From contig NZ_BOMB01000044.1 in assembly GCF_016861975.1 (NCBI RefSeq), positions 1-64,000 on the forward strand: a stretch of 64,000 nt of DNA, read 5' to 3'. The DNA is from Actinocatenispora rupis. Its GTDB lineage: Bacteria > Actinomycetota > Actinomycetes > Mycobacteriales > Micromonosporaceae. The notes beneath the pieces were generated by a model. It was not told where the DNA came from. It worked only from the letters and a program-made list of their open reading frames with translations, and searched no databases. Numbering within the stretch: the first letter of the stretch is position 1; each line of letters starts with the position of its first letter. A program made the position numbers and the translations under genes. This document shows positions 1-64,000 of the stretch, in pieces.

Positions 1-147
1 CACCATCAGCGGTCCCGGCTGGTACACGTGCTCGTCGTCGGCGTCGACCAAGGTGATGTGCCAGGCGTCCCGGTCGAGCCTGCGACGCAGGCGGTTGGCC
101 GCGACCCTCCCGGCGGTTCCGCCACCGAGGATCACCACATGCCCCAT
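1..147 (-). CDS. FAD-dependent oxidoreductase, sulfide:quinone reductase-like, N-terminal fragment
   Basis: Only the first 49 codons are inside the window; the gene runs off the left edge. Reading leftward from the ATG at 147 it gives an FAD-binding Rossmann start with a GGGTAG glycine loop near residues 8-13, a VDAD stretch ending the second beta strand, and the HVYQPG motif typical of sulfide:quinone oxidoreductase/NDH-2-like membrane flavoproteins. A GAGGGG ribosome site lies just upstream. Such enzymes pass electrons from sulfide or NADH to the quinone pool. It sits downstream of the cytochrome b genes on the same strand, so it may feed the same quinone pool. The substrate cannot be told from the fragment. 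Confidence 0.75.
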   Translation of the reverse strand, partial: MGHVVILGGGTAGRVAANRLRRRLDRDAWHITLVDADDEHVYQPGPLMV

Positions 148-259
148 CACCCCTCTGCCCTTCGCCCGCCCGTACGGCCACGGGCCGGGCACCGGCGTCG
201 TTGCCCCCAGCTCAGCCGATCCGGCGGCACCGGGACAGTGCCGCAGGACCGGTCGCGCG

Positions 260-273
260 GGAACCATCGGCCC
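260..273. promoter_or_regulatory. DosR-like box, GGAACCATCGGCCC
   Basis: This 14-mer has the same layout (five bases, four-base centre, GGCCC) as the boxes listed elsewhere in the window. It lies about 113 bases upstream of the flavoprotein ATG at 147, in the gap after the cytochrome genes. It is a weaker match than those at 2477, 8465 or 16482. Confidence 0.35.
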
Positions 274-351
274 GTCCGCGGGTTCCGGGAACCGCGGCAA
301 CGCTTCGGTGCGACGCGATCCACCGCGGCGCGACGCCGAAGGCGCACGCGG

Positions 352-1293
352 TCAGCGCGGCGGGTTCTGCCGTCGGTAGTGGTCGCGCCAGATCAGCCGG
401 TAGACCGGGACCAGGCGCGGGATCGACCGCAGTCCGGGGATGAACGGTAGCAGCACCAGCGCGAGGGTGAGCACGGCCATCACGCCCCACACCAGCGCGT
501 CGGCGTTGGCGGACGACGAGAACGGCGGCACCTGGTACCAGAAGGTGTAGAGCCACAACCAGGCCTGGCCCGGGTAGTTGCCGGTCTCGTTCATCATGCC
601 CCACTGGTCGCCGGCCAGGTGCTGGGCGCGCGCCCGCGACTCCAGGTAGCTGCCGTCGGACAGGTACAGCAGTGGGCGGGTGTAGTCGGTCTGGTAGAAG
701 CGGACGCCGCCCTCGGACTGCAGCGTCCCGTCCAGGCCGCCGGCCTGCGCCAGCCCGAGCAGCCGACCCATCATGACGGGAACGGGCCCGTAGTCGCCCG
801 CGGGCACCTTGGTGGGGTCACCGCCCGGCGCCTTGGCGAGCGCGGCGGAGTAGTGGGCGGTCCAGGCGCGTTCCTGGGCCGACGGTGCCGTCGCGTACAC
901 CTGGAGCGCCAGGGACAGGAGCGGATCGTGGGCGCTGGCCCGCTCCAGCGGATCGAGTACGAAGTCGTGCGCGGTGTCGACGGGATGCCGGACTCCCGCC
1001 CACTGTTGCGGGGACAGCGGCCCGATCCGTTGCGCGGCACCGGACGTCGTCGTGTACGGGGGCCCGTAGGTGGCGGTGGCGCTGGTGCCGTCGAGTTCGG
1101 TCACGGAGGTGGCGACGAAGTCGTTCGGGTCGGCGTTCGACCAGCTGGCCAGCGTGATCGGCCGGTCGTCGGGCGAGGAGAACACCACGGCCAGACCCAC
1201 GGTGAGTACGACGACCACGCCGAGCGCGATCACGAACTCCTTGACCAGGTCGTACGGCCGGTAGGACTGGCCAGTGGCCGGTGTCTCGGTCAT
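352..1293 (-). CDS. Membrane-anchored partner subunit of a cytochrome b complex, unknown function
   Basis: A 313-residue protein with one membrane helix near residues 19-40, a large extracytoplasmic domain of about 220 residues, and a second helix near 265-288 followed by a basic tail. It has no CXXCH heme site and no Rieske cysteine-histidine motif, so it is neither a cytochrome c nor an iron-sulfur subunit. Its ATG overlaps the stop of the cytochrome b gene by four bases (ATGA) and a GGAGGG site precedes it, indicating translational coupling. I infer that it is a structural or electron-transfer partner of the cytochrome b. No specific family name is recognised. Confidence 0.8.
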   Translation of the reverse strand: MTETPATGQSYRPYDLVKEFVIALGVVVVLTVGLAVVFSSPDDRPITLASWSNADPNDFVATSVTELDGTSATATYGPPYTTTSGAAQRIGPLSPQQWAGVRHPVDTAHDFVLDPLERASAHDPLLSLALQVYATAPSAQERAWTAHYSAALAKAPGGDPTKVPAGDYGPVPVMMGRLLGLAQAGGLDGTLQSEGGVRFYQTDYTRPLLYLSDGSYLESRARAQHLAGDQWGMMNETGNYPGQAWLWLYTFWYQVPPFSSSANADALVWGVMAVLTLALVLLPFIPGLRSIPRLVPVYRLIWRDHYRRQNPPR

Positions 1294-2195
1294 GCTGGGC
1301 CCTCCCGCCGGGACCGGTCTCCCGGAGCGCCGGGCGGCGCGAACGGGCCGCCCGGCGCCTGGGCCGGGCGCGTCTCATCGGGCGTCGCCGTGCCGGGTTC
1401 CGTCGGTTCCGCCTGAGGCGCCTGGTCGGGCGTCCCCACGACAGGACCCGTCGTTTCCGTCTGACGCGCCTCGTCGGACGCGGCGCCGGGCTGCTCGGCC
1501 GCGCCCGCCGGACTCGCCTCGGCGGGTCCATCCGGTCCGTTGTCTCCACCATCACGCCGCCGGTACGGGAGGGGTTCGACGACGCCGCGCCGGCGTACCA
1601 GCAGGATGTGCAGCACGGTGAGGACACCGATGACCAGCGGGAGCAGCACGACGTGCCAGAGCAGCATCTGGCCGAAGTCGAGGACGTTGAAGTACGCACC
1701 GATGCCGACGGCGTTGAGCCCGTCCTTGGCCTGGGTGGAGATCCACTGCGAGTCGAAGTTCTGCTGGACCAGGTAGCCGGTGAACGCCGTACCGATCGAG
1801 CCGACGAACGCCAGGACGCCGGTGATCCAGGTGAGCGCGCGCCGGCCCCGCCACGCGGCCATGAAGAACTTGCCCCACAGGTGGATGACCATGAAGGCGA
1901 AGAACAGTTCGACGCTCCACAGGTGGGTGCTGTTGACGAAGTGCCCGACGGACGAGCCGTGCCACCACGCCGGCCCATACAGGGCGAGCAGGCCGCCGGA
2001 CACCAGCGCCACGACCAGCGCCGACAGGGTGAGCACGCCGAACACGTACACCCAGGACGCCACGTAGCTGGGCTGCTTGTCGGGTAGCAGCCGGTCCGGT
2101 GGCAGCGCCCGTACGGCGCGGCGGCGTACCGCGGCCGTCCACCCCGTCGCCGGGGCCTCGGTGTCGTCACGCAGGTCCGGGTCAGCGTCGTCCAC
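1290..2195 (-). CDS. b6-type diheme cytochrome b N-terminal-domain protein
   Basis: This 301-residue protein carries about four membrane helices in its first 220 residues and a polar, Pro/Glu/Thr-rich tail. Two pairs of histidines are visible: one pair separated by 14 residues in the second helix (THLWS to VIHLW) and one separated by 15 in the fourth (LLWHV to VLHIL). The 14/15 spacing is that of cytochrome b6 and Gram-positive menaquinol-type cytochromes b, so two b hemes spanning the membrane are likely. The quinone-site C-terminal half (subunit IV type) is absent. The GTG start at 2195 has an AAGGGG site and overlaps the upstream small gene by 14 bases. No Rieske or cytochrome c gene is nearby. 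Confidence 0.88.
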   Translation of the reverse strand: MDDADPDLRDDTEAPATGWTAAVRRRAVRALPPDRLLPDKQPSYVASWVYVFGVLTLSALVVALVSGGLLALYGPAWWHGSSVGHFVNSTHLWSVELFFAFMVIHLWGKFFMAAWRGRRALTWITGVLAFVGSIGTAFTGYLVQQNFDSQWISTQAKDGLNAVGIGAYFNVLDFGQMLLWHVVLLPLVIGVLTVLHILLVRRRGVVEPLPYRRRDGGDNGPDGPAEASPAGAAEQPGAASDEARQTETTGPVVGTPDQAPQAEPTEPGTATPDETRPAQAPGGPFAPPGAPGDRSRREGPA

Positions 2196-2361
2196 GGCGT
2201 TTCCCCTTCGGGAACGGGACGATCAGTGCGAGGACGAACAGCAGGATCATCAGGCCGATCACGACCAGGTTGGCCAGGGACAGCTGCACGACACCCCAGT
2301 GCAGGTAGTGGCCGGGATGGTTCAGGTCCACCGGCGTCGACAGCGCTCGGCCCCAGCTCAT
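2182..2361 (-). CDS. Small single-pass membrane protein, first gene of the cytochrome b operon
   Basis: This 59-residue protein has one hydrophobic helix (about residues 25-46) and a very basic C-terminus (KGKRRGRR). The ATG at 2361 is preferred because GGAAGGAG lies ten bases upstream; a GTG at 2370 is too close to that site. It overlaps the cytochrome b gene and so probably makes a small subunit of the same complex, as small single-helix subunits do in b6f complexes. The functional link is inferred from operon structure only. Confidence 0.75.
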   Translation of the reverse strand: MSWGRALSTPVDLNHPGHYLHWGVVQLSLANLVVIGLMILLFVLALIVPFPKGKRRGRR

Positions 2362-2453
2362 GGTTCCCACGCTCCTTCCATCGCCGTCCGATGACGTTCC
2401 GCGGCGACGGAATCCGTGACCCCAGAATGAGCCCGCCGCCGCGGAGTCCGGTG

Positions 2454-2490
2454 CGGCCGTTCGGCTTGCGTTACCGGGGACGAACGGCCC
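2454..2490. promoter_or_regulatory. Two DosR-like boxes between divergent cytochrome b and CBS genes
   Basis: GGGACGAACGGCCC at 2477-2490 is one of the clearest boxes in the window and resembles the mycobacterial GGGAC-N4-GNCCC core. A weaker copy, CGGCCGTTCGGCTT at 2454-2467, lies 23 bases away centre to centre. The pair sits in the 327-base divergent gap (2362-2688), about 95-130 bases from the minus-strand start at 2361. Nothing else is recognised in that gap. Confidence 0.5.
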
Positions 2491-2688
2491 GTCGACGCGG
2501 ACGGCAGGGCACGTACCTCACGTCAGGCGCGCAGGCTATCCGCGCCGCGGGGCCGACCGGCGTCGAGTACGGGACCTCTGGCACTTCGTCGTCGCCGGCA
2601 ACGCGCCCGACCATGGACGGGCACCGGTGGTGCGGTGTCCCCGCCCGGGCGTCACGTACGCCCGCAGGTACGGCCCCGGGAGGCGGCA

Positions 2689-3363
2689 ATGGGGTGGATG
2701 CGTGTCGACGCGGTGATGACGAGCGCCGTGCTGCTGCTGACGACCGACACGCCGTACCGGCGGATCGTCGAGTTGTTCGCCGAACGCGGCATATCGGGTG
2801 CACCGGTGGTCGCTTCGACCGGTGTCGTCCTGGGTGTGGTGTCGGAGACCGACCTGTTGGCCGGGGTCGCCGAGTCCGGAGACCGCGCACCGCGGCGGCG
2901 GTTGCTGCACAGGCACGCCGCCGACGCCGGCGGGGTGGACGCGGTGGGCGCTCGGACCGCGCGCGACCTGATGACCTTCCCGGCGCTGGTCGTCGCGCCG
3001 GAGGCGGCGGTCGCCGAGGCGGCCCGCATCATGATCGACAACCACATCAACCGGCTACCGGTGGTGAACGGGCAGGGCCGCGTGGCGGGCATCGTGACGC
3101 GCGGCGACCTGCTGCGTGCCTTCCGCCGGACCGACGAGGCGATCCGTACCGAGATCGTCGACGACGTGTTCCGGCTCGTCTTGCGGGTCGGTCCACCGGA
3201 CGTGGACGTACGGGTCCGCGCGGGCCTCGCCACCCTGACCGGGCAACTGTCCGAGGCTGGCGACATCGACCGGGCCGTACGGCTGGTGCGGAACGTCGAC
3301 GGCGTCACCGGCGTCGTCAACGACCTGACGTACCAGGGCGGCGACCGACGGGCGACGGGGTGA
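2689..3363 (+). CDS. CBS-CBS-BON domain protein
   Basis: This 224-residue protein has a CBS pair: the first repeat spans about residues 5-60 (GVVSETDLL near its end), and the second about 85-145 (GIVTRGDLLRAF). A BON domain follows, ending in a GVTGVVNDLTY strand. CBS pairs bind adenosyl ligands; BON domains often contact membranes or phospholipids. The ATG at 2689 has GGGAGGCGG just upstream and is preferred over an in-frame upstream ATG at 2635. The Hrp1 protein of the mycobacterial DosR regulon is also a CBS-pair protein. A second gene of the same architecture lies at 56334. Confidence 0.88.
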   Translation: MGWMRVDAVMTSAVLLLTTDTPYRRIVELFAERGISGAPVVASTGVVLGVVSETDLLAGVAESGDRAPRRRLLHRHAADAGGVDAVGARTARDLMTFPALVVAPEAAVAEAARIMIDNHINRLPVVNGQGRVAGIVTRGDLLRAFRRTDEAIRTEIVDDVFRLVLRVGPPDVDVRVRAGLATLTGQLSEAGDIDRAVRLVRNVDGVTGVVNDLTYQGGDRRATG

Positions 3364-3500
3364 CACCGGGCGCCGTCGTGGTGGACGACACGTCGGGCGC
3401 CGCGGGCGTACTCGACGGGCGCCGGGCCGCGGGGTGCCCGTCGACCGGAAATACGCCGTCCGTACGGCCACATGGGCCCCACGACCGGCCCGGGCAACAG

Positions 3501-3514
3501 GGGCCGTCCGGCCC
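3501..3514. promoter_or_regulatory. DosR-like box, GGGCCGTCCGGCCC
   Basis: A near-perfect palindrome located 50 bases upstream of the phosphoribosyltransferase ATG at 3564. It has the GGGCC-N4-GGCCC form of the other boxes. A promoter here would serve 3564-5456. Confidence 0.45.
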
Positions 3515-3563
3515 TCCCCCGGGCCACCGTACGGGCCGCAGAGTGGGGCGCGGGGTGGTTGGC

Positions 3564-4202
3564 ATGTTCCAGGACCGGGCGCAGGGCGGCCGGATGCTCG
3601 CGCACCGGCTGTCCGGGGTGTGCGTGGACGAGGCGGTCGTCCTGGGGATCACGCGCGGCGGGGTGCCGGTCGCGCGGGAGGTGTCCCGGCTCCTGACGAT
3701 CCCGATGGACGTGCTGGTCGTCCGCCGGGTGACACCGGCGGACCGGCGGCTGACGCTCGGGGCGGTTGCCGAGACCGGTGAGCCCCAGCTGCGCCATGCG
3801 ATCCACCGGTTCGGGCCGGACCAGCTCGTGGAGTTCGTCCGGTGCGCCGAGGCACAGGTCTCGCGCGAGGTCGCCGTCTACCGGATGCGGCACGCGCCCC
3901 TACCGCTGGTCGACCGTACCGCGATCCTCGTGGACGACGGTGTGGTCACCTCCGCCACCGCCCGGGTGGCGTGCCGGCTCGCACGCAGCCGCGGCGCGCG
4001 GCGGGTCGTGTTCGCGGCGCCGGTGATCCCGGCCGATGCGGTCGCCGCGCTCTCCGATCTCGCCGACGACCTGCCGCGCGCGGTGACGCCCCCTCGGGCG
4101 ACAGCCGTGCGCGACTGGTACGTCGACTTCCCGGCGGTGACCGACGCCGACGTACTCGGCCTGCTCGGTCCGGTCGACGAACCCGCCACGGCGGGGCGGT
4201 AG
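3564..4202 (+). CDS. Phosphoribosyltransferase-like protein of the dormancy-regulon type
   Basis: This 212-residue protein shows the type I phosphoribosyltransferase fold: an early GITRGGVPVA strand-loop (residues about 30-39) and the PRPP-binding loop ILVDDGVVTSAT (about residues 117-128). The family (COG1926) includes Rv0571c and part of Rv2030c of the mycobacterial DosR regulon; the natural substrate is not established. The loop reads VTSAT where many members have ATGAT, so catalysis is not certain. ATG at 3564 is chosen; a GTG at 3555 is in frame. The stop is six bases from the next start, so the stress protein gene is probably co-translated. Confidence 0.85.
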   Translation: MFQDRAQGGRMLAHRLSGVCVDEAVVLGITRGGVPVAREVSRLLTIPMDVLVVRRVTPADRRLTLGAVAETGEPQLRHAIHRFGPDQLVEFVRCAEAQVSREVAVYRMRHAPLPLVDRTAILVDDGVVTSATARVACRLARSRGARRVVFAAPVIPADAVAALSDLADDLPRAVTPPRATAVRDWYVDFPAVTDADVLGLLGPVDEPATAGR

Positions 4203-4207
4203 CGGCG

Positions 4208-5065
4208 ATGGACGACGCGTCGGTTCACCGCAACACGGTCGTGGTGGGTGTCGACGGCACCGGTTGGGCGGCGCTGGACTGGGCCGCCCGGTACGCCTCG
4301 GTCACCGGCGCGCGGCTGCTGGTCTGCGTGGCCCAGCCGTACGAGGATCGGCTGTCGCAGGAGGCGCTGGACGCGGCCGAGGAGGTTCTGGCCACGGCCC
4401 GCGACCGGGCGTCCCGCTGGCTGCCGCCGACCCGGCTCGATCCGTGTCTCCGGCACGGGGATCCGGCCACCGAACTCGCCGAGGCCGCGCGCGGCGCAGA
4501 CATGGTGGTGGTCGGTTCTCCCGGGCGGATCGGCTGGCCGGAGCGGGTGCTGGGGCCACCCGTGGTGTCGGTCGTCGCCCGCGCCCGCGCACGGGCGGCG
4601 GTGGTACGGCCGGACCGGGACGGCCCGCCCGGACCGTACGCCGGGCACGTGGTCGTCGGTGTGGACCTGTCGGCGGGCGGGGACGCCGCCCTGCGGTTCG
4701 CGTTCGAGTACGCGGCGGCGCGGCGGCTGCCCCTGGCGGCGGTGCGGGTCGCCACGGACGGCGGCGGCGAGGACTACTGGTTCGACGAACGGATGCTGGA
4801 GACGCACTTCGCCGCGGTACCCGGTTCGATGAGCCTCGTCGCCGAGCGGGTGGAGCGGTTGCGTCACCGGTTCCCCGAGGTGATGGTCAAGCTCGCCGTG
4901 TCGCGGTCCGATGATCCGGGCACCGGCCTGCTGCGCGCCGCCAGCGGCGCGCAGCTGCTCGCGATCGGCCAGCGGGACGCCGATCCGGGCCACGACCCGC
5001 TCGGCCCGGTTGCCCTGACCGTCCTGTTGGACGCGCCCTGCCCGGTCGCGGTCCTGCGTCGGTGA
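4208..5065 (+). CDS. Tandem universal stress protein with degenerate ATP motifs
   Basis: A 285-residue protein with two UspA domains (about residues 8-138 and 147-285), each starting with a VVVGVD strand. The usual G-2X-G-9X-G(S/T) ATP loop is altered in both halves: the first reads VGSPGRIGWPERVLGPP and the second IGQRDADPGHDPLGP. The other three tandem stress proteins in this window keep at least one clean motif. It follows the phosphoribosyltransferase gene by five bases. Universal stress proteins are major members of hypoxia regulons; this copy may be a non-ATP-binding sensor or partner, which is inference. Confidence 0.9.
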   Translation: MDDASVHRNTVVVGVDGTGWAALDWAARYASVTGARLLVCVAQPYEDRLSQEALDAAEEVLATARDRASRWLPPTRLDPCLRHGDPATELAEAARGADMVVVGSPGRIGWPERVLGPPVVSVVARARARAAVVRPDRDGPPGPYAGHVVVGVDLSAGGDAALRFAFEYAAARRLPLAAVRVATDGGGEDYWFDERMLETHFAAVPGSMSLVAERVERLRHRFPEVMVKLAVSRSDDPGTGLLRAASGAQLLAIGQRDADPGHDPLGPVALTVLLDAPCPVAVLRR

Positions 5066-5123
5066 CGACCCCTCGGCGACCGACACGGGGCGCCGGCGGT
5101 ACGGATGGGAGGCGGGAAGCGAC

Positions 5124-5456
5124 ATGACCAGGTACCGACGGGCCGCCCTCGTGGCGCTGCCACTGCTGCTACTCGCGGGATGCGCGGCCGGGCCGAACGA
5201 TGTGGTCGCCACCAGCGGTTCGCAGCCCGCGGGGTTCTGGCTGGGTCTCTGGCAGGGCCTCATCAGCCCCGTCACCTTCCTCGTGTCGCTGTTCAACGAC
5301 CACGTGAACATCTACGAGGTCCACAACAACGGCAACTGGTACAACTTCGGCTTCATGCTGGGGATCTCGACCGTCTTCAGCGCGCTGGCCCGGCCGGCGG
5401 CGGTGGCGACCGGTCGCCGGCGCGAACGCCGCCGCAACCACCGCCCGGACCGCTGA
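5124..5456 (+). CDS. Small putative lipoprotein with membrane segments
   Basis: This 110-residue protein starts with a charged n-region, a hydrophobic stretch and an LLAGC lipobox (Cys about residue 20), so it is probably a lipoprotein processed by signal peptidase II. Two further hydrophobic segments follow, around PAGFWLGLWQGLISPVTFLV and NFGFMLGISTVF, with an HNNGNWYNFG linker and a basic tail. The function is unknown to me. It lies 58 bases after the stress protein on the same strand and ends nine bases from a convergent gene, so it closes the 3564-5456 unit. Confidence 0.75.
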   Translation: MTRYRRAALVALPLLLLAGCAAGPNDVVATSGSQPAGFWLGLWQGLISPVTFLVSLFNDHVNIYEVHNNGNWYNFGFMLGISTVFSALARPAAVATGRRRERRRNHRPDR

Positions 5457-5465
5457 CGTGGCTCC

Positions 5466-8147
5466 TCAGACGCCGTGCAGCACCCGCCGGTACGGGTCGG
5501 GATCGTACGTCGGCGGCCCCAGTCGTACCTTGGCGTCCACGACGGTCAGGCCGGTCGGGGTGACCACGACCGGGTTGAGGTCGATCTCGGTCGCCTCCGA
5601 CGCGTGCGTGGCGAGCCACGACAACCGCAGCAGCAGGTCCTCGACGGCCGCCGTGTCGACGCGGGGCGACCCCCGGTAGCCGGTGAGCAGTGGCGCGGTA
5701 CGCAGGGCACGCCACATCCCGGCCGCGTCCCGGTCGGTCAGCGGCAGCAGGTGCAGGACCCGGTCGCCGAGCAGTTCCGTCACGGTTCCCCCGGCGCCGA
5801 GCAGGACCACGGGCCCGAACAGCGGATCGTGCCGGAGCCCGGCGATCAGCTCCATCCCGGGCGCGGCCATCGCCTGTACCAGTACCCGACCGTCCGCGTC
5901 TCCGTCCGCGGCACGGACGGCACTCGCGGCGGCACGGACCCCGCCGGCGTCGACGATGCCCAGCCGTACGGCGCCGACGTCCGACTTGTGCAGCAGGTGC
6001 GGGTCGGCGGACTTGACCGCCACCGGGTACCCGATCGACTCGGCGGCGCGCACCGCCCGGTCCGCAGGCACCACCTGGCCCGTTGCCAGCGGTACGCCGA
6101 GGGCGGTGAGCAGGCGGGTCGCCGTGTCCTGGTCGAACCAGTCGGCGGCACCCCCGTCGTGCGCGCGCTCGACGGCGGCGCGTACTGCTGCCGCGTCGAT
6201 TCCCGGCGGGGTGACGGCCCGCCCGACTGGCGTGCGGCGCCACCGGGCGTACCGACAGGCGCGGCCGAGCGCGCGGACGGCGCGTTCGGGTGACACGTAG
6301 ACGGGTACCCGGCGGTTGCCGACACAGGCGGGGGCGTCGTCGGCACCGACCAGGACGACGGCGGCCGGCAGGTCGGGAGCGGTGTCGAGAGCTGCCGCGA
6401 CCGCGGCGAGCAGCGTGCACGGGTGGTTGCCCCGCAACGCGATGAGTCCGACGACGAGGCAGTCGACCTCTCCGCTCCGGGCGAGCGTCCGTACCGCGTC
6501 GGACAGCGTGTCGGCAGGTATGTCCGCGCCGAGGTCGACCGGGTTGGTGAGGCCGCCGGGGTGGGTCGGGCCGTCGAGCGTGTCCACGAGCGTCCCGGAC
6601 AGTTCCGGTACGGACAGCCCGGCGGCCTCGGCGGCGTCCGCGGCGAGGATGTTCAACCCGCCGGCGTTTCCGATGACGCCGAGCCGGTCGCCGGTGGGCG
6701 CCGGCTGGTCGACGAGCAGCCGCGCGGCGTCGAGCAGTTCGTCGGGGTCATCCGTGCGGATCACGCCGGCCTGCGCGAAGAGGCTGTCGACGATCGCGTC
6801 CGGGGTCGCCGCGGCGGCGGTGTGTGCGGCTCCGGCGCGCCGGCCGCCGACCGAGCGGCCGCTCTTGACCACGAGAACGGGTTTGCGCCGGCCCGTCTGG
6901 CGAGCAAGGCGGGCGAACCGCGCCGGGTTGCCGAACGATTCGAGGTACAGCGCGACCGCCTGGGTCCGCGCGTCGTCGTACCAGAAGCTGAGCAGGTCGT
7001 TGCTGGAGACGTCGATCTTGTTGCCGAGGGACACGAACGCCGAGACGCCGATCCCCGCGCGCGACGCACCGTCCAACAGTGCGACGCCGACGGCGCCCGA
7101 CTGCGACGCGACAGCGAGCCCACCGGTATCGGGTCGGTGCGGGCCGAACGACGCGTCGAGGCGTACCGCGGGGTCGGTGTTGATCACGCCGAGGCAGTTC
7201 GGGCCGACGATGCGGACCCCGGCGCGGCGCGCGGCGCGCAGCAGGTCGGACTGGCGCCCGCCGTCCCCGGACTCGCCGAATCCGGAGCCGAGTACGACCG
7301 CGGCACCGGCGCCGCGCTGCGCGGCCTCCGCGAGCGCCCGCGCCGCCGCTCTCGCCGGGACGGCGAGAACCGCGAGGTCGACGGGCTCCGGGAGGTCGAG
7401 CGCGGACCGGTACGCGGGGACGCCCGCCACGTCGTGCCGTGCGTGCGGGTTCACCGCGTACACGCGGCCGGTGAATCCGGCGTCGAGCAGGGACCGCAGC
7501 ACGTCGTGCCCGACGCCGTCGGTACGGCCGGCGCCGATCACGGCGACCGCCGCGGGGGCGAACAGCGGACGCAGCGAGCTGCGTTGCGCGGCGCGGTCCC
7601 GGGCATCCATCGCCGCGAGTGCCGCGTCACCGGGCAGCGTCGCGATCTGTATGTGGACGACACCCGCCGGCTCGTGGTCCAGGCCGGCGGTCAGTCCCTG
7701 GGACACCTTGAGCATGCCGGTGTTGGCGGCCAGTACGTCGCCGTCGAGGGTGTCGATGCCGTGCCGGCGAGCTTCTGCCGAAAGTTCCTCCAGCAGCAGC
7801 GTTCCGACGCCGCGTCCGTGCCAGTCATCGGCGACCAGGACGGCCAACTCCGCGCGGTCCGGTGCCAACCGCTCGTAGGACGCCACGCCCAGCAGGTCGC
7901 CGCACTGTTCCGCGACGAGGACCGCGTGGTCACCGTCCGGAGGCCGGCTCAGCCGTGCGATCTCGGCGTCGACCGCCCCGGGCGCGTTGCTGAAGAACCG
8001 CAGGTACCGGTTGTACGAGGACGTGCCGCGCAGCAACGCACCGATGTCCGGTGCATCGTGCGGGCGGCCCGGACGGATCCGTACGATGTGGCCGTCCGCG
8101 CTCAGTGCGTCCACGCCGCCGCCGGACGTGGGGCCGTCACCGGTCAC
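5466..8147 (-). CDS. GNAT acetyltransferase fused to ADP-forming acyl-CoA synthetase
   Basis: This 893-residue fusion has an N-terminal GNAT domain (about 20-170, acetyl-CoA loop HGRGVGT at 110-116). The CoA-binding Rossmann domain follows (from about 198, VAVIGAG), then a succinyl-CoA-ligase-like domain ([15 protein letters not shown]; conserved GAAHTAAA His stretch) and a C-terminal ATP-grasp domain (from about 650). The synthetase half belongs to the NDP-forming acetyl-CoA synthetase family. Proteins with the same parts, such as bacterial Pat/PatZ, act as lysine acetyltransferases that sense acetyl-CoA; those have GNAT at the C-terminus, here it is at the N-terminus. Its ATG overlaps the DUF1876 stop by four bases, so the two are coupled. 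Confidence 0.9.
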
Positions 8148-8410
8148 CGTTCGAGCCGTACACGTTCGTGCGTGACCGCCTCGATGTCGGTCGCCGCCGA
8201 GAACAGCAACCGGTGCCCCAGGTCGTTGAGCGCGCGAGCCACCGCGAGCTCGTCGCCGATCTCCGGAACGTCCTTGTCCGCCGGGTTCATGTGGGCACGA
8301 CCGATGCCGACGAGGGAGGCGGCCTCACCCGTCTGCAACCGGGCCTCGGCGTACGTGCTGCCCTCGTGCTCGTCGACGAAGATGTCGACCCGCCAACGCT
8401 TCTCGTGCAT
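8144..8410 (-). CDS. DUF1876 (dsRBD-fold, Rv1738-like) protein
   Basis: This 88-residue protein matches the DUF1876 family: [15 protein letters not shown] at the start, a GxGxAHMNPAD segment, and a C-terminal helix and strand. Mycobacterial members Rv1738 (DosR-regulated) and Rv2632c have a fold similar to ribosome hibernation factors. An excellent GAGGAGG ribosome site sits upstream of the ATG at 8410. It is first in a two-gene operon with the acetyltransferase fusion, and a DosR-like box lies 55 bases upstream. A role in silencing translation during dormancy is inferred from the family. Confidence 0.9.
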
Positions 8411-8464
8411 CACGACCTCCTCACCGCGTACCGCCAGTCCACCGCGGCCGGATTCGCCGGGACA

Positions 8465-8478
8465 GGGCCGAACGGTCC
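8465..8478. promoter_or_regulatory. DosR-like box, GGGCCGAACGGTCC
   Basis: A strong box match in the 150-base divergent gap between the DUF1876 operon (start 8410, minus) and the DoxX/P-ATPase operon (start 8561, plus). It could control both directions. Together with flanking bases it forms a longer imperfect palindrome (GGGAC at 8459-8463 and GTCCC at 8475-8479). Confidence 0.55.
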
Positions 8479-8560
8479 CGCGGTGACCGGCCGGTCGGCA
8501 CTGTGGCGTCGCATGCCGGAGGCGCTGACTGTCGGTGAGCCCTATCGAGGAGGTTGGACC

Positions 8561-9121
8561 ATGAGTGCGGCGACGCATGGCCAGTCCGGCGCGGCCGTCC
8601 CCGTTCCGAGGACGAGCACCCGAGCGATCAGCTCCGCGACCGTCGGCCGGTACACGATGGCGGGGTTGCGGCTCGGGATGGGATGGATCTTCCTGTGGGC
8701 GTTCCTGGACAAGCTCTTCGGCCTCAGCCACGACACCCTGACGAAGTCCGCCTGGATCCACGGCGGTAGCCCCACCAAGGGATTCCTGTCGACAGTGGCG
8801 ACCGGGCCGTTCGCCGGCTTCTACCACAGCATCGCCGGCGCGGGCTGGGCCGACTGGCTGTTCATGCTCGCCCTGGCCGGCATCGGTGTGGCCCTGATGG
8901 CCGGGATCGGGATGCGCATCGCGACCATCGCCGGTGTCGTACTGCTGGTGATGATGTGGAGCGTGGTGCTGCCGCCGGCCGGCAACCCGTTCCTGGACGA
9001 CCACCTCATCTACGCCGGTCTGCTGGTCGCCCTGCTGGCACTGCACGCCGGTGACACGCTCGGCCTGGGCCGCTGGTGGTCGCATACGCCGCTGGTCCGG
9101 CGCGTGCCGTGGCTGCGGTGA
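8561..9121 (+). CDS. DoxX-family membrane protein
   Basis: A 186-residue protein with about four membrane helices and the DoxX/DoxD-type N-terminal pattern ([19 protein letters not shown]). DoxD-like proteins act in thiosulfate:quinone reductases; mycobacterial relatives join membrane oxidoreductase complexes handling oxidative stress and sulfur. The ATG at 8561 follows a GAGGAGG ribosome site. The stop overlaps the GTG of the P-type ATPase by four bases (GTGA), so both are translated together. The electron partner is not evident. Confidence 0.87.
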
Positions 9122-11856
9122 GCGCGCCGGAGGACCGTGCCGATCCGAGTACACCGGACCCGCGTGAGGCGCGCACGCTCCTCTACCGGGACCTGCGGGC
9201 CATCCCGACCGGGCTGTCCGGCCGGGAGGCCCGCCGTCGGCTGGTCTCTTACGGCCGCAACGAACTGCGGCGCCGTGGCGGTCGCCGATGGCCGCAGGAA
9301 CTGCGCGCCCAGCTCACCCAACCGCTGGCGCTGTTGCTGGCGGTCGCGGCGATTCTGGCCTGGCTGAGCGGCAGCCCGCTGCTCGCCGGTGCGATCGGCG
9401 CGGTGGTCGCCCTCAACGCCACGTTCGCGTTCGTCCAGGAGGTCGAGGCCGAACGCGCGGTCGAGGCGCTCGCCGCGTACCTGCCGTCGCTCGCCCGGGT
9501 CGTACGCGACGGTGAGCATGTCAGCGTCGACGCGGCCGAGCTCGTGCCGGGCGACGTGCTGCTGATCGACGAGGGCGACCGGATCTGCGCCGACGGCAGG
9601 CTCATCGACGGTGAGCTGTTCGTCGACGCCTCCACGCTCACCGGCGAATCGGTGCCGGTGCGCCGGTCCGCCGAACTGGTCGACACCACCGGTCCGGTTC
9701 TCGCCGCCCGCGACCTGGTCTTCAGCGGTACCTCGTGCACCGAGGGCGAGGCACGGGCGCTCGTCACCGCGACCGGGATGCACACCGAGATCGGCCGGAT
9801 CGCGGCCCTGTCGGAGCGGGTGGCGCGCGCCGACAGCCCGCTGGAGCGCCAGGTGAAGCGGGTCGCCTGGCTCATCGCCGCGGTCGCCGTCGGCGCCGGG
9901 TTGGCGTTCCTGCCGGCGGGGCTGGCCGCCGGCCTTGGCTTGGCGGCTGCGATCAGCTTCTCCGTCGGGCTGATCGTGGCGAACGTCCCGGAGGGCCTGC
10001 TGCCGACCATCACGCTCGCCCTCGCGGTCGGGGTACGCGACCTCGCTCGGCGCGGCGCGGTCGTCAAGCGGCTGTCGGCGGTGGAGACACTGGGCTCCAC
10101 CACGGTCATCTGCACCGACAAGACCGGCACTCTGACCGAGAACCGGATGCGGGCGGTACGACTGTGGACTCCGGCCGGGGGAACGGTCGAACCGGGCACC
10201 ACGGACCTGCCGGACGACGTGCGCCTGCTGGCCCTGTCCGCTGCGGCATGCACGACCGCCGAACCCGGCCGGGGCGACCCGACCGAGACCGCCCTCGTCG
10301 ACCTGGCGCGCCGGCTCGGCATCGACACGGCGGGCAGGGACGCCAGGCGGCGTGGCCTGTTCGGCTTCGAGCCACATCTGAAGCGTATGTCCACTGTGGA
10401 CATCGAGGGCTCCGGTGAACTCGCGGTGCACGCGAAGGGGGCACCCGAGTCGATCGTTCCACTGTGCACGGGCATCGGCGCGGACGGCGCGCCGTTCCGG
10501 GCCGACGATCGCACCCGGATCGCCGAACGGGTCGAATCCTTTGCGCGACAAGGTCTCCGGGTACTCGCGGTCGCCCGGCGAGGCGTGATCGCGGCGCCCG
10601 TGGATCGTGGCCACGCCGAGCGGGACCTCCGGCTGCTCGGTCTCGTGGCGCTGCTGGACCCGCCCCGCTCGGGAGTGGCGGAGGCCATCCGGGACGCACA
10701 CCAGGCCGGCATCCGCGTACACGTGGTCACCGGGGACAACGGCACGACCGCCGCCGAGATCGCCCGGCAGGTCGGCATCGGCGCGGACCGGGTCGTCCCC
10801 GGCGACCGGCTCGACGCCATGCCCGAGGTCGATCTGGACCGGCTGCTGGCCGAGCCCGGCGAGATCGTGTTCGCCCGTACGTCACCGGAGGCCAAGCTGC
10901 GCATCGCCGACGCCCTGCGGTCGACCGGCCAGGTCGTCGCGATGACCGGCGACGGCGTCAACGACGCACCGGCGCTGCACCGGGCGGACATCGGCGTCGC
11001 CATGGGCCGGTCCGGCACGGACGTGGCGCGGGAGGCCGCCACCATGGTCCTCACCGACGACGACTTCGGCACCATCGTCGCCGCGGTGGCCGCCGGGCGC
11101 CGCGTCTACGACAACATCCGCAAGTTCATCGTGTACATCTTCACGCACGCGGTACCGGAAGTGGTGCCGTTCCTGGTGTTCGCGCTCAGCGGCGGGGCGG
11201 TCCCGCTGGGCCTGACGGTGCTGCAGATCCTCGCGATCGACCTCGGCACCGACATCCTGCCCGCGCTGGCGCTGGGACGCGAGCCGGCCGAGCCGGGGCT
11301 GATGGCGCGACCGCCGCGGCCGCGGCACGAGAACGTGGTCCGACCGGCGATGCTGGCGCGCGCGTGGGGATTCCTCGGCGTCATCTCCGCGGCGCTGAGC
11401 TTCGGCGGTTTCCTGTGGGTCCTGCACCGTGCCGGTTGGCAGCCCGGGGACCCGACGGGCGTGGGCAGCCCGTTGCACCACGCGTACCAGCAGGCGACGA
11501 CGATGGCGTGGCTGGGCATCGTGGCGTGCCAGTGCGGTACCGCGATGGCCGTGCGGACCAGTCGGGCCGCGCTGCGGCAGATCGGTGTGCTGAGCAACCG
11601 CCGTCTGCTCGCCGGGCTCGGCGTCGGGGTCGCCGCCGCGCTCGCCGCGAGCTACCTGCCGCCGGTGCAGGCAGTACTCGGCACGGCAGCGCTGCCGCCG
11701 GTCTGTCTGTTCCTGCTGGCGACGTTCCCGTTCGTGGTGTGGTGTGCCGACGAGCTGCGCCGCGCCGCGGTTCGGCACCGTGACGACCGTCGGGCCGCCG
11801 GTCGAAGCACGCCCGAGCGGCGGGCACCGGCCAGCACCGGGGCCTCGTTGCGCTGA
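9118..11856 (+). CDS. P2-type cation-transporting ATPase, CtpF-like
   Basis: This 912-residue enzyme has all P-type ATPase landmarks: actuator TGES (residues 175-178), PEGLLPT in the ion-binding helix, phosphorylation motif DKTGTLT with Asp334, and the hinge TGDGVNDAP (610-618). It has the P2 layout of Ca2+ and Na+/K+ pumps, with an N-terminal cytosolic segment and six C-terminal helices, and no heavy-metal CXXC domain. CtpF (Rv1997) of the mycobacterial DosR regulon belongs to this class. The GTG at 9118 is preferred because it overlaps the DoxX stop; GTGs at 9076 and 9109 are alternatives. Ca2+ as substrate is inferred. Confidence 0.92.
10389..10401. repeat. Iterated palindrome GTCCACTGTGGAC (copy 1)
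   Basis: A perfect 13-bp palindrome with an odd central base, inside the P-type ATPase gene. Five other exact 11-bp cores (TCCACWGTGGA) occur in the window. Confidence 0.6.
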
Positions 11857-11876
11857 GCCGTACCGCGGTCCTGCGG

Positions 11877-13064
11877 TCAGCCGAGACCGATGCGGGGCGG
11901 CGGTCCCGTGGCGAGCCCGACGTCGCCACCGCCCGCGTCGGGCGGTACGCCGAGGGCCGCGAGCTCGACCGCATGGGCGATGTCCGTACCGGTGACGACC
12001 CCGGCGAGGATCCCGGTCCGGTCGAGCACCGGGACCAGGCGCCCTGCCGAGGCGAGTCGCAGGGCGTCCACGAGCGGCTGGTCGGCCCGGAGCAGGTCGT
12101 GGCCACGGATCGGCACCACGAGCGAACCCAGCTGGACAGTGGCCCGCGCCGGCGTGGGTACCTGGGCGAGCCGTCCCAGGCTCACGGTTCCCAGTACCTG
12201 CCCGCCGATGGTGAGGACCGGAAACTGCCGGTACGTGCAGCGGCTGGCGACGGACCGCACGAACGCGTCGACGGTCTGGCTCTCGTACCCGCAGACGGGA
12301 ACGGTGTGCACGATGTCCCCGACGGTCGCGCCGGAGACCAGATCCGTCAGCGCCGCCGTACGCTGTTCGGCGCCCGCCGCCCAGCTCAGGAACATCCCGA
12401 CCAGGGCGAGCCAGATGCCGGACAGGCTACGGGTCAGGAGCACCTCCAGCACGCCGGCCACCACGAGCAGCGTGCCGAGCAGCCCACCGGTGTACGCGGC
12501 GGCCCGGGTGCCGGCGGCGCGATCACCGCGCACGCGCCAGATCACGGCCCGGAGCACCCGGCCACCGTCGAGCGGTGCGCCGGGCAGCAGGTTGAACGCC
12601 GCGAGTATGCCGTTGATCGTGGCGAGCCAGAGCAGGCTGGCCGCGGCGAGCCGGGGCGCTCCGGCCGCCTGCGCGGCGACGGCTGCGCCGGCGGCGAGGG
12701 CGCCGCACAGCACGCTGGCGGCTGGTCCGGCCAAGGCGACCAACAGGTCCGCCTTCGGGCTGGGCGGATCGCCGCCGAGTTCGGACACGCCACCGAGCAG
12801 CCACAGGGTGATCCGCCGGACGGGGACGCCGTAGTGGCGGGCGACGAGCGCGTGGGCGAGTTCGTGGGCGAGCAGGCAGGCGAAGAACGCCACGGCGGCG
12901 CCGAGTCCGCCCGCCCAGTAGGCCGCGGCCGGCTGGTGTGGCGCCGCGGCGGGCAGCACGGTCAGCGCGAGTCCGTCGGCCAGCAGAAACATGATGAACA
13001 GGACCGACCAGTGCACGCCGACGGGGATCCCCGCGATACGACCGAGCGAGATGGTCTGGCGCAT
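11877..13064 (-). CDS. M50 site-2 protease with CBS domains, Rip3-like
   Basis: A 395-residue intramembrane zinc protease. It shows HELAH (residues 67-71), the third-ligand motif [11 protein letters not shown] (about 158-168), about six membrane helices, and a C-terminal CBS pair (about 240-370, ending [12 protein letters not shown]). This order equals Rv2625c (Rip3), a DosR-regulon protease of mycobacteria. Such proteases cleave membrane-bound regulators such as anti-sigma factors, with CBS domains as nucleotide sensors. ATG at 13064 is used; a GTG nine bases upstream (13073) is closer to GAGGGG and may be the true start. It ends 20 bases from the convergent ATPase. Confidence 0.92.
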
Positions 13065-13083
13065 CGAACTCACCGCCCCTCTA

Positions 13084-13130
13084 CTCCACGGTCCGCCGCC
13101 GTGGAGGGGGCGGCCAGGGTCGTCTGGCCG
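13084..13130. promoter_or_regulatory. Hairpin and inverted repeat in the leader of the M50 protease gene
   Basis: CTCCACGG (13084-13091) and CCGTGGAG (13099-13106) form an 8-bp stem with a 7-base loop directly before the protease ribosome site on the minus strand. Next to it GGCCAG (13112-13117) and CTGGCC (13124-13129) form a 6-bp inverted repeat that also contains a weak DosR-like box, GGGTCGTCTGGCCG (13117-13130). It could be an attenuator, a processing site or an internal promoter between the stress protein and protease genes. Confidence 0.35.
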
Positions 13131-13202
13131 TGCTGCGCCAGCCGTCCGGCACCTCGTGTCCCGGGGTGTACGGCACGGGTCCGACTCAGGCGGGCAGGCG
13201 GC

Positions 13203-14063
13203 TCACCCGGCGGAATCGGAGGTGTCCGGGACCACGGCCACGGGGCACGGCGCATGGCGTACCAGCGCCTGGCTGGTGGAACCGAGCAGCAGTCCGCGGA
13301 AGCCGCCCCGGCCGCGGGCACCGACCACGGCGAGCTGGGCGTCGGCGGCCCGGTCGATCAGGACAGCTGCCGGATGCCCACGCGCGTCGTAGCCATCGAG
13401 GCGCACCCCGGGGTACTCCTTGTGCCACCGGCGGAGCATCTCGTAGATGCGTTCGGCCTCGGACTCCTCGTCCGGATCACCGAGGTCCGGCGGCGCACCG
13501 CCGGCCACCGGCCAGGCGTGCACCGCGATGAGCGGTACGTCGCGGCGCGCCGCCTCCGCGAACGCCCAGCAGGCGGCCCGGTCCGAGCCGGGCGGATCCA
13601 CTCCCAGAACGACCGGCGCATCCGCGGGGATCGCCGCGTTCGGGCGTACGACGACCACGGGGCAGGGGGCGTGCTCGGCGAGTTGGACGCTGACCGATCC
13701 GGCCAGCAGTCCCGTGAACCCGCCCAGGCCTCGGTTGCCGACGACGATCGCCGCCGCGCCGCGCCCGGCGGCCAACAGGCATGCGGCCGGCGCCCCCGAC
13801 TCCACCCTCCCCTCAACCGGCACGCCGGCGCTGCGTACCCGGGCGACCGCCTCGGCGACCATTCGGCGGACGGTCTCCCGGGGGTCGTACCGGGCGGGAA
13901 CGCCGGTGAGGGGAACACCCATGACCGGCCACTGGAAGGCGTGCACGACGAGTACCGACGCGCGGAGGCGCGACGCCTCGTCGGCCGCCCAGTCGAGGGC
14001 CGCCTCGCTCCAGCCTGATCCATCGGCACCCACGACGATGGCCGGCTTGCCGCTCCCACTCAT
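13203..14063 (-). CDS. Tandem universal stress protein
   Basis: A 286-residue protein with two UspA domains (about 7-140 and 150-280). Both keep the ATP loop: VGNRGLGGFTGLLAGSVS in the first and VGARGRGGFRGLLLGSTS in the second, each followed by the APCPVxVV strand. It is probably an ATP-binding dimer like Rv2623. A GGGGGGAC site precedes the ATG. It follows the STAS gene by 27 bases in a run of minus-strand genes from 16434 to 11877. Confidence 0.93.
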   Translation of the reverse strand: MSGSGKPAIVVGADGSGWSEAALDWAADEASRLRASVLVVHAFQWPVMGVPLTGVPARYDPRETVRRMVAEAVARVRSAGVPVEGRVESGAPAACLLAAGRGAAAIVVGNRGLGGFTGLLAGSVSVQLAEHAPCPVVVVRPNAAIPADAPVVLGVDPPGSDRAACWAFAEAARRDVPLIAVHAWPVAGGAPPDLGDPDEESEAERIYEMLRRWHKEYPGVRLDGYDARGHPAAVLIDRAADAQLAVVGARGRGGFRGLLLGSTSQALVRHAPCPVAVVPDTSDSAG

Positions 14064-14090
14064 GACCGTCCCCCCGACGTGTCGACCCGG

Positions 14091-14489
14091 TCAGATGCGG
14101 AACTGTGTGGCGTCGTCGATCCGGCCGTCCTCGCCGCCGGCGTACGCGGCAGGCAGGTCCGGGTACACCGCGATGGTCGACGGCGGGTCGGCCAGGAACA
14201 GCGCGGTCCGCACCAGCGGCTGCGGGTTGGCCAGTCGCACGTCGTAGCCAAGCCCTGTCAAGGCTCCGACCGTGGCCACGAGGGCGTCGACACCGGCGGC
14301 GGTGGCCAGGTACAGCCGGGACAGGTCCATGAGCAGGATCCGGCCGTGCGGCCCCGGCGGCCGTGCGGCCACAGCCATGAGAGTTTCCGCGTCGTCCCCG
14401 GACAACCGGCCCACCAGAGCGATGACGGTGCCGTGGAACCAGTCCCGCCGTTCGACGTCGAGTCCGGCGACCGGTTGTCGCGTGAACAT
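14091..14489 (-). CDS. STAS-domain protein lacking the phospho-serine
   Basis: This 132-residue protein has a STAS fold: VIALVGRLSG near residues 22-31 and LLMDLSRLYLATAAGVDAL near 52-70. In anti-anti-sigma factors this second motif carries a phosphorylatable serine in DSSG; here the matching residues are T63-A64-A65-G66, so classic kinase control by phosphorylation is unlikely. It lies between an alcohol dehydrogenase and a stress protein gene, 14 bases after the former. It may be a scaffold in stress signalling; the partner is unknown. An ATG at 14489 with GGAG upstream is used. Confidence 0.8.
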   Translation of the reverse strand: MFTRQPVAGLDVERRDWFHGTVIALVGRLSGDDAETLMAVAARPPGPHGRILLMDLSRLYLATAAGVDALVATVGALTGLGYDVRLANPQPLVRTALFLADPPSTIAVYPDLPAAYAGGEDGRIDDATQFRI

Positions 14490-14503
14490 CTGCACCACTC
14501 CAC

Positions 14504-15535
14504 TCAGGTCCGGGTCAGGGTGACCTTCAGCGCACCGCTGGAGGCCGGGTCGGCGAACAGGTCGTACGCCTCGGTCATGTCCGTCAGGGCGAACCGGTGA
14601 GTCACCAGGTCCGCCGGGTCGATCAGCCGGCCGGACAGCATCCGCAGCAGCTCCGGGGTCGACCAGGTGTCGACCAGCCCGGTGGTGATCGTGACGTCGG
14701 AGATCCACAGGCTCTCCAGGTGCAACGCGGCAGGCGCCCCGTGCACACCGACGTTGGCGACGTGCCCGCCGGGGCGTACCAGTCGGGTGCACAGCTCGAA
14801 GGCCTCGGGCCGGCCGACGGCTTCGATCACGACGTCGGCGCCCAGACCGTCGCCGAGGCGCCGCAGCTCGTCCTCCGCGTCCTCGGGAGCGACGACGGAG
14901 TCGGCGATGCGGTCCGCGGCGACTCTACGGGACGCGGCCGGGTCGATGGCGATCAGATGGGACGGCGAGTACAGCCGCGAGCACAGCAGCGCGGCCAGTC
15001 CGATCGGTCCAGCGCCGACCACCGCCACCACCGAACCGGGCCGAACCCTGCCGTTGTGCACGCCCACCTCGTACGAGGTGGGCATGATGTCGGCGAACAG
15101 CACCGCGACCTCGTCGGGAACCTCCGCCGGCAGCCGGTGCGTGGACAGGTCCGCGAACGGGATCCGCGCGTACTCCGCCTGTACCCCGTCGATCAGGTGC
15201 CCGAGGATCCATCCGCCGCCGTTGCGACACTGGCCGTACCTGCCGCGCCGGCAGTAGTCGCAGCTGCCACAGCCGGAGATGCACGACGCGAGGACCCGGT
15301 CACCCTCGGCCAGACCGGTCGCGGCGCCCGCGTCGACGACCGTACCGACGGCCTCGTGGCCGAGGATGCGCCCCGGCTTGACCTCCGGTACGTCGCCCTT
15401 GAGGATGTGCAGGTCGGTGCCGCAGATGGTGGCCGTGTCGACCCGGATCACCGCATCCCGCGGTCCCTCGACCGCCGGGTCCGGCGCCGTGGTCCACGCC
15501 TTCCCGCCGTTGCCTTGGTACACCAGGGCTTTCAC
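14504..15535 (-). CDS. Zinc-dependent alcohol dehydrogenase
   Basis: A 343-residue medium-chain dehydrogenase. Catalytic zinc ligands are visible in CGTDLHILKG and GHEAVGTVV; the structural zinc cluster is CISGCGSCDYCRRGRYGQC; the nucleotide loop is VVGAGPIGLAAL. FADIMPTSYEVGV places it with bacterial zinc alcohol dehydrogenases acting on aldehydes or secondary alcohols. The GTG at 15535 overlaps the upstream stress protein stop (GTGA). In a hypoxia context it could regenerate NAD+ by fermentation; the substrate is not known. Confidence 0.9.
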   Translation of the reverse strand: MKALVYQGNGGKAWTTAPDPAVEGPRDAVIRVDTATICGTDLHILKGDVPEVKPGRILGHEAVGTVVDAGAATGLAEGDRVLASCISGCGSCDYCRRGRYGQCRNGGGWILGHLIDGVQAEYARIPFADLSTHRLPAEVPDEVAVLFADIMPTSYEVGVHNGRVRPGSVVAVVGAGPIGLAALLCSRLYSPSHLIAIDPAASRRVAADRIADSVVAPEDAEDELRRLGDGLGADVVIEAVGRPEAFELCTRLVRPGGHVANVGVHGAPAALHLESLWISDVTITTGLVDTWSTPELLRMLSGRLIDPADLVTHRFALTDMTEAYDLFADPASSGALKVTLTRT

Positions 15536-16434
15536 GATGGGACCCCCGTTCCGTTGCGCTGATGGACGACGGCGACCGGGCAGGTGGCCCGGTGCAGGAC
15601 CGCGCGGCTGGTGGAGCCGAGCACGAGGCTGGCGAACCCGCCGCGGCCGCGGGATCCGACGACGATCAGCTGCGCGGTCCGCCCGTACGCGAGGATCTGG
15701 TCCACCGGCGTGCCGTGCGCCAGCACCGGCCGCACCGCCACGTCCGGGTACTTCTCGCGCCAGCCGGCGAGCGCCTCGGAGAGCAGTACGTGTTCGGTGT
15801 CGGCGACCTCGTCCGGGTCGTAGTAGTCCGGGGCGCGGGTGAACGGGTCGGCGCTGCCCGGTTCCATCCAGGCGTGCACGGCGACCAGGTCGGTGTGCCG
15901 CCAGCTCGCCTCCTCGAACGCGAACCCGAGTGCGGCCTGGCCACCGGCCGAGCCGTCCACGCCGACCAGCATCGGTCCGCGCGTGTCCGGGAAGCCCGGT
16001 CCGTCGGGAATCACCAGTACCGGCCCGGACGCGTGCGCCGCGACCTGCGTGCTGACCGACCCGAGCACCATGCCGGACATGCCGCCGAGTCCACGCTGAC
16101 CGACGACGGTCAGCTCGGCGCCGGCCGATGCGGCCACCAGGACCGCGGCGGCCGCGCCCCGCTCGGTCCGCCCGGACACCCGTAGGCCGGGAAACCTGGT
16201 GCGCAGCAGTACCTCCTGCTCCTGCAACCGGCGCTGTGCCTCGGCGCGCGCCGGCCCCACCGGATCGACCGCTTCGCCGTCGTCGAGGAAGTCGTACCCG
16301 GGCTGGTCGAAGACGCTGACGAGCAGTACGGGCCGGTGACGTCGCGCCCCGACCGCCCCCGCCCATGCCCCCGCACGCAGGCTCGCGGTGGATCCGTCCA
16401 CCCCGACCAGGATCGGCCTGTTCGGCATCACCAT
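15532..16434 (-). CDS. Tandem universal stress protein
   Basis: A 300-residue protein with two UspA domains, each beginning with an ILVGVDGS-type strand. Both ATP loops are intact: VGQRGLGGMSGMVLGSVS and VGSRGRGGFASLVLGSTS. It is first in a five-gene run (stress protein, alcohol dehydrogenase, STAS, stress protein, M50 protease), and the box at 16482 lies about 50 bases upstream of its ATG. A GGGGGAGG ribosome site precedes the start. Confidence 0.93.
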   Translation of the reverse strand: MVMPNRPILVGVDGSTASLRAGAWAGAVGARRHRPVLLVSVFDQPGYDFLDDGEAVDPVGPARAEAQRRLQEQEVLLRTRFPGLRVSGRTERGAAAAVLVAASAGAELTVVGQRGLGGMSGMVLGSVSTQVAAHASGPVLVIPDGPGFPDTRGPMLVGVDGSAGGQAALGFAFEEASWRHTDLVAVHAWMEPGSADPFTRAPDYYDPDEVADTEHVLLSEALAGWREKYPDVAVRPVLAHGTPVDQILAYGRTAQLIVVGSRGRGGFASLVLGSTSRAVLHRATCPVAVVHQRNGTGVPS

Positions 16435-16481
16435 CGTGTACCTCCCCCACCCAGCTCAGCGGCTGAGCGCCACCCCACCCA

Positions 16482-16495
16482 GGGCCGAACGGACC
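16482..16495. promoter_or_regulatory. DosR-like box, GGGCCGAACGGACC
   Basis: It shares its first 11 bases and 13 of 14 overall with the box at 8465. It lies 48 bases upstream of the stress protein ATG at 16434, a good position for activating the whole 16434-11877 operon. Confidence 0.55.
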
Positions 16496-16517
16496 GACCG
16501 GGCAGGACATGCGAACC

Positions 16518-16805
16518 TCACCGGCGATCCGTCCGCCGGCAGACCACCTGCACGCAGTTCGCCACCGGGTACCGGGTGACCGGGCGCAGCGCCTCCAGCA
16601 CCTCCGCGGTGAGGTCGTTGCGGACGTAGCCGGGCACACGGTGGTCGAAGACCAACCGGACCCGGATCCGCCCAGGACGGTCCTCGACCTCGATCCGGCC
16701 CGGCATGGCCACACCGTGTGCGGTCAGGACATCGAGCGCCGTGTCCGTCACCAGGTGCCGCAGGCGGCTCAGCCGCGCCGACTCGATGACTGCTGGCCGT
16801 GCCAT
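16518..16805 (-). CDS. Small conserved-looking protein of unknown function
   Basis: This 95-residue soluble protein has an N-terminal helix with arginines, a short beta segment (RIEVEDRPGRIRVRLVFD) and a helix ending PVANCVQVVCRRTDRR. I recognise no domain. Coding is supported by GC bias and an AGGGGGA site before the ATG at 16805. It lies between two stress protein genes on their strand, so it is probably part of the same stress set. It ends 22 bases before the box at 16482. Confidence 0.65.
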   Translation of the reverse strand: MARPAVIESARLSRLRHLVTDTALDVLTAHGVAMPGRIEVEDRPGRIRVRLVFDHRVPGYVRNDLTAEVLEALRPVTRYPVANCVQVVCRRTDRR

Positions 16806-17098
16806 CGTTCGTCCCCCTGCACAGTCCCGACGGCGGCACGCGCCGCCGTTGCCTCTCGGCGCCCGGCGGGACGAAACCCATGCACCGGCGGCATCCGCTG
16901 TCCTCGACGTCGGGAACGACCGCTGTCGTCTCGTCCGGCTCTCTCGGTGGTGGTTTCGCCCCGTCGGGCGCACCTTCACGATCGGTCGGGTCGCCGTGGT
17001 ACGGGTAGCGCCGAACTGCTCGATCCAGCGGGCCGTTCGACTCGTACCGACCGTGCCCCCGGATCGCGCAGGACCCGGGCCGTGGGTCGCCCGGAGCA
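16806..17098. other. Intergenic stretch with one weak DosR-like box
   Basis: No gene is supported in these 293 bases. GGGCCGTTCGACTC at 17030-17043 fits the box layout with a changed 3' end, and CGGGACGAAACCC near 16868 is a half-match. Either could serve the 95-residue protein gene. Confidence 0.3.
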
Positions 17099-17965
17099 TC
17101 AGGCGATGCGTACGGCGCGGGTGAAACGCCTGCCGGACCGTACGACAGCCACCGGCCCGGCTGCGTGATGCAGGACGTGGCGGCTGACCGAGCCCAGCAG
17201 CAGCGCCTCCACGGCGCCGCGGCCACGCGCACCGACGATCAGGATGTCGGCGTCGTGCGCCATCCGGACGAGGGTGCGGCCCGCGGGGGCGTGCACGACC
17301 CGCTGGGTGACTGCGACGTCGGTGTAGGTCGCCGACCAGCCCGACAGGGACTCGGCGAGCAGCCGCCGCTCCTCGTCGGCCACCTCGTCCGCGTTGTACA
17401 CCAAGGGCTGCATGTCGCCGGGCTTGGATCTGCCCGGTGCGGTCCAGGTGAGTACGGCAGTCAGCGGGAGGTGTCGAAGGTCCGCCTCCTCGAACGCGAA
17501 GCCCACGGCCGGGTCGGAGAGCACGGATGCGTCGGTACCGACGAGAATCCGGCGTGCGGACGGTGGAGCGGCCGGGGCCGTCGGCACGACGACGACCGGG
17601 CAGGCCGCGTGCATCGCGACCCGCAGGCTCGTCGACCCCAGCGGTCCGGCACCCGAATGGGTACCGACCACCAGCATGATCGCCTCCTGCGACAGGCCGG
17701 CGAGTACCGGTCCGGGATGGCCGAACTCCACCGTGCCCGACATGGCCACACCGGGTGCAACTGCCTGGGCGCTTCTCACCGCCGCCGACACCTCCGCGGT
17801 ACCGTCGCGTTCCGGCTCGACACGGTCGAAGGCGTGCACGATCCGCAGCGGCCGTCGGCGTACCATCGCCTCCCGTGCGGCCCACCGTACGGCCGCGGTC
17901 GCGGTCGGCGATCCGTCCGTGCCGACCAGGATCGGCGCCCCGGCCTTCCCCAGCACCGGTTCCAC
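17099..17965 (-). CDS. Tandem universal stress protein
   Basis: A 288-residue protein with two UspA domains. The second ATP loop is intact (VGARGRGAVEALLLGSVS); the first is altered (VGTHSGAGPLGSTSLR). The GTG at 17965 has AGAGGCG upstream. It is the last gene of a flavodoxin, SHOCT protein, stress protein run. With 4208, 13203 and 15532 this makes four tandem stress proteins in 13 kb. Confidence 0.92.
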   Translation of the reverse strand: MEPVLGKAGAPILVGTDGSPTATAAVRWAAREAMVRRRPLRIVHAFDRVEPERDGTAEVSAAVRSAQAVAPGVAMSGTVEFGHPGPVLAGLSQEAIMLVVGTHSGAGPLGSTSLRVAMHAACPVVVVPTAPAAPPSARRILVGTDASVLSDPAVGFAFEEADLRHLPLTAVLTWTAPGRSKPGDMQPLVYNADEVADEERRLLAESLSGWSATYTDVAVTQRVVHAPAGRTLVRMAHDADILIVGARGRGAVEALLLGSVSRHVLHHAAGPVAVVRSGRRFTRAVRIA

Positions 17966-18037
17966 CGCCTCTCGTGTCGCGGTCGGCGTTGTGCCCCACC
18001 GGCTCCGGCGGAGACGCCGCCGTCCAGCGCCGCAGGT

Positions 18038-18298
18038 TCAGCCGCCGCCACCCGGCGCCCGCCCGTGCAGAACGTCCAGGCGGTGTCGGTACTCCTGTTC
18101 GTCGATCTCGCCGCGGGCGAAGCGCTCGGCGAGGACCCGCTCGGGCGTCGAGCCGTCGTGATGCGCGGCCCGGCCGCGTACCAGCATCCGCACCAGCACA
18201 GCGACGGCGGCAAGCACCAGCGCCCAGAACAACACCATCGTCACGCCCATCAGGCCGTAGCCCCAGGGGCCCATTCCCGGGCCGTACCAGTGCATCAT
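18038..18298 (-). CDS. SHOCT-domain membrane protein
   Basis: An 86-residue protein with a Met/Gly/Trp-rich start (MMHWYGPGMGPWGYG), one membrane helix (about 17-40) and a C-terminal SHOCT motif (PERVLAERFARGEIDEQEYRHRLDVL in outline, about 53-78). SHOCT domains are short oligomerisation modules often found at the ends of membrane proteins. It lies between the flavodoxin and stress protein genes on the same strand. Its role is unknown. Confidence 0.85.
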   Translation of the reverse strand: MMHWYGPGMGPWGYGLMGVTMVLFWALVLAAVAVLVRMLVRGRAAHHDGSTPERVLAERFARGEIDEQEYRHRLDVLHGRAPGGGG

Positions 18299-18362
18299 CG
18301 TGTGCTCCCCCGAGGTTGCCGCGGGTTGCGGGCCCCAGCACGGGAAAGCGTGCCGGGACGGG

Positions 18363-18881
18363 TCATCCGGCCCGGCTCACCGTCGCCGCCATCGCGTCGG
18401 CCAGGGCCGCGCCCCACGCGCGGGCGCGGTCGCGTTCGCCGTCGTCGAGCGGCCCCTGCGTACCGGTGACGTAGAAGCTGCGCGGCGGTGCGATGACCCG
18501 CGCACCGCTGCGCCGGAGCCGGCGCCGGATCGCACCGGACGCCGAGCCCGGCAGCCGAGTACGGGCGTGCGTGTCGAACGACGCGGCGAGCGTGCCGTGC
18601 ATCGGCCCCGCCACCGCCAACCACTCCCGTACCCCCCGCTCGCCGACCGCCGCCTTCTCGTCCTGCCGCGCCGCGGCGCTGCGGGTACCCCGGCGGCTCA
18701 TGCCGAACGCGTGCGTCGGGCCGCCCACCACGACCAGGTCGATGTCGGCGGGCAGCGGCGCCGGCGCGTCGGCCACCGGGACCGCGCGTACCCCGACCCG
18801 TGCACCGAGCCCTTCGGCGATCGCCTCGGCGACCAGCGCGGTGTTACCGAACATCGATTCGTACACCACCAGGGCCTGCAT
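18363..18881 (-). CDS. Flavodoxin-domain protein
   Basis: A 172-residue flavodoxin-like protein. The FMN phosphate loop is VYESMFGNT (residues 5-13) and VVVGGPTHAFGMS forms the second FMN loop. It is longer than electron-carrier flavodoxins and resembles actinobacterial flavodoxin-fold stress proteins. The ATG at 18881 has GGGAGGAACG upstream; an upstream in-frame ATG/GTG at 18905 lacks such a site. It is divergent from PPK2 with a DosR-like box between them. Confidence 0.88.
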   Translation of the reverse strand: MQALVVYESMFGNTALVAEAIAEGLGARVGVRAVPVADAPAPLPADIDLVVVGGPTHAFGMSRRGTRSAAARQDEKAAVGERGVREWLAVAGPMHGTLAASFDTHARTRLPGSASGAIRRRLRRSGARVIAPPRSFYVTGTQGPLDDGERDRARAWGAALADAMAATVSRAG

Positions 18882-18940
18882 CGTTCCTCCCTCGTCGGTT
18901 CTCACGCCTCCAGTGGACGTCGGTGGCGGGGATTCCGGCA

Positions 18941-18954
18941 GGGTCGGTCGGCCC
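18941..18954. promoter_or_regulatory. DosR-like box, GGGTCGGTCGGCCC
   Basis: Lies between the divergent flavodoxin (start 18881) and PPK2 (start 19049) genes, about 60 and 95 bases from the two starts. It has the GGGNC-N4-GGCCC layout. Confidence 0.45.
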
Positions 18955-19048
18955 GGGGCGGCGGGTCGGACGACACGGCGACTCCGTGGATGCGCCCACG
19001 CGCGGCCAGACCGCCGATACGCTGGCGGTACCGAACGGGGAGGTGGAC

Positions 19049-19891
19049 GTGTCGGACCAGGACGCCCGCGACGACGGGTCGGCCGCGGCCGGCACGACGA
19101 AGGACCGGTTGCCGCGCAAGGTGTACGAGCGGGAACTGCTGCGGTTGCAGACCGAGCTGGTGCGCCTCCAGGAGTGGGTACGCGCCGAGGGCGCCCGGCT
19201 CGTCGTGGTCTTCGAGGGGCGCGACGCGGCCGGCAAGGGCGGCACCATCAAGCGGGTCAGCGAGTACCTGAACCCGCGCATCGCCCGGATCGCCGCGCTC
19301 CCCGCCCCCACCGAGCGCCAACGCACCCAGTGGTACTTCCAGCGCTACGTCGAGCACCTGCCGGCGGCCGGCGAGATCGTCCTGTTCGACCGCAGCTGGT
19401 ACAACCGGGCCGGGGTGGAGCGGGTGATGGGCTTCTGCACGCCGGAGCAGTACCGGATCTTCCTGCGGCAGTGCCCGATCTTCGAGCGGCTGCTGGTCGA
19501 GGACGGCATCCTGCTGCGCAAGTACTGGTTCTCGGTCAGCGATCTGGAGCAGGAGCGGCGGTTCACCGACCGGCTCACCGATCCGATGCGGCAGTGGAAG
19601 CTGTCCGAGATGGACCTGGAGTCGATCACGCGCTGGGAGGACTACTCCCGGGCGAAGGACGAGATGTTCGTGCACACCGACATTCCCGACGCGCCGTGGT
19701 ACGTGGTGGAGAGCGAGGACAAGCGGCGGGCCCGGATCAACATGATCGCGCACCTGCTGTCGAGCGTGCCCTACCACGCGGTGCGCCGGACGCCGCTGGA
19801 ACTGCCGGCCCGGCCCGCGTCCACCGGCTACCAGCGCCCGCCGCGCACCACCCAGACGTACGTGCCGGACCACGCCGCGTCGCTGCACTGA
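19049..19891 (+). CDS. ppk2: Polyphosphate kinase 2
   Basis: A 280-residue single-domain PPK2. Walker A is GRDAAGKGG (57-65), Walker B is LFDRSWYNR (Asp114), and the lid sequence AGVERVMGFC follows. The length and single domain fit class I PPK2, which makes ATP or GTP from polyphosphate and nucleoside diphosphates. The GTG at 19049 has GGGGAGG five bases upstream. In a dormancy set it would supply nucleotides from stored polyphosphate; this is inference. It ends six bases from the convergent membrane protein gene. Confidence 0.94.
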   Translation: MSDQDARDDGSAAAGTTKDRLPRKVYERELLRLQTELVRLQEWVRAEGARLVVVFEGRDAAGKGGTIKRVSEYLNPRIARIAALPAPTERQRTQWYFQRYVEHLPAAGEIVLFDRSWYNRAGVERVMGFCTPEQYRIFLRQCPIFERLLVEDGILLRKYWFSVSDLEQERRFTDRLTDPMRQWKLSEMDLESITRWEDYSRAKDEMFVHTDIPDAPWYVVESEDKRRARINMIAHLLSSVPYHAVRRTPLELPARPASTGYQRPPRTTQTYVPDHAASLH

Positions 19892-19897
19892 CCGGCG

Positions 19898-20317
19898 TCA
19901 CCGGTCGCGGGTGGCATCCGGCCGGGTGACCGCGGCCAGCGCCAGGATCACCCCGCCCAGCACCACCATCGTCGGCTGCAACGGACTGAACTCGCGGAAC
20001 AGCGTGATCTCCGCGGCCATCCACGCCAGCAACGCCAGCCCGGCAAGTACCGACAGGCCGGTCACCCGGGCCGGCGCCCACAGGTACGCGGAACCGGCCA
20101 GCAGCATCGGCACGCCCACCACAGCGAACAGGGCGACCGCCGGCACCGGCCACGTCGCGAACGGCGTACCGGCCAGGGCGTCCGACGGCAGGCCGGCACC
20201 GTCCACGAGCAGCATCACCGCGCCGCCCACCGCAGACATGCCCACGACCACGTCCAGCAGTACCAGCACGCGGACCGCCAGCGTCCGCCAGACCGTACCG
20301 GAACGCGGCGCGAGCAT
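19898..20317 (-). CDS. Four-helix membrane protein of unknown function
   Basis: A 139-residue hydrophobic protein with about four predicted helices and short loops. It resembles small integral membrane proteins often found beside stress genes but has no residue motif I can assign. The ATG at 20317 follows GGGAGGGTCC. It is divergent from hsp20 and shares the two boxes at 20379 and 20421. Confidence 0.78.
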   Translation of the reverse strand: MLAPRSGTVWRTLAVRVLVLLDVVVGMSAVGGAVMLLVDGAGLPSDALAGTPFATWPVPAVALFAVVGVPMLLAGSAYLWAPARVTGLSVLAGLALLAWMAAEITLFREFSPLQPTMVVLGGVILALAAVTRPDATRDR

Positions 20318-20378
20318 CGGACCCTCCCGTCGTGTGCCACCCGTACTCCAGTGCACCCCGGCCCGGATCGCCGCGGGA

Positions 20379-20434
20379 GGGCCGAACGACCCCCGCGCGC
20401 CGGTCGCTCGCCCCTGTGCGGGGACGGACGGCCG
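20379..20434. promoter_or_regulatory. Two DosR-like boxes upstream of hsp20
   Basis: GGGCCGAACGACCC (20379-20392) and GGGACGGACGGCCG (20421-20434) lie in tandem 42 bases apart centre to centre, the nearer one 41 bases from the hsp20 ATG. The mycobacterial hspX promoter also carries more than one DosR box. They may also serve the divergent membrane protein. Confidence 0.55.
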
Positions 20435-20475
20435 AGGTGGGGTGGACGGAGACGACGGCCAACGGGAGGTGCGTG

Positions 20476-20883
20476 ATGACAGGGACGGGTCCGGGCCGCC
20501 AGCCCGCCGGTCGCGACCTGTGGGACTGGTTCGACTGGCCGGCACGGTTGCCGTGGCACACACCGCCGATCCGGGTCGAGGACTCCCTGGAGGGCGACCG
20601 GTACGTCATCCGCGCCGAACTGCCGGGCATCGACCCGGCGACGGACCTGCGGGTCACCGTCGGGCACGGAGTACTGGGCATCCACACCGAACGCCGGTCC
20701 ACGGCGACGGCACACCGGCACGCCGAGTTCTCGTACGGCACCTTCGACCGGACCGTGTCGCTGCCGGACGGTACCGACGAGGACAGCGTGACCGCGCGCT
20801 ACGACAACGGCGTACTGGAGATCTCGATGCACGTCGCCGGTACCCGGTCCCAGCCGCGGTCCGTACCGGTCGACACCGGGTAG
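20476..20883 (+). CDS. Hsp20/alpha-crystallin small heat shock protein
   Basis: A 135-residue small heat shock protein. The alpha-crystallin domain covers about residues 30-125 (IRVEDSLEGDRYVIRAELPGI at its start, YDNGVLEISM at its end). The aromatic N-terminus (LWDWFDWPARLPW) suits oligomer assembly. It is an ATP-independent holdase, equivalent in family to mycobacterial HspX. A GGGAGG site precedes the ATG at 20476. Confidence 0.94.
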   Translation: MTGTGPGRQPAGRDLWDWFDWPARLPWHTPPIRVEDSLEGDRYVIRAELPGIDPATDLRVTVGHGVLGIHTERRSTATAHRHAEFSYGTFDRTVSLPDGTDEDSVTARYDNGVLEISMHVAGTRSQPRSVPVDTG

Positions 20884-21063
20884 CTCCTTCTCGCCGAACC
20901 CACCACCGGTCGGCTGTCCGTTGCGGCTCAACCGATTCCCGGCTCGGGCGTGGGCCCGCGGGACGGCTTCGAGTGCGGCCTCGCCCGGACATTTCGACAG
21001 CATCGAGGCACGACGATCACCCGGTCTGATGGTTGCCAGCCGGTCGCCGTCCGCGGCGGCAGG

Positions 21064-22467
21064 ATGGGCGGCGTGGACGACTTCGAGACGCTGTACCGGG
21101 CGATGGCGAGCCGGGACGTCCGGTTCGACGGCCGTTTCGTGGTCGCGGTGACCAGCACCGGGGTGTACTGCCGCCCCAGTTGTCCGTCCCGTACGCCACT
21201 GGCGCGCAACGTACGGTTCTTCGCGCTGTCCGGCGCGGCGGAGGCGGCCGGGTTCCGGGCCTGCCGCCGGTGCCGCCCGGACGCCGCACCCGCGTCACCG
21301 GAGTGGCGGGTACGCGGGGATCTCGTGGCGCGGGCGCTGCGGCTGATCGCCGATGGCGCGGTGGACCGGGACGGCGTGGCCGGGCTCGCGCGCCGCCTGT
21401 CGGTCAGCGAGCGGCACCTGCACCGGCAGCTGCTCGCCGAGGTCGGCGCGGGACCGCAGGCGCTGGCGGTGACGCGCCGCGCGCAGGTGGCGCGGATGCT
21501 GGTGGAGTCGAGCGCGCTGCCGATGTCGGACGTGGCGTTCGCCGCCGGGTACGCCAGCGTGCGGCAGTTCAACGCGGGCATGCGCGTGGCGTACGGGTGC
21601 GCGCCGAGCGCGCTGCGGCGACGTCCGGCCGACGGCGCGGGCGGGGCGCTGACGCTGCGCCTGCGGTACCGGGAGCCGTTGCCGACGGGCCCGCTGCTGG
21701 CCTGGCTGGCGGAGCGGGCAGTGCCCGGTGTCGAATCGGTACGCGCCGGACGCTACGAGCGCACCCTGCGGCTGCCGCGGGGGCACGCGCTTGTCGGGAT
21801 CGGGTTCGAGCCGGACCGCCCCGGCGAAGCCCTGGTACGTCTGAGCCTCGCCGACGTCCGCGATCTGGCCGCCGCCGTCGAGCGGTGCCGCGAGATCCTC
21901 GACCTGGACGCCGATCCCGCCACGATCGCGGCCGACCTCTCCGCCGATCCGGTCCTCGCGCCGCTGGTGGCGCGGGCGCCCGGGCTGCGCGTACCGGGCT
22001 GCGCCGACGGGGTCGAGGGCGCCGCCCGCGCCGTCCTGCGCCGGCACCCACATGCGTTGGTACGGCTGGTCGAGCGGTACGGCGAGCGGTTCGGTGACCG
22101 CCGGCTGTTCCCGACGCCGGACGCCCTGGCGCGGGCGGACCTCGGCGCCGTCGGGTTGACCGGCCCGCGCGCGGACACGCTGCGCGCGGTCGCGGCCGCG
22201 GTCGCCGACGGGGCGCTGGTGCTGGACCGCACCGCGGACCGGGCCGACACCCTCGCCACGCTGCGGGCGATCCCGGGCATCGGCCCGTCGAGGCTGGCGT
22301 ACGTGGCTCGGCACGCGCTCGGCGACCCCGACGTGTTCCCGCCGGATCCGTTGCTGCGCAAGGCGGTCCGCCGGCTCGGCGCGGACCCGGACCGCTGGCG
22401 CCCGTGGCGCTCGTACGCCGCCGGGTACGTCCACGGCTTCGCCGTCGCCGACCGGCACCGTCCGTAG
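21064..22467 (+). CDS. Ada-type regulator fused to AlkA-type DNA glycosylase
   Basis: This 467-residue fusion has an Ada zinc domain (Cys36, Cys40, Cys67, Cys70; first Cys accepts methyl from phosphotriesters), an AraC-type helix-turn-helix (about 85-180) and an AlkA-type 3-methyladenine glycosylase (about 195-467). The helix-hairpin-helix loop is PGIGPS; the catalytic Asp is Asp428 in FPPDPLL, with one residue deleted before it relative to the common FPATDL form, and the usual Trp after GIGP is Ser409. It would sense and repair alkylation damage. ATG at 21064 is used; GTG at 21073 is possible. Confidence 0.9.
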   Translation: MGGVDDFETLYRAMASRDVRFDGRFVVAVTSTGVYCRPSCPSRTPLARNVRFFALSGAAEAAGFRACRRCRPDAAPASPEWRVRGDLVARALRLIADGAVDRDGVAGLARRLSVSERHLHRQLLAEVGAGPQALAVTRRAQVARMLVESSALPMSDVAFAAGYASVRQFNAGMRVAYGCAPSALRRRPADGAGGALTLRLRYREPLPTGPLLAWLAERAVPGVESVRAGRYERTLRLPRGHALVGIGFEPDRPGEALVRLSLADVRDLAAAVERCREILDLDADPATIAADLSADPVLAPLVARAPGLRVPGCADGVEGAARAVLRRHPHALVRLVERYGERFGDRRLFPTPDALARADLGAVGLTGPRADTLRAVAAAVADGALVLDRTADRADTLATLRAIPGIGPSRLAYVARHALGDPDVFPPDPLLRKAVRRLGADPDRWRPWRSYAAGYVHGFAVADRHRP

Positions 22468-22536
22468 CACCGCCGGATCGGCTGCCCCGCAACGAAACCG
22501 CGGCCGCTTCATCCACCCCCGAGTACGGAAAGATCG

Positions 22537-23718
22537 ATGGGTCAGTATCTGGACACCTTGCGTACCAAGGACTTCCGGCGCCTGTGGCTGGGCGCGACCG
22601 TCTCCACCCTGGGCGACGGCATGACGTACGTGGCGCTGGCGTGGCTGGTGGCCGCGCGTCCCGGCGGTACCGCGCAGCTCGGCCTGCTCGGGGTCTGTTA
22701 CACCGCCCCGGTTCTCGTCGGCGGCTGGGCCGTCGGCCCGCTGCTGGACCGGTTCGACAAGCGCACCGTCCTCGTCGCCGACAGCGTGGTCCGCGCGCTG
22801 GCCGTCGCGTCGGTGCCGGTTGCCGCGGCGCTGGCGGCGGTGCCGGGCTGGCTGCCGTTCGCGGTGGCCGCCGTGTACGGAGCGCTGAAAATGGTGCCAC
22901 TGGCCGGATTCCCGGCGTCGATCCCGTACCTGGTGGACGACTCGCACCTGGAGGCGGCGAACGCGCTGGAGTCGTTCGGGTTCAGCGTGGCCGGCGTGGT
23001 CGGTCCGGCCGCGGCGGGGCTGCTCGTCGGCTGGATCGGCGCGCCGAACGTCCTGCTCGCGGACTCGGTGTCGTTCCTCGTGTTCGCGTCCGCGGCGGCG
23101 CTGGTCCGCCCGCTGCGCCCACGACGCGACCCCGCCCGGCCGTACGGGTCGCTGCGCGTGCTGGCGCGCGACCGGGTGATCGTGACGACGACGCTGGCGT
23201 TCATGGCGTTCAACGTCGCCGAGGGCATGCTGCTGGTGACCGCGCCCTGGCTGGCCGTGCACCGGCTCGGCGGCGCCACCGCCCTCGGCGTACTCCTCGC
23301 GCTTCTCGCGGCCGGTGAACTCGTCGGCGCCGCCGTCGCCGGTCACCGCCGGCCGAGCCACCGCCGCGTACTCGGCATCGGCATCGTCCAGGCCGCCGGA
23401 GCGCTGGGCTTCCTCGCCGTACTGGCCGGGGCGCCGCCGCTGGTGGGAGCCGGGTTCCTGGCCGTCGGCGGGTTCGGCGCGGCGATGACCGTGTGGGCGC
23501 AGGCGCTGCGGATGCGCCGCATCCCGGCGGAACTGCACGGCCGCGCGTTCGCCCTGCTGCGCACCCTGATGCAGGCCACGCCGCCGCTCGGCGCCGTCCT
23601 CGTCACCCCGCTGCTGGTACACGCGCAGCAGGGCGCGGCCGCGCTGGTCATGGCCACCGTCGCCGGCGTACCCGCGATGCTGCTGGTCGCCGCCGGCCGC
23701 CGTACCCGCACCGACTGA
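22537..23718 (+). CDS. MFS transporter
   Basis: A 393-residue protein with about 12 membrane helices and MFS hallmarks: TKDFRRLWLGATVSTLGDG at the start and DRFDKRTVLVADS after helix 2. It resembles actinobacterial MFS exporters of the MFS_3/enterobactin-exporter type. The substrate is unknown. It follows the Ada-AlkA gene by 69 bases on the same strand and ends in a 229-base convergent gap that holds no gene. Confidence 0.88.
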   Translation: MGQYLDTLRTKDFRRLWLGATVSTLGDGMTYVALAWLVAARPGGTAQLGLLGVCYTAPVLVGGWAVGPLLDRFDKRTVLVADSVVRALAVASVPVAAALAAVPGWLPFAVAAVYGALKMVPLAGFPASIPYLVDDSHLEAANALESFGFSVAGVVGPAAAGLLVGWIGAPNVLLADSVSFLVFASAAALVRPLRPRRDPARPYGSLRVLARDRVIVTTTLAFMAFNVAEGMLLVTAPWLAVHRLGGATALGVLLALLAAGELVGAAVAGHRRPSHRRVLGIGIVQAAGALGFLAVLAGAPPLVGAGFLAVGGFGAAMTVWAQALRMRRIPAELHGRAFALLRTLMQATPPLGAVLVTPLLVHAQQGAAALVMATVAGVPAMLLVAAGRRTRTD

Positions 23719-23947
23719 ACCTTCGTGGGCGGGCGGTCCGGTGGCTCCGCGACGGACGACCGGCGGCAGCGGCACCGTCCTCGCCCCGCCAGCACCGGCC
23801 CGACCGCACGCAAGCGGGTCGAGCCGGCGCCGGCAGCGAGGTGGTCGCCATCAGCGCGAGCGCCGCACCGCCGCACCGGCGCACCGGCGCGCCGGGATCA
23901 CTGCCGGTCGGCGCGTTCGGCCGGACGCTGGTGGGCCGGCACGCCGG

Positions 23948-24922
23948 TCACGGGGTGGCGGGACGCTCGGCGACGGTGAGCAGGACCTTCCCGAGTACGG
24001 TCCGGGCCTCGACCGCGGCGTGTGCCCCGGCCGCGTCGGTGAGCGGGAACGTGCCGCCGACGACCGGACTGATCCGCCCGGCGGCGGCCTCCGCGAGGGT
24101 CCGCGCGACGAGCGCGGTGACCTGGTCGCGCGCCTGCGCCAGCGCGGGCAGGCCGTGGACGGTGATCCCGCGCCGCCGGGCCTCGTCCGGGTCGACGGTG
24201 GCGAACCCACCGGTCGGCGCGCCGTACGTGAAGATCGTGCCGCCGTCGCGTACCGCGGCCAGCGCGGCGCTGCCGATCGCGCCACCGACGCCGTCGAGTA
24301 CCACGTCGACGTCGCGCACCCGGTCGAGCCAGTCGGCATCGGTCGGGTCGACCACCTCGGCCGCACCGGCCTCGCGTACGAGGGCCTGCTTGGCGGCACC
24401 GCGGGCGGCACCGATGACGTACGCGCCGGCCGCCGCGGCCAGGCCGACCGCGAGCAGGCCGGCACCGCCGTTGGCGCCGAGTACGAGAACCCTTGTGCCG
24501 GAGGCGATCCGGGCCGTGTCGAGCAGCGTCAGCGCCATCGGGCCGTCGTGCGTCAGGGTCGCCGCGGTCGCGTCGTCGACCCCGTCCGGGATCGGCACGA
24601 TCTTCTCCACCGGCACCACGGCACGCTCGGCGTACGCGTTGACGCTGTCGGTGTAGCCGACGACGCGCCTGCCGAGCCACGCCGGGTCGACGCCCTCGCC
24701 GACCGCGACGACGGTCCCCGCGACCCCGTCCCCCGGCACGTACGGCGGGGTGACCGGGAAGTGTTCCCGGCCCCAGCCGGCGCGTACCTGGGTCTCGACG
24801 AACAGCACGTCGACGGCGGACACCGCCACCACGACCTGCCCGGTTTCCGGTGCCGGATCGGGCACCCGGCGCGTCACCAGGACCTCCGGTCCACCGAACC
24901 GCGCCACCTCGGCCACCAACAT
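23948..24922 (-). CDS. Zinc-independent quinone oxidoreductase (medium-chain family)
   Basis: A 324-residue NADPH:quinone-reductase-like enzyme. It starts MLVAEVARFGGPEVL, has PYVPGDGVAGTVVAVGEGVD, and a nucleotide loop VLGANGGAGLLAVGLA. No structural zinc cysteines are present. Such enzymes reduce quinones or enones and are often under redox regulators of the MerR/SoxR type. The promoter at 24959-24989 fits this. Confidence 0.9.
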   Translation of the reverse strand: MLVAEVARFGGPEVLVTRRVPDPAPETGQVVVAVSAVDVLFVETQVRAGWGREHFPVTPPYVPGDGVAGTVVAVGEGVDPAWLGRRVVGYTDSVNAYAERAVVPVEKIVPIPDGVDDATAATLTHDGPMALTLLDTARIASGTRVLVLGANGGAGLLAVGLAAAAGAYVIGAARGAAKQALVREAGAAEVVDPTDADWLDRVRDVDVVLDGVGGAIGSAALAAVRDGGTIFTYGAPTGGFATVDPDEARRRGITVHGLPALAQARDQVTALVARTLAEAAAGRISPVVGGTFPLTDAAGAHAAVEARTVLGKVLLTVAERPATP

Positions 24923-24958
24923 CGGCTCACTCCTCTGCCCCGCCGCTCTGTCCCCACC

Positions 24959-24989
24959 ATCCTCAACGTTGAAGTGAACTTCAGGTCAA
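24959..24989 (-). promoter_or_regulatory. MerR/SoxR-type promoter with 19-base spacer
   Basis: On the minus strand a -35 TTGACC (24989-24984) and -10 GAGGAT (24964-24959) are separated by 19 bases, longer than the usual 17. The spacer holds the dyad TGAAGT-N2-ACTTCA (24970-24983). Overlong spacers with a central dyad are the signature of MerR-family activators. It lies 37 bases upstream of the quinone oxidoreductase ATG. No MerR-family gene is in the window. Confidence 0.6.
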
Positions 24990-25047
24990 GCCCGGCGTGC
25001 GGCACGTCACGGCGCGACGCCACGTCCGACACCGTCGGCACCGGACC

Positions 25048-25824
25048 TCACCGTACGAACGGGTGGGTCACGACCTGGACGAGCACGAACGCGGCGACGA
25101 CGAACACGAGGTAGGCGAACCAGCGGCGCAGCCGGACCGCCGGCAACCGGGCGGCGAACCGGCCCGCGACCAGCGACCCGAGAATGGCGGCGGCGGTGAA
25201 CACGCCCGCAACGCGGTAGTCGACGGCCGCGTCGCCGGCGTGGGCCGCGAACCCGGCTGCCGAGTTGATCACGATGATCACCAGGGACGTACCGACCGCC
25301 GTCGGCATCGACAGGCCGAGCAGCAGGACCAGCGCCGGGATGATGAGAAAGCCGCCGCCCACGCCGAACAGGCCGGTGAGGAACCCGACCGCGAGCCCGG
25401 CCCCGAGCGCCCTCGGCAGACACCGCCGCCAGTTCACGCGGCCCTGCGGAAGCGCGCACGCGCCGCCCGTCTCGCGACGTTCCCGCAGCATCTGTACGCC
25501 GGCGGCAACCATCAGCAGCGCGAAGCCGGCCAGGACCACCCTCGGGTCCAGCAGCCGGTTGACTGCCGCTCCCCCGAACGCCGCGACCGCCCCCGCGGCA
25601 CCGAACACCCCCGCGATGCGCCACTGGACCTGTCCGGTACACATCCGGGGCAGCACGGCGGCGGCCGACGAGATCCCCACGATCAGCAGCGATGTCGGTA
25701 CGGCCGCGCCCAGTGACTGCCCGGTGCCGTACACGAGCGCGGGCACGGCCAGGATCGATCCGCCGCCGCCGAGCAGCCCCAGCAGTACGCCGACGGCCGC
25801 GCCGAATCCCAGCGCCGCGATCAT
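25048..25824 (-). CDS. TauE/SafE-family sulfite exporter-like protein
   Basis: A 258-residue membrane protein with two homologous halves, each with the glycine-rich motif of the family: [15 protein letters not shown] (about 16-30) and [15 protein letters not shown] (about 150-164). About eight helices are predicted. Members export sulfite or related organosulfur anions. It follows the CstB-like gene by 90 bases on the same strand, so it can remove the sulfite formed by persulfide dioxygenase. Confidence 0.9.
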
Positions 25825-25914
25825 CCGCTCAGACTCGGGTGACAGCGGGGGCGGGCTCGTCCGCGGCGGTCTCGGGTCGCGTGGCGACGCCGGTGCGCAC
25901 CGCGCGAGGGCCCG

Positions 25915-27321
25915 TCACCGGTCGTCCTGACGCTGGCCGGGGACGGTCGGCAGGCCCGCCTCGGCGGCGCGGGTGTACGCGTCGTCGACGTGCACCACCC
26001 GCCGGCCGGCGCGGGCGAGCATGCTCACCGCGGCCGCCGCCCGGTACCCGGATCCGCAGTGCACCCAGATCACGCCCGGCGGCAGCTCGCCGATCCGGCC
26101 GGCAAGTTCTGGCAACGGTACGTGCACGGCGCCGTCGACGTGCTCGGCGCGCCACTCGTTCCCGAGGCGTACGTCGAGCACGACGTCGGGCGCCGGCAAC
26201 CCGTCCGGGACGCGACCGTCGCGGGCGGCGGCCAGGTCCGCGAACGTGGCGACCGGCAGCGTCCCGGTGCGGGCCTCGTCGCCGCCGGACCACCGCTCCG
26301 GCGTACCGGTGGCCGCGGCGGTGGGCCGGTCGATGCCGATACGGGCCAGTTCGCGTTGCGCGGTGGCCACCTGCTCGGCCGTCTCGCCGAGCAGCGTGAC
26401 CGGCTGGCCGGCGGGCATGAGCCATCCCAGCCAGGTCGACATCGCCCCGTCGAGGCCGAAGCTGAGCGTGCCGGTCAGGTGCCGGCGCATGAACGCCGTA
26501 CGCGAGCGGAGGTCGACGACCCACTCGCCGGCGTCGATCCGGCGACGCACCTCGGCGGGGTCGGCACGACGCACCGGCGTCAGGTCGATCGGATCGGCGC
26601 CGGCGGCGTTGCGCACGCCCATGTGCGCGTAGTACGCCGGGTAGGCGTCGAGCCCGGCCAGCGTGGTGGTCACGAACTCGTCGGCCGCCAGCCGCAGGGC
26701 CGGGTTGCCGAGGCGTTCCTGACCGATGGTGGAGGTCGCGGCGTCGGACTGGCCGGCCGAGCAGAAGCTGCCGAACCCGTGCGTGGGCCAGATCCGCGCC
26801 CCGTCGGGCAGCAGATCCGCCAGCCGCCGTACCGAGTCGTGCTGGTGCCGGGCCAGGGTCTCGGCGTGCTGGTCGCCGAGCAGGTCGGTGCGGCCGGTGG
26901 TGCCGAACAGCAGCGAGCCGCCGGTGAACACGCCGACAGGTCCCTCCGCGCCGGCGAGCACGTACGACAGGTGGTGGAAGGTGTGGCCCGGGGTGCTCAC
27001 CGCCGACAGCCGCATCCGTGGCGAGATGGCCACCTCGTCACCGTCGGCGATCCGCGTACGGTCGAAGGCGACGTCGTCGGCCCCCGCCACCAGGTACGCC
27101 GCGCCGGTCAGCCGGGCCAGCGCCAGTCCGCCGGAGACGTAGTCGTTGTGCAGGTGGGTTTCGGCCACGTGCGTGATCCGTACCCCGAGGCGTCCGGCGA
27201 GCGCGACGATCCGGTCGATGTCGCGCTGCGGGTCCACCACCAGGGCCACCCGCCCGTCGTGCGCGAGGTAACTCCGGTCGCCCAGCGTGGAGGTCTCCAC
27301 GACCTCGACGTCGATACCCAT
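25915..27321 (-). CDS. CstB-like persulfide dioxygenase: metallo-beta-lactamase plus two rhodanese domains
   Basis: A 468-residue enzyme. The N-terminal MBL domain (about 1-240) shows [23 protein letters not shown] and [11 protein letters not shown] first rhodanese domain (about 260-345) has no cysteine at its active position. The second (about 370-460) has the active loop VHCGSGYRA. This order equals staphylococcal CstB, which oxidises glutathione or CoA persulfides to sulfite/thiosulfate. ATG at 27321 (GGGGGACGGGACG upstream) is preferred to the start at 27360. It is followed by a TauE exporter and preceded by an operator at 27528. Confidence 0.9.
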
Positions 27322-27472
27322 CGTCCCGTCCCCCGTCGTCTCGTTCGTACCGCTGACCATCAGCCCCCCGTTTCGACGGCGGTCGCGCCCGCCGTTGGCC
27401 CGCGGCCCGGGAGCGGCGCTCCCCCGGCGCCACCTGCCGACCGCGGTACCGGCCCGCCACGGCGCCTCAACC

Positions 27473-27508
27473 TCAAGCGTGCCGCGACCGCAGCCCGTCC
27501 ACGCTCAT
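27473..27508 (-). CDS. Candidate 11-codon leader peptide
   Basis: Just downstream of the operator at 27528, a strong GAGGAGTACGGGAG site precedes an ATG and 11 codons (MSVDGLRSRHA) before a stop, 151 bases ahead of the CstB-like ATG. It could be a leader peptide in the long 5' leader. It has no cysteine, so simple cysteine attenuation is not indicated. It may be fortuitous. Confidence 0.3.
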   Translation of the reverse strand: MSVDGLRSRHA

Positions 27509-27527
27509 CTCCCGTACTCCTCGGACT

Positions 27528-27543
27528 ATACCCCCGGGGGTAT
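27528..27543. promoter_or_regulatory. CstR/CsoR-type operator, perfect 16-bp palindrome
   Basis: ATACCCCCGGGGGTAT. It lies 207 bases upstream of the CstB-like ATG on the minus strand. The 675-base gap 27322-27996 holds this site, the leader peptide candidate and the operator at 27941, and nothing else I can support. GC-rich centres flanked by ATA/TAT are typical of CsoR-family operators. Confidence 0.75.
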
Positions 27544-27940
27544 CACGAGTCGCGTGAAGCGCCTCACCGCGCTGCCACACCCCGGGGCGGTTCAACCCGA
27601 TCGCCGCGGCCGGAGCCGAGGCGGCGGCCGCGACACCGACACACCACGCCACGTCCGCGAACATCCGGCGACACCTGACGCAACCCGGATCCAAGCGCCA
27701 CATCCCTTGGTACGCAACGGGTTCCGCACGTACGCCAGGGAACGGCGGGAGGCGCAGTGCTCGCCACACGGTGGAGTCGCGGTGGACCGTCGCCCGGAAC
27801 GGGGGCGACATACCGTCCGATGCGATCGTCAGCGCCGACGCGGGACCAACCGGGCGCGGCTCGCCCGTCGACGCCTGTCGACGTTCCCGCGATAGGTACG
27901 TCCCGCGGGTCGCGAACGCCGTACCGACGCTGCCGCGCGG

Positions 27941-27956
27941 ATACCCCCCGAGGTAT
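27941..27956. promoter_or_regulatory. CstR/CsoR-type operator in the repressor's own promoter
   Basis: ATACCCCCCGAGGTAT, 40 bases before the repressor ATG at 27997. It matches the perfect site at 27528 in 14 of 16 positions, suggesting autoregulation. Confidence 0.7.
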
Positions 27957-27996
27957 CTTCGGGATGTCGAGGTCTGAGCGAAAGGGGCCACGTGCC

Positions 27997-28266
27997 ATGC
28001 AGATCGAACCGGACACCGTCGGCGACGCGGTGCGCCGCCTGCGCCGCGCCGAGGGGCAGATCCGTGGCGTCATCGCGATGCTGGAGGCGGGCCGCGACTG
28101 CGCCGACGTGGTGACCCAGCTCGCCGCGGTCTCCCGTGCGCTGGACCGGGCGGGCTTCAAGATCGTTGCCAGCGGCCTGCAGCAGTGCATGGACGCGAAG
28201 AGTGACGGCGACGACCAGAAGGCGAACCTCGCACAGATGGAGAAGCTGTTCCTCTCCCTCGCGTAA
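27997..28266 (+). CDS. CsoR-family repressor, CstR-like persulfide sensor
   Basis: This 89-residue all-helical repressor has the family pattern AEGQIRGVIAMLEAGRDCADVVTQLAAV. Copper-sensing CsoR uses Cys-His-Cys; here Cys35 and Cys64 are kept with exact spacing but the His position is Gly60. Loss of that His with two retained cysteines is the mark of CstR, which forms di- to tetrasulfide links between cysteines when persulfides rise. The neighbouring CstB-like and TauE genes support this reading. Start ATG 27997; an in-frame upstream extension lacks support. Confidence 0.88.
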   Translation: MQIEPDTVGDAVRRLRRAEGQIRGVIAMLEAGRDCADVVTQLAAVSRALDRAGFKIVASGLQQCMDAKSDGDDQKANLAQMEKLFLSLA

Positions 28267-28347
28267 CCGCAGTGTCCGGGTGGCGGTCCCGCTGTGGGGC
28301 GGGCTGTGCCGTCGGCCCCTGACGGGCGGACCCGTTCGCCCGCCGAC

Positions 28348-28527
28348 TCACCTGCCGAACAGGCGGCCCAGCAGACGACGTCCCGCGCCCGGCGCAGCCG
28401 GCGTGTCCCCCTCGTGGCCGGGGCAGCGCCGATCCTCGGGGATGTCCCGCATCACCTGGTCGACGTGCCGTCCGCAGCCGGCCCAGGTGGTCTTTCCGCA
28501 CCGACGGCACGTCACTGCTCGACACAT
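28348..28527 (-). CDS. Small CXXC zinc-ribbon-like protein
   Basis: A 59-residue protein beginning MCRAVTCRRCGKTTWAGCG. Cysteines at 2, 7, 10, 18 and 35 and histidines at 21 and 38 could bind one zinc (C7-x2-C10 with C18-x2-H21). Very similar short proteins with MCRAVTC-CGKTTWAGCG starts occur widely in actinobacteria, without a known function to my knowledge. An AAAGGGAG site precedes the ATG at 28527. The operator at 28566 places it in the persulfide regulon. It may be a thiol-reactive or zinc-carrying helper; this is inference. Confidence 0.8.
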   Translation of the reverse strand: MCRAVTCRRCGKTTWAGCGRHVDQVMRDIPEDRRCPGHEGDTPAAPGAGRRLLGRLFGR

Positions 28528-28565
28528 GTACGGCTCCCTTTGCTGTCGTCGACGGTGAACTCCCA

Positions 28566-28581
28566 ATACCCCCCGGGGTAT
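28566..28581. promoter_or_regulatory. CstR/CsoR-type operator upstream of the CXXC protein gene
   Basis: ATACCCCCCGGGGTAT, 15 of 16 positions equal to the perfect palindrome at 27528. It ends 38 bases upstream of the minus-strand ATG at 28527. Confidence 0.72.
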
Positions 28582-29595
28582 CATGCCCGACGGTACACCC
28601 ACGTACGCGGAGGCGCACGGCACAGGCGCGAACGGGGCACGGCGACGCCCACCAAGGCGAGCCATCGGCCGGCGGCTCTCATCGGAACCCGCCGGGAGCG
28701 AACCCCTGCCGTGCGCGCGCCTCAGAGCCCCGGCGGTGGCCGTCCACCTGCCGCTCGGATCGATGTCCCGCGCGCCAGCCGTACGATTCCCGTCTCGTAC
28801 TCCCAGGCCCACGGAATCGGATTGTTGTGTGCCACGAGGTGGCGGGGCGCAATCGTGCCGCGGGGTCGAGTGACGCGTCGTGGACGTGGCGGTCCGGCGG
28901 CGAGGCGCAGCGGTGGAGAATGCCCACCTTGTCGTTTCACGGCCAAGGCGGCAGGTACGTCGGCGGTCGGTCGGGAACCATCGGCGACGACGCCGAGCGG
29001 AATTCGTCAGCAGGCCGACTGAAACCTTCTGCACGCGCCAGGCGTGAGGCAAGTATCTCCGCCCCTGCTTCCCGAGGAGTCCCCAGCGATGCCCTCCTCC
29101 GTTCCACCGCCGTTCCGTGTACGACCGACCGTGCGTGGTCTCCGGGCGCTCGCCGTACCCGCGCGGCCCGCCGGACGCGGCGCCGCCCGTACCGGGAACG
29201 GCTGCCGAGAGGTCCGGCGCGAGCGCAGGCCCGTCGCCCACCGCCGGCGCGTTGCCGCGGCGCGAACCCGGTCGGATCCACGGCTGGGCAACGGGTACGG
29301 CACGACGGGCGCCTCCTCGTCGACTCCGCCCACGGCACATCCGAGCCGTACCGGGTAGTGCCAGGCGGCCGGGCCCGAGGTGGTGCCCCGCCGATCAGCG
29401 AAGGGGTCGCCTGTCGGCGCGGCCCACGACGCGGTCGAACGGGCAGCCCCCGGAGCCGAGTTCTTCCCGCACGCCATCCGAGTAAGCCCGAATAGCGCGT
29501 CGCCACACGTCGAACGAATCAGCAGGGCCGCCGTGCCCGTTCATGGTTCGGCGTTGGTTCCTTCCTGCTCTCCTCCTTTTCCGAAGCGGGGTTTC
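28582..29595. other. One-kilobase stretch without a supported gene
   Basis: Open frames here (for example 28583-28873 plus, 28937-29506 minus) lack domain-like sequence, clear codon bias and good ribosome sites. The last 60 bases before the glycosyltransferase are poorer in GC (TTCCTGCTCTCCTCCTTTT), as in a promoter or leader region. It may be a decayed gene or a non-coding RNA region; I can support neither. Confidence 0.5.
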
Positions 29596-31833
29596 ATGTC
29601 CTTTTTGAGCATTGTCGTTCCCGTGTACCGGGTGCAGGCTTACGTGTCCGAGTGCCTGGATTCGCTGCTGGAACAATCGTTTTCCGACATCGAGATCATT
29701 GCCGTGGACGACTGCTCACCGGACCGCAGCGGCGAACTGCTGGACGACTATGCCCGGCGGGATTCCCGCGTACGGGTCCTGCACCTTCCGGAGAATCGCG
29801 GCCTCGGGCCGGCCCGGAACGCCGGGCTCGCCGCGGCCACCGGGCGCTACGTCTGGTTCCTGGACAGCGACGACTGGGTCGCACCGGACTGCCTGCGGAA
29901 GATCGCCGAGCGGCTGCGGGCGACCCGGCCGGACGTCCTCGTCGTCGACTACGCCCGCGCGTACTGGAACCTGAAGGCGGTGCGGAACACGTCGGGGCAC
30001 CTGCTCGCGGACGCGCCCGAGGTGTTCCGCGCGTCGGAGTATCCCGACCTGCTCCGGTTGTTTCCGGGCGTGTGGACCAAGATCGTGCGTCGCGACTTCC
30101 TCCGGGCCACCGACATCGGGTTTCCCGCCGGCTACTACGAGGACCTCCCGTTCACCTACCCGCTCCTGTGCGCCGCGTCGCGGATCGCGGTACTCGACGA
30201 GGTCTGCGTGTACTACCGGCAGCGCCGGCACGGGTCGATCCTCACCAGCCACGGCCGCGACCATCTCGTCCTGCTGGACCAGTACCGGGAGGTCTTCGGG
30301 CGGCTCCGGCGCGCGGGCACCCCGCCGGAACTGCGGACGGTGGTCTTCGACCGCATGGTCGACCACCTGCTCCTGATGCTGAGCCGCCGCGGCCGGCTCG
30401 GCGCCGGAACGACGGCGCGACCGGTCCGGCGCATGTTCTTCCGCGAGGCCGCCGACCTGTGCCGGATCCACCGACCGGCCGGGTGGCGTCAGCCGCCAGG
30501 CATCAACGCCGTCCGGTACCGGCTGTTGGAGGCCGGGTCCTGGCCGCTGTTCTGCGCGTTGCGGATCGTCTACCAGGTGCTCCGGGTCGGCCGGGACACG
30601 GCGCGGCGGGTGGCGCGACCGCTTCGACGTCGCGTGCGCAGGGCACGGTCCGCCGCCCGTACCGCGATGCTGCGCGGGTACTACCAGCTCCAGCGGCGAC
30701 TGCCGATCGACGGCAACCTCGCCGTGTACTCGATCTACTGGGGCGCCGGGTACGGCTGTCACGCCGCGGCCATCTACGAGCGGGCCCTGACGGTGGCCCC
30801 GCACGTCCGCGGCGTCTGGATCGTCACGCCCGAGGCCCGGGAGAATGTGCCGGCAGGCGTTGCGGCGGCGACCATCGGCAGCGCCGCCTACTACCGCGCG
30901 CTGGCGCGGGCGAAGTACGTGTTCAACAACGTGAACTTTCCCGACTTCATGGTCAAGCGGCCAGGCTCCGTCCACGTGCAGACCCATCACGGCACCCCGT
31001 TGAAGGCCATGGGAATCGACCTGCAACGCTGCCCCACACTGGCCCGCGGCAACAACTTCGCCAACCTGTTGAAGCGCTGCGACCGCTGGGACTACAGCCT
31101 CTCCTACAGCCCGTACTGCAGCCAGGTGTGGGAGCACGCCTACCCGGCCCGCTTCACCGAGCTGGAGTACGGTGCCCCGCGCAACGACGCGCTCGTCGCC
31201 CCCGACCCCGGTCGGATCGCCGAAATCCGCGCCGGGCTGGGCATCGGACCCGACGAGACCGTCGTCCTGTACGCGCCGACGTTCCGCGAGTACCGGCGGT
31301 CGGGCACCCCGCTGGTCGACTACGAACGGCTCCGCGACGCGATCGGCCCGAACGCGCGGCTGCTGGTACGCGAACACCACTTCGACCGAAGCCCGGCGCG
31401 CGACGACCTGCCCGCGGGGATCCTCGACGTCTCCCACCATCCCCGCGTGGCCGACCTGTACCTCGCGGCGGACGCCCTCGTCACCGACTACTCGTCCGGC
31501 ATGTTCGACTACGCCGTCCTGGACCGGCCGATCGTCGTGTACGCACCCGACTGGGAGGTGTACCGGACGATCCGTGGCGCCTACTTCGACCTGATGGCCC
31601 AACCACCCGGCGTCGTGGCGCGTACCGCCGACGAACTGCTCGCGGCGTTCCGCACCGGCGCGTACGCCGACGCCGGAGCGACGACCGCGCGCGCCGCGTT
31701 CCGGGAACGGTTCTGCGGCCTGGACGACGGGCACGCGGCCGAACGGGTCGTCCGGCACGTCATGCTCGGACAGCCGCAGGCCGCCCGCGACACCAGCAGG
31801 GGCGAGCACGCGACGGCGGCCGCACCGGCGTGA
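29596..31833 (+). CDS. Glycosyltransferase family 2 fused to CDP-glycerol glycerophosphotransferase
   Basis: A 745-residue fusion. The GT2 domain (about 1-230) has VPVYRVQAYVSECLDSLLEQ, IIAVDDCSPD and the metal-binding DSDDW (about 92-96). The second half (about 400-720) is a teichoic-acid glycerophosphotransferase: QTHHGTPLK (from residue 462), GAPRNDAL, YAPTFREY and VTDYSSGMFDYAVLDRP (around 630). Such proteins build wall teichoic acid or related glycopolymers at the inner membrane face. The gene overlaps the next one by four bases. The ribosome site is weak (GCGGGG). Confidence 0.9.
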   Translation: MSFLSIVVPVYRVQAYVSECLDSLLEQSFSDIEIIAVDDCSPDRSGELLDDYARRDSRVRVLHLPENRGLGPARNAGLAAATGRYVWFLDSDDWVAPDCLRKIAERLRATRPDVLVVDYARAYWNLKAVRNTSGHLLADAPEVFRASEYPDLLRLFPGVWTKIVRRDFLRATDIGFPAGYYEDLPFTYPLLCAASRIAVLDEVCVYYRQRRHGSILTSHGRDHLVLLDQYREVFGRLRRAGTPPELRTVVFDRMVDHLLLMLSRRGRLGAGTTARPVRRMFFREAADLCRIHRPAGWRQPPGINAVRYRLLEAGSWPLFCALRIVYQVLRVGRDTARRVARPLRRRVRRARSAARTAMLRGYYQLQRRLPIDGNLAVYSIYWGAGYGCHAAAIYERALTVAPHVRGVWIVTPEARENVPAGVAAATIGSAAYYRALARAKYVFNNVNFPDFMVKRPGSVHVQTHHGTPLKAMGIDLQRCPTLARGNNFANLLKRCDRWDYSLSYSPYCSQVWEHAYPARFTELEYGAPRNDALVAPDPGRIAEIRAGLGIGPDETVVLYAPTFREYRRSGTPLVDYERLRDAIGPNARLLVREHHFDRSPARDDLPAGILDVSHHPRVADLYLAADALVTDYSSGMFDYAVLDRPIVVYAPDWEVYRTIRGAYFDLMAQPPGVVARTADELLAAFRTGAYADAGATTARAAFRERFCGLDDGHAAERVVRHVMLGQPQAARDTSRGEHATAAAPA

Positions 31834-33356
31834 CCGCCACCGTCGCGGCACGCGCGAGCACCCCGGACACCGCCCGCCGGGTACTGCTCGACGGGGACTG
31901 GGCATGGTCCGCGGTGGCCATGCTCGGGATCGGCAGCGTCGGCATCATGCGGCCGGTCGTGTGGCGCGACGAGCTGTGCAGCATCACGGCCGCTCGCCGC
32001 GCACTGCCCGCGCTGTGGGACATGCTGCAGCACGTTGACGCCGTGTCCGGCCTCTACTACCTGCTGCTGCACCTGTGGATCTCGCTGGTCGGGGACTCGC
32101 TGCCCGCCATCCGGATCCCGTCGGTACTGGCGATGGCCGGTGCGGCGGCGTGCGTCACCCGCACCTGCCGGATCCTGTACGGGCCGCGGGTCGGGCTCGG
32201 CGCCGGCCTCCTCTTCGCCGTACTGCCCGTGACCTCCCGGTACGCCCAGGAGGCGCGCGGGTATGCGTTGTGCGTTTTCGCCGCGGCCGCCGGCGGGTGG
32301 CTGCTCCTGCGGGCCCTGCACCGTCCACAGTGGACCCGGTGGTGCGCGTACCTGGTTGCGATGACCGTCGCCGGGTACGCGAACGCCGTCGCGTTGAGCC
32401 TGCTCGCCGCGCACGCGGTCGTGGTCGGCGCAGGGTGGTGGCGGCACCGCGAAACCCGCCGCGTCGTGCGGTGGGCGGCCGCCGCGTCCGGCGCGGTCGT
32501 CCTGACCGGGCCGGTACTGCTGGTGGCGGCGCGCCAGCGCGGCGGGCAGCTGTTCTGGTTGACGGCCCCCGGCCCGCCGCAGCTCCGGGAACTGTTCCCG
32601 ACGCTCGCCGGGTCGTCCCTGGTGGCCGGTGCGCTGATCGTCCTCGCCGCGCTGTCGGTGACGGGGCCGCGCCGCGCCCTGCTGGTCGGCGCGGCCGGGG
32701 TACTGGTTCCCGTGACGGTGGTCTTCGCCGTCTCCCAGGCACAGCCCCTCTGGTACGCGCGGTACCTGCTGTTCGTCGTCCCGAGCCTCGTCGTACTGGC
32801 ATCCGGCGCGACGGCCCGGCTCCCCCTCCGGGCCACGGTCGCGATGGTCGCCGTCGTGGCGGTCATCGGCGTACCCGACCAGCGGGCCGTACGCGAACCG
32901 GGCGCGCACACCTCCGGGCGCTACCCGTACCTGAGCCCGCAACCACCGATCCGCTACGACGTGCTCGGTCGCGAGCTGCACCGCCGTGCCCGCCCGGGCG
33001 ACGCGCGGCTGTTCCTCCCCGCGGAGGCGCACTGGCAGTACGAGACCTACCTCGACTGGCGGTACGGCCGCGACCAGCCACGCCTGGTGTGCCAGGCCCG
33101 CACCGCCGTACAGGCACAGCGCCTGCTGCCCACCGCGGACGCCGACATCGGGCGGTGCATCGGCCACAGCCCGCGCCTGTGGCTCGTCCGGGCGGGCAGG
33201 CACGACACCGCGCCGCTGCGCGGTCTGTCCGCGCCCGTCGGCACGGCATTCAAGCAGCGCTACCGCATCGCGTCCGCACGGTACGTGCAGGGCAGCACGC
33301 TGATCCTGGCGGTCGCCGCCACCAGCCACAGCGGACCGACGAGCCCACCGCGCTGA
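31830..33356 (+). CDS. GT-C membrane glycosyltransferase (ArnT/PMT-like)
   Basis: A 508-residue protein with about ten membrane helices and the early acidic motif RPVVWRDELCSI after the first helix, as in the GT39/ArnT-like superfamily where an acidic residue in the first loop is catalytic. RYAQEARGYALCVF is the family's second conserved loop. It uses lipid-linked sugars to modify glycopolymers or proteins outside the membrane. The GTG at 31830 overlaps the preceding fusion's stop (GTGA), so the two act together, probably in wall polymer decoration. Confidence 0.88.
   Translation: MTATVAARASTPDTARRVLLDGDWAWSAVAMLGIGSVGIMRPVVWRDELCSITAARRALPALWDMLQHVDAVSGLYYLLLHLWISLVGDSLPAIRIPSVLAMAGAAACVTRTCRILYGPRVGLGAGLLFAVLPVTSRYAQEARGYALCVFAAAAGGWLLLRALHRPQWTRWCAYLVAMTVAGYANAVALSLLAAHAVVVGAGWWRHRETRRVVRWAAAASGAVVLTGPVLLVAARQRGGQLFWLTAPGPPQLRELFPTLAGSSLVAGALIVLAALSVTGPRRALLVGAAGVLVPVTVVFAVSQAQPLWYARYLLFVVPSLVVLASGATARLPLRATVAMVAVVAVIGVPDQRAVREPGAHTSGRYPYLSPQPPIRYDVLGRELHRRARPGDARLFLPAEAHWQYETYLDWRYGRDQPRLVCQARTAVQAQRLLPTADADIGRCIGHSPRLWLVRAGRHDTAPLRGLSAPVGTAFKQRYRIASARYVQGSTLILAVAATSHSGPTSPPR
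32323..32335. repeat. Iterated palindrome GTCCACAGTGGAC (copy 2)
   Basis: Perfect 13-bp copy within the GT-C gene, encoding part of ALHRPQWTRW. Confidence 0.6.
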
Positions 33357-33593
33357 CTCAGCTGCGCGCCAGCGAGGCCGCGACCGGGCCGGGCAGGCCC
33401 GCCCGTCCGGGCGAACGCGCACCCGGTCGAGCCCCTGGTTTCGCCTTGCCCCGCAGGGCGCCGCGTGCCGCACGCCGAGATGTGACACCCGCAAGGAACG
33501 TGCGGCCTCCGGCGATCACCGCGCCGCAGCATCACTGGCACGTGTGGCTGAGGTTACGGAGCCACCTCGCCACCTTGTTCGACGATTGTCGTA

Positions 33594-33608
33594 CGATCAG
33601 GTTGATCG
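33594..33608. promoter_or_regulatory. Dyad CGATCA-N3-TGATCG upstream of the SnoaL/tautomerase pair
   Basis: A 15-bp perfect-arm dyad 35 bases before the ATG at 33644, next to a TCGTACGA stretch and an AT-richer TATAGG. It looks like a repressor operator. The regulator is not identified; no regulator gene is adjacent. The rest of the 287-base gap 33357-33643 shows nothing. Confidence 0.35.
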
Positions 33609-33643
33609 ACCATCTTCGAACTATAGGCTTCCGGGGGTTGCGG

Positions 33644-34141
33644 ATGATCACCACGCTCGATGCGCGCTACGGACCCGAGTCGGTCGACCGGCCCGACGCG
33701 GCACTGGACGCCGGACCGGCGGGCGCCGAGGCCGCACTCGCGTCGTTCTACGTCGCGCTCAACCACCGCGACCCCGCCGTACTCGACCGGGTGTGGGCGG
33801 CGGATCCGTTGGTACAGCTGGACAATCCGGTCGGCGGCATCCTGCGCGGGCACGGTGAGGTGACCGGGCTGTACCGGGCGATCTTCGCCGGCCCGGTCCG
33901 ACTGTCGATCACCTTCGGCGACATCGTCGCCTACACCGGGGACGCGCACGCCGTGTTCACCGGCCGGGAGACCGGCACGTACACCGGGCCGGACGGTGTG
34001 GCGGTGCCGCTGGAGATCCGCACCAGCAGGTACTTCCGGTACGAGGACGGCCGGTGGCGCCAGTACCATCACCACGGATCCATCGACGACCCCGCGGCCC
34101 TCGCCGCGTACCAGGCCGCCGTCCGCGGTGGAACGGAGTGA
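33644..34141 (+). CDS. SnoaL-like/NTF2-fold protein
   Basis: A 165-residue NTF2-like protein: helix FYVALNHRDPAVLDRVWAADP, then a curved sheet ending RYFRYEDGRWRQYHHHGSIDD. Family members are isomerases, cyclases or binding proteins; here the pocket residues do not settle it. Its stop is two bases from the tautomerase ATG, so the two are co-translated and may act in the same pathway. The ribosome site is CGGGGG. Confidence 0.82.
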   Translation: MITTLDARYGPESVDRPDAALDAGPAGAEAALASFYVALNHRDPAVLDRVWAADPLVQLDNPVGGILRGHGEVTGLYRAIFAGPVRLSITFGDIVAYTGDAHAVFTGRETGTYTGPDGVAVPLEIRTSRYFRYEDGRWRQYHHHGSIDDPAALAAYQAAVRGGTE

Positions 34142-34143
34142 CC

Positions 34144-34542
34144 ATGCCCCTCGTACGGATCGATCTCAGCGCCGAGCGGGACAACGCCCAGGCCATCGCC
34201 GACGGCGTACACCAGGCGCTGGTCGACTCGATCGGGATCCCCGCAACGGACCGGTTCCAGATCCTCACCCGTCATCCCGCCGCCGAGCTGATCGCCGACC
34301 CGTCGTACCTCGGCGTCCAGCGGCACGACGTGGTCTTCGTCCAGATCTCCCTCGTGGGCGGACGGCCCACCGACCTCAAGGTCGCCCTGTACCGGCGCAT
34401 CGCCGAGGTGCTCGCCCCGCTGGGCGTCCGCGGCGACGACCTCTTCGTGACGCTGACCGAGAACGGGCTGGCCGACTGGTCGGTCGGCAACGGCGAGGCC
34501 CAGTTGCTGGGGCTCGGCACGGTCCCCGGCCTGCCGACCTGA
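34144..34542 (+). CDS. Tautomerase-superfamily protein
   Basis: A 132-residue protein with the catalytic N-terminal proline (MPLVRIDLSAERD) exposed after Met removal, as in 4-oxalocrotonate tautomerase and malonate semialdehyde decarboxylase relatives. VTLTENGLADWSVGNGEAQ near the end resembles longer tautomerases of about 130 residues. It is coupled to the SnoaL-like gene. The substrate is unknown. The 269 bases after it hold no gene. Confidence 0.85.
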   Translation: MPLVRIDLSAERDNAQAIADGVHQALVDSIGIPATDRFQILTRHPAAELIADPSYLGVQRHDVVFVQISLVGGRPTDLKVALYRRIAEVLAPLGVRGDDLFVTLTENGLADWSVGNGEAQLLGLGTVPGLPT

Positions 34543-34811
34543 CCGCGAGGCCGCGAGTACGCGGCTCGTCGGACGCTGGGCATGGCGTCCCGGTGCGGCG
34601 GGAGGCGGCTCACGACCCCAGCCGGCCGGGCCCGGGCCGCACCGGGCGCCGGCGGACGGCGCCCTGAGGTGCCTGTGGCGCGAGGGTTCTGGCCATGCGG
34701 CTACTCGGTTCCGTGCCGGGCGCCACCGTCACGGCCGCCGCGCGGTGCACACCTCGTCGGGCGTACCGGCGATGGATGGGCCCGGCTCGTGCCGGGCGCG
34801 TCGACCGCGGA

Positions 34812-35183
34812 TCAGCGCTGGTGCGTCGTGGCCTCGGCGTGATGGTGCACGATCCGCCAGCCGTCGCCGTACCGGCGCAGCACGTCGGTGACGCGGAACA
34901 GTTCGTCGTCGCGCGCGTCGTGGCGGGCCCGCAGCACGTACCGGGCCAGCCCGGTGTCACCCCACTGCTCGGTACGCAGCGCCTCCGGTGCCACCGACAG
35001 CGGTGCCGGCCCGTCGGGCGTACGGCGGTCCCGCAGCGCGGTCAGCTCGGCCAGTCCGGTCAGGAGCCGGTCGGCGTCGGACTCCCAGACGGTCAGCTCC
35101 GGGTCCAGGTGCGCGTCGAAGCGCGTACGGTCGCCCAGGCAGGCGTACAGGTCGGTGATGTGCGCGGCGATCTGGTCAGCCAT
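34812..35183 (-). CDS. SnoaL/DUF4440-like protein
   Basis: A 123-residue NTF2-fold protein with DLYACLGDRTRFDAHLDPELTVWES at the start and a DGWRIVHHHAEATT end. It overlaps the DUF885 gene by eight bases and is the last gene of the ten-gene peptide operon. Function unknown; possibly an accessory lyase or binding protein. Confidence 0.8.
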   Translation of the reverse strand: MADQIAAHITDLYACLGDRTRFDAHLDPELTVWESDADRLLTGLAELTALRDRRTPDGPAPLSVAPEALRTEQWGDTGLARYVLRARHDARDDELFRVTDVLRRYGDGWRIVHHHAEATTHQR

Positions 35184-36828
35184 GGTTCCCCTCCAGGGCG
35201 GTACGCAACGGGTCGAGTCCGGCCGGGCCGAGCGACAACGCGCGGGCGTGGAAGCGCGCCGGGTCGAAGCCGGCGCCCTCGGCGCGTTCGGCGGCGGCCC
35301 GGGCCTCCCGCCACAGCCGGGCGCCCACCGAGAAGGCGAGCGCCTGTCCCGGCCAGCCGAGGTAGCGGTCCACCTCGAACCGGGCGGTCGCGGCGTCCAT
35401 CCCGGCGATCCGGGTCAGGAACTCCACACCCAGTTCCGGTGTCCAGCGGGTGGCGTCGGTGAACCCGTTGCCCGGCGGGATCGGCAGGTCGAGGTGCAGG
35501 CCGGCGTCGATGACGATCCGGCAGGCGCGCCAGATCTGGCCGCACAGCAGGCCGAGCCGCTCGCCGTCGTCGGCGAGCAGGCCCAGTTCGCCGGCCAGCC
35601 CCTCGGCGTAGTGCGCCCAACCCTCCGCGTACCCGTGGACCTCGCAGAGGGTGCGCTGCCACGGGTGCAGGTGCGGCAGCGTCATCGTGATCGCGTGCTG
35701 GAGGTGGTGGCCGGGCAGCGACTCGTGGTGCAGGGTGCTGACCTCGCGCCAGGTGGTCGCGGTGTCGACGCCCGGCGGCAGGCACCACCAGACCCGCCCG
35801 GGCCGGGTGAGCCCCGGGTCCGGCGGCGTGTAGTACATGACACCGGAGGTGGCGGGCGCGATGCGGCACTCGACCCGGCGGGTCTGCGCCGGGATCGTGA
35901 AGTGCGGGCCGTCCAGCGCGTCGGTGACCGCGGCGACCCGCCGGGTGAGCCAGTCGGTCAGCTCCGTCACGCCGGACAACCGCCGCGCCGGGTCGGCGTC
36001 CAGCGCGGCCATCGCCTCGGCCACCGTGCCGCCCGGTACGATCCGGCCCGCCACGACGGTCATCTCGTCGGCCAGCCGGCGCAGTTCGGCCCAGCCGTAC
36101 GCGTAGACGTCGTCGAGGTCGAGGGTGGCGCCGAGGAAGCTGCGCGCGGTGATGCCGTACATCTCGCGGCCGACACCGTCGCGTTCCGGCGCGCCGGGCG
36201 CCAGTTCGTCGCGCAGGAACGCGGCGAACTCGGCGGTCGCGGCCGACGCGTCGGCGGCGCCGCGCGCCAGCCGTGCCGCCGACGGCCCGGCGTACCCGGT
36301 GACCAGGCGGCGGTAGAAGTCGTCCCGGGCCGGATCGATCCAGGCGGCGCACTGGTCGGCGACCACCAGTACCTGCCGGCGCGCCACCCGTTGCCCGCGG
36401 GCCGCCGACCGGCGCAGCGTCTCGCGGTACGCGGCCAGTTCGGAGCGGACCGCGGCGAGCCGGTCGGCTACCGTCGCCCAGTCCGCCTCGGTGTCGCGCG
36501 GCAGGTTGTCGAACGCCGACCGGACCAGATGTACCGGCGTGGCCAGCGGGGCCAGCAGCCGGGTGGTGAAACCCGACTCGTACAGGTCGGTCTCGGCGGC
36601 GAGCCGGTCGGCCAGCGCCGCGCCGAGCATCCGGTCACCGGGCCGCCCGGGTACCGCCACGGCGAGTTCGGCGGTCGCGTTCGCGGCGAGCGCGGCGCGC
36701 GCCTCGTACGCCTCCGGGGACAGGTCGGTGGCCGGCACCTCGGTCCGGCCCAGTGCCTGCGCGGCCCGCGGCTCCCACTCGGCCAACCCGGCCAGGTACC
36801 GGTCGGCCGCCTCCCACACGCTCGTCAT
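35176..36828 (-). CDS. DUF885-family putative metallopeptidase
   Basis: A 550-residue soluble protein of the DUF885 family, which is related to M32-like zinc carboxypeptidases. The zinc motif HHESLPGHHLQ stands near residue 370, and EGWAHYAEGLAGELGL follows as the distal part of the site. WWCLPPG and MYYTPPDP are also family features. No signal peptide is seen, so it should act in the cytoplasm on imported peptides. It starts seven bases after the LLM gene in the same operon. Confidence 0.87.
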   Translation of the reverse strand: MTSVWEAADRYLAGLAEWEPRAAQALGRTEVPATDLSPEAYEARAALAANATAELAVAVPGRPGDRMLGAALADRLAAETDLYESGFTTRLLAPLATPVHLVRSAFDNLPRDTEADWATVADRLAAVRSELAAYRETLRRSAARGQRVARRQVLVVADQCAAWIDPARDDFYRRLVTGYAGPSAARLARGAADASAATAEFAAFLRDELAPGAPERDGVGREMYGITARSFLGATLDLDDVYAYGWAELRRLADEMTVVAGRIVPGGTVAEAMAALDADPARRLSGVTELTDWLTRRVAAVTDALDGPHFTIPAQTRRVECRIAPATSGVMYYTPPDPGLTRPGRVWWCLPPGVDTATTWREVSTLHHESLPGHHLQHAITMTLPHLHPWQRTLCEVHGYAEGWAHYAEGLAGELGLLADDGERLGLLCGQIWRACRIVIDAGLHLDLPIPPGNGFTDATRWTPELGVEFLTRIAGMDAATARFEVDRYLGWPGQALAFSVGARLWREARAAAERAEGAGFDPARFHARALSLGPAGLDPLRTALEGNHG

Positions 36829-36834
36829 GCGCCG

Positions 36835-37827
36835 TCATTCTCCTGTCAGGTAACGGATCCGGGGCAGCACCTTCGTACCGAGCAGGTCCACGCCGCGGCC
36901 GTCGGTCAGCCCGTGCGGGGTGCCGAACTCGACGCGGCTCGCCCCGGCGGCCAGCACCGCGGCGGCCCGCTCGGCGACCTCGGCGGGAGTACCGGCGAAG
37001 CAGAACCGGTCCAGCAGGTCGTCACCGACCAGCGCGCCGGCCTCGGCATGGGCGCCGGCGGCGACCAGCTCGCCCAACCGGGCCAGCAGGTCCGGCTCGA
37101 CCGTCACGGTCGGGTCCAGCCGAGCCACCACGTCCAGGTACATCGCGACCTCGGCGCGGGCCCGCCGGCGTGCCGCGGCCCGGTCCTCGTCGACCACGGT
37201 GACCGCACCCGCCACCACGCCCACCGGACGGTCCGAGGCGGCCGACAGCCAGCCGCGCATGGTGGCGACCATGTCCGGGTTAGCCGAACCGCCGAGCTTC
37301 ACCTCGTGCGCCACCTCGGCGGCCAGCGCCGCACCGCGCGGCCCCCACACCCCGAGCAGCAGGTCCACCACCGGCCGGTACGGCACGTACCGCAGGGCGG
37401 TGCCGGGCGCGATGCGGAACACCTCGCCGGCGTAGCCGGAGTCGTCGCCGGCCAGCAGCGCGGCGACGACCTCGGCCGCCTCCCGCAGTGTCCGAAGTGG
37501 ACGGTCCTGGCGTACGCCGACGCGGGACAGCCAGCTGCCGCGCGCGAGCCCCAGGTACGCCCGGCCGCCGGACGCGGCGTCCAGCGCGGCGACCTGCCCG
37601 GCGATCTCCACCGGGTGCGTCAGGTACGGGTTGAGGCACGCGGCGCCGAGCCGGAGCCGGCTCGTGGCGCGCGCCATCACCAGCAGCGGGTACAGCGGCG
37701 GTTGGTAGCCCAGGTCGCCGAAGACCGACACCCCGTCGAAGCCGTACGACTCGGCGGCGACGGCGAGCCGGGCGTACTCGTCCGGTCCCTTGTCGGACTG
37801 GAACGCGATCGACACCGCGCCGGTCAC
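36835..37827 (-). CDS. LLM-class flavin (F420)-dependent oxidoreductase
   Basis: A 330-residue TIM-barrel of the luciferase-like family. ESYGFDGVSVFGD, RLRLGAACLNPYLTHPVEIAGQ and AYLGLARGSWL are landmark segments close to F420-dependent methylenetetrahydromethanopterin reductase-like enzymes. Actinobacteria use F420, which makes it the likely cofactor. The GTG at 37827 overlaps the TIGR04076 stop by four bases. The substrate is not known; it may reduce an imino or ring compound released from the imported peptide. Confidence 0.87.
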   Translation of the reverse strand: MTGAVSIAFQSDKGPDEYARLAVAAESYGFDGVSVFGDLGYQPPLYPLLVMARATSRLRLGAACLNPYLTHPVEIAGQVAALDAASGGRAYLGLARGSWLSRVGVRQDRPLRTLREAAEVVAALLAGDDSGYAGEVFRIAPGTALRYVPYRPVVDLLLGVWGPRGAALAAEVAHEVKLGGSANPDMVATMRGWLSAASDRPVGVVAGAVTVVDEDRAAARRRARAEVAMYLDVVARLDPTVTVEPDLLARLGELVAAGAHAEAGALVGDDLLDRFCFAGTPAEVAERAAAVLAAGASRVEFGTPHGLTDGRGVDLLGTKVLPRIRYLTGE

Positions 37828-38141
37828 GTCAGCTCGTCCGTCGGAATCCGTTGCACGCCAAGGCGTTCCACCCGCATCACGAGTCGCTCCTCCGGATCCG
37901 GGCAGGCGACCTCGCAGTCGCGGGCCAGCCAGTCGCCGTCGGCCAGCGCGCGCTGCTTGGCCGGTAGCAGCGGCAGCACCGCGGCCAGCGCGTACAGGCA
38001 GAAGTGTCGGCCGGGCGGGATGGTCAGGCGCGACGAGCGGGTCAGGTCGAGGTGGTCGCCGGGGCGCATGCCGCACACCGAGCGGCCCTCGATCCGGTCC
38101 ACCACCACGCGCAGGTCGGCGACCTCGGTGTGGTCGCTCAT
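37824..38141 (-). CDS. TIGR04076-family small protein
   Basis: A 105-residue protein with the family motif: GDHLDL, FCLYALAAVLPLLPAKQR and the cysteine segment CEVACPDPE near residues 75-83. The family has no assigned function to my knowledge. Two cysteines (one in FCLYAL, others in CEVAC) may be functional. It overlaps both neighbours by four bases, so it is made together with the amidohydrolase and the LLM oxidoreductase and may be a small enzyme or subunit in this pathway. Confidence 0.82.
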   Translation of the reverse strand: MSDHTEVADLRVVVDRIEGRSVCGMRPGDHLDLTRSSRLTIPPGRHFCLYALAAVLPLLPAKQRALADGDWLARDCEVACPDPEERLVMRVERLGVQRIPTDELT

Positions 38142-39385
38142 CGCCGGCCCCGCGGCGCGGTGAGCCCGGTGTCGTCCCGGTACACCCGGCCAGCCTTCAT
38201 CACCAGGTGCAGGGTGCGCAGGGCCGACACGCCGCGGGTCGGGTCGTCGCGCAGGGCGATCAGGTCCGCCTGCCGACCCGCCTGGATGGTACCGATCCGG
38301 TCGGCGGCGCCCAGCCACTCCGCCGGCCGTACGGTCGCGGCGCGCAGCGCGTCGGCGACCGGCATGCCCGCCTCGACCATGAACTCCAGCTCGCGCACCG
38401 TCGCGGTGGTCTCGTCGTACGGCGCGTGCGGCGGCATGTCCGAGCCGAGCGCGATCGGTACCCCGTTGCGCAGCGCGTGCTGCAGGCTCTCCCAGTGCCG
38501 CGGTCCCGCCGACAGCGCCCGGTCCATCATCCAGCCCGGTACGCCGCTGTCGATGAAGAACTGTTCGCACCGGCTGACGGTGATGGTCGGCACGTACCAG
38601 ACGCCGCGCTCGGCCATCACCCGGGTGAGGTCGTCGGTCAGTTCGTAGCCGTGTTCGACGCAGTCGAGGCCGAGTTCGACGGCGCGCACGATGGTGTCGG
38701 CCGGGCCGGCGTGCGCGGTCACCTTCCGCCCCCAGTCGTGCGCGATCTCCAGTACTGCGGCCATCTCGCCGTCGGTGAGCTGCGGGGTGTCGATCTGCTC
38801 GTGCTCGCCGGCGATCCCACCGGAGATGCACACCTTGATCAGGTCGGCGCCGGCACGCAGCTGCTGGCGTACCGCGCGGCGGAAGCCGTCGGCGCCGTCG
38901 GCCTCCAGCGCGTCGGCGTCCCAGCCGTGCCCGCCGGTGCAGCACAGCGCGTGCCCGGCGGTGTAGATCCGCGGGCCGTCGACCGCGCCGGCGTCGATCG
39001 CCTTGCGCAGCGCGAAGTCGGCGTACCGGGTCTCGCCGACGAGCCGGACCGTGGTCACTCCACTGTGGAGGGTCTGGCGGGCCGAGTCGGCCATCAGCAG
39101 TACCAGCTCGGCGAGGTTCGCGCGCTGCACCGCCTCCGCCATCCCGCCCGGCAGGCCGAGTCCGAGGTGTACGTGCATGTTGGTCAGGCCGGGCATGACG
39201 TAGGCCCCGGCCATGTCCACGACGGTCGCGCCGCGCGCCTCGGACAGTACGTCGTCGGAGGTGCCGACGGCACGGATCTCGCCCGTACGGTCGATCCAGA
39301 TGCCGCGGTCGGTGGTGACGCCGTCGCCGACGCCGTCGTACACGGCGCAGTCGACGAGGACGCGGTCGGCGGGTGCGGGGATCAT
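38138..39385 (-). CDS. Amidohydrolase of the prolidase/imidazolonepropionase group (COG1228-like)
   Basis: A 415-residue metal-dependent hydrolase. Metal ligands are visible: NMHVHLG (His-x-His), the lysine in LIKVCISGG that is usually carbamylated, TAHAG, EHGYE and the aspartate of LGSDMPPHAPYDE. Some COG1228 members are Xaa-Pro dipeptidases. Sitting directly after the peptide transporter genes, it is the likely first enzyme on the imported peptide. Substrate assignment is inference. Confidence 0.87.
   Translation of the reverse strand: MIPAPADRVLVDCAVYDGVGDGVTTDRGIWIDRTGEIRAVGTSDDVLSEARGATVVDMAGAYVMPGLTNMHVHLGLGLPGGMAEAVQRANLAELVLLMADSARQTLHSGVTTVRLVGETRYADFALRKAIDAGAVDGPRIYTAGHALCCTGGHGWDADALEADGADGFRRAVRQQLRAGADLIKVCISGGIAGEHEQIDTPQLTDGEMAAVLEIAHDWGRKVTAHAGPADTIVRAVELGLDCVEHGYELTDDLTRVMAERGVWYVPTITVSRCEQFFIDSGVPGWMMDRALSAGPRHWESLQHALRNGVPIALGSDMPPHAPYDETTATVRELEFMVEAGMPVADALRAATVRPAEWLGAADRIGTIQAGRQADLIALRDDPTRGVSALRTLHLVMKAGRVYRDDTGLTAPRGRR
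39058..39070. repeat. Iterated palindrome CTCCACTGTGGAG (copy 3)
   Basis: Perfect 13-bp copy inside the amidohydrolase gene; the outer base pair is C-G instead of G-C. Confidence 0.6.
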
Positions 39386-40330
39386 TCAGCGTCCTTCCGG
39401 AACGGTCGGGTCGGGCAGCCAGCAGGCCACCGAACCGGCGCCGGTCGCCCGGACCGGTGGTTCGACGGCGCACTCGGCCACGGCGTACGGGCAGCGCGGA
39501 CGGAACCGGCAGCCGCTCGGCGCGTTCGCCGGGTCGGGCACCTCGCCGGCCAGTACCGCGGGCAGGGTCGGCTCGGCGGAGATCCGCGGTACCGCGTCGA
39601 TCAGCGCCCGGGTGTACGGGTGCCGCGGCGCGTCCCACAGCTGCGCGGTCGGCGCCACCTCGACGATCTTGCCGAGGTACATCACCGCGGTACGGTCGGC
39701 GATCTGCCGTACCAGCGCCAGGTCGTGCGAGATGAACAGCAACCCGGTGCCGGTGTCCCGGACCAGCTCGACGAGCAGGTTGACGATCTGCGCGGCGGAC
39801 GAGGCGTCGAGGGCGGTGACCGGTTCGTCGGCGACGAGCAGCCGCGGCCGGGGCGCGAGCGCGCGGGCGATCGCCAGCCGCTGCCGCTGCCCGCCCGAGA
39901 ACTGGTGCGGATACTTACTCGCGGCCTCGGCGGGCATGCCGACCCGGTCCAGCAGGTCGGCCACCCGCCGCGCCCGGTCCGGTCCGGCCGGCAGGCCGTC
40001 GGCGAGCTGCGAGCCGATCCGGCGCCGCGGGTTGAGCGACGCGTACGGGTTCTGGAACACCATCTGCAGGCCCACGTCGACGCTCGGCCGCCGGCGCCAG
40101 CCCAGCGGCGTCACCGGACGGCCGTCGTACGCGATGGTGCCGGCGCGCGGCGCGGTCAGCCCGGCCACGGCCCGGGCGAGAGACGACTTGCCGCAGCCGG
40201 ACTCGCCGACCAGGCCGACGATCTCGCCGGCGGCCACGTCGAGGCTGACCCCGGCGACGGCCGCCACCGTGCCCCGTTCCCGCGACCGGTACTCGACCCG
40301 CACGTCCTCGATCGCCAGCAGCGCGCTCAC
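39386..40330 (-). CDS. Peptide ABC transporter ATP-binding protein (DppF/OppF-type)
   Basis: A 314-residue ATPase. Walker A is GESGCGKSS, the signature is FSGGQRQR, Walker B is LLVADEPV, and the C-terminal Fe-S-like cysteine segment GCRFRPRCPYAVAEC is typical of oligopeptide transporter ATPases. The GTG at 40330 overlaps the DppD-type stop. It energises import together with 40327-41289. Confidence 0.93.
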   Translation of the reverse strand: MSALLAIEDVRVEYRSRERGTVAAVAGVSLDVAAGEIVGLVGESGCGKSSLARAVAGLTAPRAGTIAYDGRPVTPLGWRRRPSVDVGLQMVFQNPYASLNPRRRIGSQLADGLPAGPDRARRVADLLDRVGMPAEAASKYPHQFSGGQRQRLAIARALAPRPRLLVADEPVTALDASSAAQIVNLLVELVRDTGTGLLFISHDLALVRQIADRTAVMYLGKIVEVAPTAQLWDAPRHPYTRALIDAVPRISAEPTLPAVLAGEVPDPANAPSGCRFRPRCPYAVAECAVEPPVRATGAGSVACWLPDPTVPEGR

Positions 40331-41289
40331 GCGCTCACCTCCAGCTCGGGCGCCACCGGGCACGCCGCGTACCGGTCGGGTCCGGTGCGGGCGAGTTCCG
40401 GCGGCGCGGTCCGGCACGCGTCCACCGCGTACGAGCAGCGCGGTTCGAACGGGCAGCCGGGCGGTGCGGCGCCGGGGATGACCGGGCTGCCCGGGATCGG
40501 TTGCAGCGCACCGGTTCCGGTCGCGCCGTGCGGCCGTGCGCCGAGCAGCGCCGCCGTGTACGGGTGCCGCGGCGTCGACAGCACCGCCGGGGTCGGCCCG
40601 GTCTCCAGTACGCGCCCGGCGTAGAACACGTACGTGCGTGCGGTGAGCGCGGACAGTACGCCGAGGTCGTGCGTGATGAACAGGACGGACAGGCCGGTCT
40701 CGTCGCGCAGGCGGCTCAGCAGAGCCAGGATCCCGGCCTGCACGGTCACGTCGAGCGCGGTGGTCGGTTCGTCGGCGATGAGCAGCTTCGGCCGGGCGGC
40801 GAGCGCGATGGCGATCGCGACCCGCTGCCGCATGCCGCCGGAGAACTGGTGCGGGTAGGAGCGCAGGGTCCGTTCCGGGTCCGGGATGCGTACCTGGTCG
40901 AGCAGCTCGACGGCGCGGGCGCGGGCAGCGCGGCGGGACAGCCCGAGGTGCCGGCGCATGTGCTCGGTGAGCTGGGTACCGACGCTGAGCATCGGGTGCA
41001 GCGCGGCGGTCGGGTCCTGGAACACCATCGAGATGCCGGCCCCGCGTACCGACTGCCAGCCGCGCCGGTCCAGGCCGAGCAGGTCCTTGCCGTCGAACCG
41101 GGCGGCACCGTCCACAGTGGACCCGGCGGGCAGCAGGTTCAGCAGGGCCTGCGCGGTGAGGCTCTTGCCGGATCCGCTCTCGCCGGCCACGCCGACGATC
41201 TCGCCCGCGCCGACCTCCAGCGACACGTCGTGCACCACCGGTACGCCGCCGGGCAGCGTGATCGTCAGTCCCTCGGTCGCAAGCAGCAT
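40327..41289 (-). CDS. Peptide ABC transporter ATP-binding protein (DppD/OppD-type)
   Basis: A 320-residue ATPase with Walker [10 protein letters not shown], signature [15 protein letters not shown], Walker [13 protein letters not shown] and the C-terminal [14 protein letters not shown] segment. It pairs with the DppF-type ATPase. Its start lies two bases after the DppC-type stop. Confidence 0.94.
41110..41122. repeat. Iterated palindrome GTCCACAGTGGAC (copy 4)
   Basis: Perfect 13-bp copy inside the DppD-type gene. Confidence 0.6.
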
Positions 41290-41290
41290 G

Positions 41291-42199
41291 TCAGCGTCCC
41301 TTCGCGAAACGCGGGTCGATCCGGTCGCGCAGCGCGTCCCCGAGGACGTTGCAGGCCAGTACGACGGTGAGGATCGCGAGGCCGGGGAACACGCTGACCC
41401 ACCACTTCGACAGGTCGTGCGATCCCAGGGCGATCATGGCGCCCCACTCGGGTGCCGGCGGGCGTGGTCCGAGTCCGAGGAACGACAGCGCGGCGAGCAT
41501 CAGTACGGCGTTGCCGAGTTCGAGGGTGGCGAGGACCACGGCGGGGCCGACGCTGTTGGGTACGACGTCGCGGCGCAGCGCGGTGACCGGGCCGACGCCG
41601 AGCAGCCGCGCGGCGTGCAGGTAGTCCTCCCCGCGTACGGTCAGCACCGAGCTGCGGATGACCCGGGCGTACACCGGCCAGGAGACGATCACCAGCGCCA
41701 GCACCGCGTTGCGCGTACTCGGGCCGAACGCGGCGCTGACCGCCATCGCCAGGATGATCTGCGGGAAGGCGAACACCAGGTCGGTCAGCCGCATCAGCGC
41801 CTCGTCGACGAAGCGGCCGAGGTAGCCGGCGACCAGGCCGAGCACGCCGCCGACGGCCAGCGCGAGTACCACGATGACCAGGGCCAGCGGGATCGACAGC
41901 CGGGCGCCGAACAGCAGCCGGCTGAGGATGTCGCGGCCCAGCTCGTCGGTGCCGAACCAGTGCGCGGCCGACGGCGGGGCGTACGTGGCGTCGTCCTGCT
42001 GGAGCGGATCGTACGGGGCGAGCACGTTCGCCAGCGCCGCGACCGCGAGCCAGCCGGCCACCACCACCAGCGCCGCCACCGTCAGCGGCTGCCTCCACAG
42101 TGGACGGTGGGCGAACCAGTCGCGCCGGCCCAGCGCCTTGCGTACCCGCCTGTCGGTCAGGTCGACCGGGACCGGCGCCTGGGTCGTCTGTTCGGTCAT
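41291..42199 (-). CDS. Peptide ABC transporter permease (DppC-type)
   Basis: A 302-residue permease with an N-terminal helix, then HWFGTDELGRDILSRLLFGAR, the standard start of DppC/OppC inner-membrane domains, and five more helices. The coupling loop is seen around RSSVLTVRGEDYLHAARLLG. Its ATG overlaps the DppB-type stop by four bases. Confidence 0.93.
   Translation of the reverse strand: MTEQTTQAPVPVDLTDRRVRKALGRRDWFAHRPLWRQPLTVAALVVVAGWLAVAALANVLAPYDPLQQDDATYAPPSAAHWFGTDELGRDILSRLLFGARLSIPLALVIVVLALAVGGVLGLVAGYLGRFVDEALMRLTDLVFAFPQIILAMAVSAAFGPSTRNAVLALVIVSWPVYARVIRSSVLTVRGEDYLHAARLLGVGPVTALRRDVVPNSVGPAVVLATLELGNAVLMLAALSFLGLGPRPPAPEWGAMIALGSHDLSKWWVSVFPGLAILTVVLACNVLGDALRDRIDPRFAKGR
42094..42104. 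repeat. Iterated palindrome TCCACAGTGGA (copy 5)
   Basis: Perfect 11-bp core inside the DppC-type gene; the outer bases (C and C) do not pair. A one-mismatch relative, GTCCACTGTGTAC, lies at about 42649. Confidence 0.5.
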
Positions 42200-43278
42200 G
42201 ACAGCCGGATCCTCGGGTCGATGAGTCCGTACACCAGGTCGACGATCAGGTTGACCACGGTGTACACCAGCGCGACGAACAGGCTCACGCCGAGGATCGA
42301 CGGCAGGTCCAGCGCGGTCGCGCTGCGGTAGGCGTACTGGCCGATGCCGGGCCAGCCGAAGATGTTCTCCACCAGCACGGTGCCGGACAGCAGCGCGGCG
42401 AACGCCAGCCCGCTGACCGTGATCACCGGTACCAGGCCGGCGCGCAGCAGGTGCCGGCGCAGCACGGTGAAGCCCGGCAGGCCCTTGGCGTGCGCGGCCT
42501 TGATGTAGTCGGTGGACAGCACCTCCAGCATCGCCGAGCGGACGAACCGGATGAGCGTGGCCACGGTCAGGCACGTCAGCACCAGCACGGGAAGTACCAG
42601 GTGCTGCACGGCGTCCCACCACTCGGCCCACTGCCCGGCGAGCGCACTGTCCACTGTGTACATTCCGGTCACGGTCGGCGGCGGCGAGAAGTCGGTCGAC
42701 AGCCGGCCGCCGGACGGCGAGACGCCGAGCAGGTAGAAGAACTGGTACAGCACGACCAGCGAGAGCCAGAACGGCGGCGTGGACAGCCCGAGCAGCGAAC
42801 CCACTCGTACCACCTGGTCGGTGGCGCGGCCGTGGCGAACCGCGGCGAGCATGCCGACCGCGGTGCCGATCAGCAGCGCCAGCACCATGCTCGGCACCGC
42901 CAGCTCCATCGTCGCCGGCACGTAGTGCGCCAGGTCGGACAGCACCGGCTTGCCGGTCTGCTGCGAGGTGCCGAGGTCGCCGTGCAGCAGGTTCCACAGA
43001 TACCGCAGGTACTGCACGTACACCGGCTGGTCGAGGCCCCACCTGGCGCGGTACGCGGCGACCAGTGCCGGGTCGTTGAGCGCCTGCTCGGACAGGTTCG
43101 CCGTCGCCGAGTCCCCCGGTACGACGTGCACGAGGGCGAACGTCACGACGGTGACACCCCACAGCAGCCCGACGGTGACCGCGAGGCGCTTCGCCAGGAA
43201 CCGCACCAGATGCGGCACCCGGGGGCGGCGCCGGGCCGCGGCGGGCGCCTCGCCCGCCGCGGCGACGGAAGCCGACAT
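42196..43278 (-). CDS. Peptide ABC transporter permease (DppB-type)
   Basis: A 360-residue permease: first helix followed by a long loop (PGDSATANLSEQALNDPALVAAYRARWG in outline) as in DppB/OppB, then five helices and the coupling loop VRSAMLEVLSTDYIKAAHAKGL. It ends with DLVYGLIDPRIRLS, the usual family end. Its ATG overlaps the TAA of the binding protein by one base. Confidence 0.94.
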   Translation of the reverse strand: MSASVAAAGEAPAAARRRPRVPHLVRFLAKRLAVTVGLLWGVTVVTFALVHVVPGDSATANLSEQALNDPALVAAYRARWGLDQPVYVQYLRYLWNLLHGDLGTSQQTGKPVLSDLAHYVPATMELAVPSMVLALLIGTAVGMLAAVRHGRATDQVVRVGSLLGLSTPPFWLSLVVLYQFFYLLGVSPSGGRLSTDFSPPPTVTGMYTVDSALAGQWAEWWDAVQHLVLPVLVLTCLTVATLIRFVRSAMLEVLSTDYIKAAHAKGLPGFTVLRRHLLRAGLVPVITVSGLAFAALLSGTVLVENIFGWPGIGQYAYRSATALDLPSILGVSLFVALVYTVVNLIVDLVYGLIDPRIRLS

Positions 43279-44876
43279 TACTTGCGCCCCACCGCGGCGA
43301 TGTCGACCTGCCAGCCGGCCGGCGCGTACTCCGCACCGGTCAGCGTCGCACCGGCCACCACCACACCCGAGTTGTACGCCAGCGGAATGTACGGCGAGTA
43401 CTGGTTGAGCAGCCGCTGCCAGTCCTGCAACGCCGCCTGCTGCGCGGCCGGGTCGAGCGTGTCCTGCACCTTCTTGCCGGCGGCGACGACGCGCTTGTCG
43501 GCGCGGGCGACGGTCCAGCCGGTGGTGGCGGCGGTGCCCTGGCCGGGCGCGAGGTTGTTGACCAGCGACGCGGCGACCGGGTAGTTGAGGCTCTGCGGGC
43601 TGAACCGCATCGCCACCTTGCCGCCGCGCTGCTTGTCCAGGAACGAGGTCAGCGGCTGCGGGTCCAGCGTCAGCCTGATGCCGGCCTTCTTCGCGTCACC
43701 CTGCACCTTGGTCGCGATCGTGCCGAGATCCACCCCGCGGTACGTGATCGACGGGTACATCAGCGACACGGTCGGGTTCTTCAGCCCGGCGTCGGCCAGC
43801 AGCTTCTTCGCCGCCGCGATGTCCTGGTGCTGCGCCTCGCTCTTCGGCAGCGCCCCCGGGTACGCCGGCGGCACCACGCCCGCCGCCGGGGTCGCGCCGC
43901 CGCCGAACAGCGCCGCCACGCCCGGGTAGTCGATCGAGGCGCGTACCGCCTTGACGAACGCCGGGTTGGCGGCCACCTTCGACACGGCCGGATCGGCGTT
44001 GAGGGTGAGGAAGTAGAACGTGTCGTCCGCGCTGGACTGCTTCAGGCTCGACGGCAGGCCCTCCAGCATCTTGCCGGACAGGTCCAGGGCCAGCTCGGCG
44101 CCGGTCGTCTTGGCCATCGTCAGCTTCTGGTTCTGCACGTCCATGTTGCGCAGCACCACGCGGGAGAACGTCGGCTTGGCCCCCCAGTACTTGGGGTTGG
44201 CCGTGAGTACGACCTGCGAGGAGGCGTCGAAGCTCTTCAGCACGTACGGGCCGGAGCCCGCGGACGCGCCGTCCAGGTACTTCTGCGCGGTGTCGGACTT
44301 TGCCGCGTCCGCCCCGTCGGTGCCGCCCTTCTGCTTGACCACCTTCGAGTTCACGATCCCGGTGTACGGCTGGGTGAGGATGATCGGCACGTTCGGGTCG
44401 GCGGTGGCGCTTCGTACCACGACGGTGTGCGCGTCGGTCTTCGACGCGGTCAGCCCGCCCACGGTGACGGCCGGGCTCGCCTTGAGGTTGCGCAGCCGGT
44501 TGAGGCTGAACACCACGTCGTCGGCGGTGACCGGCGTGCCGTCGGAGAACCGCGCGTCGTCCCGCAGCGTGAACGTGAACGTCTTCGCATCCGCCGACAC
44601 CGTGTACTTGGTGGCCAGGTCCGGCTGCGGCTTGGTCATGTCCGACCCGTGGAAGGTCAGGAGCGTGTCGTACAGCGCGTGCACGGTGGTGTTGCCGGTC
44701 GCCTCGTACACGTGGCCGGGGTCGAGGCTCTTGATGACGAACGAGGTGTCGATCGTCAGGGTCTTCGCGCTGCCGCCGCCGGCGCCGCCGGCGGTGCAGG
44801 CGGTCGCGGCGGTGGCCAGGGCGAGCGCGACGAGCGTCGCCCCGACGCGGCGCGCGTGGCGCGGTGTCACCGACAT
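43278..44876 (-). CDS. Peptide ABC transporter substrate-binding lipoprotein (DppA/SBP_bac_5)
   Basis: A 532-residue exported protein. The signal has two arginines followed by a hydrophobic core and a lipobox ending TAATAC (Cys about 26). SBP_bac_5 landmarks are the VYEATGNTTVHALYDTLL segment and FSDGTPVTADDVVFSLNRL. It captures peptides or similar solutes outside the cell. It is the first gene of the ten-gene operon and starts about 170 bases from the shared divergent promoter. Confidence 0.94.
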   Translation of the reverse strand: MSVTPRHARRVGATLVALALATAATACTAGGAGGGSAKTLTIDTSFVIKSLDPGHVYEATGNTTVHALYDTLLTFHGSDMTKPQPDLATKYTVSADAKTFTFTLRDDARFSDGTPVTADDVVFSLNRLRNLKASPAVTVGGLTASKTDAHTVVVRSATADPNVPIILTQPYTGIVNSKVVKQKGGTDGADAAKSDTAQKYLDGASAGSGPYVLKSFDASSQVVLTANPKYWGAKPTFSRVVLRNMDVQNQKLTMAKTTGAELALDLSGKMLEGLPSSLKQSSADDTFYFLTLNADPAVSKVAANPAFVKAVRASIDYPGVAALFGGGATPAAGVVPPAYPGALPKSEAQHQDIAAAKKLLADAGLKNPTVSLMYPSITYRGVDLGTIATKVQGDAKKAGIRLTLDPQPLTSFLDKQRGGKVAMRFSPQSLNYPVAASLVNNLAPGQGTAATTGWTVARADKRVVAAGKKVQDTLDPAAQQAALQDWQRLLNQYSPYIPLAYNSGVVVAGATLTGAEYAPAGWQVDIAAVGRK

Positions 44877-45039
44877 GGGGGGTCCTTCGGGCAGTGGGAG
44901 GGGGAGTCCGGGCGCACGGCGGCGATGCCGGGGCCGAGGGCGGCGGACTGGTGACCGGCGTGGGTGGCCGGTCGGGTCGCGGACGGCGGGGGGTGGCTCG
45001 ACGCGCGACGTGTTCATTTCTAGCAGACCCGTCCTGGGC

Positions 45040-45082
45040 CTGTTTGACCATGCTAAACAGAGCTGTGTACTGTCGTCAAACA
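45040..45082. promoter_or_regulatory. Overlapping divergent promoters with operator dyad for the peptide/catabolic island
   Basis: Plus strand: -35 TTGACC (45044-45049), 18-base spacer, -10 TACTGT (45068-45073). Minus strand: -35 TTGACG (45079-45074), 18-base spacer, -10 TAGCAT (45055-45050). The two promoters overlap face to face. The dyad CTGTTT-N9-AAACAG (45040-45060) covers the plus -35 and the minus -10, and TGTTTGA/TCAAACA (45041-45047 and 45076-45082) brackets the whole region. The XRE-cupin protein encoded at 45114 is the obvious candidate to bind here. Confidence 0.6.
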
Positions 45083-45113
45083 AGTTCATCGTCATCAACC
45101 ATGAGGGGTGTGG

Positions 45114-45650
45114 ATGCTCGGCGATCGGCTCCGCGAACTGCGCCAGCGGCACGGGCTGACCCTGCGCCAGTTGGCCCAACAGGCGGACGTCTCCCCCGCC
45201 CTGCTCAGCCAGATCGAGAACGGCGCGACCGACCCGAGCCTGGCCACGCTGCGTAAGCTCGCGAAGGTCTTCGACGCGTCGATCTCGATGCTGTTCGACG
45301 AACCCGACGCGCCCCGGGTACACGTCAGCAGGCCCGAGCGCCGTACCCGGCTGGCCGCCCCGCGCGGCGAGATCTCGTACGACCGGCTCACCCCCGGCCG
45401 CGGCGACCTGGAAGTACTCCAGGCCGACCTCGCGCCCGGCGACGCCAGCGCACCGGAACCGTGGGCCCACCCGTCCACCGAGTGCGCGATCGTCATGGCC
45501 GGCACCGTCGTGGCCGAGATCGACGGCGAGCGGCACGAACTGTCCGAGGGCGAGGCGATCACGTTCGACTCCCGCCTGCCGCACCGGTACCGCAACGACA
45601 GCGACGCGCCCGCCCGCATCGTCATCGCCGTGACGCCACCGACCCCGTGA
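45114..45650 (+). CDS. XRE-family regulator with C-terminal cupin domain
   Basis: A 178-residue regulator: helix-turn-helix at about 3-58 (GLTLRQLAQQADVSPALLSQIENG) and a cupin sensor domain at about 95-175 (HPSTECAIVMAGTVVAEIDGERHELSEGEAITF). Such proteins control amino-acid, amine or peptide catabolism by sensing a small ligand. ATG at 45114 is chosen for the GAGGGG five bases before it; GTG 45108 is in frame. It stands between the two arms of the island. Confidence 0.92.
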   Translation: MLGDRLRELRQRHGLTLRQLAQQADVSPALLSQIENGATDPSLATLRKLAKVFDASISMLFDEPDAPRVHVSRPERRTRLAAPRGEISYDRLTPGRGDLEVLQADLAPGDASAPEPWAHPSTECAIVMAGTVVAEIDGERHELSEGEAITFDSRLPHRYRNDSDAPARIVIAVTPPTP

Positions 45651-45660
45651 AGGACCGACA

Positions 45661-46575
45661 GTGAACCGCGACAGCGTCGACTGGTCCGGCTACCTGCCGG
45701 CGGTCACCACCCCGTTCACCGAGGACGGCGAGCTGGATCTCGCCGCCTGGCGCGAGCAGCTCGACTGGCTGCTCGCCGAACGCATGGACGGCATCATCGT
45801 CGCCGGCACCACCGGCGAGTGGTTCAGCCTCAGCGAACCCGAACGCGCCGAGCTGTTTCGTACCGCCGCCGATCAGGCCGCCGGGCGGGTTCCGGTGCTG
45901 GGCGGGGCCACCGCGTACACGCCCGGTGAGGCGATCCGGCACGCCACCGCGGCCAGGGCGGCCGGGCTGTCCGGCGTGCTGCTCACGCCCCCGCCGTACC
46001 TGGTGCCGAGTCGCCGCGAGATCGTCGCGTTCTACCGGACCGTGAGCGCCGCGGTCGACATCCCGATCTGCGTGTACAACTGGCCGCGCGGCACCGGCGT
46101 CGACCTGGACGTGGCGCTGCTGACCGAACTGGCCGGGATCGACACGGTCGTCGCGGTGAAGAACTCCACACCCGACTTCGGCTCCTTCGTACGCGGCCTC
46201 ATCGCGCTGGGCGAGCGCGTGCGGTACTTCGGCATCCCCACCAACGACACCGGCATCGCGCTGCTGACCAAGCTGGGCGGCGACGGGCTGATGGGTGCCG
46301 GCGGCGTGCTCGGCGCCGACCATCCCGGCTTCTTCCGCGCCGTGGCCGCCGGCGACCTGGACACCGCGCGCCAGCTCGGCGCCCGCGACCGGGTACTCAT
46401 GGACGCCTGGTTCGGCGCCGACTACGGCGCCCGCTTCGGCAACGCCCCCGCGATCCTCAAGTACGCGCTGCGCCGGCGCGGCGTGCCCGGCGGACACGTA
46501 CGCCCGCCGCTGCTGCCGTTGACCGCCGACGAGCAGAAGCGCGTCGCCGACACCCTCGACTCGCTGGGCCTGTAG
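45661..46575 (+). CDS. DHDPS-family (class I aldolase) lyase/deaminase
   Basis: A 304-residue TIM-barrel of the dihydrodipicolinate synthase/N-acetylneuraminate lyase family. The Schiff-base lysine is Lys167 in VAVKNSTPDF and the supporting tyrosine is Tyr139 in CVYNWPRGTG; the substrate loop is GTTGEWFSLS. The YNWPRGTG stretch departs from DapA (YNVPGRTG). Next to a three-subunit dehydrogenase of D-hydroxyproline type it could be delta1-pyrroline-4-hydroxy-2-carboxylate deaminase. That role is an inference from context. GTG start with GAAGGA upstream. Confidence 0.88.
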   Translation: MNRDSVDWSGYLPAVTTPFTEDGELDLAAWREQLDWLLAERMDGIIVAGTTGEWFSLSEPERAELFRTAADQAAGRVPVLGGATAYTPGEAIRHATAARAAGLSGVLLTPPPYLVPSRREIVAFYRTVSAAVDIPICVYNWPRGTGVDLDVALLTELAGIDTVVAVKNSTPDFGSFVRGLIALGERVRYFGIPTNDTGIALLTKLGGDGLMGAGGVLGADHPGFFRAVAAGDLDTARQLGARDRVLMDAWFGADYGARFGNAPAILKYALRRRGVPGGHVRPPLLPLTADEQKRVADTLDSLGL

Positions 46576-46579
46576 GACG

Positions 46580-47767
46580 ATGTACGACGTCGCGGTGATC
46601 GGCGGCGGCCTGCTCGGCTGCGCCGTCGCCTACCACCTGGCCCGTGCCGGCACCCGGGTCGTACTGCTGGAGAAGGACGAGCTGAACCGGCACGCCTCCG
46701 GGCAGAACGCCGGGAGCCTGCACTTCCAGCTGGAGTACCGGATGGTGGCCGACGGGGACGCGGCCGCCGAACGTGCCGCCCGGGCGCTGCCGCTGCACCT
46801 CGACGCGCAGCGGGCGTGGGCCGGTCTGGCCGCCGAACTCGACGCGCCGGTCGAGGTCGTCCAGCACGGCGGGCTGATGCTCGCCGAGACCGCCGACGAG
46901 CTGGACCGGTTGCGGCGCAAGGCATCCCTGGAACGCCGCCACGGGCTGGACGTCACCGTACTGACCGGCGCCGAGCTGACCTCGCTCGCCCCGTACCTGG
47001 CGGCCGGGGTGCGCGGCGCCGCGTACGCGCCGGGCGAGGGCAAGGCGAACCCGCGCCTGGTGACCCTGGCGTACGCGCGGGCCGCGTCCCGGCTCGGCGC
47101 CGACCTGCGTACCGGAACCCGGGTGACAGCCCTGACCCGGGAGGCCGGCGGCTGGCGGCTGACCACGACGCCGACGGCCGCCGGACGTGGCGCGCGGACC
47201 GACGGAGTGCGCGCCGCCGCAGTGGTCCTGGCAGCCGGGGTGTGGACCGCGGAGCTCGCCGCGATGGCCGACGTCCGGCTCCCGGTGGTACCGGTCGCGC
47301 TGTCCATGACGGCGACCGCGCCCACCACGCCGTTCCTGCCGCACCTGGTGCAGCACGTCGGAAGACGGCTGTCGATGAAGCAGACCAGCGACGGCAACGT
47401 CTTGATCGGCGGCGGGTCGCCGGCCAAGTTCCGCGCCGTCGACGGCCGGATCGACCTGGAGACCGCACCCGAGCTGCGGTACGAGTCGCTGGTCGGCAAC
47501 GCCGACGCCGCGCGCGTGGTCCCCGCCGTACTCCGGCTGCCGGTGCTGCGCTGCTGGTCCGGCGCGACCACGCTGACCCCCGACCAGCTGCCGGTACTCG
47601 GCCCGCTGCCGCGCCGGCCCGGCCTGTACGCCGCGACCGGCGGCTCGGCGTTCACGCTCGGCCCCACGTACGCCCGGCTGCTGGCCGAGACCCTGCTCAC
47701 CGGCGAGCCGTCGCTGCCGATCGACGCGTACTCGCCCGCCCGGTTCGGATTCCTCAATGCCGTCTGA
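46580..47767 (+). CDS. DAO-type FAD oxidoreductase, beta-like subunit
   Basis: A 395-residue D-amino-acid-oxidase-fold flavoprotein: FAD loop VIGGGLLGCAVAYHLARAG at residue 5, SGQNAGSLHFQLE, and a C-terminal YAATGGSAFTLGPTYARLLAE. It matches the catalytic subunit of heteromeric D-hydroxyproline or opine/octopine-type dehydrogenases. It lies five bases after the lyase gene and overlaps the following ferredoxin-like gene by eleven bases, so the three subunits are made together. Confidence 0.9.
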   Translation: MYDVAVIGGGLLGCAVAYHLARAGTRVVLLEKDELNRHASGQNAGSLHFQLEYRMVADGDAAAERAARALPLHLDAQRAWAGLAAELDAPVEVVQHGGLMLAETADELDRLRRKASLERRHGLDVTVLTGAELTSLAPYLAAGVRGAAYAPGEGKANPRLVTLAYARAASRLGADLRTGTRVTALTREAGGWRLTTTPTAAGRGARTDGVRAAAVVLAAGVWTAELAAMADVRLPVVPVALSMTATAPTTPFLPHLVQHVGRRLSMKQTSDGNVLIGGGSPAKFRAVDGRIDLETAPELRYESLVGNADAARVVPAVLRLPVLRCWSGATTLTPDQLPVLGPLPRRPGLYAATGGSAFTLGPTYARLLAETLLTGEPSLPIDAYSPARFGFLNAV

Positions 47768-48056
47768 GCGCACACCGCCCACCGCGTCCCGGCTGACCGA
47801 CATCGGCCGACCCGCGCCGGTCACCATCGACGTCGACGGCACGCCGGTCACCGCGTACCCGGGTGAGCCGCTGGTCGCCGCGCTGCTCGCCGCCGGGCAC
47901 CGGGCGCTGCGCCGGACCGCGTCCGGTGCGCCGCGCGGGGCGTACTGCAACATGGGCGTCTGCTTCGACTGCGTGGTGACCGTCGACGGCGTACCGGCGA
48001 GCCGTTCCTGCCTGACCGAGGTCCGCGCCGGGATGCGGGTGCGTACCGATGCATGA
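47757..48056 (+). CDS. (2Fe-2S)-binding small subunit
   Basis: A 99-residue ferredoxin-like subunit with the cysteine pattern YCNMGVCFDC and a distant RSC, i.e. C-x4-C-x2-C...C, which binds one [2Fe-2S] cluster. The sequence from TIDVDGTPVTAYPGEPLVAALLAAG is the common start of gamma subunits of hydroxyproline/opine dehydrogenases. It overlaps both flanking subunit genes. Confidence 0.9.
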   Translation: MPSERTPPTASRLTDIGRPAPVTIDVDGTPVTAYPGEPLVAALLAAGHRALRRTASGAPRGAYCNMGVCFDCVVTVDGVPASRSCLTEVRAGMRVRTDA

Positions 48057-49473
48057 CGTGGCGGTCGTCGGTGCCGGTCCCGCCGGGCTGGCCGCGGTCG
48101 ACGTACTCGCCAGCCACGGCGCGCGGGTCCTGGTCGTCGACGAGCAGCCGCGCGCCGGCGGCCAGATCCACCGGCAGCCGCCGGCCACGTTCGCCGCCGC
48201 GACGGTACCGGCGGGGCGGGCGCTGCTCGCGGTGGCCGAGCGTGCCGACGTCGACTGGTGGTGGCGTACCGCGGGGTGGGGCGTCTTCGGCGGGCACGCC
48301 GGGCTGGACGACTTCGCCGGCTCCACACCCGCCGACCGCGCCGACGGGGACGGGCCGATGCGGCTCGCGGTGCACGGGCCGGACGGCGCCCGCACCGTAC
48401 GCCCGCGCGCGGTCCTGCTCACGGCCGGGGCGTACGACCTGCCGGTGCCGTTCCCCGGCTGGACGCTGCCGGGCGTACTGACTGCCGGCGGGGTGCAGGT
48501 GTTCGTCAAGTCGGCGCACCTGCTGCCGGGACGCCGGTTCGTCCTGGCCGGGGCGCACCCGCTCCTGCTGGTCGTCGCCGCGCAGCTGGTCGCGGCCGGC
48601 GCCGAGGTCGCCGAGGTGCTGCTCGTCCGCCGGCCGCGGGCCGGCGCGCTGCTGCGGATGCTGCCGGCCGCCGCGGGCAACACCGGCAAGCTCCGCGAGG
48701 GTGGGCACGCGCTGGCGGTACTGCGCCGGGCCGGCGTACCGGTGCGGTTCGGTACCCGCGTGGTGCGGGCCGACGCCGGGCCGGACGGTGAGCTGGCCGC
48801 AGTCGTCCTCGCCGCGCCGGACGGGACGCACCGTACGGTGCCGGCCGACGTGCTCGCGCTCGGGTACGGCTTCGTCCCGTCGACGGACCTGGCCCGGCAG
48901 GCCGGCTGCGCGGTCCGGTACGACCCGGCGGCCGGCGGCTGGGTCGTCACGCACGACCGGTGGCAGCGCAGCAGCGTACCGCGGGTGTCGGTGGCGGGCG
49001 AGATCACCGGGGTGGCCGGCGCCGAGCAGGCGGTCGCCGAGGGGCGGCTCGCCGCGCTGGGGCTGCTCGCCGACCTGGGCCTGGTGCCCGCGCCGCGGAT
49101 CGGCCGGCTGGCCCGGCCGGTACGCCGGGATCTGCGCCGGCGCCGCCGCTTCGCCACCGCGCTGGCCGCGGCGTTCCCCCCGCCGGCACCGGCACCGGCC
49201 GACGACGAGACGGTGCTGTGCCGGTGCGAGGAGGTCACCGCGGGCACCGTACGCGCCGCACTGCGCGCGAACCCGCACCTGCGTACCGCGAACGGGGTGA
49301 AGCTGCTGACCCGTACCGGGATGGGGTTGTGCCAGGGCCGGTCCTGCCAGCCGGCGGTGTGCGCGCTGATCGCCGCGGAGACCGGCCGCAGCGTGGCCGA
49401 GGTCGGCCCGTACACGGCGCGCCCGCCGATCCGCCCGATCCCGCTCGGCACGCTCGCGGGTGGCGACCCATGA
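48049..49473 (+). CDS. NAD(P)/FAD oxidoreductase with C-terminal BFD-like [2Fe-2S] domain, alpha-like subunit
   Basis: A 474-residue flavoprotein. The FAD loop VVGAGPAGLAAVDVLA lies at the N-terminus, a second dinucleotide region follows about residue 155, and the C-terminal cysteines form CRCEE...CQGRSC, a BFD-like cluster site. It equals the alpha subunit of the three-part dehydrogenases. Electrons from the DAO-type subunit would pass through the Fe-S centres to this FAD and then to an acceptor. Confidence 0.9.
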   Translation: MHDVAVVGAGPAGLAAVDVLASHGARVLVVDEQPRAGGQIHRQPPATFAAATVPAGRALLAVAERADVDWWWRTAGWGVFGGHAGLDDFAGSTPADRADGDGPMRLAVHGPDGARTVRPRAVLLTAGAYDLPVPFPGWTLPGVLTAGGVQVFVKSAHLLPGRRFVLAGAHPLLLVVAAQLVAAGAEVAEVLLVRRPRAGALLRMLPAAAGNTGKLREGGHALAVLRRAGVPVRFGTRVVRADAGPDGELAAVVLAAPDGTHRTVPADVLALGYGFVPSTDLARQAGCAVRYDPAAGGWVVTHDRWQRSSVPRVSVAGEITGVAGAEQAVAEGRLAALGLLADLGLVPAPRIGRLARPVRRDLRRRRRFATALAAAFPPPAPAPADDETVLCRCEEVTAGTVRAALRANPHLRTANGVKLLTRTGMGLCQGRSCQPAVCALIAAETGRSVAEVGPYTARPPIRPIPLGTLAGGDP

Positions 49474-49522
49474 CGGAAACGGCCACCGCCGAGCCGCCCG
49501 GTGGGGTCTCTAAGCTGGGCTC

Positions 49523-49957
49523 ATGACATCGGTCAGGAAGATCCAGGTCACCTTCGACTGCGCGGACCCGGTGCGGGTCGCCCGCTTCTGGTGCGAGGTG
49601 CTGGGCTACGTCGTACCCGAGCCGCCGGAGGGGTTCGCCTCCTGGGACGAGTTCGACCGGTCGTTGCCGCCGGAGGAGCAGGGGGCGGCGTTCGCCTGCG
49701 TCGACCCGACGGGTGTGGGCCCGCGCCTGTTCTTCCAGCGCGTACCCGAGGGCAAGGTCGTCAAGAACCGGGTGCACCTCGACGTACGGGCCGGCGCCGG
49801 GCTGGTGGGTGACGAGCGGCTGGCCACGCTGGAGGCCGAACGCGACCGGCTGATGGCACTCGGCGCGACGCAGGTGCTGCTCCAGCGTGCCGACGGCATC
49901 AACGAGTCGTGCATCTGGATGCAGGACATCGAGGGCAACGACTTCTGCCTCGACTGA
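49523..49957 (+). CDS. VOC-family (glyoxalase-like) protein
   Basis: A 144-residue protein of the glyoxalase_6/VOC type: KIQVTFDCADPVRVARFWCEVLGY at the start and WMQDIEGNDFCLD at the end, the latter being the common metal-ligand end of this family. A similar but shorter VOC gene lies at 55753. The substrate is unknown; relatives isomerise, cleave or bind small molecules. Confidence 0.87.
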   Translation: MTSVRKIQVTFDCADPVRVARFWCEVLGYVVPEPPEGFASWDEFDRSLPPEEQGAAFACVDPTGVGPRLFFQRVPEGKVVKNRVHLDVRAGAGLVGDERLATLEAERDRLMALGATQVLLQRADGINESCIWMQDIEGNDFCLD

Positions 49958-50286
49958 GCGCGTCACGAGTCGCGGTCCGGTGCGATTCTCCCGGTACCGG
50001 ACTGCCACGGCTGCCGCGGCGAACGACGGGGATGCCGCCGCTGGTCGCCGGGATCGGCGTCGCCGCAACGGGTCTCAGCCTCGGGACCGCCGGCGCGAAC
50101 CCGGCGTCTCCGGCATCGCCGTCCCGAACCTGACCCGCCCCGTCCGCTCCCCCGTCGCCGCGACCGGTGTACCGGGTCGCCCACCGAATCCGATTAGTCC
50201 ACTGTGGACAGTGGTGCGGTTGCGCACACGGTGGGATGCTTGGCCCTGCTCGTACTCCTTCGTCCCGTACGGTGAGGGGAGTTCGG
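49958..50286. other. Intergenic stretch before the secreted protein gene
   Basis: No gene is supported in these 329 bases. It contains iterated palindrome copy 6 (50197-50209) and GTGAGGGGAG, the ribosome site for the next gene. The promoter of the secreted protein should lie here, but I see no clear -35/-10 pair. Confidence 0.5.
50197..50209. repeat. Iterated palindrome GTCCACTGTGGAC (copy 6)
   Basis: The only perfect copy outside a coding region, 77 bases before the secreted protein ATG; the following bases repeat CAGTGG. Confidence 0.6.
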
Positions 50287-51720
50287 ATGAGGCTCGGACG
50301 TGCCGGTGTGCTGGTCGCGGCGATCGCGGCGGTGCTGCTGGGGGCATCGTCCCCGGCGACCGCGGTGCCCTGGGACGGCGTCGCGCCGTACGTGGACAGC
50401 GGGAGGAGTACGACCGGCCTGCAGCAGCTGGTCTGGACGCCGACCGACACCAGCGGCATCGACCCCGCGTACGCGGCGGGTCGGCTCGCCGCGGAGCCCA
50501 CCCCCGGCCTCGGCCAGGTGTACGCGCACACCAACCACGCGGTGCACTACAAGTCCGACGCGGCCTGCGCCGACGCGCGGGCGGCGATCTCCGCGGCGGA
50601 CGCGGCGTACACGCTGGCGGCCTGGTGCTTCGACGGCAACGACGAGACGTCGAACCGGTGGCTGCCGCAGTCGGTGACCAGCTCGCAGGACGCCGAGCAG
50701 GCCCCCGGGTACTCGGCCGGCGGGGACGAGGTCGTCGGCGTGTGGCGGCAGGAGGCGTCGAGTGACGACATCGCCCGGTGCCCGGGGCTGCCCGCCGACA
50801 CCGCGCGCTCGGCGGGACTGCGCGCCACGTTCCTGCAGCGGCCGTACACCGACGGCACGCACGGCGGCTACCGGCACGTACTGCTCGTGGTACCCGGCGC
50901 GTCCAACGGCGACGGGCTCACGTTCGGGCCGGTGTGCGACGTGCACGGCGGCGGCGTGAGCTGGTACGGGCCGTACCTGTTCGTGGCGAAGCACGGGTCG
51001 GGGGTGCTGGTGTTCGACACCCGCCGCACGTACCTGGTGCCCGACGACGGCGCCTGCGGCCCCGACCACGCCGCGCCCACCCCGAACGACGTCGGCCAGG
51101 TCACCGACCCGTCCGGCGGCAGCCAACTGTGCGCCGCCGGCTACCGGTACGTGATGTTCGAGGTCGGCAGCTTCCACACCACGCCGTCCGGCTGCTCCAC
51201 CACGCCGAGCGCCCTCACCGCCGACCTGTGCTTCTCGTCGATCTCGCTGCAACGGTCGGACGACTCGCTCGTCACGACCGAGTACCGGGGGACGGCGGAC
51301 ATGACGGCCTCCGGCGCGCCGGTCCGGATCGTCAACTGGCCGACCGCCACGCTCGTCGACCGCATCACGACCGGCTCCACCGCACCGGTCTCCGCGAGCC
51401 GCCTCGCCGCGACCAACCTGGAAGGCATCCAGGGCGTCGTCGCCCGACCCGACCCCGCCGGCTCCGGACACCCCGAGTACTTTCTCGCCCGCACCGTTCC
51501 GGGCGGCCACGGCAGCCAACTGTGGTTCGAACGCGACGGCGACGGCGTCTGCGCGAGTCGCGGCACGTTCGTCGACGACACCGAATCCATGGCGTACTGG
51601 CTGGACTCGGGCGGCAGCGCGCACCTGTGGACGTTCACCGAGTACGCCAACCGCCGGATGCTCGTCCGCGTCTACACCAGCGAGTACAACGATCCTCCGT
51701 CCGGCTGCCCCACCCAGTAG
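50287..51720 (+). CDS. Secreted protein of unknown function
   Basis: A 477-residue protein with a clear Sec signal: MRLGRAGVLVAAIAAVLLG core and an ATA cleavage site before VPWDG (about residue 25). The mature part is polar with many paired cysteines spread along it and repeated aromatic/Gly strands, as in an extracellular beta-rich fold. I recognise no family. GAGGGGAG precedes the ATG. It ends five bases from a convergent gene. Confidence 0.8.
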   Translation: MRLGRAGVLVAAIAAVLLGASSPATAVPWDGVAPYVDSGRSTTGLQQLVWTPTDTSGIDPAYAAGRLAAEPTPGLGQVYAHTNHAVHYKSDAACADARAAISAADAAYTLAAWCFDGNDETSNRWLPQSVTSSQDAEQAPGYSAGGDEVVGVWRQEASSDDIARCPGLPADTARSAGLRATFLQRPYTDGTHGGYRHVLLVVPGASNGDGLTFGPVCDVHGGGVSWYGPYLFVAKHGSGVLVFDTRRTYLVPDDGACGPDHAAPTPNDVGQVTDPSGGSQLCAAGYRYVMFEVGSFHTTPSGCSTTPSALTADLCFSSISLQRSDDSLVTTEYRGTADMTASGAPVRIVNWPTATLVDRITTGSTAPVSASRLAATNLEGIQGVVARPDPAGSGHPEYFLARTVPGGHGSQLWFERDGDGVCASRGTFVDDTESMAYWLDSGGSAHLWTFTEYANRRMLVRVYTSEYNDPPSGCPTQ

Positions 51721-51725
51721 CAGCG

Positions 51726-52988
51726 TCAGGGACGCGGCGGTGGGGCGACGCGGCCGTGGCCGTGCCATTCCGGGTACGGCAGGAAACGGCTCTGCACCCC
51801 GAGTCCGCGCAGGAAGTCGCCGACGAGCCGCTCGACCAGCGCGGGTGTCTCGTCGATGAGTTCCGCGGTGACCGTACTGGTCAGCATCTCGTACTCGTCC
51901 GCGTCGTACTGGGCGGCTCCCTGCCAGCCCATGACGCCCTGGACGGCCTCCTCGGCGGCCGCGTACCGCATGCCGTCGAACCGGACGCCGAGCTGCCAGC
52001 GCCCGCGGTAATGGCTGACCTCGGTGAACGCGGCCGCCAGCGCGAGCGTGCTGTGCACGACCCCGAGCAGCCACGTGCAGGGGACGGTCGTGAAGTCGAG
52101 ATCCCTGGCCCAGTCCGCGTCGTGGTACCTGGTGCCCGAGCCGCACGTGGTCTCGATCCCGCCGTCGCGGCGGACGAGATAGTCGAGCACGCCGGACTCG
52201 TGCCGGTCGGCGGTCCTCGTCAGGGCGAGGCCGCGGGGCCGCGACCGCCATCCGGCAGTACCGTCGCGCAGCAGGTGACCCGAGCCGGTCAGTTCGGGGC
52301 GCAGGGTCGCGGCGGCCCGGTCGACCGCGTTGTACACCGACGTCCGGTCGTCCTCGTCGAGTACCGCGGACAGCAGGTTGCGGTCGGCGTCGACCGGGTC
52401 GGCGATCACGTACAGGTGGCCGAACTCGCGGGTGCGCGCCGGGAGCGGGAACCGGTCCGCCATCGCGGCCAGCTCGGTTCCGGTGCGCTGCAACGCCACC
52501 GACCGGACGCTCAGGAGTTCCCGGACCCGGTCGTCCGCCAGCCGCAGCTTCCCCAGGTCGCCGCGCCCGAAGTACTCGAAGTCGACCTGGTGCGGTGCCT
52601 GCCCGCTGGGCGGGACCTCGACGACGATGCAGGCGACGTCGTCCTCGTCGGGATGCATGATCGGGCGGAGGTGGAAGTACAGGCGGGGGTGGATGTACGA
52701 CTCGGCGGCCCGCACGATGCGCTGCCGCGCCTCCGCGAGCGGGACGCCGGCGACCTTCTCGGCACGGGAGTCCTTCGCCTGCACGCCGACGATGAGCGTG
52801 CCGCCGTCGACGGCGAGCGACGCCAGTTCGCGTGCCAGTTCGGTGTTGGCGCTGGGTCTGTTGGGGAGGTCGGTCGTCAGCTCAAGCCAGTGGCTCTCGT
52901 CGAGCAGCCCGCCGTCGACGGCGTCCTGCAGGTCGTTCCAGGTGGCGAGGGTGCGGCGGCTGGCCTCGATGCCCAGATACACAGTCAT
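51726..52988 (-). CDS. AlbA_2/Schlafen-type putative DNA-binding domain protein
   Basis: A 420-residue protein. Residues about 25-150 match the AlbA_2 (divergent AAA-4/Schlafen-like) pattern: an acidic ESHWLELTTD stretch, an ANTELARELASLAVDGGTLIVGV segment, and an IHPRLYF-type strand. The remaining 270 residues have no domain I recognise. Such proteins are often regulators or part of defence and stress systems. It stands alone on its strand. Confidence 0.7.
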   Translation of the reverse strand: MTVYLGIEASRRTLATWNDLQDAVDGGLLDESHWLELTTDLPNRPSANTELARELASLAVDGGTLIVGVQAKDSRAEKVAGVPLAEARQRIVRAAESYIHPRLYFHLRPIMHPDEDDVACIVVEVPPSGQAPHQVDFEYFGRGDLGKLRLADDRVRELLSVRSVALQRTGTELAAMADRFPLPARTREFGHLYVIADPVDADRNLLSAVLDEDDRTSVYNAVDRAAATLRPELTGSGHLLRDGTAGWRSRPRGLALTRTADRHESGVLDYLVRRDGGIETTCGSGTRYHDADWARDLDFTTVPCTWLLGVVHSTLALAAAFTEVSHYRGRWQLGVRFDGMRYAAAEEAVQGVMGWQGAAQYDADEYEMLTSTVTAELIDETPALVERLVGDFLRGLGVQSRFLPYPEWHGHGRVAPPPRP

Positions 52989-53130
52989 AGTGCCGTCCTA
53001 CACCTGGTATCCGACACGTGGCAGTACGTGCTTATCCTCCGAACAGTCGGACCTTCCGAGCCTGTGGGATGAACCGCGACCGCGCCGGCACGGTCGCGCA
53101 CGTGACGCGACGTACGAGACCGGCAGACCG

Positions 53131-53685
53131 TCAGGCGTGGTGGGATGGTTCGCGCAGGTCGACCGGCAGGGGCGTGCCGCCGCCCGGCAACAGCCGTCGC
53201 AGGGCCGGGTACGCGGCCGCCGCCAGCCCCATCAACAGCGCCACCTCACGCTGGGGTATGGCGCGCGGAACCGACCAGTACGCACCGATCGCGCCGATGG
53301 GCGCGGCACCGCCGATCGGCACCATCGCCAGCGACCGTACGAACGTCGGACGGTAGATCTCCTGCGGGATCCGCTCGTCGACCGTACTGTCCACGACGAT
53401 CGCCGGCTCGCCGTGGATCATGGCCCAGCCGCTGATGCACTGCTGGACAGGGAACCGCTGCCCCTTCCACAACGGGCTGACGGCATCCTCGTCCGCGTAG
53501 AAGCACCGCCCGTCCTCGTACAGGACGACGGTGGCCCCCTGCGCGTCGACGAGGCTCCGGGCCGTGGCGCGCACGATGTGCTGAACCTGCTCAAGCGTCT
53601 CGGCGCGCGCCACGCGCTCCTGCGCCTGCGCCAGGAGCGCCTTGTCGGCGACCGTACTCAACCCGAGCTTGCGTGCCGCATCCAT
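53131..53685 (-). CDS. GAF-domain protein
   Basis: A 184-residue single GAF domain (about 20-155): ARSLVDAQGATVVLYEDG, FYADEDAVSPLWKGQRFPVQQCISGWAMIHGEPAIVVD and SLAMVPIG. The shape matches GAF domains of bacteriophytochrome-like or redox sensors. No output domain is attached, so it may act on a separate kinase or be a scavenger of small ligands. ATG at 53685. Confidence 0.85.
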   Translation of the reverse strand: MDAARKLGLSTVADKALLAQAQERVARAETLEQVQHIVRATARSLVDAQGATVVLYEDGRCFYADEDAVSPLWKGQRFPVQQCISGWAMIHGEPAIVVDSTVDERIPQEIYRPTFVRSLAMVPIGGAAPIGAIGAYWSVPRAIPQREVALLMGLAAAAYPALRRLLPGGGTPLPVDLREPSHHA

Positions 53686-53860
53686 GGAGCAACGTTACCG
53701 CCGGTCAGCGGCCCGGCCAGCGCGCTTGACCCGCCCGCCCCGACGACCGGCGTCGCATCCGGCCACGACTCCGGACCATCCGTCGACGCCCGCAGAATTG
53801 CCCACGATCCGCCCGGCGACCACGATTCACGACCAGCATGGCGTGCCGCTTCGCCGGCCG

Positions 53861-55075
53861 TCAGTACGTCAGGCGGGTGCCGCGGCGCCAGATCGCGCGG
53901 GTGTTGAGGGTGTCGCCGATGTCGACGGTCGGGTCGCCGTCGACCAGCAGGAGGTCGGCCCGCAGCCCCTCGGCGATGCGGCCCCGGTCGCTGAGCCGGA
54001 AGCGACGGGCCGTGGTCGCTGTCGCCGCCCGCAGGGCCCGTTCGGGTGTCAGTCCGGCCGCCACCAGGTACTGCAGCTCGTGGTGCAGGCTCGCCCCGTG
54101 CGCCAGGCCCCCGAAGAACGTCTCCGGCATCGAGACGTCCGTGCCGGCCAGTACGTCGACGCCGGCGGCGTCCAGCGCGCGCACGGTGGCGTACACGTCG
54201 TCGAGGTTGCCGTGCGGGAAGCGGTCGTAGCTTGCGCGCAGGGTCCGGTCCCACGCGCCGTCGAGGCGCCCGGCGACCCGCGGGTCGTCGGCGAGCTCGC
54301 TGGCCGTGATTCCCATCATCGAGGCGTTGAGGCTGATGCAGGGAACGACGAACATGTCCGCGTCCCTGATCAGCCGGACGATCTCGGCGCTGTGCGGCCG
54401 GTCCATGAACACGTGGGTGACGCCGTCGATGCCGGCCTCGGCCGCGATTCTGGTGGCGTCCAGGGTCAGCGCGTGCGCCACGGTGAGGGCGCCGTACCTC
54501 TTCGCCTCGGCCACCCCGGCGCGCACGGTGGCCAGGTCGAGCGACGGCAGCCCGGGATGTCCCTCCACGCTGCCGTCGTCGATCATGAACTTGATGAAGT
54601 CGGATCCCCGGGCGAGGAGCTGCGGTACGAAGGCGGCCGCCTCCTCGGGCGTGGTGGAAAACGGCGTCAGGGGCATGACCGGCGGGAGGTCCCATTTCGG
54701 CCGGAACCCCTCGGGCATCAGCTCGCTCGGGTGACCACCGGGCGGCGTGATGGCGAAACCGGCCGAACGCACGTCGGCGACGGTGTCGTCGTCGGTGATG
54801 CGCGCCCGGTTCTCCCGGGTGTGCATCCCCTGCATCTCCAGCTCGGTCGTCACCCCGAACCGCAGGGCGAGCGCCAGGGAACCCGGGGCGGAGTGGACAT
54901 GGGCGTCGATGAGCCCCGGCAGCAGGGTGCCGCCGCTGCCGTCGACGATCTCGCAGTCCCGAGGTGCGTCACCGCCGACGCCGACGATCCTCGTACCGTC
55001 GACGGCGACGGTCCGTACGCCGAGCGACTTCTCCCCGTCGAAGACCCGGGCGCCGGTGATCGCGGTGAGTGTCAT
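53861..55075 (-). CDS. Amidohydrolase-family protein
   Basis: A 404-residue metal-dependent hydrolase. Ligand motifs are LIDAHVHSAP, the lysine in FIKFMIDDG, VAHALT, THVFMDRP and AGTDVSMPE. It belongs to the same broad group as the gene at 38138 but shares little obvious sequence with it. ATG at 55075 is preferred; the longer start at 55147 would run through the operator. It is divergent from a MarR-family gene, its probable regulator. Confidence 0.87.
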   Translation of the reverse strand: MTLTAITGARVFDGEKSLGVRTVAVDGTRIVGVGGDAPRDCEIVDGSGGTLLPGLIDAHVHSAPGSLALALRFGVTTELEMQGMHTRENRARITDDDTVADVRSAGFAITPPGGHPSELMPEGFRPKWDLPPVMPLTPFSTTPEEAAAFVPQLLARGSDFIKFMIDDGSVEGHPGLPSLDLATVRAGVAEAKRYGALTVAHALTLDATRIAAEAGIDGVTHVFMDRPHSAEIVRLIRDADMFVVPCISLNASMMGITASELADDPRVAGRLDGAWDRTLRASYDRFPHGNLDDVYATVRALDAAGVDVLAGTDVSMPETFFGGLAHGASLHHELQYLVAAGLTPERALRAATATTARRFRLSDRGRIAEGLRADLLLVDGDPTVDIGDTLNTRAIWRRGTRLTY

Positions 55076-55105
55076 GGCGGTCCGCCCCGTTCCGTCGCTC
55101 GTCGC

Positions 55106-55149
55106 ATTTGCATACCTGATGCTATGGATTTGCGAAAGGGTATGCAAAT
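55106..55149. promoter_or_regulatory. MarR-type operator with 11-bp arms
   Basis: ATTTGCATACC (55106-55116) and GGTATGCAAAT (55139-55149) are exact inverted repeats 22 bases apart. They lie between the divergent amidohydrolase (start 55075) and MarR (start 55177) genes. The region is markedly AT-richer than its surroundings. The wide spacing suggests two dimer sites or a cooperative repressor. Confidence 0.75.
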
Positions 55150-55176
55150 CGAGAGTGCGGGCCTAGGCTCGGGTAC

Positions 55177-55641
55177 ATGAGCGGCGCGCCCTCCCCCGAG
55201 CGGTCCCCCGACGACCGGGTGCTGGACCAGATCGGCCCGGCACTGTCCCGCCTGCGCCGACGTACCCCGGCGTCGAGCAGGGACCTGTCCCGCAACCTCG
55301 TCCTCAACGTGATCGCCGACGCGCCGGACGAGACGACCGTCGGTGGCCTCGCCGCCGAGATGGGCGTCGCGCAGCCGGTCGCCAGCCGTACCGTCGCCGC
55401 CTGCATCGAGGAGGGACTGCTGCGCCGCACCGCGTCCCAGCGCGACGGGCGCCGTACCGTGCTCGAACTCACCGAGCACGGCGAGGCCGAACGCGACCGC
55501 TTCGCCGCCGAACAGCGCGCGGCGTTCCAGGAGATCACGGCGTCCTGGTCGCGGAAGGAACGGATCCAGTTCGCGCGCCTTCTGGTCCGGTACGGCACGG
55601 ACGCGGCCGCATGGTCCCGGAAGCGGGCCGCACGCGACTGA
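55177..55641 (+). CDS. MarR-family transcriptional regulator
   Basis: A 154-residue winged-helix regulator: VGGLAAEMGVAQPVASRTVAACIEEGLLRRTASQRDGRRTVLELTEHGEAERD covers the recognition helix and wing in outline (about residues 52-105). It ends with a dimerisation helix. It probably binds the inverted repeat immediately upstream and controls itself and the amidohydrolase. The inducing ligand is unknown. Confidence 0.92.
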   Translation: MSGAPSPERSPDDRVLDQIGPALSRLRRRTPASSRDLSRNLVLNVIADAPDETTVGGLAAEMGVAQPVASRTVAACIEEGLLRRTASQRDGRRTVLELTEHGEAERDRFAAEQRAAFQEITASWSRKERIQFARLLVRYGTDAAAWSRKRAARD

Positions 55642-55752
55642 GCGTCCCTCGGCGTACGCGGGACCGCGCGGCCGAACGTCCGGGCAGCCAACGAAGTACG
55701 AGGAGTGTGGTGTCATGTCCGCCAGGTTCACGACGTCGGGTGGCCGGCCCGG

Positions 55753-56076
55753 ATGAGCGTCCGTATCAACGGCATCGTGATCGACGCGAACGACCTGGAA
55801 TCCCTTGCCGCGTTCTGGAGCCGGCTGCTCGGCCTCGCCGTCACCCGTCGCGAACCGGACTGGGTCAGTCTCGGTCCGTACCTTGCGCTGCAACGGGTTC
55901 CCGAGCCGAAGACGGCCAAGAACCGGGTCCATCTCGACGTGGTCGCCGACGACTTCACCGCGGCCACGGCGCAGGCGGCCGCGCTCGGGGCCGTCCCGGT
56001 CGGCGCGGTGGCGGAGGATCTGTGGCAGGTCTGGCAGGACCCGGAGGGGAACGAGTTCTGCATCTGCCGGTCCTGA
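55753..56076 (+). CDS. VOC-family (glyoxalase-like) protein
   Basis: A 107-residue single VOC domain: IVIDANDLESLAAFWSRLLGLAV at the start and VWQDPEGNEFCIC at the end with the usual metal-ligand Glu. It follows the MarR gene by 111 bases on the same strand. The ATG at 55753 follows weak spacing to GGCCGG; an upstream start at 55705 is possible. Confidence 0.82.
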   Translation: MSVRINGIVIDANDLESLAAFWSRLLGLAVTRREPDWVSLGPYLALQRVPEPKTAKNRVHLDVVADDFTAATAQAAALGAVPVGAVAEDLWQVWQDPEGNEFCICRS

Positions 56077-56239
56077 CACCGGACGCCGCCGAGCCCGCCC
56101 GTGCCGACACTCGCCGGCGCCAGGCGCGCGACCACGGCCATTGCGGCACAACGCCGAGCCCCACCGCGTCGCGTCCCGCATGCTCCCTCGCCTGCGTCCC
56201 GCTCGGCACGTGGTCGCCGCGATACCGCGTGCCCCCAAG

Positions 56240-56253
56240 GGGCCGTTGCTCCC
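56240..56253. promoter_or_regulatory. DosR-like box, GGGCCGTTGCTCCC
   Basis: It has the GGGCC-GTTN-NTCCC layout and lies 81 bases before the CBS protein ATG at 56334. It is the first sign that the dormancy set resumes here. Confidence 0.4.
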
Positions 56254-56333
56254 GAGAACAGGGGCGGATCGACCCGTCCGGAAACGGCACGGCCCCGAGC
56301 AGACTGGGACCGTCTCCGTTCGGGAGGTACGTC

Positions 56334-56933
56334 ATGCGCGCGAGCGACGCGATGAGCAGGCCGGTCCACGCGGTCGGTCCCGACGATCCGATCGAGCAGG
56401 CCGCGGCCATGCTCATCGGTTACGAGGTCACGGCGGCTCCGGTTCTCGACAGTTACGGCCGGATCGTGGGGATCGTCAGCGAGGGAGATCTTCTCCGGCA
56501 CCGGGTGCCGACCGATCCGACGCTGCACATGCGGCGCCATGCGGACGGCACGGACGCCGATCGCCCGCACACCGTCCGCGACGTGATGACCAGCAAGGTC
56601 GTCACCACACCGCCGGAGGCAGACCTCGCCGACGTTGCTGCCACGATGCTCGACCGCGACGTACGAAGCGTGCCGGTGGTGGACGACGACGAACTCGTCG
56701 GCATCGTCAGCCGGCGAGACATCGTACGCAGCATGGTGCGGACCGACGCCGTGCTCCAGGCCGACGCCCAGCACCGCCTCGACGAGTACGCGGGCTCGCC
56801 GCGGTGGACCGTCACCGTCCACCGGGCCGAGGCGACGGTCACCGGCACGTTCCGCGACGAGGTGGAGCGACAGATCGCGACGGTACTGACCCGAACGGTT
56901 CCCGGCATCTGCGCGGCACACGTCCCTGCATGA
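56334..56933 (+). CDS. CBS-CBS protein with short BON-like tail
   Basis: A 199-residue protein with a CBS pair (GIVSEGDLLRHR near 50-60, GIVSRRDIVRSM near 125-136) and a C-terminal BON-like strand-helix (WTVTVHRAEATVTGTFRDEVERQ). It is a second copy of the architecture at 2689, with a shorter linker. GGGAGG precedes the ATG at 56334. CBS pairs sense AMP/ATP and could report energy state in dormancy. Confidence 0.9.
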   Translation: MRASDAMSRPVHAVGPDDPIEQAAAMLIGYEVTAAPVLDSYGRIVGIVSEGDLLRHRVPTDPTLHMRRHADGTDADRPHTVRDVMTSKVVTTPPEADLADVAATMLDRDVRSVPVVDDDELVGIVSRRDIVRSMVRTDAVLQADAQHRLDEYAGSPRWTVTVHRAEATVTGTFRDEVERQIATVLTRTVPGICAAHVPA

Positions 56934-57093
56934 GATCCGCCCCGGCCAACCTGCGCGGGCGGTGGACGCCTGGAGCGATGGCCGGACGACATCTTCGGTC
57001 CGCACCTGACCGGTGTTGTGTCCTCGTGCCGACGACGCGGCGAGGCGGCGAACGGGCCCGGCGCAGCCGGCCAGCAACCTGTGCGGACCCGCC

Positions 57094-57714
57094 CTACGTG
57101 TCCGCGGAACCCGGTCGGCGCCGGCGCACGTCGCGGCACCGGCCGGCCCGCCACTCCCCCGCCCAGTCGGCGTAACGGCGCCGATCGAGCAGCCACCGCA
57201 CGCTCCACCAGAACAGCAGGGCGACGCTGGCGGTGCCGAAGGGCACCGCGAGACCGGCGCCGATCCCCTCGCTGACGATTCGCGTGGCGGACTCGGGCGC
57301 CGGCAGCGGCCGGCCTGTACGGTCCACCCGGATCGGTACCGTGTCTCCGCGGTGCCGGCCGGGCGCGACCCGGATGGTTCCGGTGTAGGTGTGTCCGCCG
57401 AGGCTCCAGCGTGCCCGGACCGGGACGTCGGTCGGTGGTTGGTCGCTCGCCGAGGACGCCCACGGGTCGGCGAGCAGGACCGCCGCGGTCGGGTGTCCCG
57501 CGGCGGCGAGCCGGGTCGCGGTGCGTTGCCCTCCAGCAACGACCGCCCTCCCGGTGATCACCCCGGCCGGGATCGCGGCGAGGCAGGCCACCACGACGAC
57601 CGCGAGGACCGCCCCCTCGATCCGGTCGCTCGCACGGCGGAGCGGGTTTCGGCCGATGCCGACCAGCCGGCCGAACCGAGCAAGTCGGGCAGCCGGCCCG
57701 GACAGTACGCTCAT
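57094..57714 (-). CDS. Rv1733c-family membrane protein
   Basis: A 206-residue protein: N-terminal GRNPLRRASDRIEG before a first helix (about 35-58), an extracytoplasmic domain with SLGGHTYTGTIRVAPGRHRGDTVPIRVD-like strands, then a second helix (about 155-180). RNPLRRxxDRxE and the RVDxxGRPLPAP segment mark the Rv1733c family; Rv1733c is a DosR-regulated membrane antigen in mycobacteria. GGGAGG precedes the ATG. It is divergent from the alcohol dehydrogenase gene. Function is unknown. Confidence 0.87.
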   Translation of the reverse strand: MSVLSGPAARLARFGRLVGIGRNPLRRASDRIEGAVLAVVVVACLAAIPAGVITGRAVVAGGQRTATRLAAAGHPTAAVLLADPWASSASDQPPTDVPVRARWSLGGHTYTGTIRVAPGRHRGDTVPIRVDRTGRPLPAPESATRIVSEGIGAGLAVPFGTASVALLFWWSVRWLLDRRRYADWAGEWRAGRCRDVRRRRPGSADT

Positions 57715-57874
57715 CGCACCTCCCGGACATGCGTGCGTCGAACGGGACTCCACCGCTCCACCTGCCCGTGCCAGCCGTGAGCCGTCACCGGACGCGATGT
57801 CGGGGCCGTCGGACGCCCCCTCACCGTCACCCCGGTCTGGTGGCCCGCACAGCGGCCCAACCGCCCGGAACTGG

Positions 57875-57944
57875 AGGCCGTTCAGCCCGAAACCCGGGTA
57901 CGCGTCCGGGTCACAGGTCCCGTCCGCAACGGGCGGTTCAGCCC
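57875..57944. promoter_or_regulatory. Two DosR-like boxes between Rv1733c-family and alcohol dehydrogenase genes
   Basis: AGGCCGTTCAGCCC (57875-57888) and GGGCGGTTCAGCCC (57931-57944) match each other in 12 of 14 positions and share the centre GTTC with other boxes. They lie 91 and 35 bases before the dehydrogenase ATG at 57980. Confidence 0.45.
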
Positions 57945-57979
57945 TGACGGCATGCCCTTGCGGCACGGAGTCTGGTGGC

Positions 57980-58996
57980 ATGAAGGCAGCCGTGGTCAAG
58001 GCGTTCGACCAGCCGCTGGTCATCGAGGAACGCCCCGTCCGTGAACCGGGCCCCGGGCAGGTACTGATCCGGCTGGAGGCCAGCGGGCTGTGCGGCACCG
58101 ACGTCCGCCTGGTACGAGGCGACTGGCCGGTCCGTCCCGACCCGCCGTACGTTCCGGGGCACGAGGGTGCCGGGGTGGTGATCCGAACCGGGGCGGACGT
58201 CACCGACCGCCGGGCCGGCGAGCGGGTCGCGGTCGGTTGGCTCGGCTGGGCGTGCGGTGCCTGCCGGTACTGCCTGACCGGACAGGAGACCCTCTGCCCG
58301 CGCCAACGCAACACCAGCCTCGGCACCGACGGTCTGCACGCCGAGTACGCGGTCGCCGAGGCTGCGTTCTGCGTGCCCGTCCCGGCGGATCTCGACCCGT
58401 TGGACGCCGCACCGTTGGCCTGTGCGGGCGTCACCGCGCATCGTGCGGTGCGTACCGCCGGCGTGCGCACGGGCGATCTGGTCGCCGTGGTGGGGATCGG
58501 CGGCGACGGGCACCTGGCGGTGCAGTACGCGGAGGTGGCCGGGGGCACGATCATCGCGGTCGACGTCGACGACGACAAGCTGGAGGTCGCCCGCGATCTC
58601 GGCGCCGCGCACACCGTCAACGCCCGGCGTTCCGATCCGGTGCGGTACCTCCGTGAACTCGGCGGTGCGCATGCCGCGATCGTCGCCGCGCCCGATGCCC
58701 GCGCGGCCGAGCAGGCGTACGAGAGTCTGCGTCCCGGTGGCCGGCTGACCCTGGTTGCGCTGCCGCACGACGACACCATGACGGTGCCGATCCTGCGAAC
58801 CGCACTGCGCGGCATCTCGGTACGCGGAGCGGGTGCCGGCAGCCGGGCCGATGTCGCCGACGTGTTCGCGCTGCACGCCGCCGGACGCGCCACCCTGATC
58901 CGGCACCGGTACCGGCTGCCGGACGTCAACGACGCCATCGGTGAGCTCGGTGCCGGCCGGGCCATCGGTCGCGTCGTGTTCGACCTGCGTAGCTGA
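57980..58996 (+). CDS. Zinc-dependent alcohol dehydrogenase, AdhP-like
   Basis: A 338-residue medium-chain dehydrogenase. Catalytic zinc region GLCGTDVRLVRGDW and GHEGAGVV; structural zinc region ACGACRYCLTGQETLC; nucleotide loop VVGIGGDGHLAVQYA. This fits tetrameric bacterial ethanol dehydrogenases that recycle NADH under low oxygen. It begins the unit 57980-61653 with the nitroreductase, the beta-CASP hydrolase and DUF1918 protein. Confidence 0.91.
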   Translation: MKAAVVKAFDQPLVIEERPVREPGPGQVLIRLEASGLCGTDVRLVRGDWPVRPDPPYVPGHEGAGVVIRTGADVTDRRAGERVAVGWLGWACGACRYCLTGQETLCPRQRNTSLGTDGLHAEYAVAEAAFCVPVPADLDPLDAAPLACAGVTAHRAVRTAGVRTGDLVAVVGIGGDGHLAVQYAEVAGGTIIAVDVDDDKLEVARDLGAAHTVNARRSDPVRYLRELGGAHAAIVAAPDARAAEQAYESLRPGGRLTLVALPHDDTMTVPILRTALRGISVRGAGAGSRADVADVFALHAAGRATLIRHRYRLPDVNDAIGELGAGRAIGRVVFDLRS

Positions 58997-59018
58997 CCGA
59001 CGAGGCGAGGCGAGGCGA

Positions 59019-60008
59019 ATGTTCTCTCCCATGGTCGATCCCGAACTGGTCGCCCCGAACGGCCCACCCGAGGAGGCGCTGGCGCGAGCCGTGACCGCAG
59101 CGTTGCGGGCCCCGTCGGTGTTCAACACCCAGCCGTGGCATTGGCGGCTGCACGACGGCGTCGCCGAGTTGTGGGCCGACCGGGACCGTCAGCTCGCCAC
59201 CGTCGACCCGGACGGGCGGCTGCTCGTCCTGTCCTGTGGCGTGGCGCTGCACCACGCCCGGATCGCGGTCGCCGCCGCCGGCCGGCATCCGGTCGTCACA
59301 CGGTTCCCCGACCCCGGACACGCCGGCCCGCTCGCCGAACTGCGCATCGGCGGCCCGTACGAGCCGGCCGACGAGGAACGGCGCGCCTACGCGGCGATCG
59401 CCGCGCGGCACACCGACCGCCGACCGTACGCGGCGGAGACCGACATCCCCCGCGAGACGTTGGCGCTGCTGCGCGACGCGGCCGAGTCCGCGGGAGCGCA
59501 CCTGCACGTTCTGCGCGACGACCAGGTACCGGAGCTGACCGTCGCGGCGGCCGGTGCGTCCATGACGGAGACCGCCGACCCGGCGTACAGCGAGGAGCTG
59601 AACGTGTGGACGCACCGTCCCTCGCCGGCCGGTGACGGTGTGCCGGTGGAGACGGCCGTACGACCGGTGCCGCGCCGGGTCCCGGTGCGGGACTTCGCGC
59701 CCGGTGCCGACGGTCTGGCCCCGGGCGGGGGTACCGACCGGCACGCCAGGTACGCGGTCGTGTTCACCGACGCCGACGACGTCCGGGCGTGGCTCGCCGC
59801 GGGCGAGGCGACCTCGGCCGTGCTGCTCGCCGCGACCGTGCACGGGTTGGCGACCAACCCGGTCAGCGACGTCGTCGAAACCCCGGTCGCCCGGGACCGC
59901 CTGGCCGCGCTGCTCGCCCGGATCGGGCACCCGCAGCTGGTGGTCCGGCTCGGCCGGGGCACACCGGCGCAGCCGGTACCCCGGACGCCGCGGCGGGCCG
60001 GCCCGTGA
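59019..60008 (+). CDS. Acg-family nitroreductase-like protein
   Basis: A 329-residue protein of the Acg type: APSVFNTQPWHW (about residues 32-43), RHTDRRPYA and a second half-domain with ATVHGLATNPVS. Acg and Rv3131 of the mycobacterial DosR regulon have this two-lobed fold; a buried FMN that may be sequestered rather than catalytic has been proposed for the group. The GAGGCGAGG site precedes the ATG at 59019. Its stop overlaps the next start by four bases. Confidence 0.9.
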   Translation: MFSPMVDPELVAPNGPPEEALARAVTAALRAPSVFNTQPWHWRLHDGVAELWADRDRQLATVDPDGRLLVLSCGVALHHARIAVAAAGRHPVVTRFPDPGHAGPLAELRIGGPYEPADEERRAYAAIAARHTDRRPYAAETDIPRETLALLRDAAESAGAHLHVLRDDQVPELTVAAAGASMTETADPAYSEELNVWTHRPSPAGDGVPVETAVRPVPRRVPVRDFAPGADGLAPGGGTDRHARYAVVFTDADDVRAWLAAGEATSAVLLAATVHGLATNPVSDVVETPVARDRLAALLARIGHPQLVVRLGRGTPAQPVPRTPRRAGP

Positions 60009-61393
60009 CGACCTCGCTGCGGTTCCTCGGCGCGGCCGGCACGGTCACCGGCAGCCGGTTCCTGATCGACTCCGACGGTCGGCGGCTACTGGTCGACTGC
60101 GGCATGTACCAGGGGGACGCGGCGCTGCGCCGCCGCAACTGGCAACCGTTCCCGGTCGAGCCCACGAGCGTGGACGCCATCGCCGTCAGCCACGCGCACC
60201 TGGACCACATCGGGTTGCTGCCGCTGCTGTCCCGCGCCGGGTTCACCGGCCCGGTGTACTGCTCGGAACAGACCGCCCGGCTGGCCGCGATCGTCCTCCG
60301 CGACGCGGCACACCTCCAGGAGGAGGACGCGCGGTACGCGGCGCGGCACGGGTACTCCCGGCACGATCCGGCCCTGCCGCTGTACACGCACGTCGACGCC
60401 GAGCGGTGTCTGGACCTGCTGCGGCCCGTGCCGTTCGGCAAGCCGGTCGCGGTCGGTGGGGACCTGTCGGTGACGCTGAGCCGGGCCGGGCACATCCTGG
60501 GCTCGGCGTGTGTGACGGTGACGACCGGTGTCGACGGCACCGTGGTCTTCAGCGGGGACCTGGGCCGGATCGACCATCCACTGCTGGAGCCGCCGGATCC
60601 GCCGCCGCCGGCCGACCAGATCGTCGTGGAGTCCACCTACGGCGACCGGCTCCACCCGCGCGCCGACCCGGACCGCGTGGCCCGGGTGATCCGTGCGGCC
60701 CTGGACCGGGGTGGGACGGTGCTCGTCCCCTGTTTCGCGGTCGACCGCACCGAGATCCTCCTGGTACGGCTGCGCGAGATGATGGCAGCCGGGATGCTGC
60801 CGCGCGTGCCGGTGTACGTCGACAGCCCGATGGCGCTCGCCACGCTGGAGGTCTACCGCCAGGCGGTACGGGACCGCTCACCGGAGCTGCGGCCCGCCGT
60901 GCTCGACTCGGCCCGCGATCCGTTCGACCCGGGCGAACTGCGGCTGGCGCACGGCATCGACGAGTCCGCCCGGCTCAACCGTCCGGGCCTGCCGTGCATC
61001 GTGCTGTCCGCCGCCGGCATGGCCACGGGCGGGCGCGTCGTCCATCACCTGATCGCGCAGCTGCCGGACCCGCGCAACCTCGTCCTGTTGCCCGGATACC
61101 AGGTACCCGGAACCCGCGGGTCGCGGCTGTTGTCCGGCGCCACCGCGATCAAGGCGTACGGCAGGTACGTTCCCGTCCGTGCCGAGGTACTCGGCGTCGG
61201 CGAGTTCTCCGCCCACGCCGACGCCGACGGCATCCTCGACTGGCTGCGTCGCTCCCCCGGCGAACCGCACACGTGCTTCGTCGTGCACGGCGAACCCGCG
61301 GCCTCGGCCGCCCTCGCCGACCGGGTACGCACCGACCTCGGCTGGAACGCCGTCACTCCGCACGACGGTGAACGGGTCAGCGTGTACCGCTGA
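60005..61393 (+). CDS. Metallo-beta-lactamase/beta-CASP hydrolase (CPSF-like)
   Basis: A 462-residue protein with MBL motifs SHAHLDHIG and SRAGHILGS, the central beta-CASP domain, and C-terminal FSAHADADGILDWL. CPSF73/archaeal-type enzymes with this layout are RNA endonucleases or exonucleases; bacterial versions of this length are thought to process RNA. GTG 60005 overlaps the nitroreductase stop. In dormancy it could turn over RNA, which is inference. Confidence 0.9.
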   Translation: MTTSLRFLGAAGTVTGSRFLIDSDGRRLLVDCGMYQGDAALRRRNWQPFPVEPTSVDAIAVSHAHLDHIGLLPLLSRAGFTGPVYCSEQTARLAAIVLRDAAHLQEEDARYAARHGYSRHDPALPLYTHVDAERCLDLLRPVPFGKPVAVGGDLSVTLSRAGHILGSACVTVTTGVDGTVVFSGDLGRIDHPLLEPPDPPPPADQIVVESTYGDRLHPRADPDRVARVIRAALDRGGTVLVPCFAVDRTEILLVRLREMMAAGMLPRVPVYVDSPMALATLEVYRQAVRDRSPELRPAVLDSARDPFDPGELRLAHGIDESARLNRPGLPCIVLSAAGMATGGRVVHHLIAQLPDPRNLVLLPGYQVPGTRGSRLLSGATAIKAYGRYVPVRAEVLGVGEFSAHADADGILDWLRRSPGEPHTCFVVHGEPAASAALADRVRTDLGWNAVTPHDGERVSVYR

Positions 61394-61410
61394 CGGAAGG
61401 GACGGTCGGG

Positions 61411-61653
61411 ATGCGAGCCAGGGTCGGCGACCTGCTCCGGCTGACCGGCCACGACCAGGTCCACCGCACCGGTGTGATCCTGGCCGTCGCGCATCCGGAC
61501 GGCAGCCCTCCGTACCAGGTGCGGTGGTTGGACGACGGGCACGAGACGCTGGTGTTCCCCGGCGAGGACGCGCGTGTCGAGCCGCCCACCACGCCCCGGG
61601 CCCCGGGCCCCCACCGGACCGCCCGCCGGCCGTCCGGATCGGCGACTGGTTGA
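61411..61653 (+). CDS. DUF1918 (Rv0569-like) protein
   Basis: An 80-residue protein. Its first 58 residues match DUF1918: MRARVGDLLRL, GVILAVAHPDGSPPYQVRWLDDGHETLVFPGEDA in outline. Rv0569 in the mycobacterial DosR regulon is a member; the fold is a small beta-barrel of unclear function, suggested to bind nucleic acid. The C-terminal 20 residues are Pro/Arg-rich and probably disordered. GAAGGGA precedes the ATG. It is the last gene of its unit. Confidence 0.88.
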   Translation: MRARVGDLLRLTGHDQVHRTGVILAVAHPDGSPPYQVRWLDDGHETLVFPGEDARVEPPTTPRAPGPHRTARRPSGSATG

Positions 61654-61790
61654 GACGGCAGACGGACGAGACGTGGACCGTCGGCACTCCGGCCCGAACT
61701 GCTCCGGCATCCCGCTCGGCGCGTCGCGGCCCTGCGACCTCATCCGGGTCCGGGTCGGGATGCGGTGCCACTGAGCCGATCCCGGTCCGG

Positions 61791-62267
61791 TCAGGCGTCC
61801 CGCGGCCGGGACAGCCAGCGGCGGCGGGCGACACCGAGCACGCCCCGGGCGAACGGCCGGGCCAGCGCCGACGCGAGCCGGCCGTACCGGTGGATGCCGG
61901 GCAGGCGCAGGCCGATCAGGTAGCCGATCCGGGTGCCGCCGTCGACGGGTGTCGCGGCCATGCCGAAGACCACCAGCCGGCTCTGCATCACGCACCAGCC
62001 GTCCCGCAGCACCACGTCGAACGCGGCGCGCAGCCCGATCCGGTCGCGTATGTCGGCGCGCATCCGATCGCCGTCGCGGTCGGTGACACGGATGGCGGTG
62101 ATGCCGGGGGCGTACGCGCAGAAGCCGTGCTCCAGGTCGCTGAGCACCGGCCAGACCGTGTCGTACGGGTCGGGCAGGACGGTCTCGGCCAGGGTGGTGC
62201 CGGGCAGCGCCGCGTGCAGGACGCGCAGCCGGCGTACCTCGTCCAGTTCGCCGATCGGCCAGTTCAC
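61791..62267 (-). CDS. SRPBCC-family protein
   Basis: A 158-residue START/polyketide-cyclase-like protein: LPDPYDTVWPVLSDLEHGFCAYAPGITAIRVTDRDGDRM covers the first helix and strands in outline, and a long C-terminal helix ends RWLSRP. It probably binds a hydrophobic ligand. The GTG at 62267 overlaps the sigma factor stop (GTGA), so it is coupled to that gene and may work as an accessory or target of the sigma factor. Confidence 0.8.
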   Translation of the reverse strand: MNWPIGELDEVRRLRVLHAALPGTTLAETVLPDPYDTVWPVLSDLEHGFCAYAPGITAIRVTDRDGDRMRADIRDRIGLRAAFDVVLRDGWCVMQSRLVVFGMAATPVDGGTRIGYLIGLRLPGIHRYGRLASALARPFARGVLGVARRRWLSRPRDA

Positions 62268-62812
62268 CGCGTACTCCGTTCTCCCAGCCAGGCCCGGCGG
62301 AACGTGCGGCGGGCCCGGAACAGCCGGGAGCGCACCGTGCCCGCGGGTACGCCGAGGACCGCGCCGGCCTCGGTCTCGTCCAACCCGTCCACGTCGCGCA
62401 GCACCAACACGGCGCGGTGCTCCGGTGACAGCCGGTCCAGCACGTCGGCGACGTCGGCGGCCAGCGCCGGATCGTCCGGCGCGGGCAGTTCGGGCAGTTC
62501 GGCGGGCACCGCGCGGCTCGACCCGCGGGCGACGCGGACGGCCTCGCGGACCGCGATCACCCGGACCCAGCCGTAGAGTGCCGCCGGTTCGCGCAGCGAC
62601 CCGATCCGCCGCATGACGACGATCAGCGCCTCCTGCGCGGCGTCCGCGGCGTCGGCCAGCGCGATCGGCCCGCACAACCGCCGCACGTACGGGGTGATCG
62701 CGTCGAGCAGGTCGGACAGCGCGATCGCGTCGCCGGCCTGCGCGGCACGTACCACCCGGTCGCGGGTGGCGGGGTCGGACAGCGTGTCGCCGTCGGGCCA
62801 CCGCTGAGTCAT
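62264..62812 (-). CDS. ECF-type RNA polymerase sigma factor
   Basis: A 182-residue sigma factor. Region 2 is seen in ALIVVMRRIGSLREPAALYGWVRVIAVREAVRVAR (outline) and region 4 in LSPEHRAVLVLRDVDGLDETEAGAVLGVPAGTVRSRLFRARRTFRRAW (outline). No anti-sigma factor gene is adjacent inside the window. The ATG at 62812 lies five bases after the hydrolase stop. It may control the hydrolase-sigma-SRPBCC operon. Confidence 0.88.
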   Translation of the reverse strand: MTQRWPDGDTLSDPATRDRVVRAAQAGDAIALSDLLDAITPYVRRLCGPIALADAADAAQEALIVVMRRIGSLREPAALYGWVRVIAVREAVRVARGSSRAVPAELPELPAPDDPALAADVADVLDRLSPEHRAVLVLRDVDGLDETEAGAVLGVPAGTVRSRLFRARRTFRRAWLGERSTR

Positions 62813-62817
62813 GGTCC

Positions 62818-64000
62818 TCACCGTTCGTCGAGCCGTCGCAGGAACGGTACGACGGTGTCCACCACGGGGCTGCGCCGCGGGTCGGCCCAGAGCGCGTCGA
62901 GGTGCGTCATGGCCTCGTCCCCGGCGTACGTGGCGGTCGGGATCCGGGAGTGCGCGGTGACCCAGCGGGCGGCGGCGGTGACGCTGCCGCAGGTCAGGCC
63001 GGTCTGGAAGCAGTACAGCGGCACGTCGATGCTCGCGCCGTGCCACGGCCGCAACCCGAGTACGTCGGTCGTCGCGGTGCGGGAGAAGGGGTCGGCGGCG
63101 GACAGGTCGAGCGTGAGCCGCTGCGGCCAGTACCACTCGAAGGCGGTGGGGCCGGCGCCTGCGAGCACCTCCGCCGCCGCCGCGACCGACGTGTACGCCG
63201 GGCCGATCGCCAGGTCCGGTACGAGCGGGTGGCTGGCGTACAGGTGCTCGACGAGGCCGAGGTTGTCGACCGGACCGGCCGGGCGCAGCGGTGCCGGCAG
63301 CCGCGCGGCGAGCGTCGACGGCGCGGACGGCGCGGTGCGCGCGTACCGGCCGGCGAGCAGCGCCAGCACCGCGTACGTCTCGGTGCGGCCCATCGTCAGC
63401 GACGGGTCGAACACCTCCCCCGCGGCGATCGCCACCAGCCCGTCGCGCGCCTGCGCCGGCGTCACCCGGTACACGTCGCCCTCGCCGGCGAACGCATCGT
63501 GCACTCCGCCGTCGAGGAGTACCAGGCCGGTCAGGTCGCGGTGGCCGGGCCGCCCGGCGAAGTCCCACCCGGCGTACAGCAGGGCGGTGGTGGCGCCCCA
63601 CGAGTGCCCGCCGAGGACGACCCGGCGACCGTCGGCCCGCGCCGCGCACACCACCCGGCGTACGTCGGCGAGCGTCGTGGCGAGCCCCCAGTCCGCGGCG
63701 AACGGTGCCGTGCCGGCGGTCCACGACCGGTACCGGCCGGCGAGGTACCGGTCGGTGGACCGGTCGAGGTCACCGCCGCGCAGTACGGACAGGTCGGCGA
63801 GGTCGGCCTGCCGCCGGTCCACCGCCCACACCTGCGTACCGGGCAGCCGCCGGGCCAGCCCCCGCGCCAGGATCCGGTACCCGCCGGCGGCGCCGAACTG
63901 CCCCGCGACCAGGACCAGCACCTGCCGGGCGGTGGGCGCGCCGACCCGGTACACGTGCACCGGGTGCGCGCCGCCACCGAGCGACACGTACTCCTCGCGC
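62818..64000 (-). CDS. Alpha/beta hydrolase, 5' end outside the window
   Basis: At least 389 residues of an alpha/beta hydrolase. The nucleophile elbow is GGHSWGATTAL (about residue 148 from the GTG at 63987) and a late EAMTHLDALWAD segment may give the catalytic His. The frame stays open through the right edge (REEY before the GTG), so the gene probably begins beyond 64000. Substrate unknown; the operon with an ECF sigma factor suggests an envelope or lipid role, which is weak inference. Confidence 0.8.
   Translation of the reverse strand, partial: REEYVSLGGGAHPVHVYRVGAPTARQVLVLVAGQFGAAGGYRILARGLARRLPGTQVWAVDRRQADLADLSVLRGGDLDRSTDRYLAGRYRSWTAGTAPFAADWGLATTLADVRRVVCAARADGRRVVLGGHSWGATTALLYAGWDFAGRPGHRDLTGLVLLDGGVHDAFAGEGDVYRVTPAQARDGLVAIAAGEVFDPSLTMGRTETYAVLALLAGRYARTAPSAPSTLAARLPAPLRPAGPVDNLGLVEHLYASHPLVPDLAIGPAYTSVAAAAEVLAGAGPTAFEWYWPQRLTLDLSAADPFSRTATTDVLGLRPWHGASIDVPLYCFQTGLTCGSVTAAARWVTAHSRIPTATYAGDEAMTHLDALWADPRRSPVVDTVVPFLRRLDER

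Follow-up and report, generated by a model that had tools for sequence, protein, structure and literature searches.

Predicted DevR/OsdR-type operators upstream of clustered stress-survival genes in Actinocatenispora rupis

The strong boxes in the first 64,000 nucleotides of Actinocatenispora rupis contig NZ_BOMB01000044.1 (hereafter the window) are very probably operators of a response regulator of the DevR/DosR/OsdR type, predicted to switch on the adjacent stress-survival genes. The boxes are confined to gaps between genes and are clustered, the genome encodes three DevR-like regulators, and similar boxes occur in same-genus genomes. The original prediction had read twelve sites as DosR-like from the DNA letters, a reading supported by a matrix of OsdR sites, by DevR homologues carrying the DevR helix and by same-genus boxes at devR. 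The box has already been described in Streptomyces, and the present case adds a well-founded further instance of it; the type of switch itself is not new.

The weight matrix used for scoring derives solely from 25 OsdR sites published for Streptomyces coelicolor and contains no window sequence; the sites were ranked among all window positions. All twelve predicted sequences are present in the window at the places given for them and, as had been claimed, they sit in gaps, with none of the 12 inside a gene called in this analysis. Eight are strong or good and occupy ranks 1–8, all in gaps; one, 20420, is moderate; and the other three (260, 2454 and 56240) are indistinguishable from chance. The sites are listed below, with a strand where one was assigned.

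259–274, no strand: predicted site 260, score 8.5, rank 15; no called gene downstream; chance-level
2453–2468, no strand: predicted site 2454, score 3.3, rank 119; not supported
2476–2491, no strand: box GGGGACGAACGGCCCG, score 15.3, rank 3; between a minus-strand cytochrome b-like unit and the plus-strand CBS-BON gene
3500–3515, plus strand: box GGGGCCGTCCGGCCCT, score 17.9, rank 1; centre 56.5 bp upstream of the phosphoribosyltransferase-USP unit
8464–8479, no strand: box AGGGCCGAACGGTCCC, score 16.0, rank 2; between the minus-strand Rv2632c-like/CoA-ligase-like unit and the plus-strand P-type ATPase unit
8487–8502, no strand: second, weaker box CCGGCCGGTCGGCACT, score 9.1; 23 bp from 8464 and absent from the original list
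16481–16496, minus strand: box AGGGCCGAACGGACCG, score 14.6, rank 4; centre 54.5 bp upstream of the minus-strand USP/dehydrogenase/USP unit
18940–18955, no strand: box AGGGTCGGTCGGCCCG, score 11.1, rank 6; between the minus-strand flavodoxin gene and the plus-strand polyphosphate kinase 2 gene
20378–20393, no strand: box AGGGCCGAACGACCCC, score 13.9, rank 5; between a minus-strand gene with no Pfam hit and the plus-strand HSP20 gene
20420–20435, plus strand: moderate box GGGGACGGACGGCCGA, score 9.2, rank 11; centre 48.5 bp upstream of the HSP20 gene
56239–56254, plus strand: weak, doubtful box, score 7.5, rank 21; upstream of a CBS gene starting at 56334; another weak box lies at 56261 (7.0)
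57874–57889, plus strand: box GAGGCCGTTCAGCCCG, score 9.7, rank 8; centre 98.5 bp upstream of the dehydrogenase-nitroreductase-MBL unit
57930–57945, plus strand: box CGGGCGGTTCAGCCCT, score 10.5, rank 7; centre 42.5 bp upstream of the same unit

Measured from the box centre, the closest called start is 38.5–68.5 bp away for seven of the nine good or moderate boxes, 98.5 bp for 57874 and 122.5 bp for 2476; no called gene follows 260. True pairs are formed by 20378/20420 and 57874/57930, whereas the proposed pair 2454/2477 consists of a good box and a poor neighbour. A spacing of 22–23 bp is repeated in the window (2453/2476, 8464/8487 and 56239/56261). As a rule this tandem spacing was rejected: around 57 strong gap boxes these offsets, picked post hoc, score at least 3 at 5 of 216 positions against 0.6 expected, a weak effect, and several other offsets are equal or better. 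Neither a common -10 element nor a clear AT peak was found downstream of the boxes in 50 box-gene pairs.

The gene units near the boxes are as follows.

2689–3363, plus strand: CBS-BON protein (Pfam)
3564–5456, plus strand: unit of phosphoribosyltransferase, USP and small protein
5466–8410, minus strand: Rv2632c-like protein and GNAT/CoA-ligase-like protein
8657–11856, plus strand: small protein that matches no Pfam family and looks membrane-like on visual inspection, and P-type cation ATPase
13203–16434, minus strand: unit of USP, small protein, zinc dehydrogenase and USP
17099–18881, minus strand: flavodoxin, SHOCT protein and USP
18986–19891, plus strand: polyphosphate kinase 2
20476–20883, plus strand: HSP20/alpha-crystallin protein
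57980–61653, plus strand: zinc dehydrogenase, nitroreductase, beta-CASP MBL protein and DUF1918

Within 1–21,000, ten of twelve units, by our own grouping, are headed by six boxes, in keeping with the claim that a box precedes most dormancy units. By Pfam, the targets include USP, HSP20, CBS, nitroreductase, P-type ATPase and Rv2632c-like proteins, all of them families of the M. tuberculosis DevR regulon. The expected enrichment near dormancy families holds as clustering in 1–21,000 and does not extend to USP genes at large. Ten USP-domain genes were checked outside the window, two of which (one on contig C19, one at C7:190939) encode long proteins that merely contain a Usp domain; a strong box was found at one of the ten, and the idea that the box accompanies every USP gene was rejected. 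Because nine of these ten genes lack a strong box, the box is a marker of clusters and not of the USP gene family as such.

The closest known counterpart is OsdR (SCO0204) of Streptomyces coelicolor, whose consensus is given as the 16-bp palindrome AGGGCCGATCGGCCCT with a GNNC centre; in that study, the listed sites vary at the centre, OsdR binds such sites in vitro, and its boxes precede genes for USPs, for zinc dehydrogenases and for a nitroreductase, of which several are divergent and many lie around the regulator gene (PMC5069765). The window resembles this system in the 16-bp palindrome, the GNNC centre, the USP, zinc dehydrogenase and nitroreductase targets and the divergent genes; the GNNC centre, which the original prediction took for a departure from known boxes, is thus none. 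Unlike the OsdR system, the regulator is not within the boxed cluster, and there are three DevR-like regulators. The M. tuberculosis DevR/DosR box is GGGACTWWAGTCCC, with which the window boxes share the outer half sites GGGnC...GnCCC, but G..C flank the central pair here and T..A there. This mycobacterial core is absent from the window at two or fewer mismatches, and was rejected as a window box, being present at only three places, each with three mismatches, one of which is box 2477.

The three DevR-like regulators, encoded at C44:75416–76057 and on contigs C4 and C31, are 56–60% identical to DevR (3c3w), and the DevR recognition helix EKTVKNYVS is identical in all three. The nearest lies on C44, 11.4 kb past the window end and about 55 kb beyond the boxed cluster. 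That the box belongs to another palindrome-binding regulator, such as some other one of the genome's many LuxR/NarL-type response regulators, is unlikely. The genome holds 45 matches to a DevR-like query, and no gap site scoring at least 9 was found in the upstream stretches searched at its own three devR genes, the best site directly upstream, 150 bp ahead of the C31 gene, scoring 8.6. However, only three of the 45 matches, the query included, are at least 60% identical, the others reaching at most 46%; the box fits the published OsdR consensus; and gap boxes stand at one devR gene in two of three same-genus genomes (16.4/12.7 and 17.0/12.7). In one of these two genomes, boxes also adjoin Rv2632c-like, USP, HSP20, CBS-BON, nitroreductase-like and MBL genes.

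In the OsdR system the regulator gene carries a box at its own promoter, which is not required of operators elsewhere in the regulon. No gap site reaches 8 at L188, L191 and L192, three same-genus loci with orthologues of the C31 regulator. Across 80 loci picked by the regulator alone, the matrix finds 35 gap boxes scoring at least 12, where 40 permuted matrices average 4.4 and give 11 at most; 53 of the 80 have no gap box at this threshold. The cytochrome b neighbourhood was rejected as a syntenic anchor, no gap box of at least 10 being seen around cytochrome b in genome G003.

That GC-rich DNA yields the window matches by chance, a caution already raised in the original prediction, is very unlikely as a general account, though for three of the twelve sites this explanation holds. 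The window has a GC content of 73%, the scores of 260, 2454 and 56240 do not rise above background, and the loose consensus first proposed, GGGMCGNNCGGNCC, is itself not enriched. It fits exactly at four of the twelve sites (2477, 3501, 8465 and 16482) and with one mismatch at three (18941, 20379 and 20421), and leaves five (260, 2454, 56240, 57875 and 57931) unmatched at up to one mismatch. At up to one mismatch it occurs 49 times in the window against 45.5 expected, with 32 of 100 shuffles as high; genome-wide, its exact form (86+88) is rarer than the reversed control (133+101). The literal scan was dropped in favour of the published-site matrix, there being no excess in window or genome. 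Genome-wide counts of GGGCCGAACGGCCC with two mismatches are about equal to those of its control (318+370 versus 316+344).

For the six best boxes, in contrast, the independent matrix, the gap bias, the clustering and the same-genus genomes all argue strongly against chance. Both comparisons proposed in the original prediction clearly favour the boxes. At a score of at least 13, the region 1–21,000 has five sites per 2,146 gap positions and none per 18,839 coding positions, against 2 per 155,084 gap and 2 per 1,095,971 coding positions in a background of 1.25 Mb elsewhere in the 7.83-Mb genome, which includes three C12 stretches first fetched for holding matches (cluster versus background gaps, Fisher p 1e-8). 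With those stretches removed, the remaining 60 contain 2 such sites in their 151,153 gap positions and a single one in their 1,039,947 coding positions. None of 500 permuted matrices gave five sites of at least 12 in 1–21,000, the most being two. With the OsdR matrix, gaps of 21,001–55,000 hold no site of at least 6, and the two best sites in the rest of contig C44 (13.2 and 12.0) fall in coding sequence.

The PolS–PolR system of Microlunatus phosphovorus is likewise a DevS/DevR-like pair in an actinomycete, and for PolR an identity of 76% to DevR and a footprint are reported, the described site being the direct repeat GTTCACnnnnnGTTCaC (PMC6754071), but this repeat is almost certainly not the real recognition sequence here, with 32 matches in the window against 40.9 expected.

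Under the preferred reading, a DevR/OsdR-type operator, the roughly palindromic GGGnCGnnCGnCCC site would be bound by a phosphorylated regulator dimer, by analogy with OsdR and DevR. The bound dimer would turn on adjacent, often divergent genes for USPs and CBS-BON, HSP20, Rv2632c-like, P-type ATPase, polyphosphate kinase 2, flavodoxin and nitroreductase proteins. By the same analogy, the trigger may be low oxygen or NO, sensed through the two kinases in which the heme-ligand histidine is preserved. In alignment, the C4 and C31 kinases retain the histidine of DevS PYHPPMRTF, which we take to be the heme ligand, and in the first GAF domain of the C44 kinase a threonine is aligned to it.

The C44 pair, which appears imported and whose sensor lacks this histidine, is the sole unexpected feature. 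Tentatively, the three same-helix regulators may share one operator, the C44 one having come from Pseudonocardiaceae; with the heme-ligand histidine lost from its DevS-like kinase, the boxes could conceivably receive some signal that is not oxygen, and similar losses among Lentzea, Saccharothrix, Amycolatopsis and Prauserella relatives would suggest recurrent rewiring. The tree of devR loci leaves out 15 of the 80 loci, those without a called VKNYVS protein, and its 'noHis' label was assigned per locus, not per kinase; its change count was not used.

Cast as a matrix, the dormancy operator known from Streptomyces has predictive value in a further actinobacterial lineage, and the window offers a compact promoter set for testing it. 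If the sensor pair without the heme histidine does act on these boxes, they would amount to a natural experiment on the way a dormancy regulon gains a new input while its DNA code stays fixed.

Judged by sequence against Table 1 of Urem and others (PMC5069765), the box of the window is the published OsdR box of Streptomyces coelicolor, AGGGCCGATCGGCCCT. According to that article, the box is present upstream of osdR orthologues in 12 Streptomyces species, and several predicted sites were confirmed by gel shifts, with mutation leading to weaker binding; the sites of its Table 1 are mostly predictions themselves. The centres in that table include GATC, GGTC, GACC and GAAC, which also occur in the window boxes. 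The original prediction compared its GNNC-type centres with the mycobacterial TWWA only; such centres are already present in the OsdR table (PMC5069765).

The 25 distinct sequences listed in Table 1 (PMC5069765) served to build a strand-symmetric matrix. In the window, which has a GC content of 73%, its top eight positions (in order 3500, 8464, 2476, 16481, 20378, 18940, 57930 and 57874) are all among the 12 boxes originally predicted and all lie in gaps between called genes; the other predicted sites rank 11 (20420), 15 (259), 21 (56239) and 119 (2453). Within the main stress-gene cluster (positions 1–21,000), the 2,146 gap positions hold five sites of at least 13 and the 18,839 coding positions hold none; the gaps of 21,001–55,000 lack any site of even 6. 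The background, comprising 63 stretches and 1.25 Mb of the same genome (C1:1–600,000, C10:1–420,000 and C12:1–232,000), has two sites of at least 13 in 155,084 gap positions and two in 1,095,971 coding positions. Enrichment in gaps over coding sequence and in the cluster over the genome, proposed as a check, was borne out; for the gaps of the cluster against those of the background, Fisher p is 1e-8 at a score of at least 13, and 2e-8 at 10 or above. Each background stretch contains at most one gap site of at least 10, and 20 of 1,041 background genes have a site of at least 10, in a gap or not, in the interval that runs from 400 bp ahead of the gene to 30 bp inside it. None of 500 palindrome-preserving permuted matrices gives five gap sites of at least 12 in the cluster, the maximum being two. 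In the rest of contig C44 (64,001–98,687; the contig has 98,687 bases, the genome 7.83 Mb), both top-scoring sites (13.2 and 12.0) fall within coding sequence, and one site in a gap scores 10.8.

The literal consensus first proposed fits four of its own 12 sites exactly and seven within one mismatch. At one mismatch it shows no enrichment in the window (49 matches against 45.5 expected), and exact matches are rarer genome-wide than those of a reversed control (174 against 234). The sequence GGGCCGAACGGCCC yields 45 strand matches at one mismatch, five of them inside the window, against 27 for its control, and at two mismatches is not commoner (688 against 660). The accompanying warning of chance matches therefore holds for the loose consensus as well as for sites 260, 2454 and 56240 (259, 2453 and 56239 in the matrix ranking). 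The sole exact GGGCCGAACGGCCC of the genome lies in a gap between two genes on contig C17 (L043:14654).

Genes were called with our own codon-usage script, so starts and distances are approximate, and we grouped the transcription units from these calls. A box of at least 11 lies upstream of 10 of the 12 units in 1–21,000, from six boxes, four of which are between divergent genes, with 38.5 to 205.5 bp from box centre to gene start. The lead genes of the boxed units start at:

2361 (−), 2689 (+), 3564 (+), 8410 (−), 8657 (+)
16434 (−), 18881 (−), 18986 (+), 20317 (−), 20476 (+)

The unboxed units are that of the M50 peptidase (best site 6.1) and 16518–16805 (best 3.7). Second, weaker boxes 22–23 bp from the first, at 8464/8487 and 56239/56261, possibly form cooperative pairs.

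Pfam families in the cluster comprise CBS-BON, phosphoribosyltransferase, four universal stress proteins (USPs), an Rv2632c-like protein, P-type cation ATPase, M50 peptidase, zinc dehydrogenase, flavodoxin, polyphosphate kinase 2 and HSP20; those at 56–61 kb comprise a CBS protein, zinc dehydrogenase, nitroreductase and beta-CASP metallo-hydrolase. Several of the families named also belong to the DosR regulon of M. tuberculosis. A cytochrome b-like unit with partners of 59 and 313 residues occupies 352–2361; this cytochrome b has relatives in seven of 61 genomes searched, its own included (E ≤ 1e-20).

The genome encodes three DevR-like regulators, on contigs C44, C4 and C31. The first lies beyond the window:

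C44:75416–76057 (−), response regulator of 213 residues; best solved relative DevR (3c3w), E 3e-68
C44:75416–77631 (L039:15416–17631), the regulator with a GAF kinase lacking the first-GAF histidine

Ahead of it, in the same direction, are a pyridoxamine-oxidase-like gene and the GAF-GAF-HisKA_3 kinase gene. A DevS-like kinase gene directly adjoins the C31 regulator gene and is one gene away from that on C4, with a USP gene in between. All three regulators share 56–60% identity with DevR and carry EKTVKNYVS at the recognition helix; the remaining 42 of 45 genome matches to the C44 regulator have at most 46% identity. The stretches searched upstream of the three devR genes contain no gap site of 9 or above. 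Directly ahead of a devR gene, the highest score is 8.6, for a site 150 bp in front of the one on C31; the C4 gene has 3.1 at best, and the C44 operon 6.2 in its upstream stretch. A further site, scoring 11.2 and lying 380 bp ahead of the C31 regulator gene, falls inside the neighbouring gene.

In alignment, the C44 kinase has threonine at the position of the DevS first-GAF histidine, a heme ligand; the C4 and C31 kinases retain histidine. One search of the loci, whose cut-off the C44 kinase itself does not reach, gave 55 DevS-like kinases, 40 with the histidine and 15 without (ten Lentzea, one Saccharothrix, Prauserella flavalba, Pseudonocardia dioxanivorans and two Amycolatopsis), some of these 15 alignments being poor. 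Several Pseudonocardiaceae DevS-like kinases near devR in loci L203–L235 lack it and close relatives keep it (L215:8328–10004 versus L203:8387–9997), and the loss in this family is apparently repeated. A thin literature search brought up no paper on DevS-like kinases that lack this histidine. A tree built from 79 regulators places the C44 regulator beside Prauserella (99/85) and those of C4 and C31 beside sequences of the same genus, the C4 one near Catellatospora as well; this suggests that the C44 regulator was imported and, more weakly, that the host belongs to Micromonosporaceae.

A second boxed stress cluster of the genome, L052:7844–12382 on C32, combines genes for a USP, a P-type ATPase and a CBS-BON protein with two boxes, which score 17.8 and 14.6. 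A rule of one box per stress gene is disfavoured, a strong box occurring at one of ten USP-domain genes checked outside the window.

Conservation among relatives is partial. The orthologue of the C4 regulator is boxed in two of three same-genus genomes, between the regulator and a divergent gene:

L186, gap boxes of 16.4 and 12.7
L189, gap boxes of 17.0 and 12.7

In L183 and L184, from one genome, gap boxes adjoin Rv2632c-like, USP, HSP20, CBS-BON, nitroreductase-like (a match under the Pfam cut-off) and beta-CASP genes in a different gene order. Counting against conservation, the Rv2632c-like neighbourhood of another same-genus genome (L185) has gap sites of merely 10.7 and 9.4, and the C31-type regulator loci (L188, L191 and L192) have no gap site of at least 8. 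The 10.7 site (L185:5309) lies about 150 bp before a gene resembling, by eye, window gene 8657–9121, itself boxed upstream (8464).

Across 80 loci kept solely for encoding a relative of the C44 regulator, sites of at least 12 number 35 in gaps (27 loci) and eight in coding sequence; 40 permuted matrices give a mean of 4.4 such gap sites and 11 at most. The other 53 loci, including all ten from Lentzea, have no gap site of at least 12. Among gap matches to GGGnC-nnnn-GnCCC in these loci, GAAC/GTTC is the most frequent centre (15) and CTTC/GAAG the second (11); GAAC is absent from the 15 commonest coding centres. Five Amycolatopsis loci and one of Prauserella muralis (L208, L210, L211, L213, L215 and L220, near 7,785–7,965) share an identical box, CGGGCCGAACGGCCCT, in a gap some 2 kb ahead of devR.

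The boxes, their positions, the regulators and a partial conservation among relatives are seen directly in the sequences. By analogy with OsdR and DevR, a phosphorylated DevR-type dimer would bind the predicted boxes and activate the neighbouring units, with low oxygen, NO or a similar stress as the probable trigger. The boxes are well supported as a real set of predicted DevR/OsdR-type operators; the operator type is already known as the OsdR box, and what is new is its occurrence in another genome.
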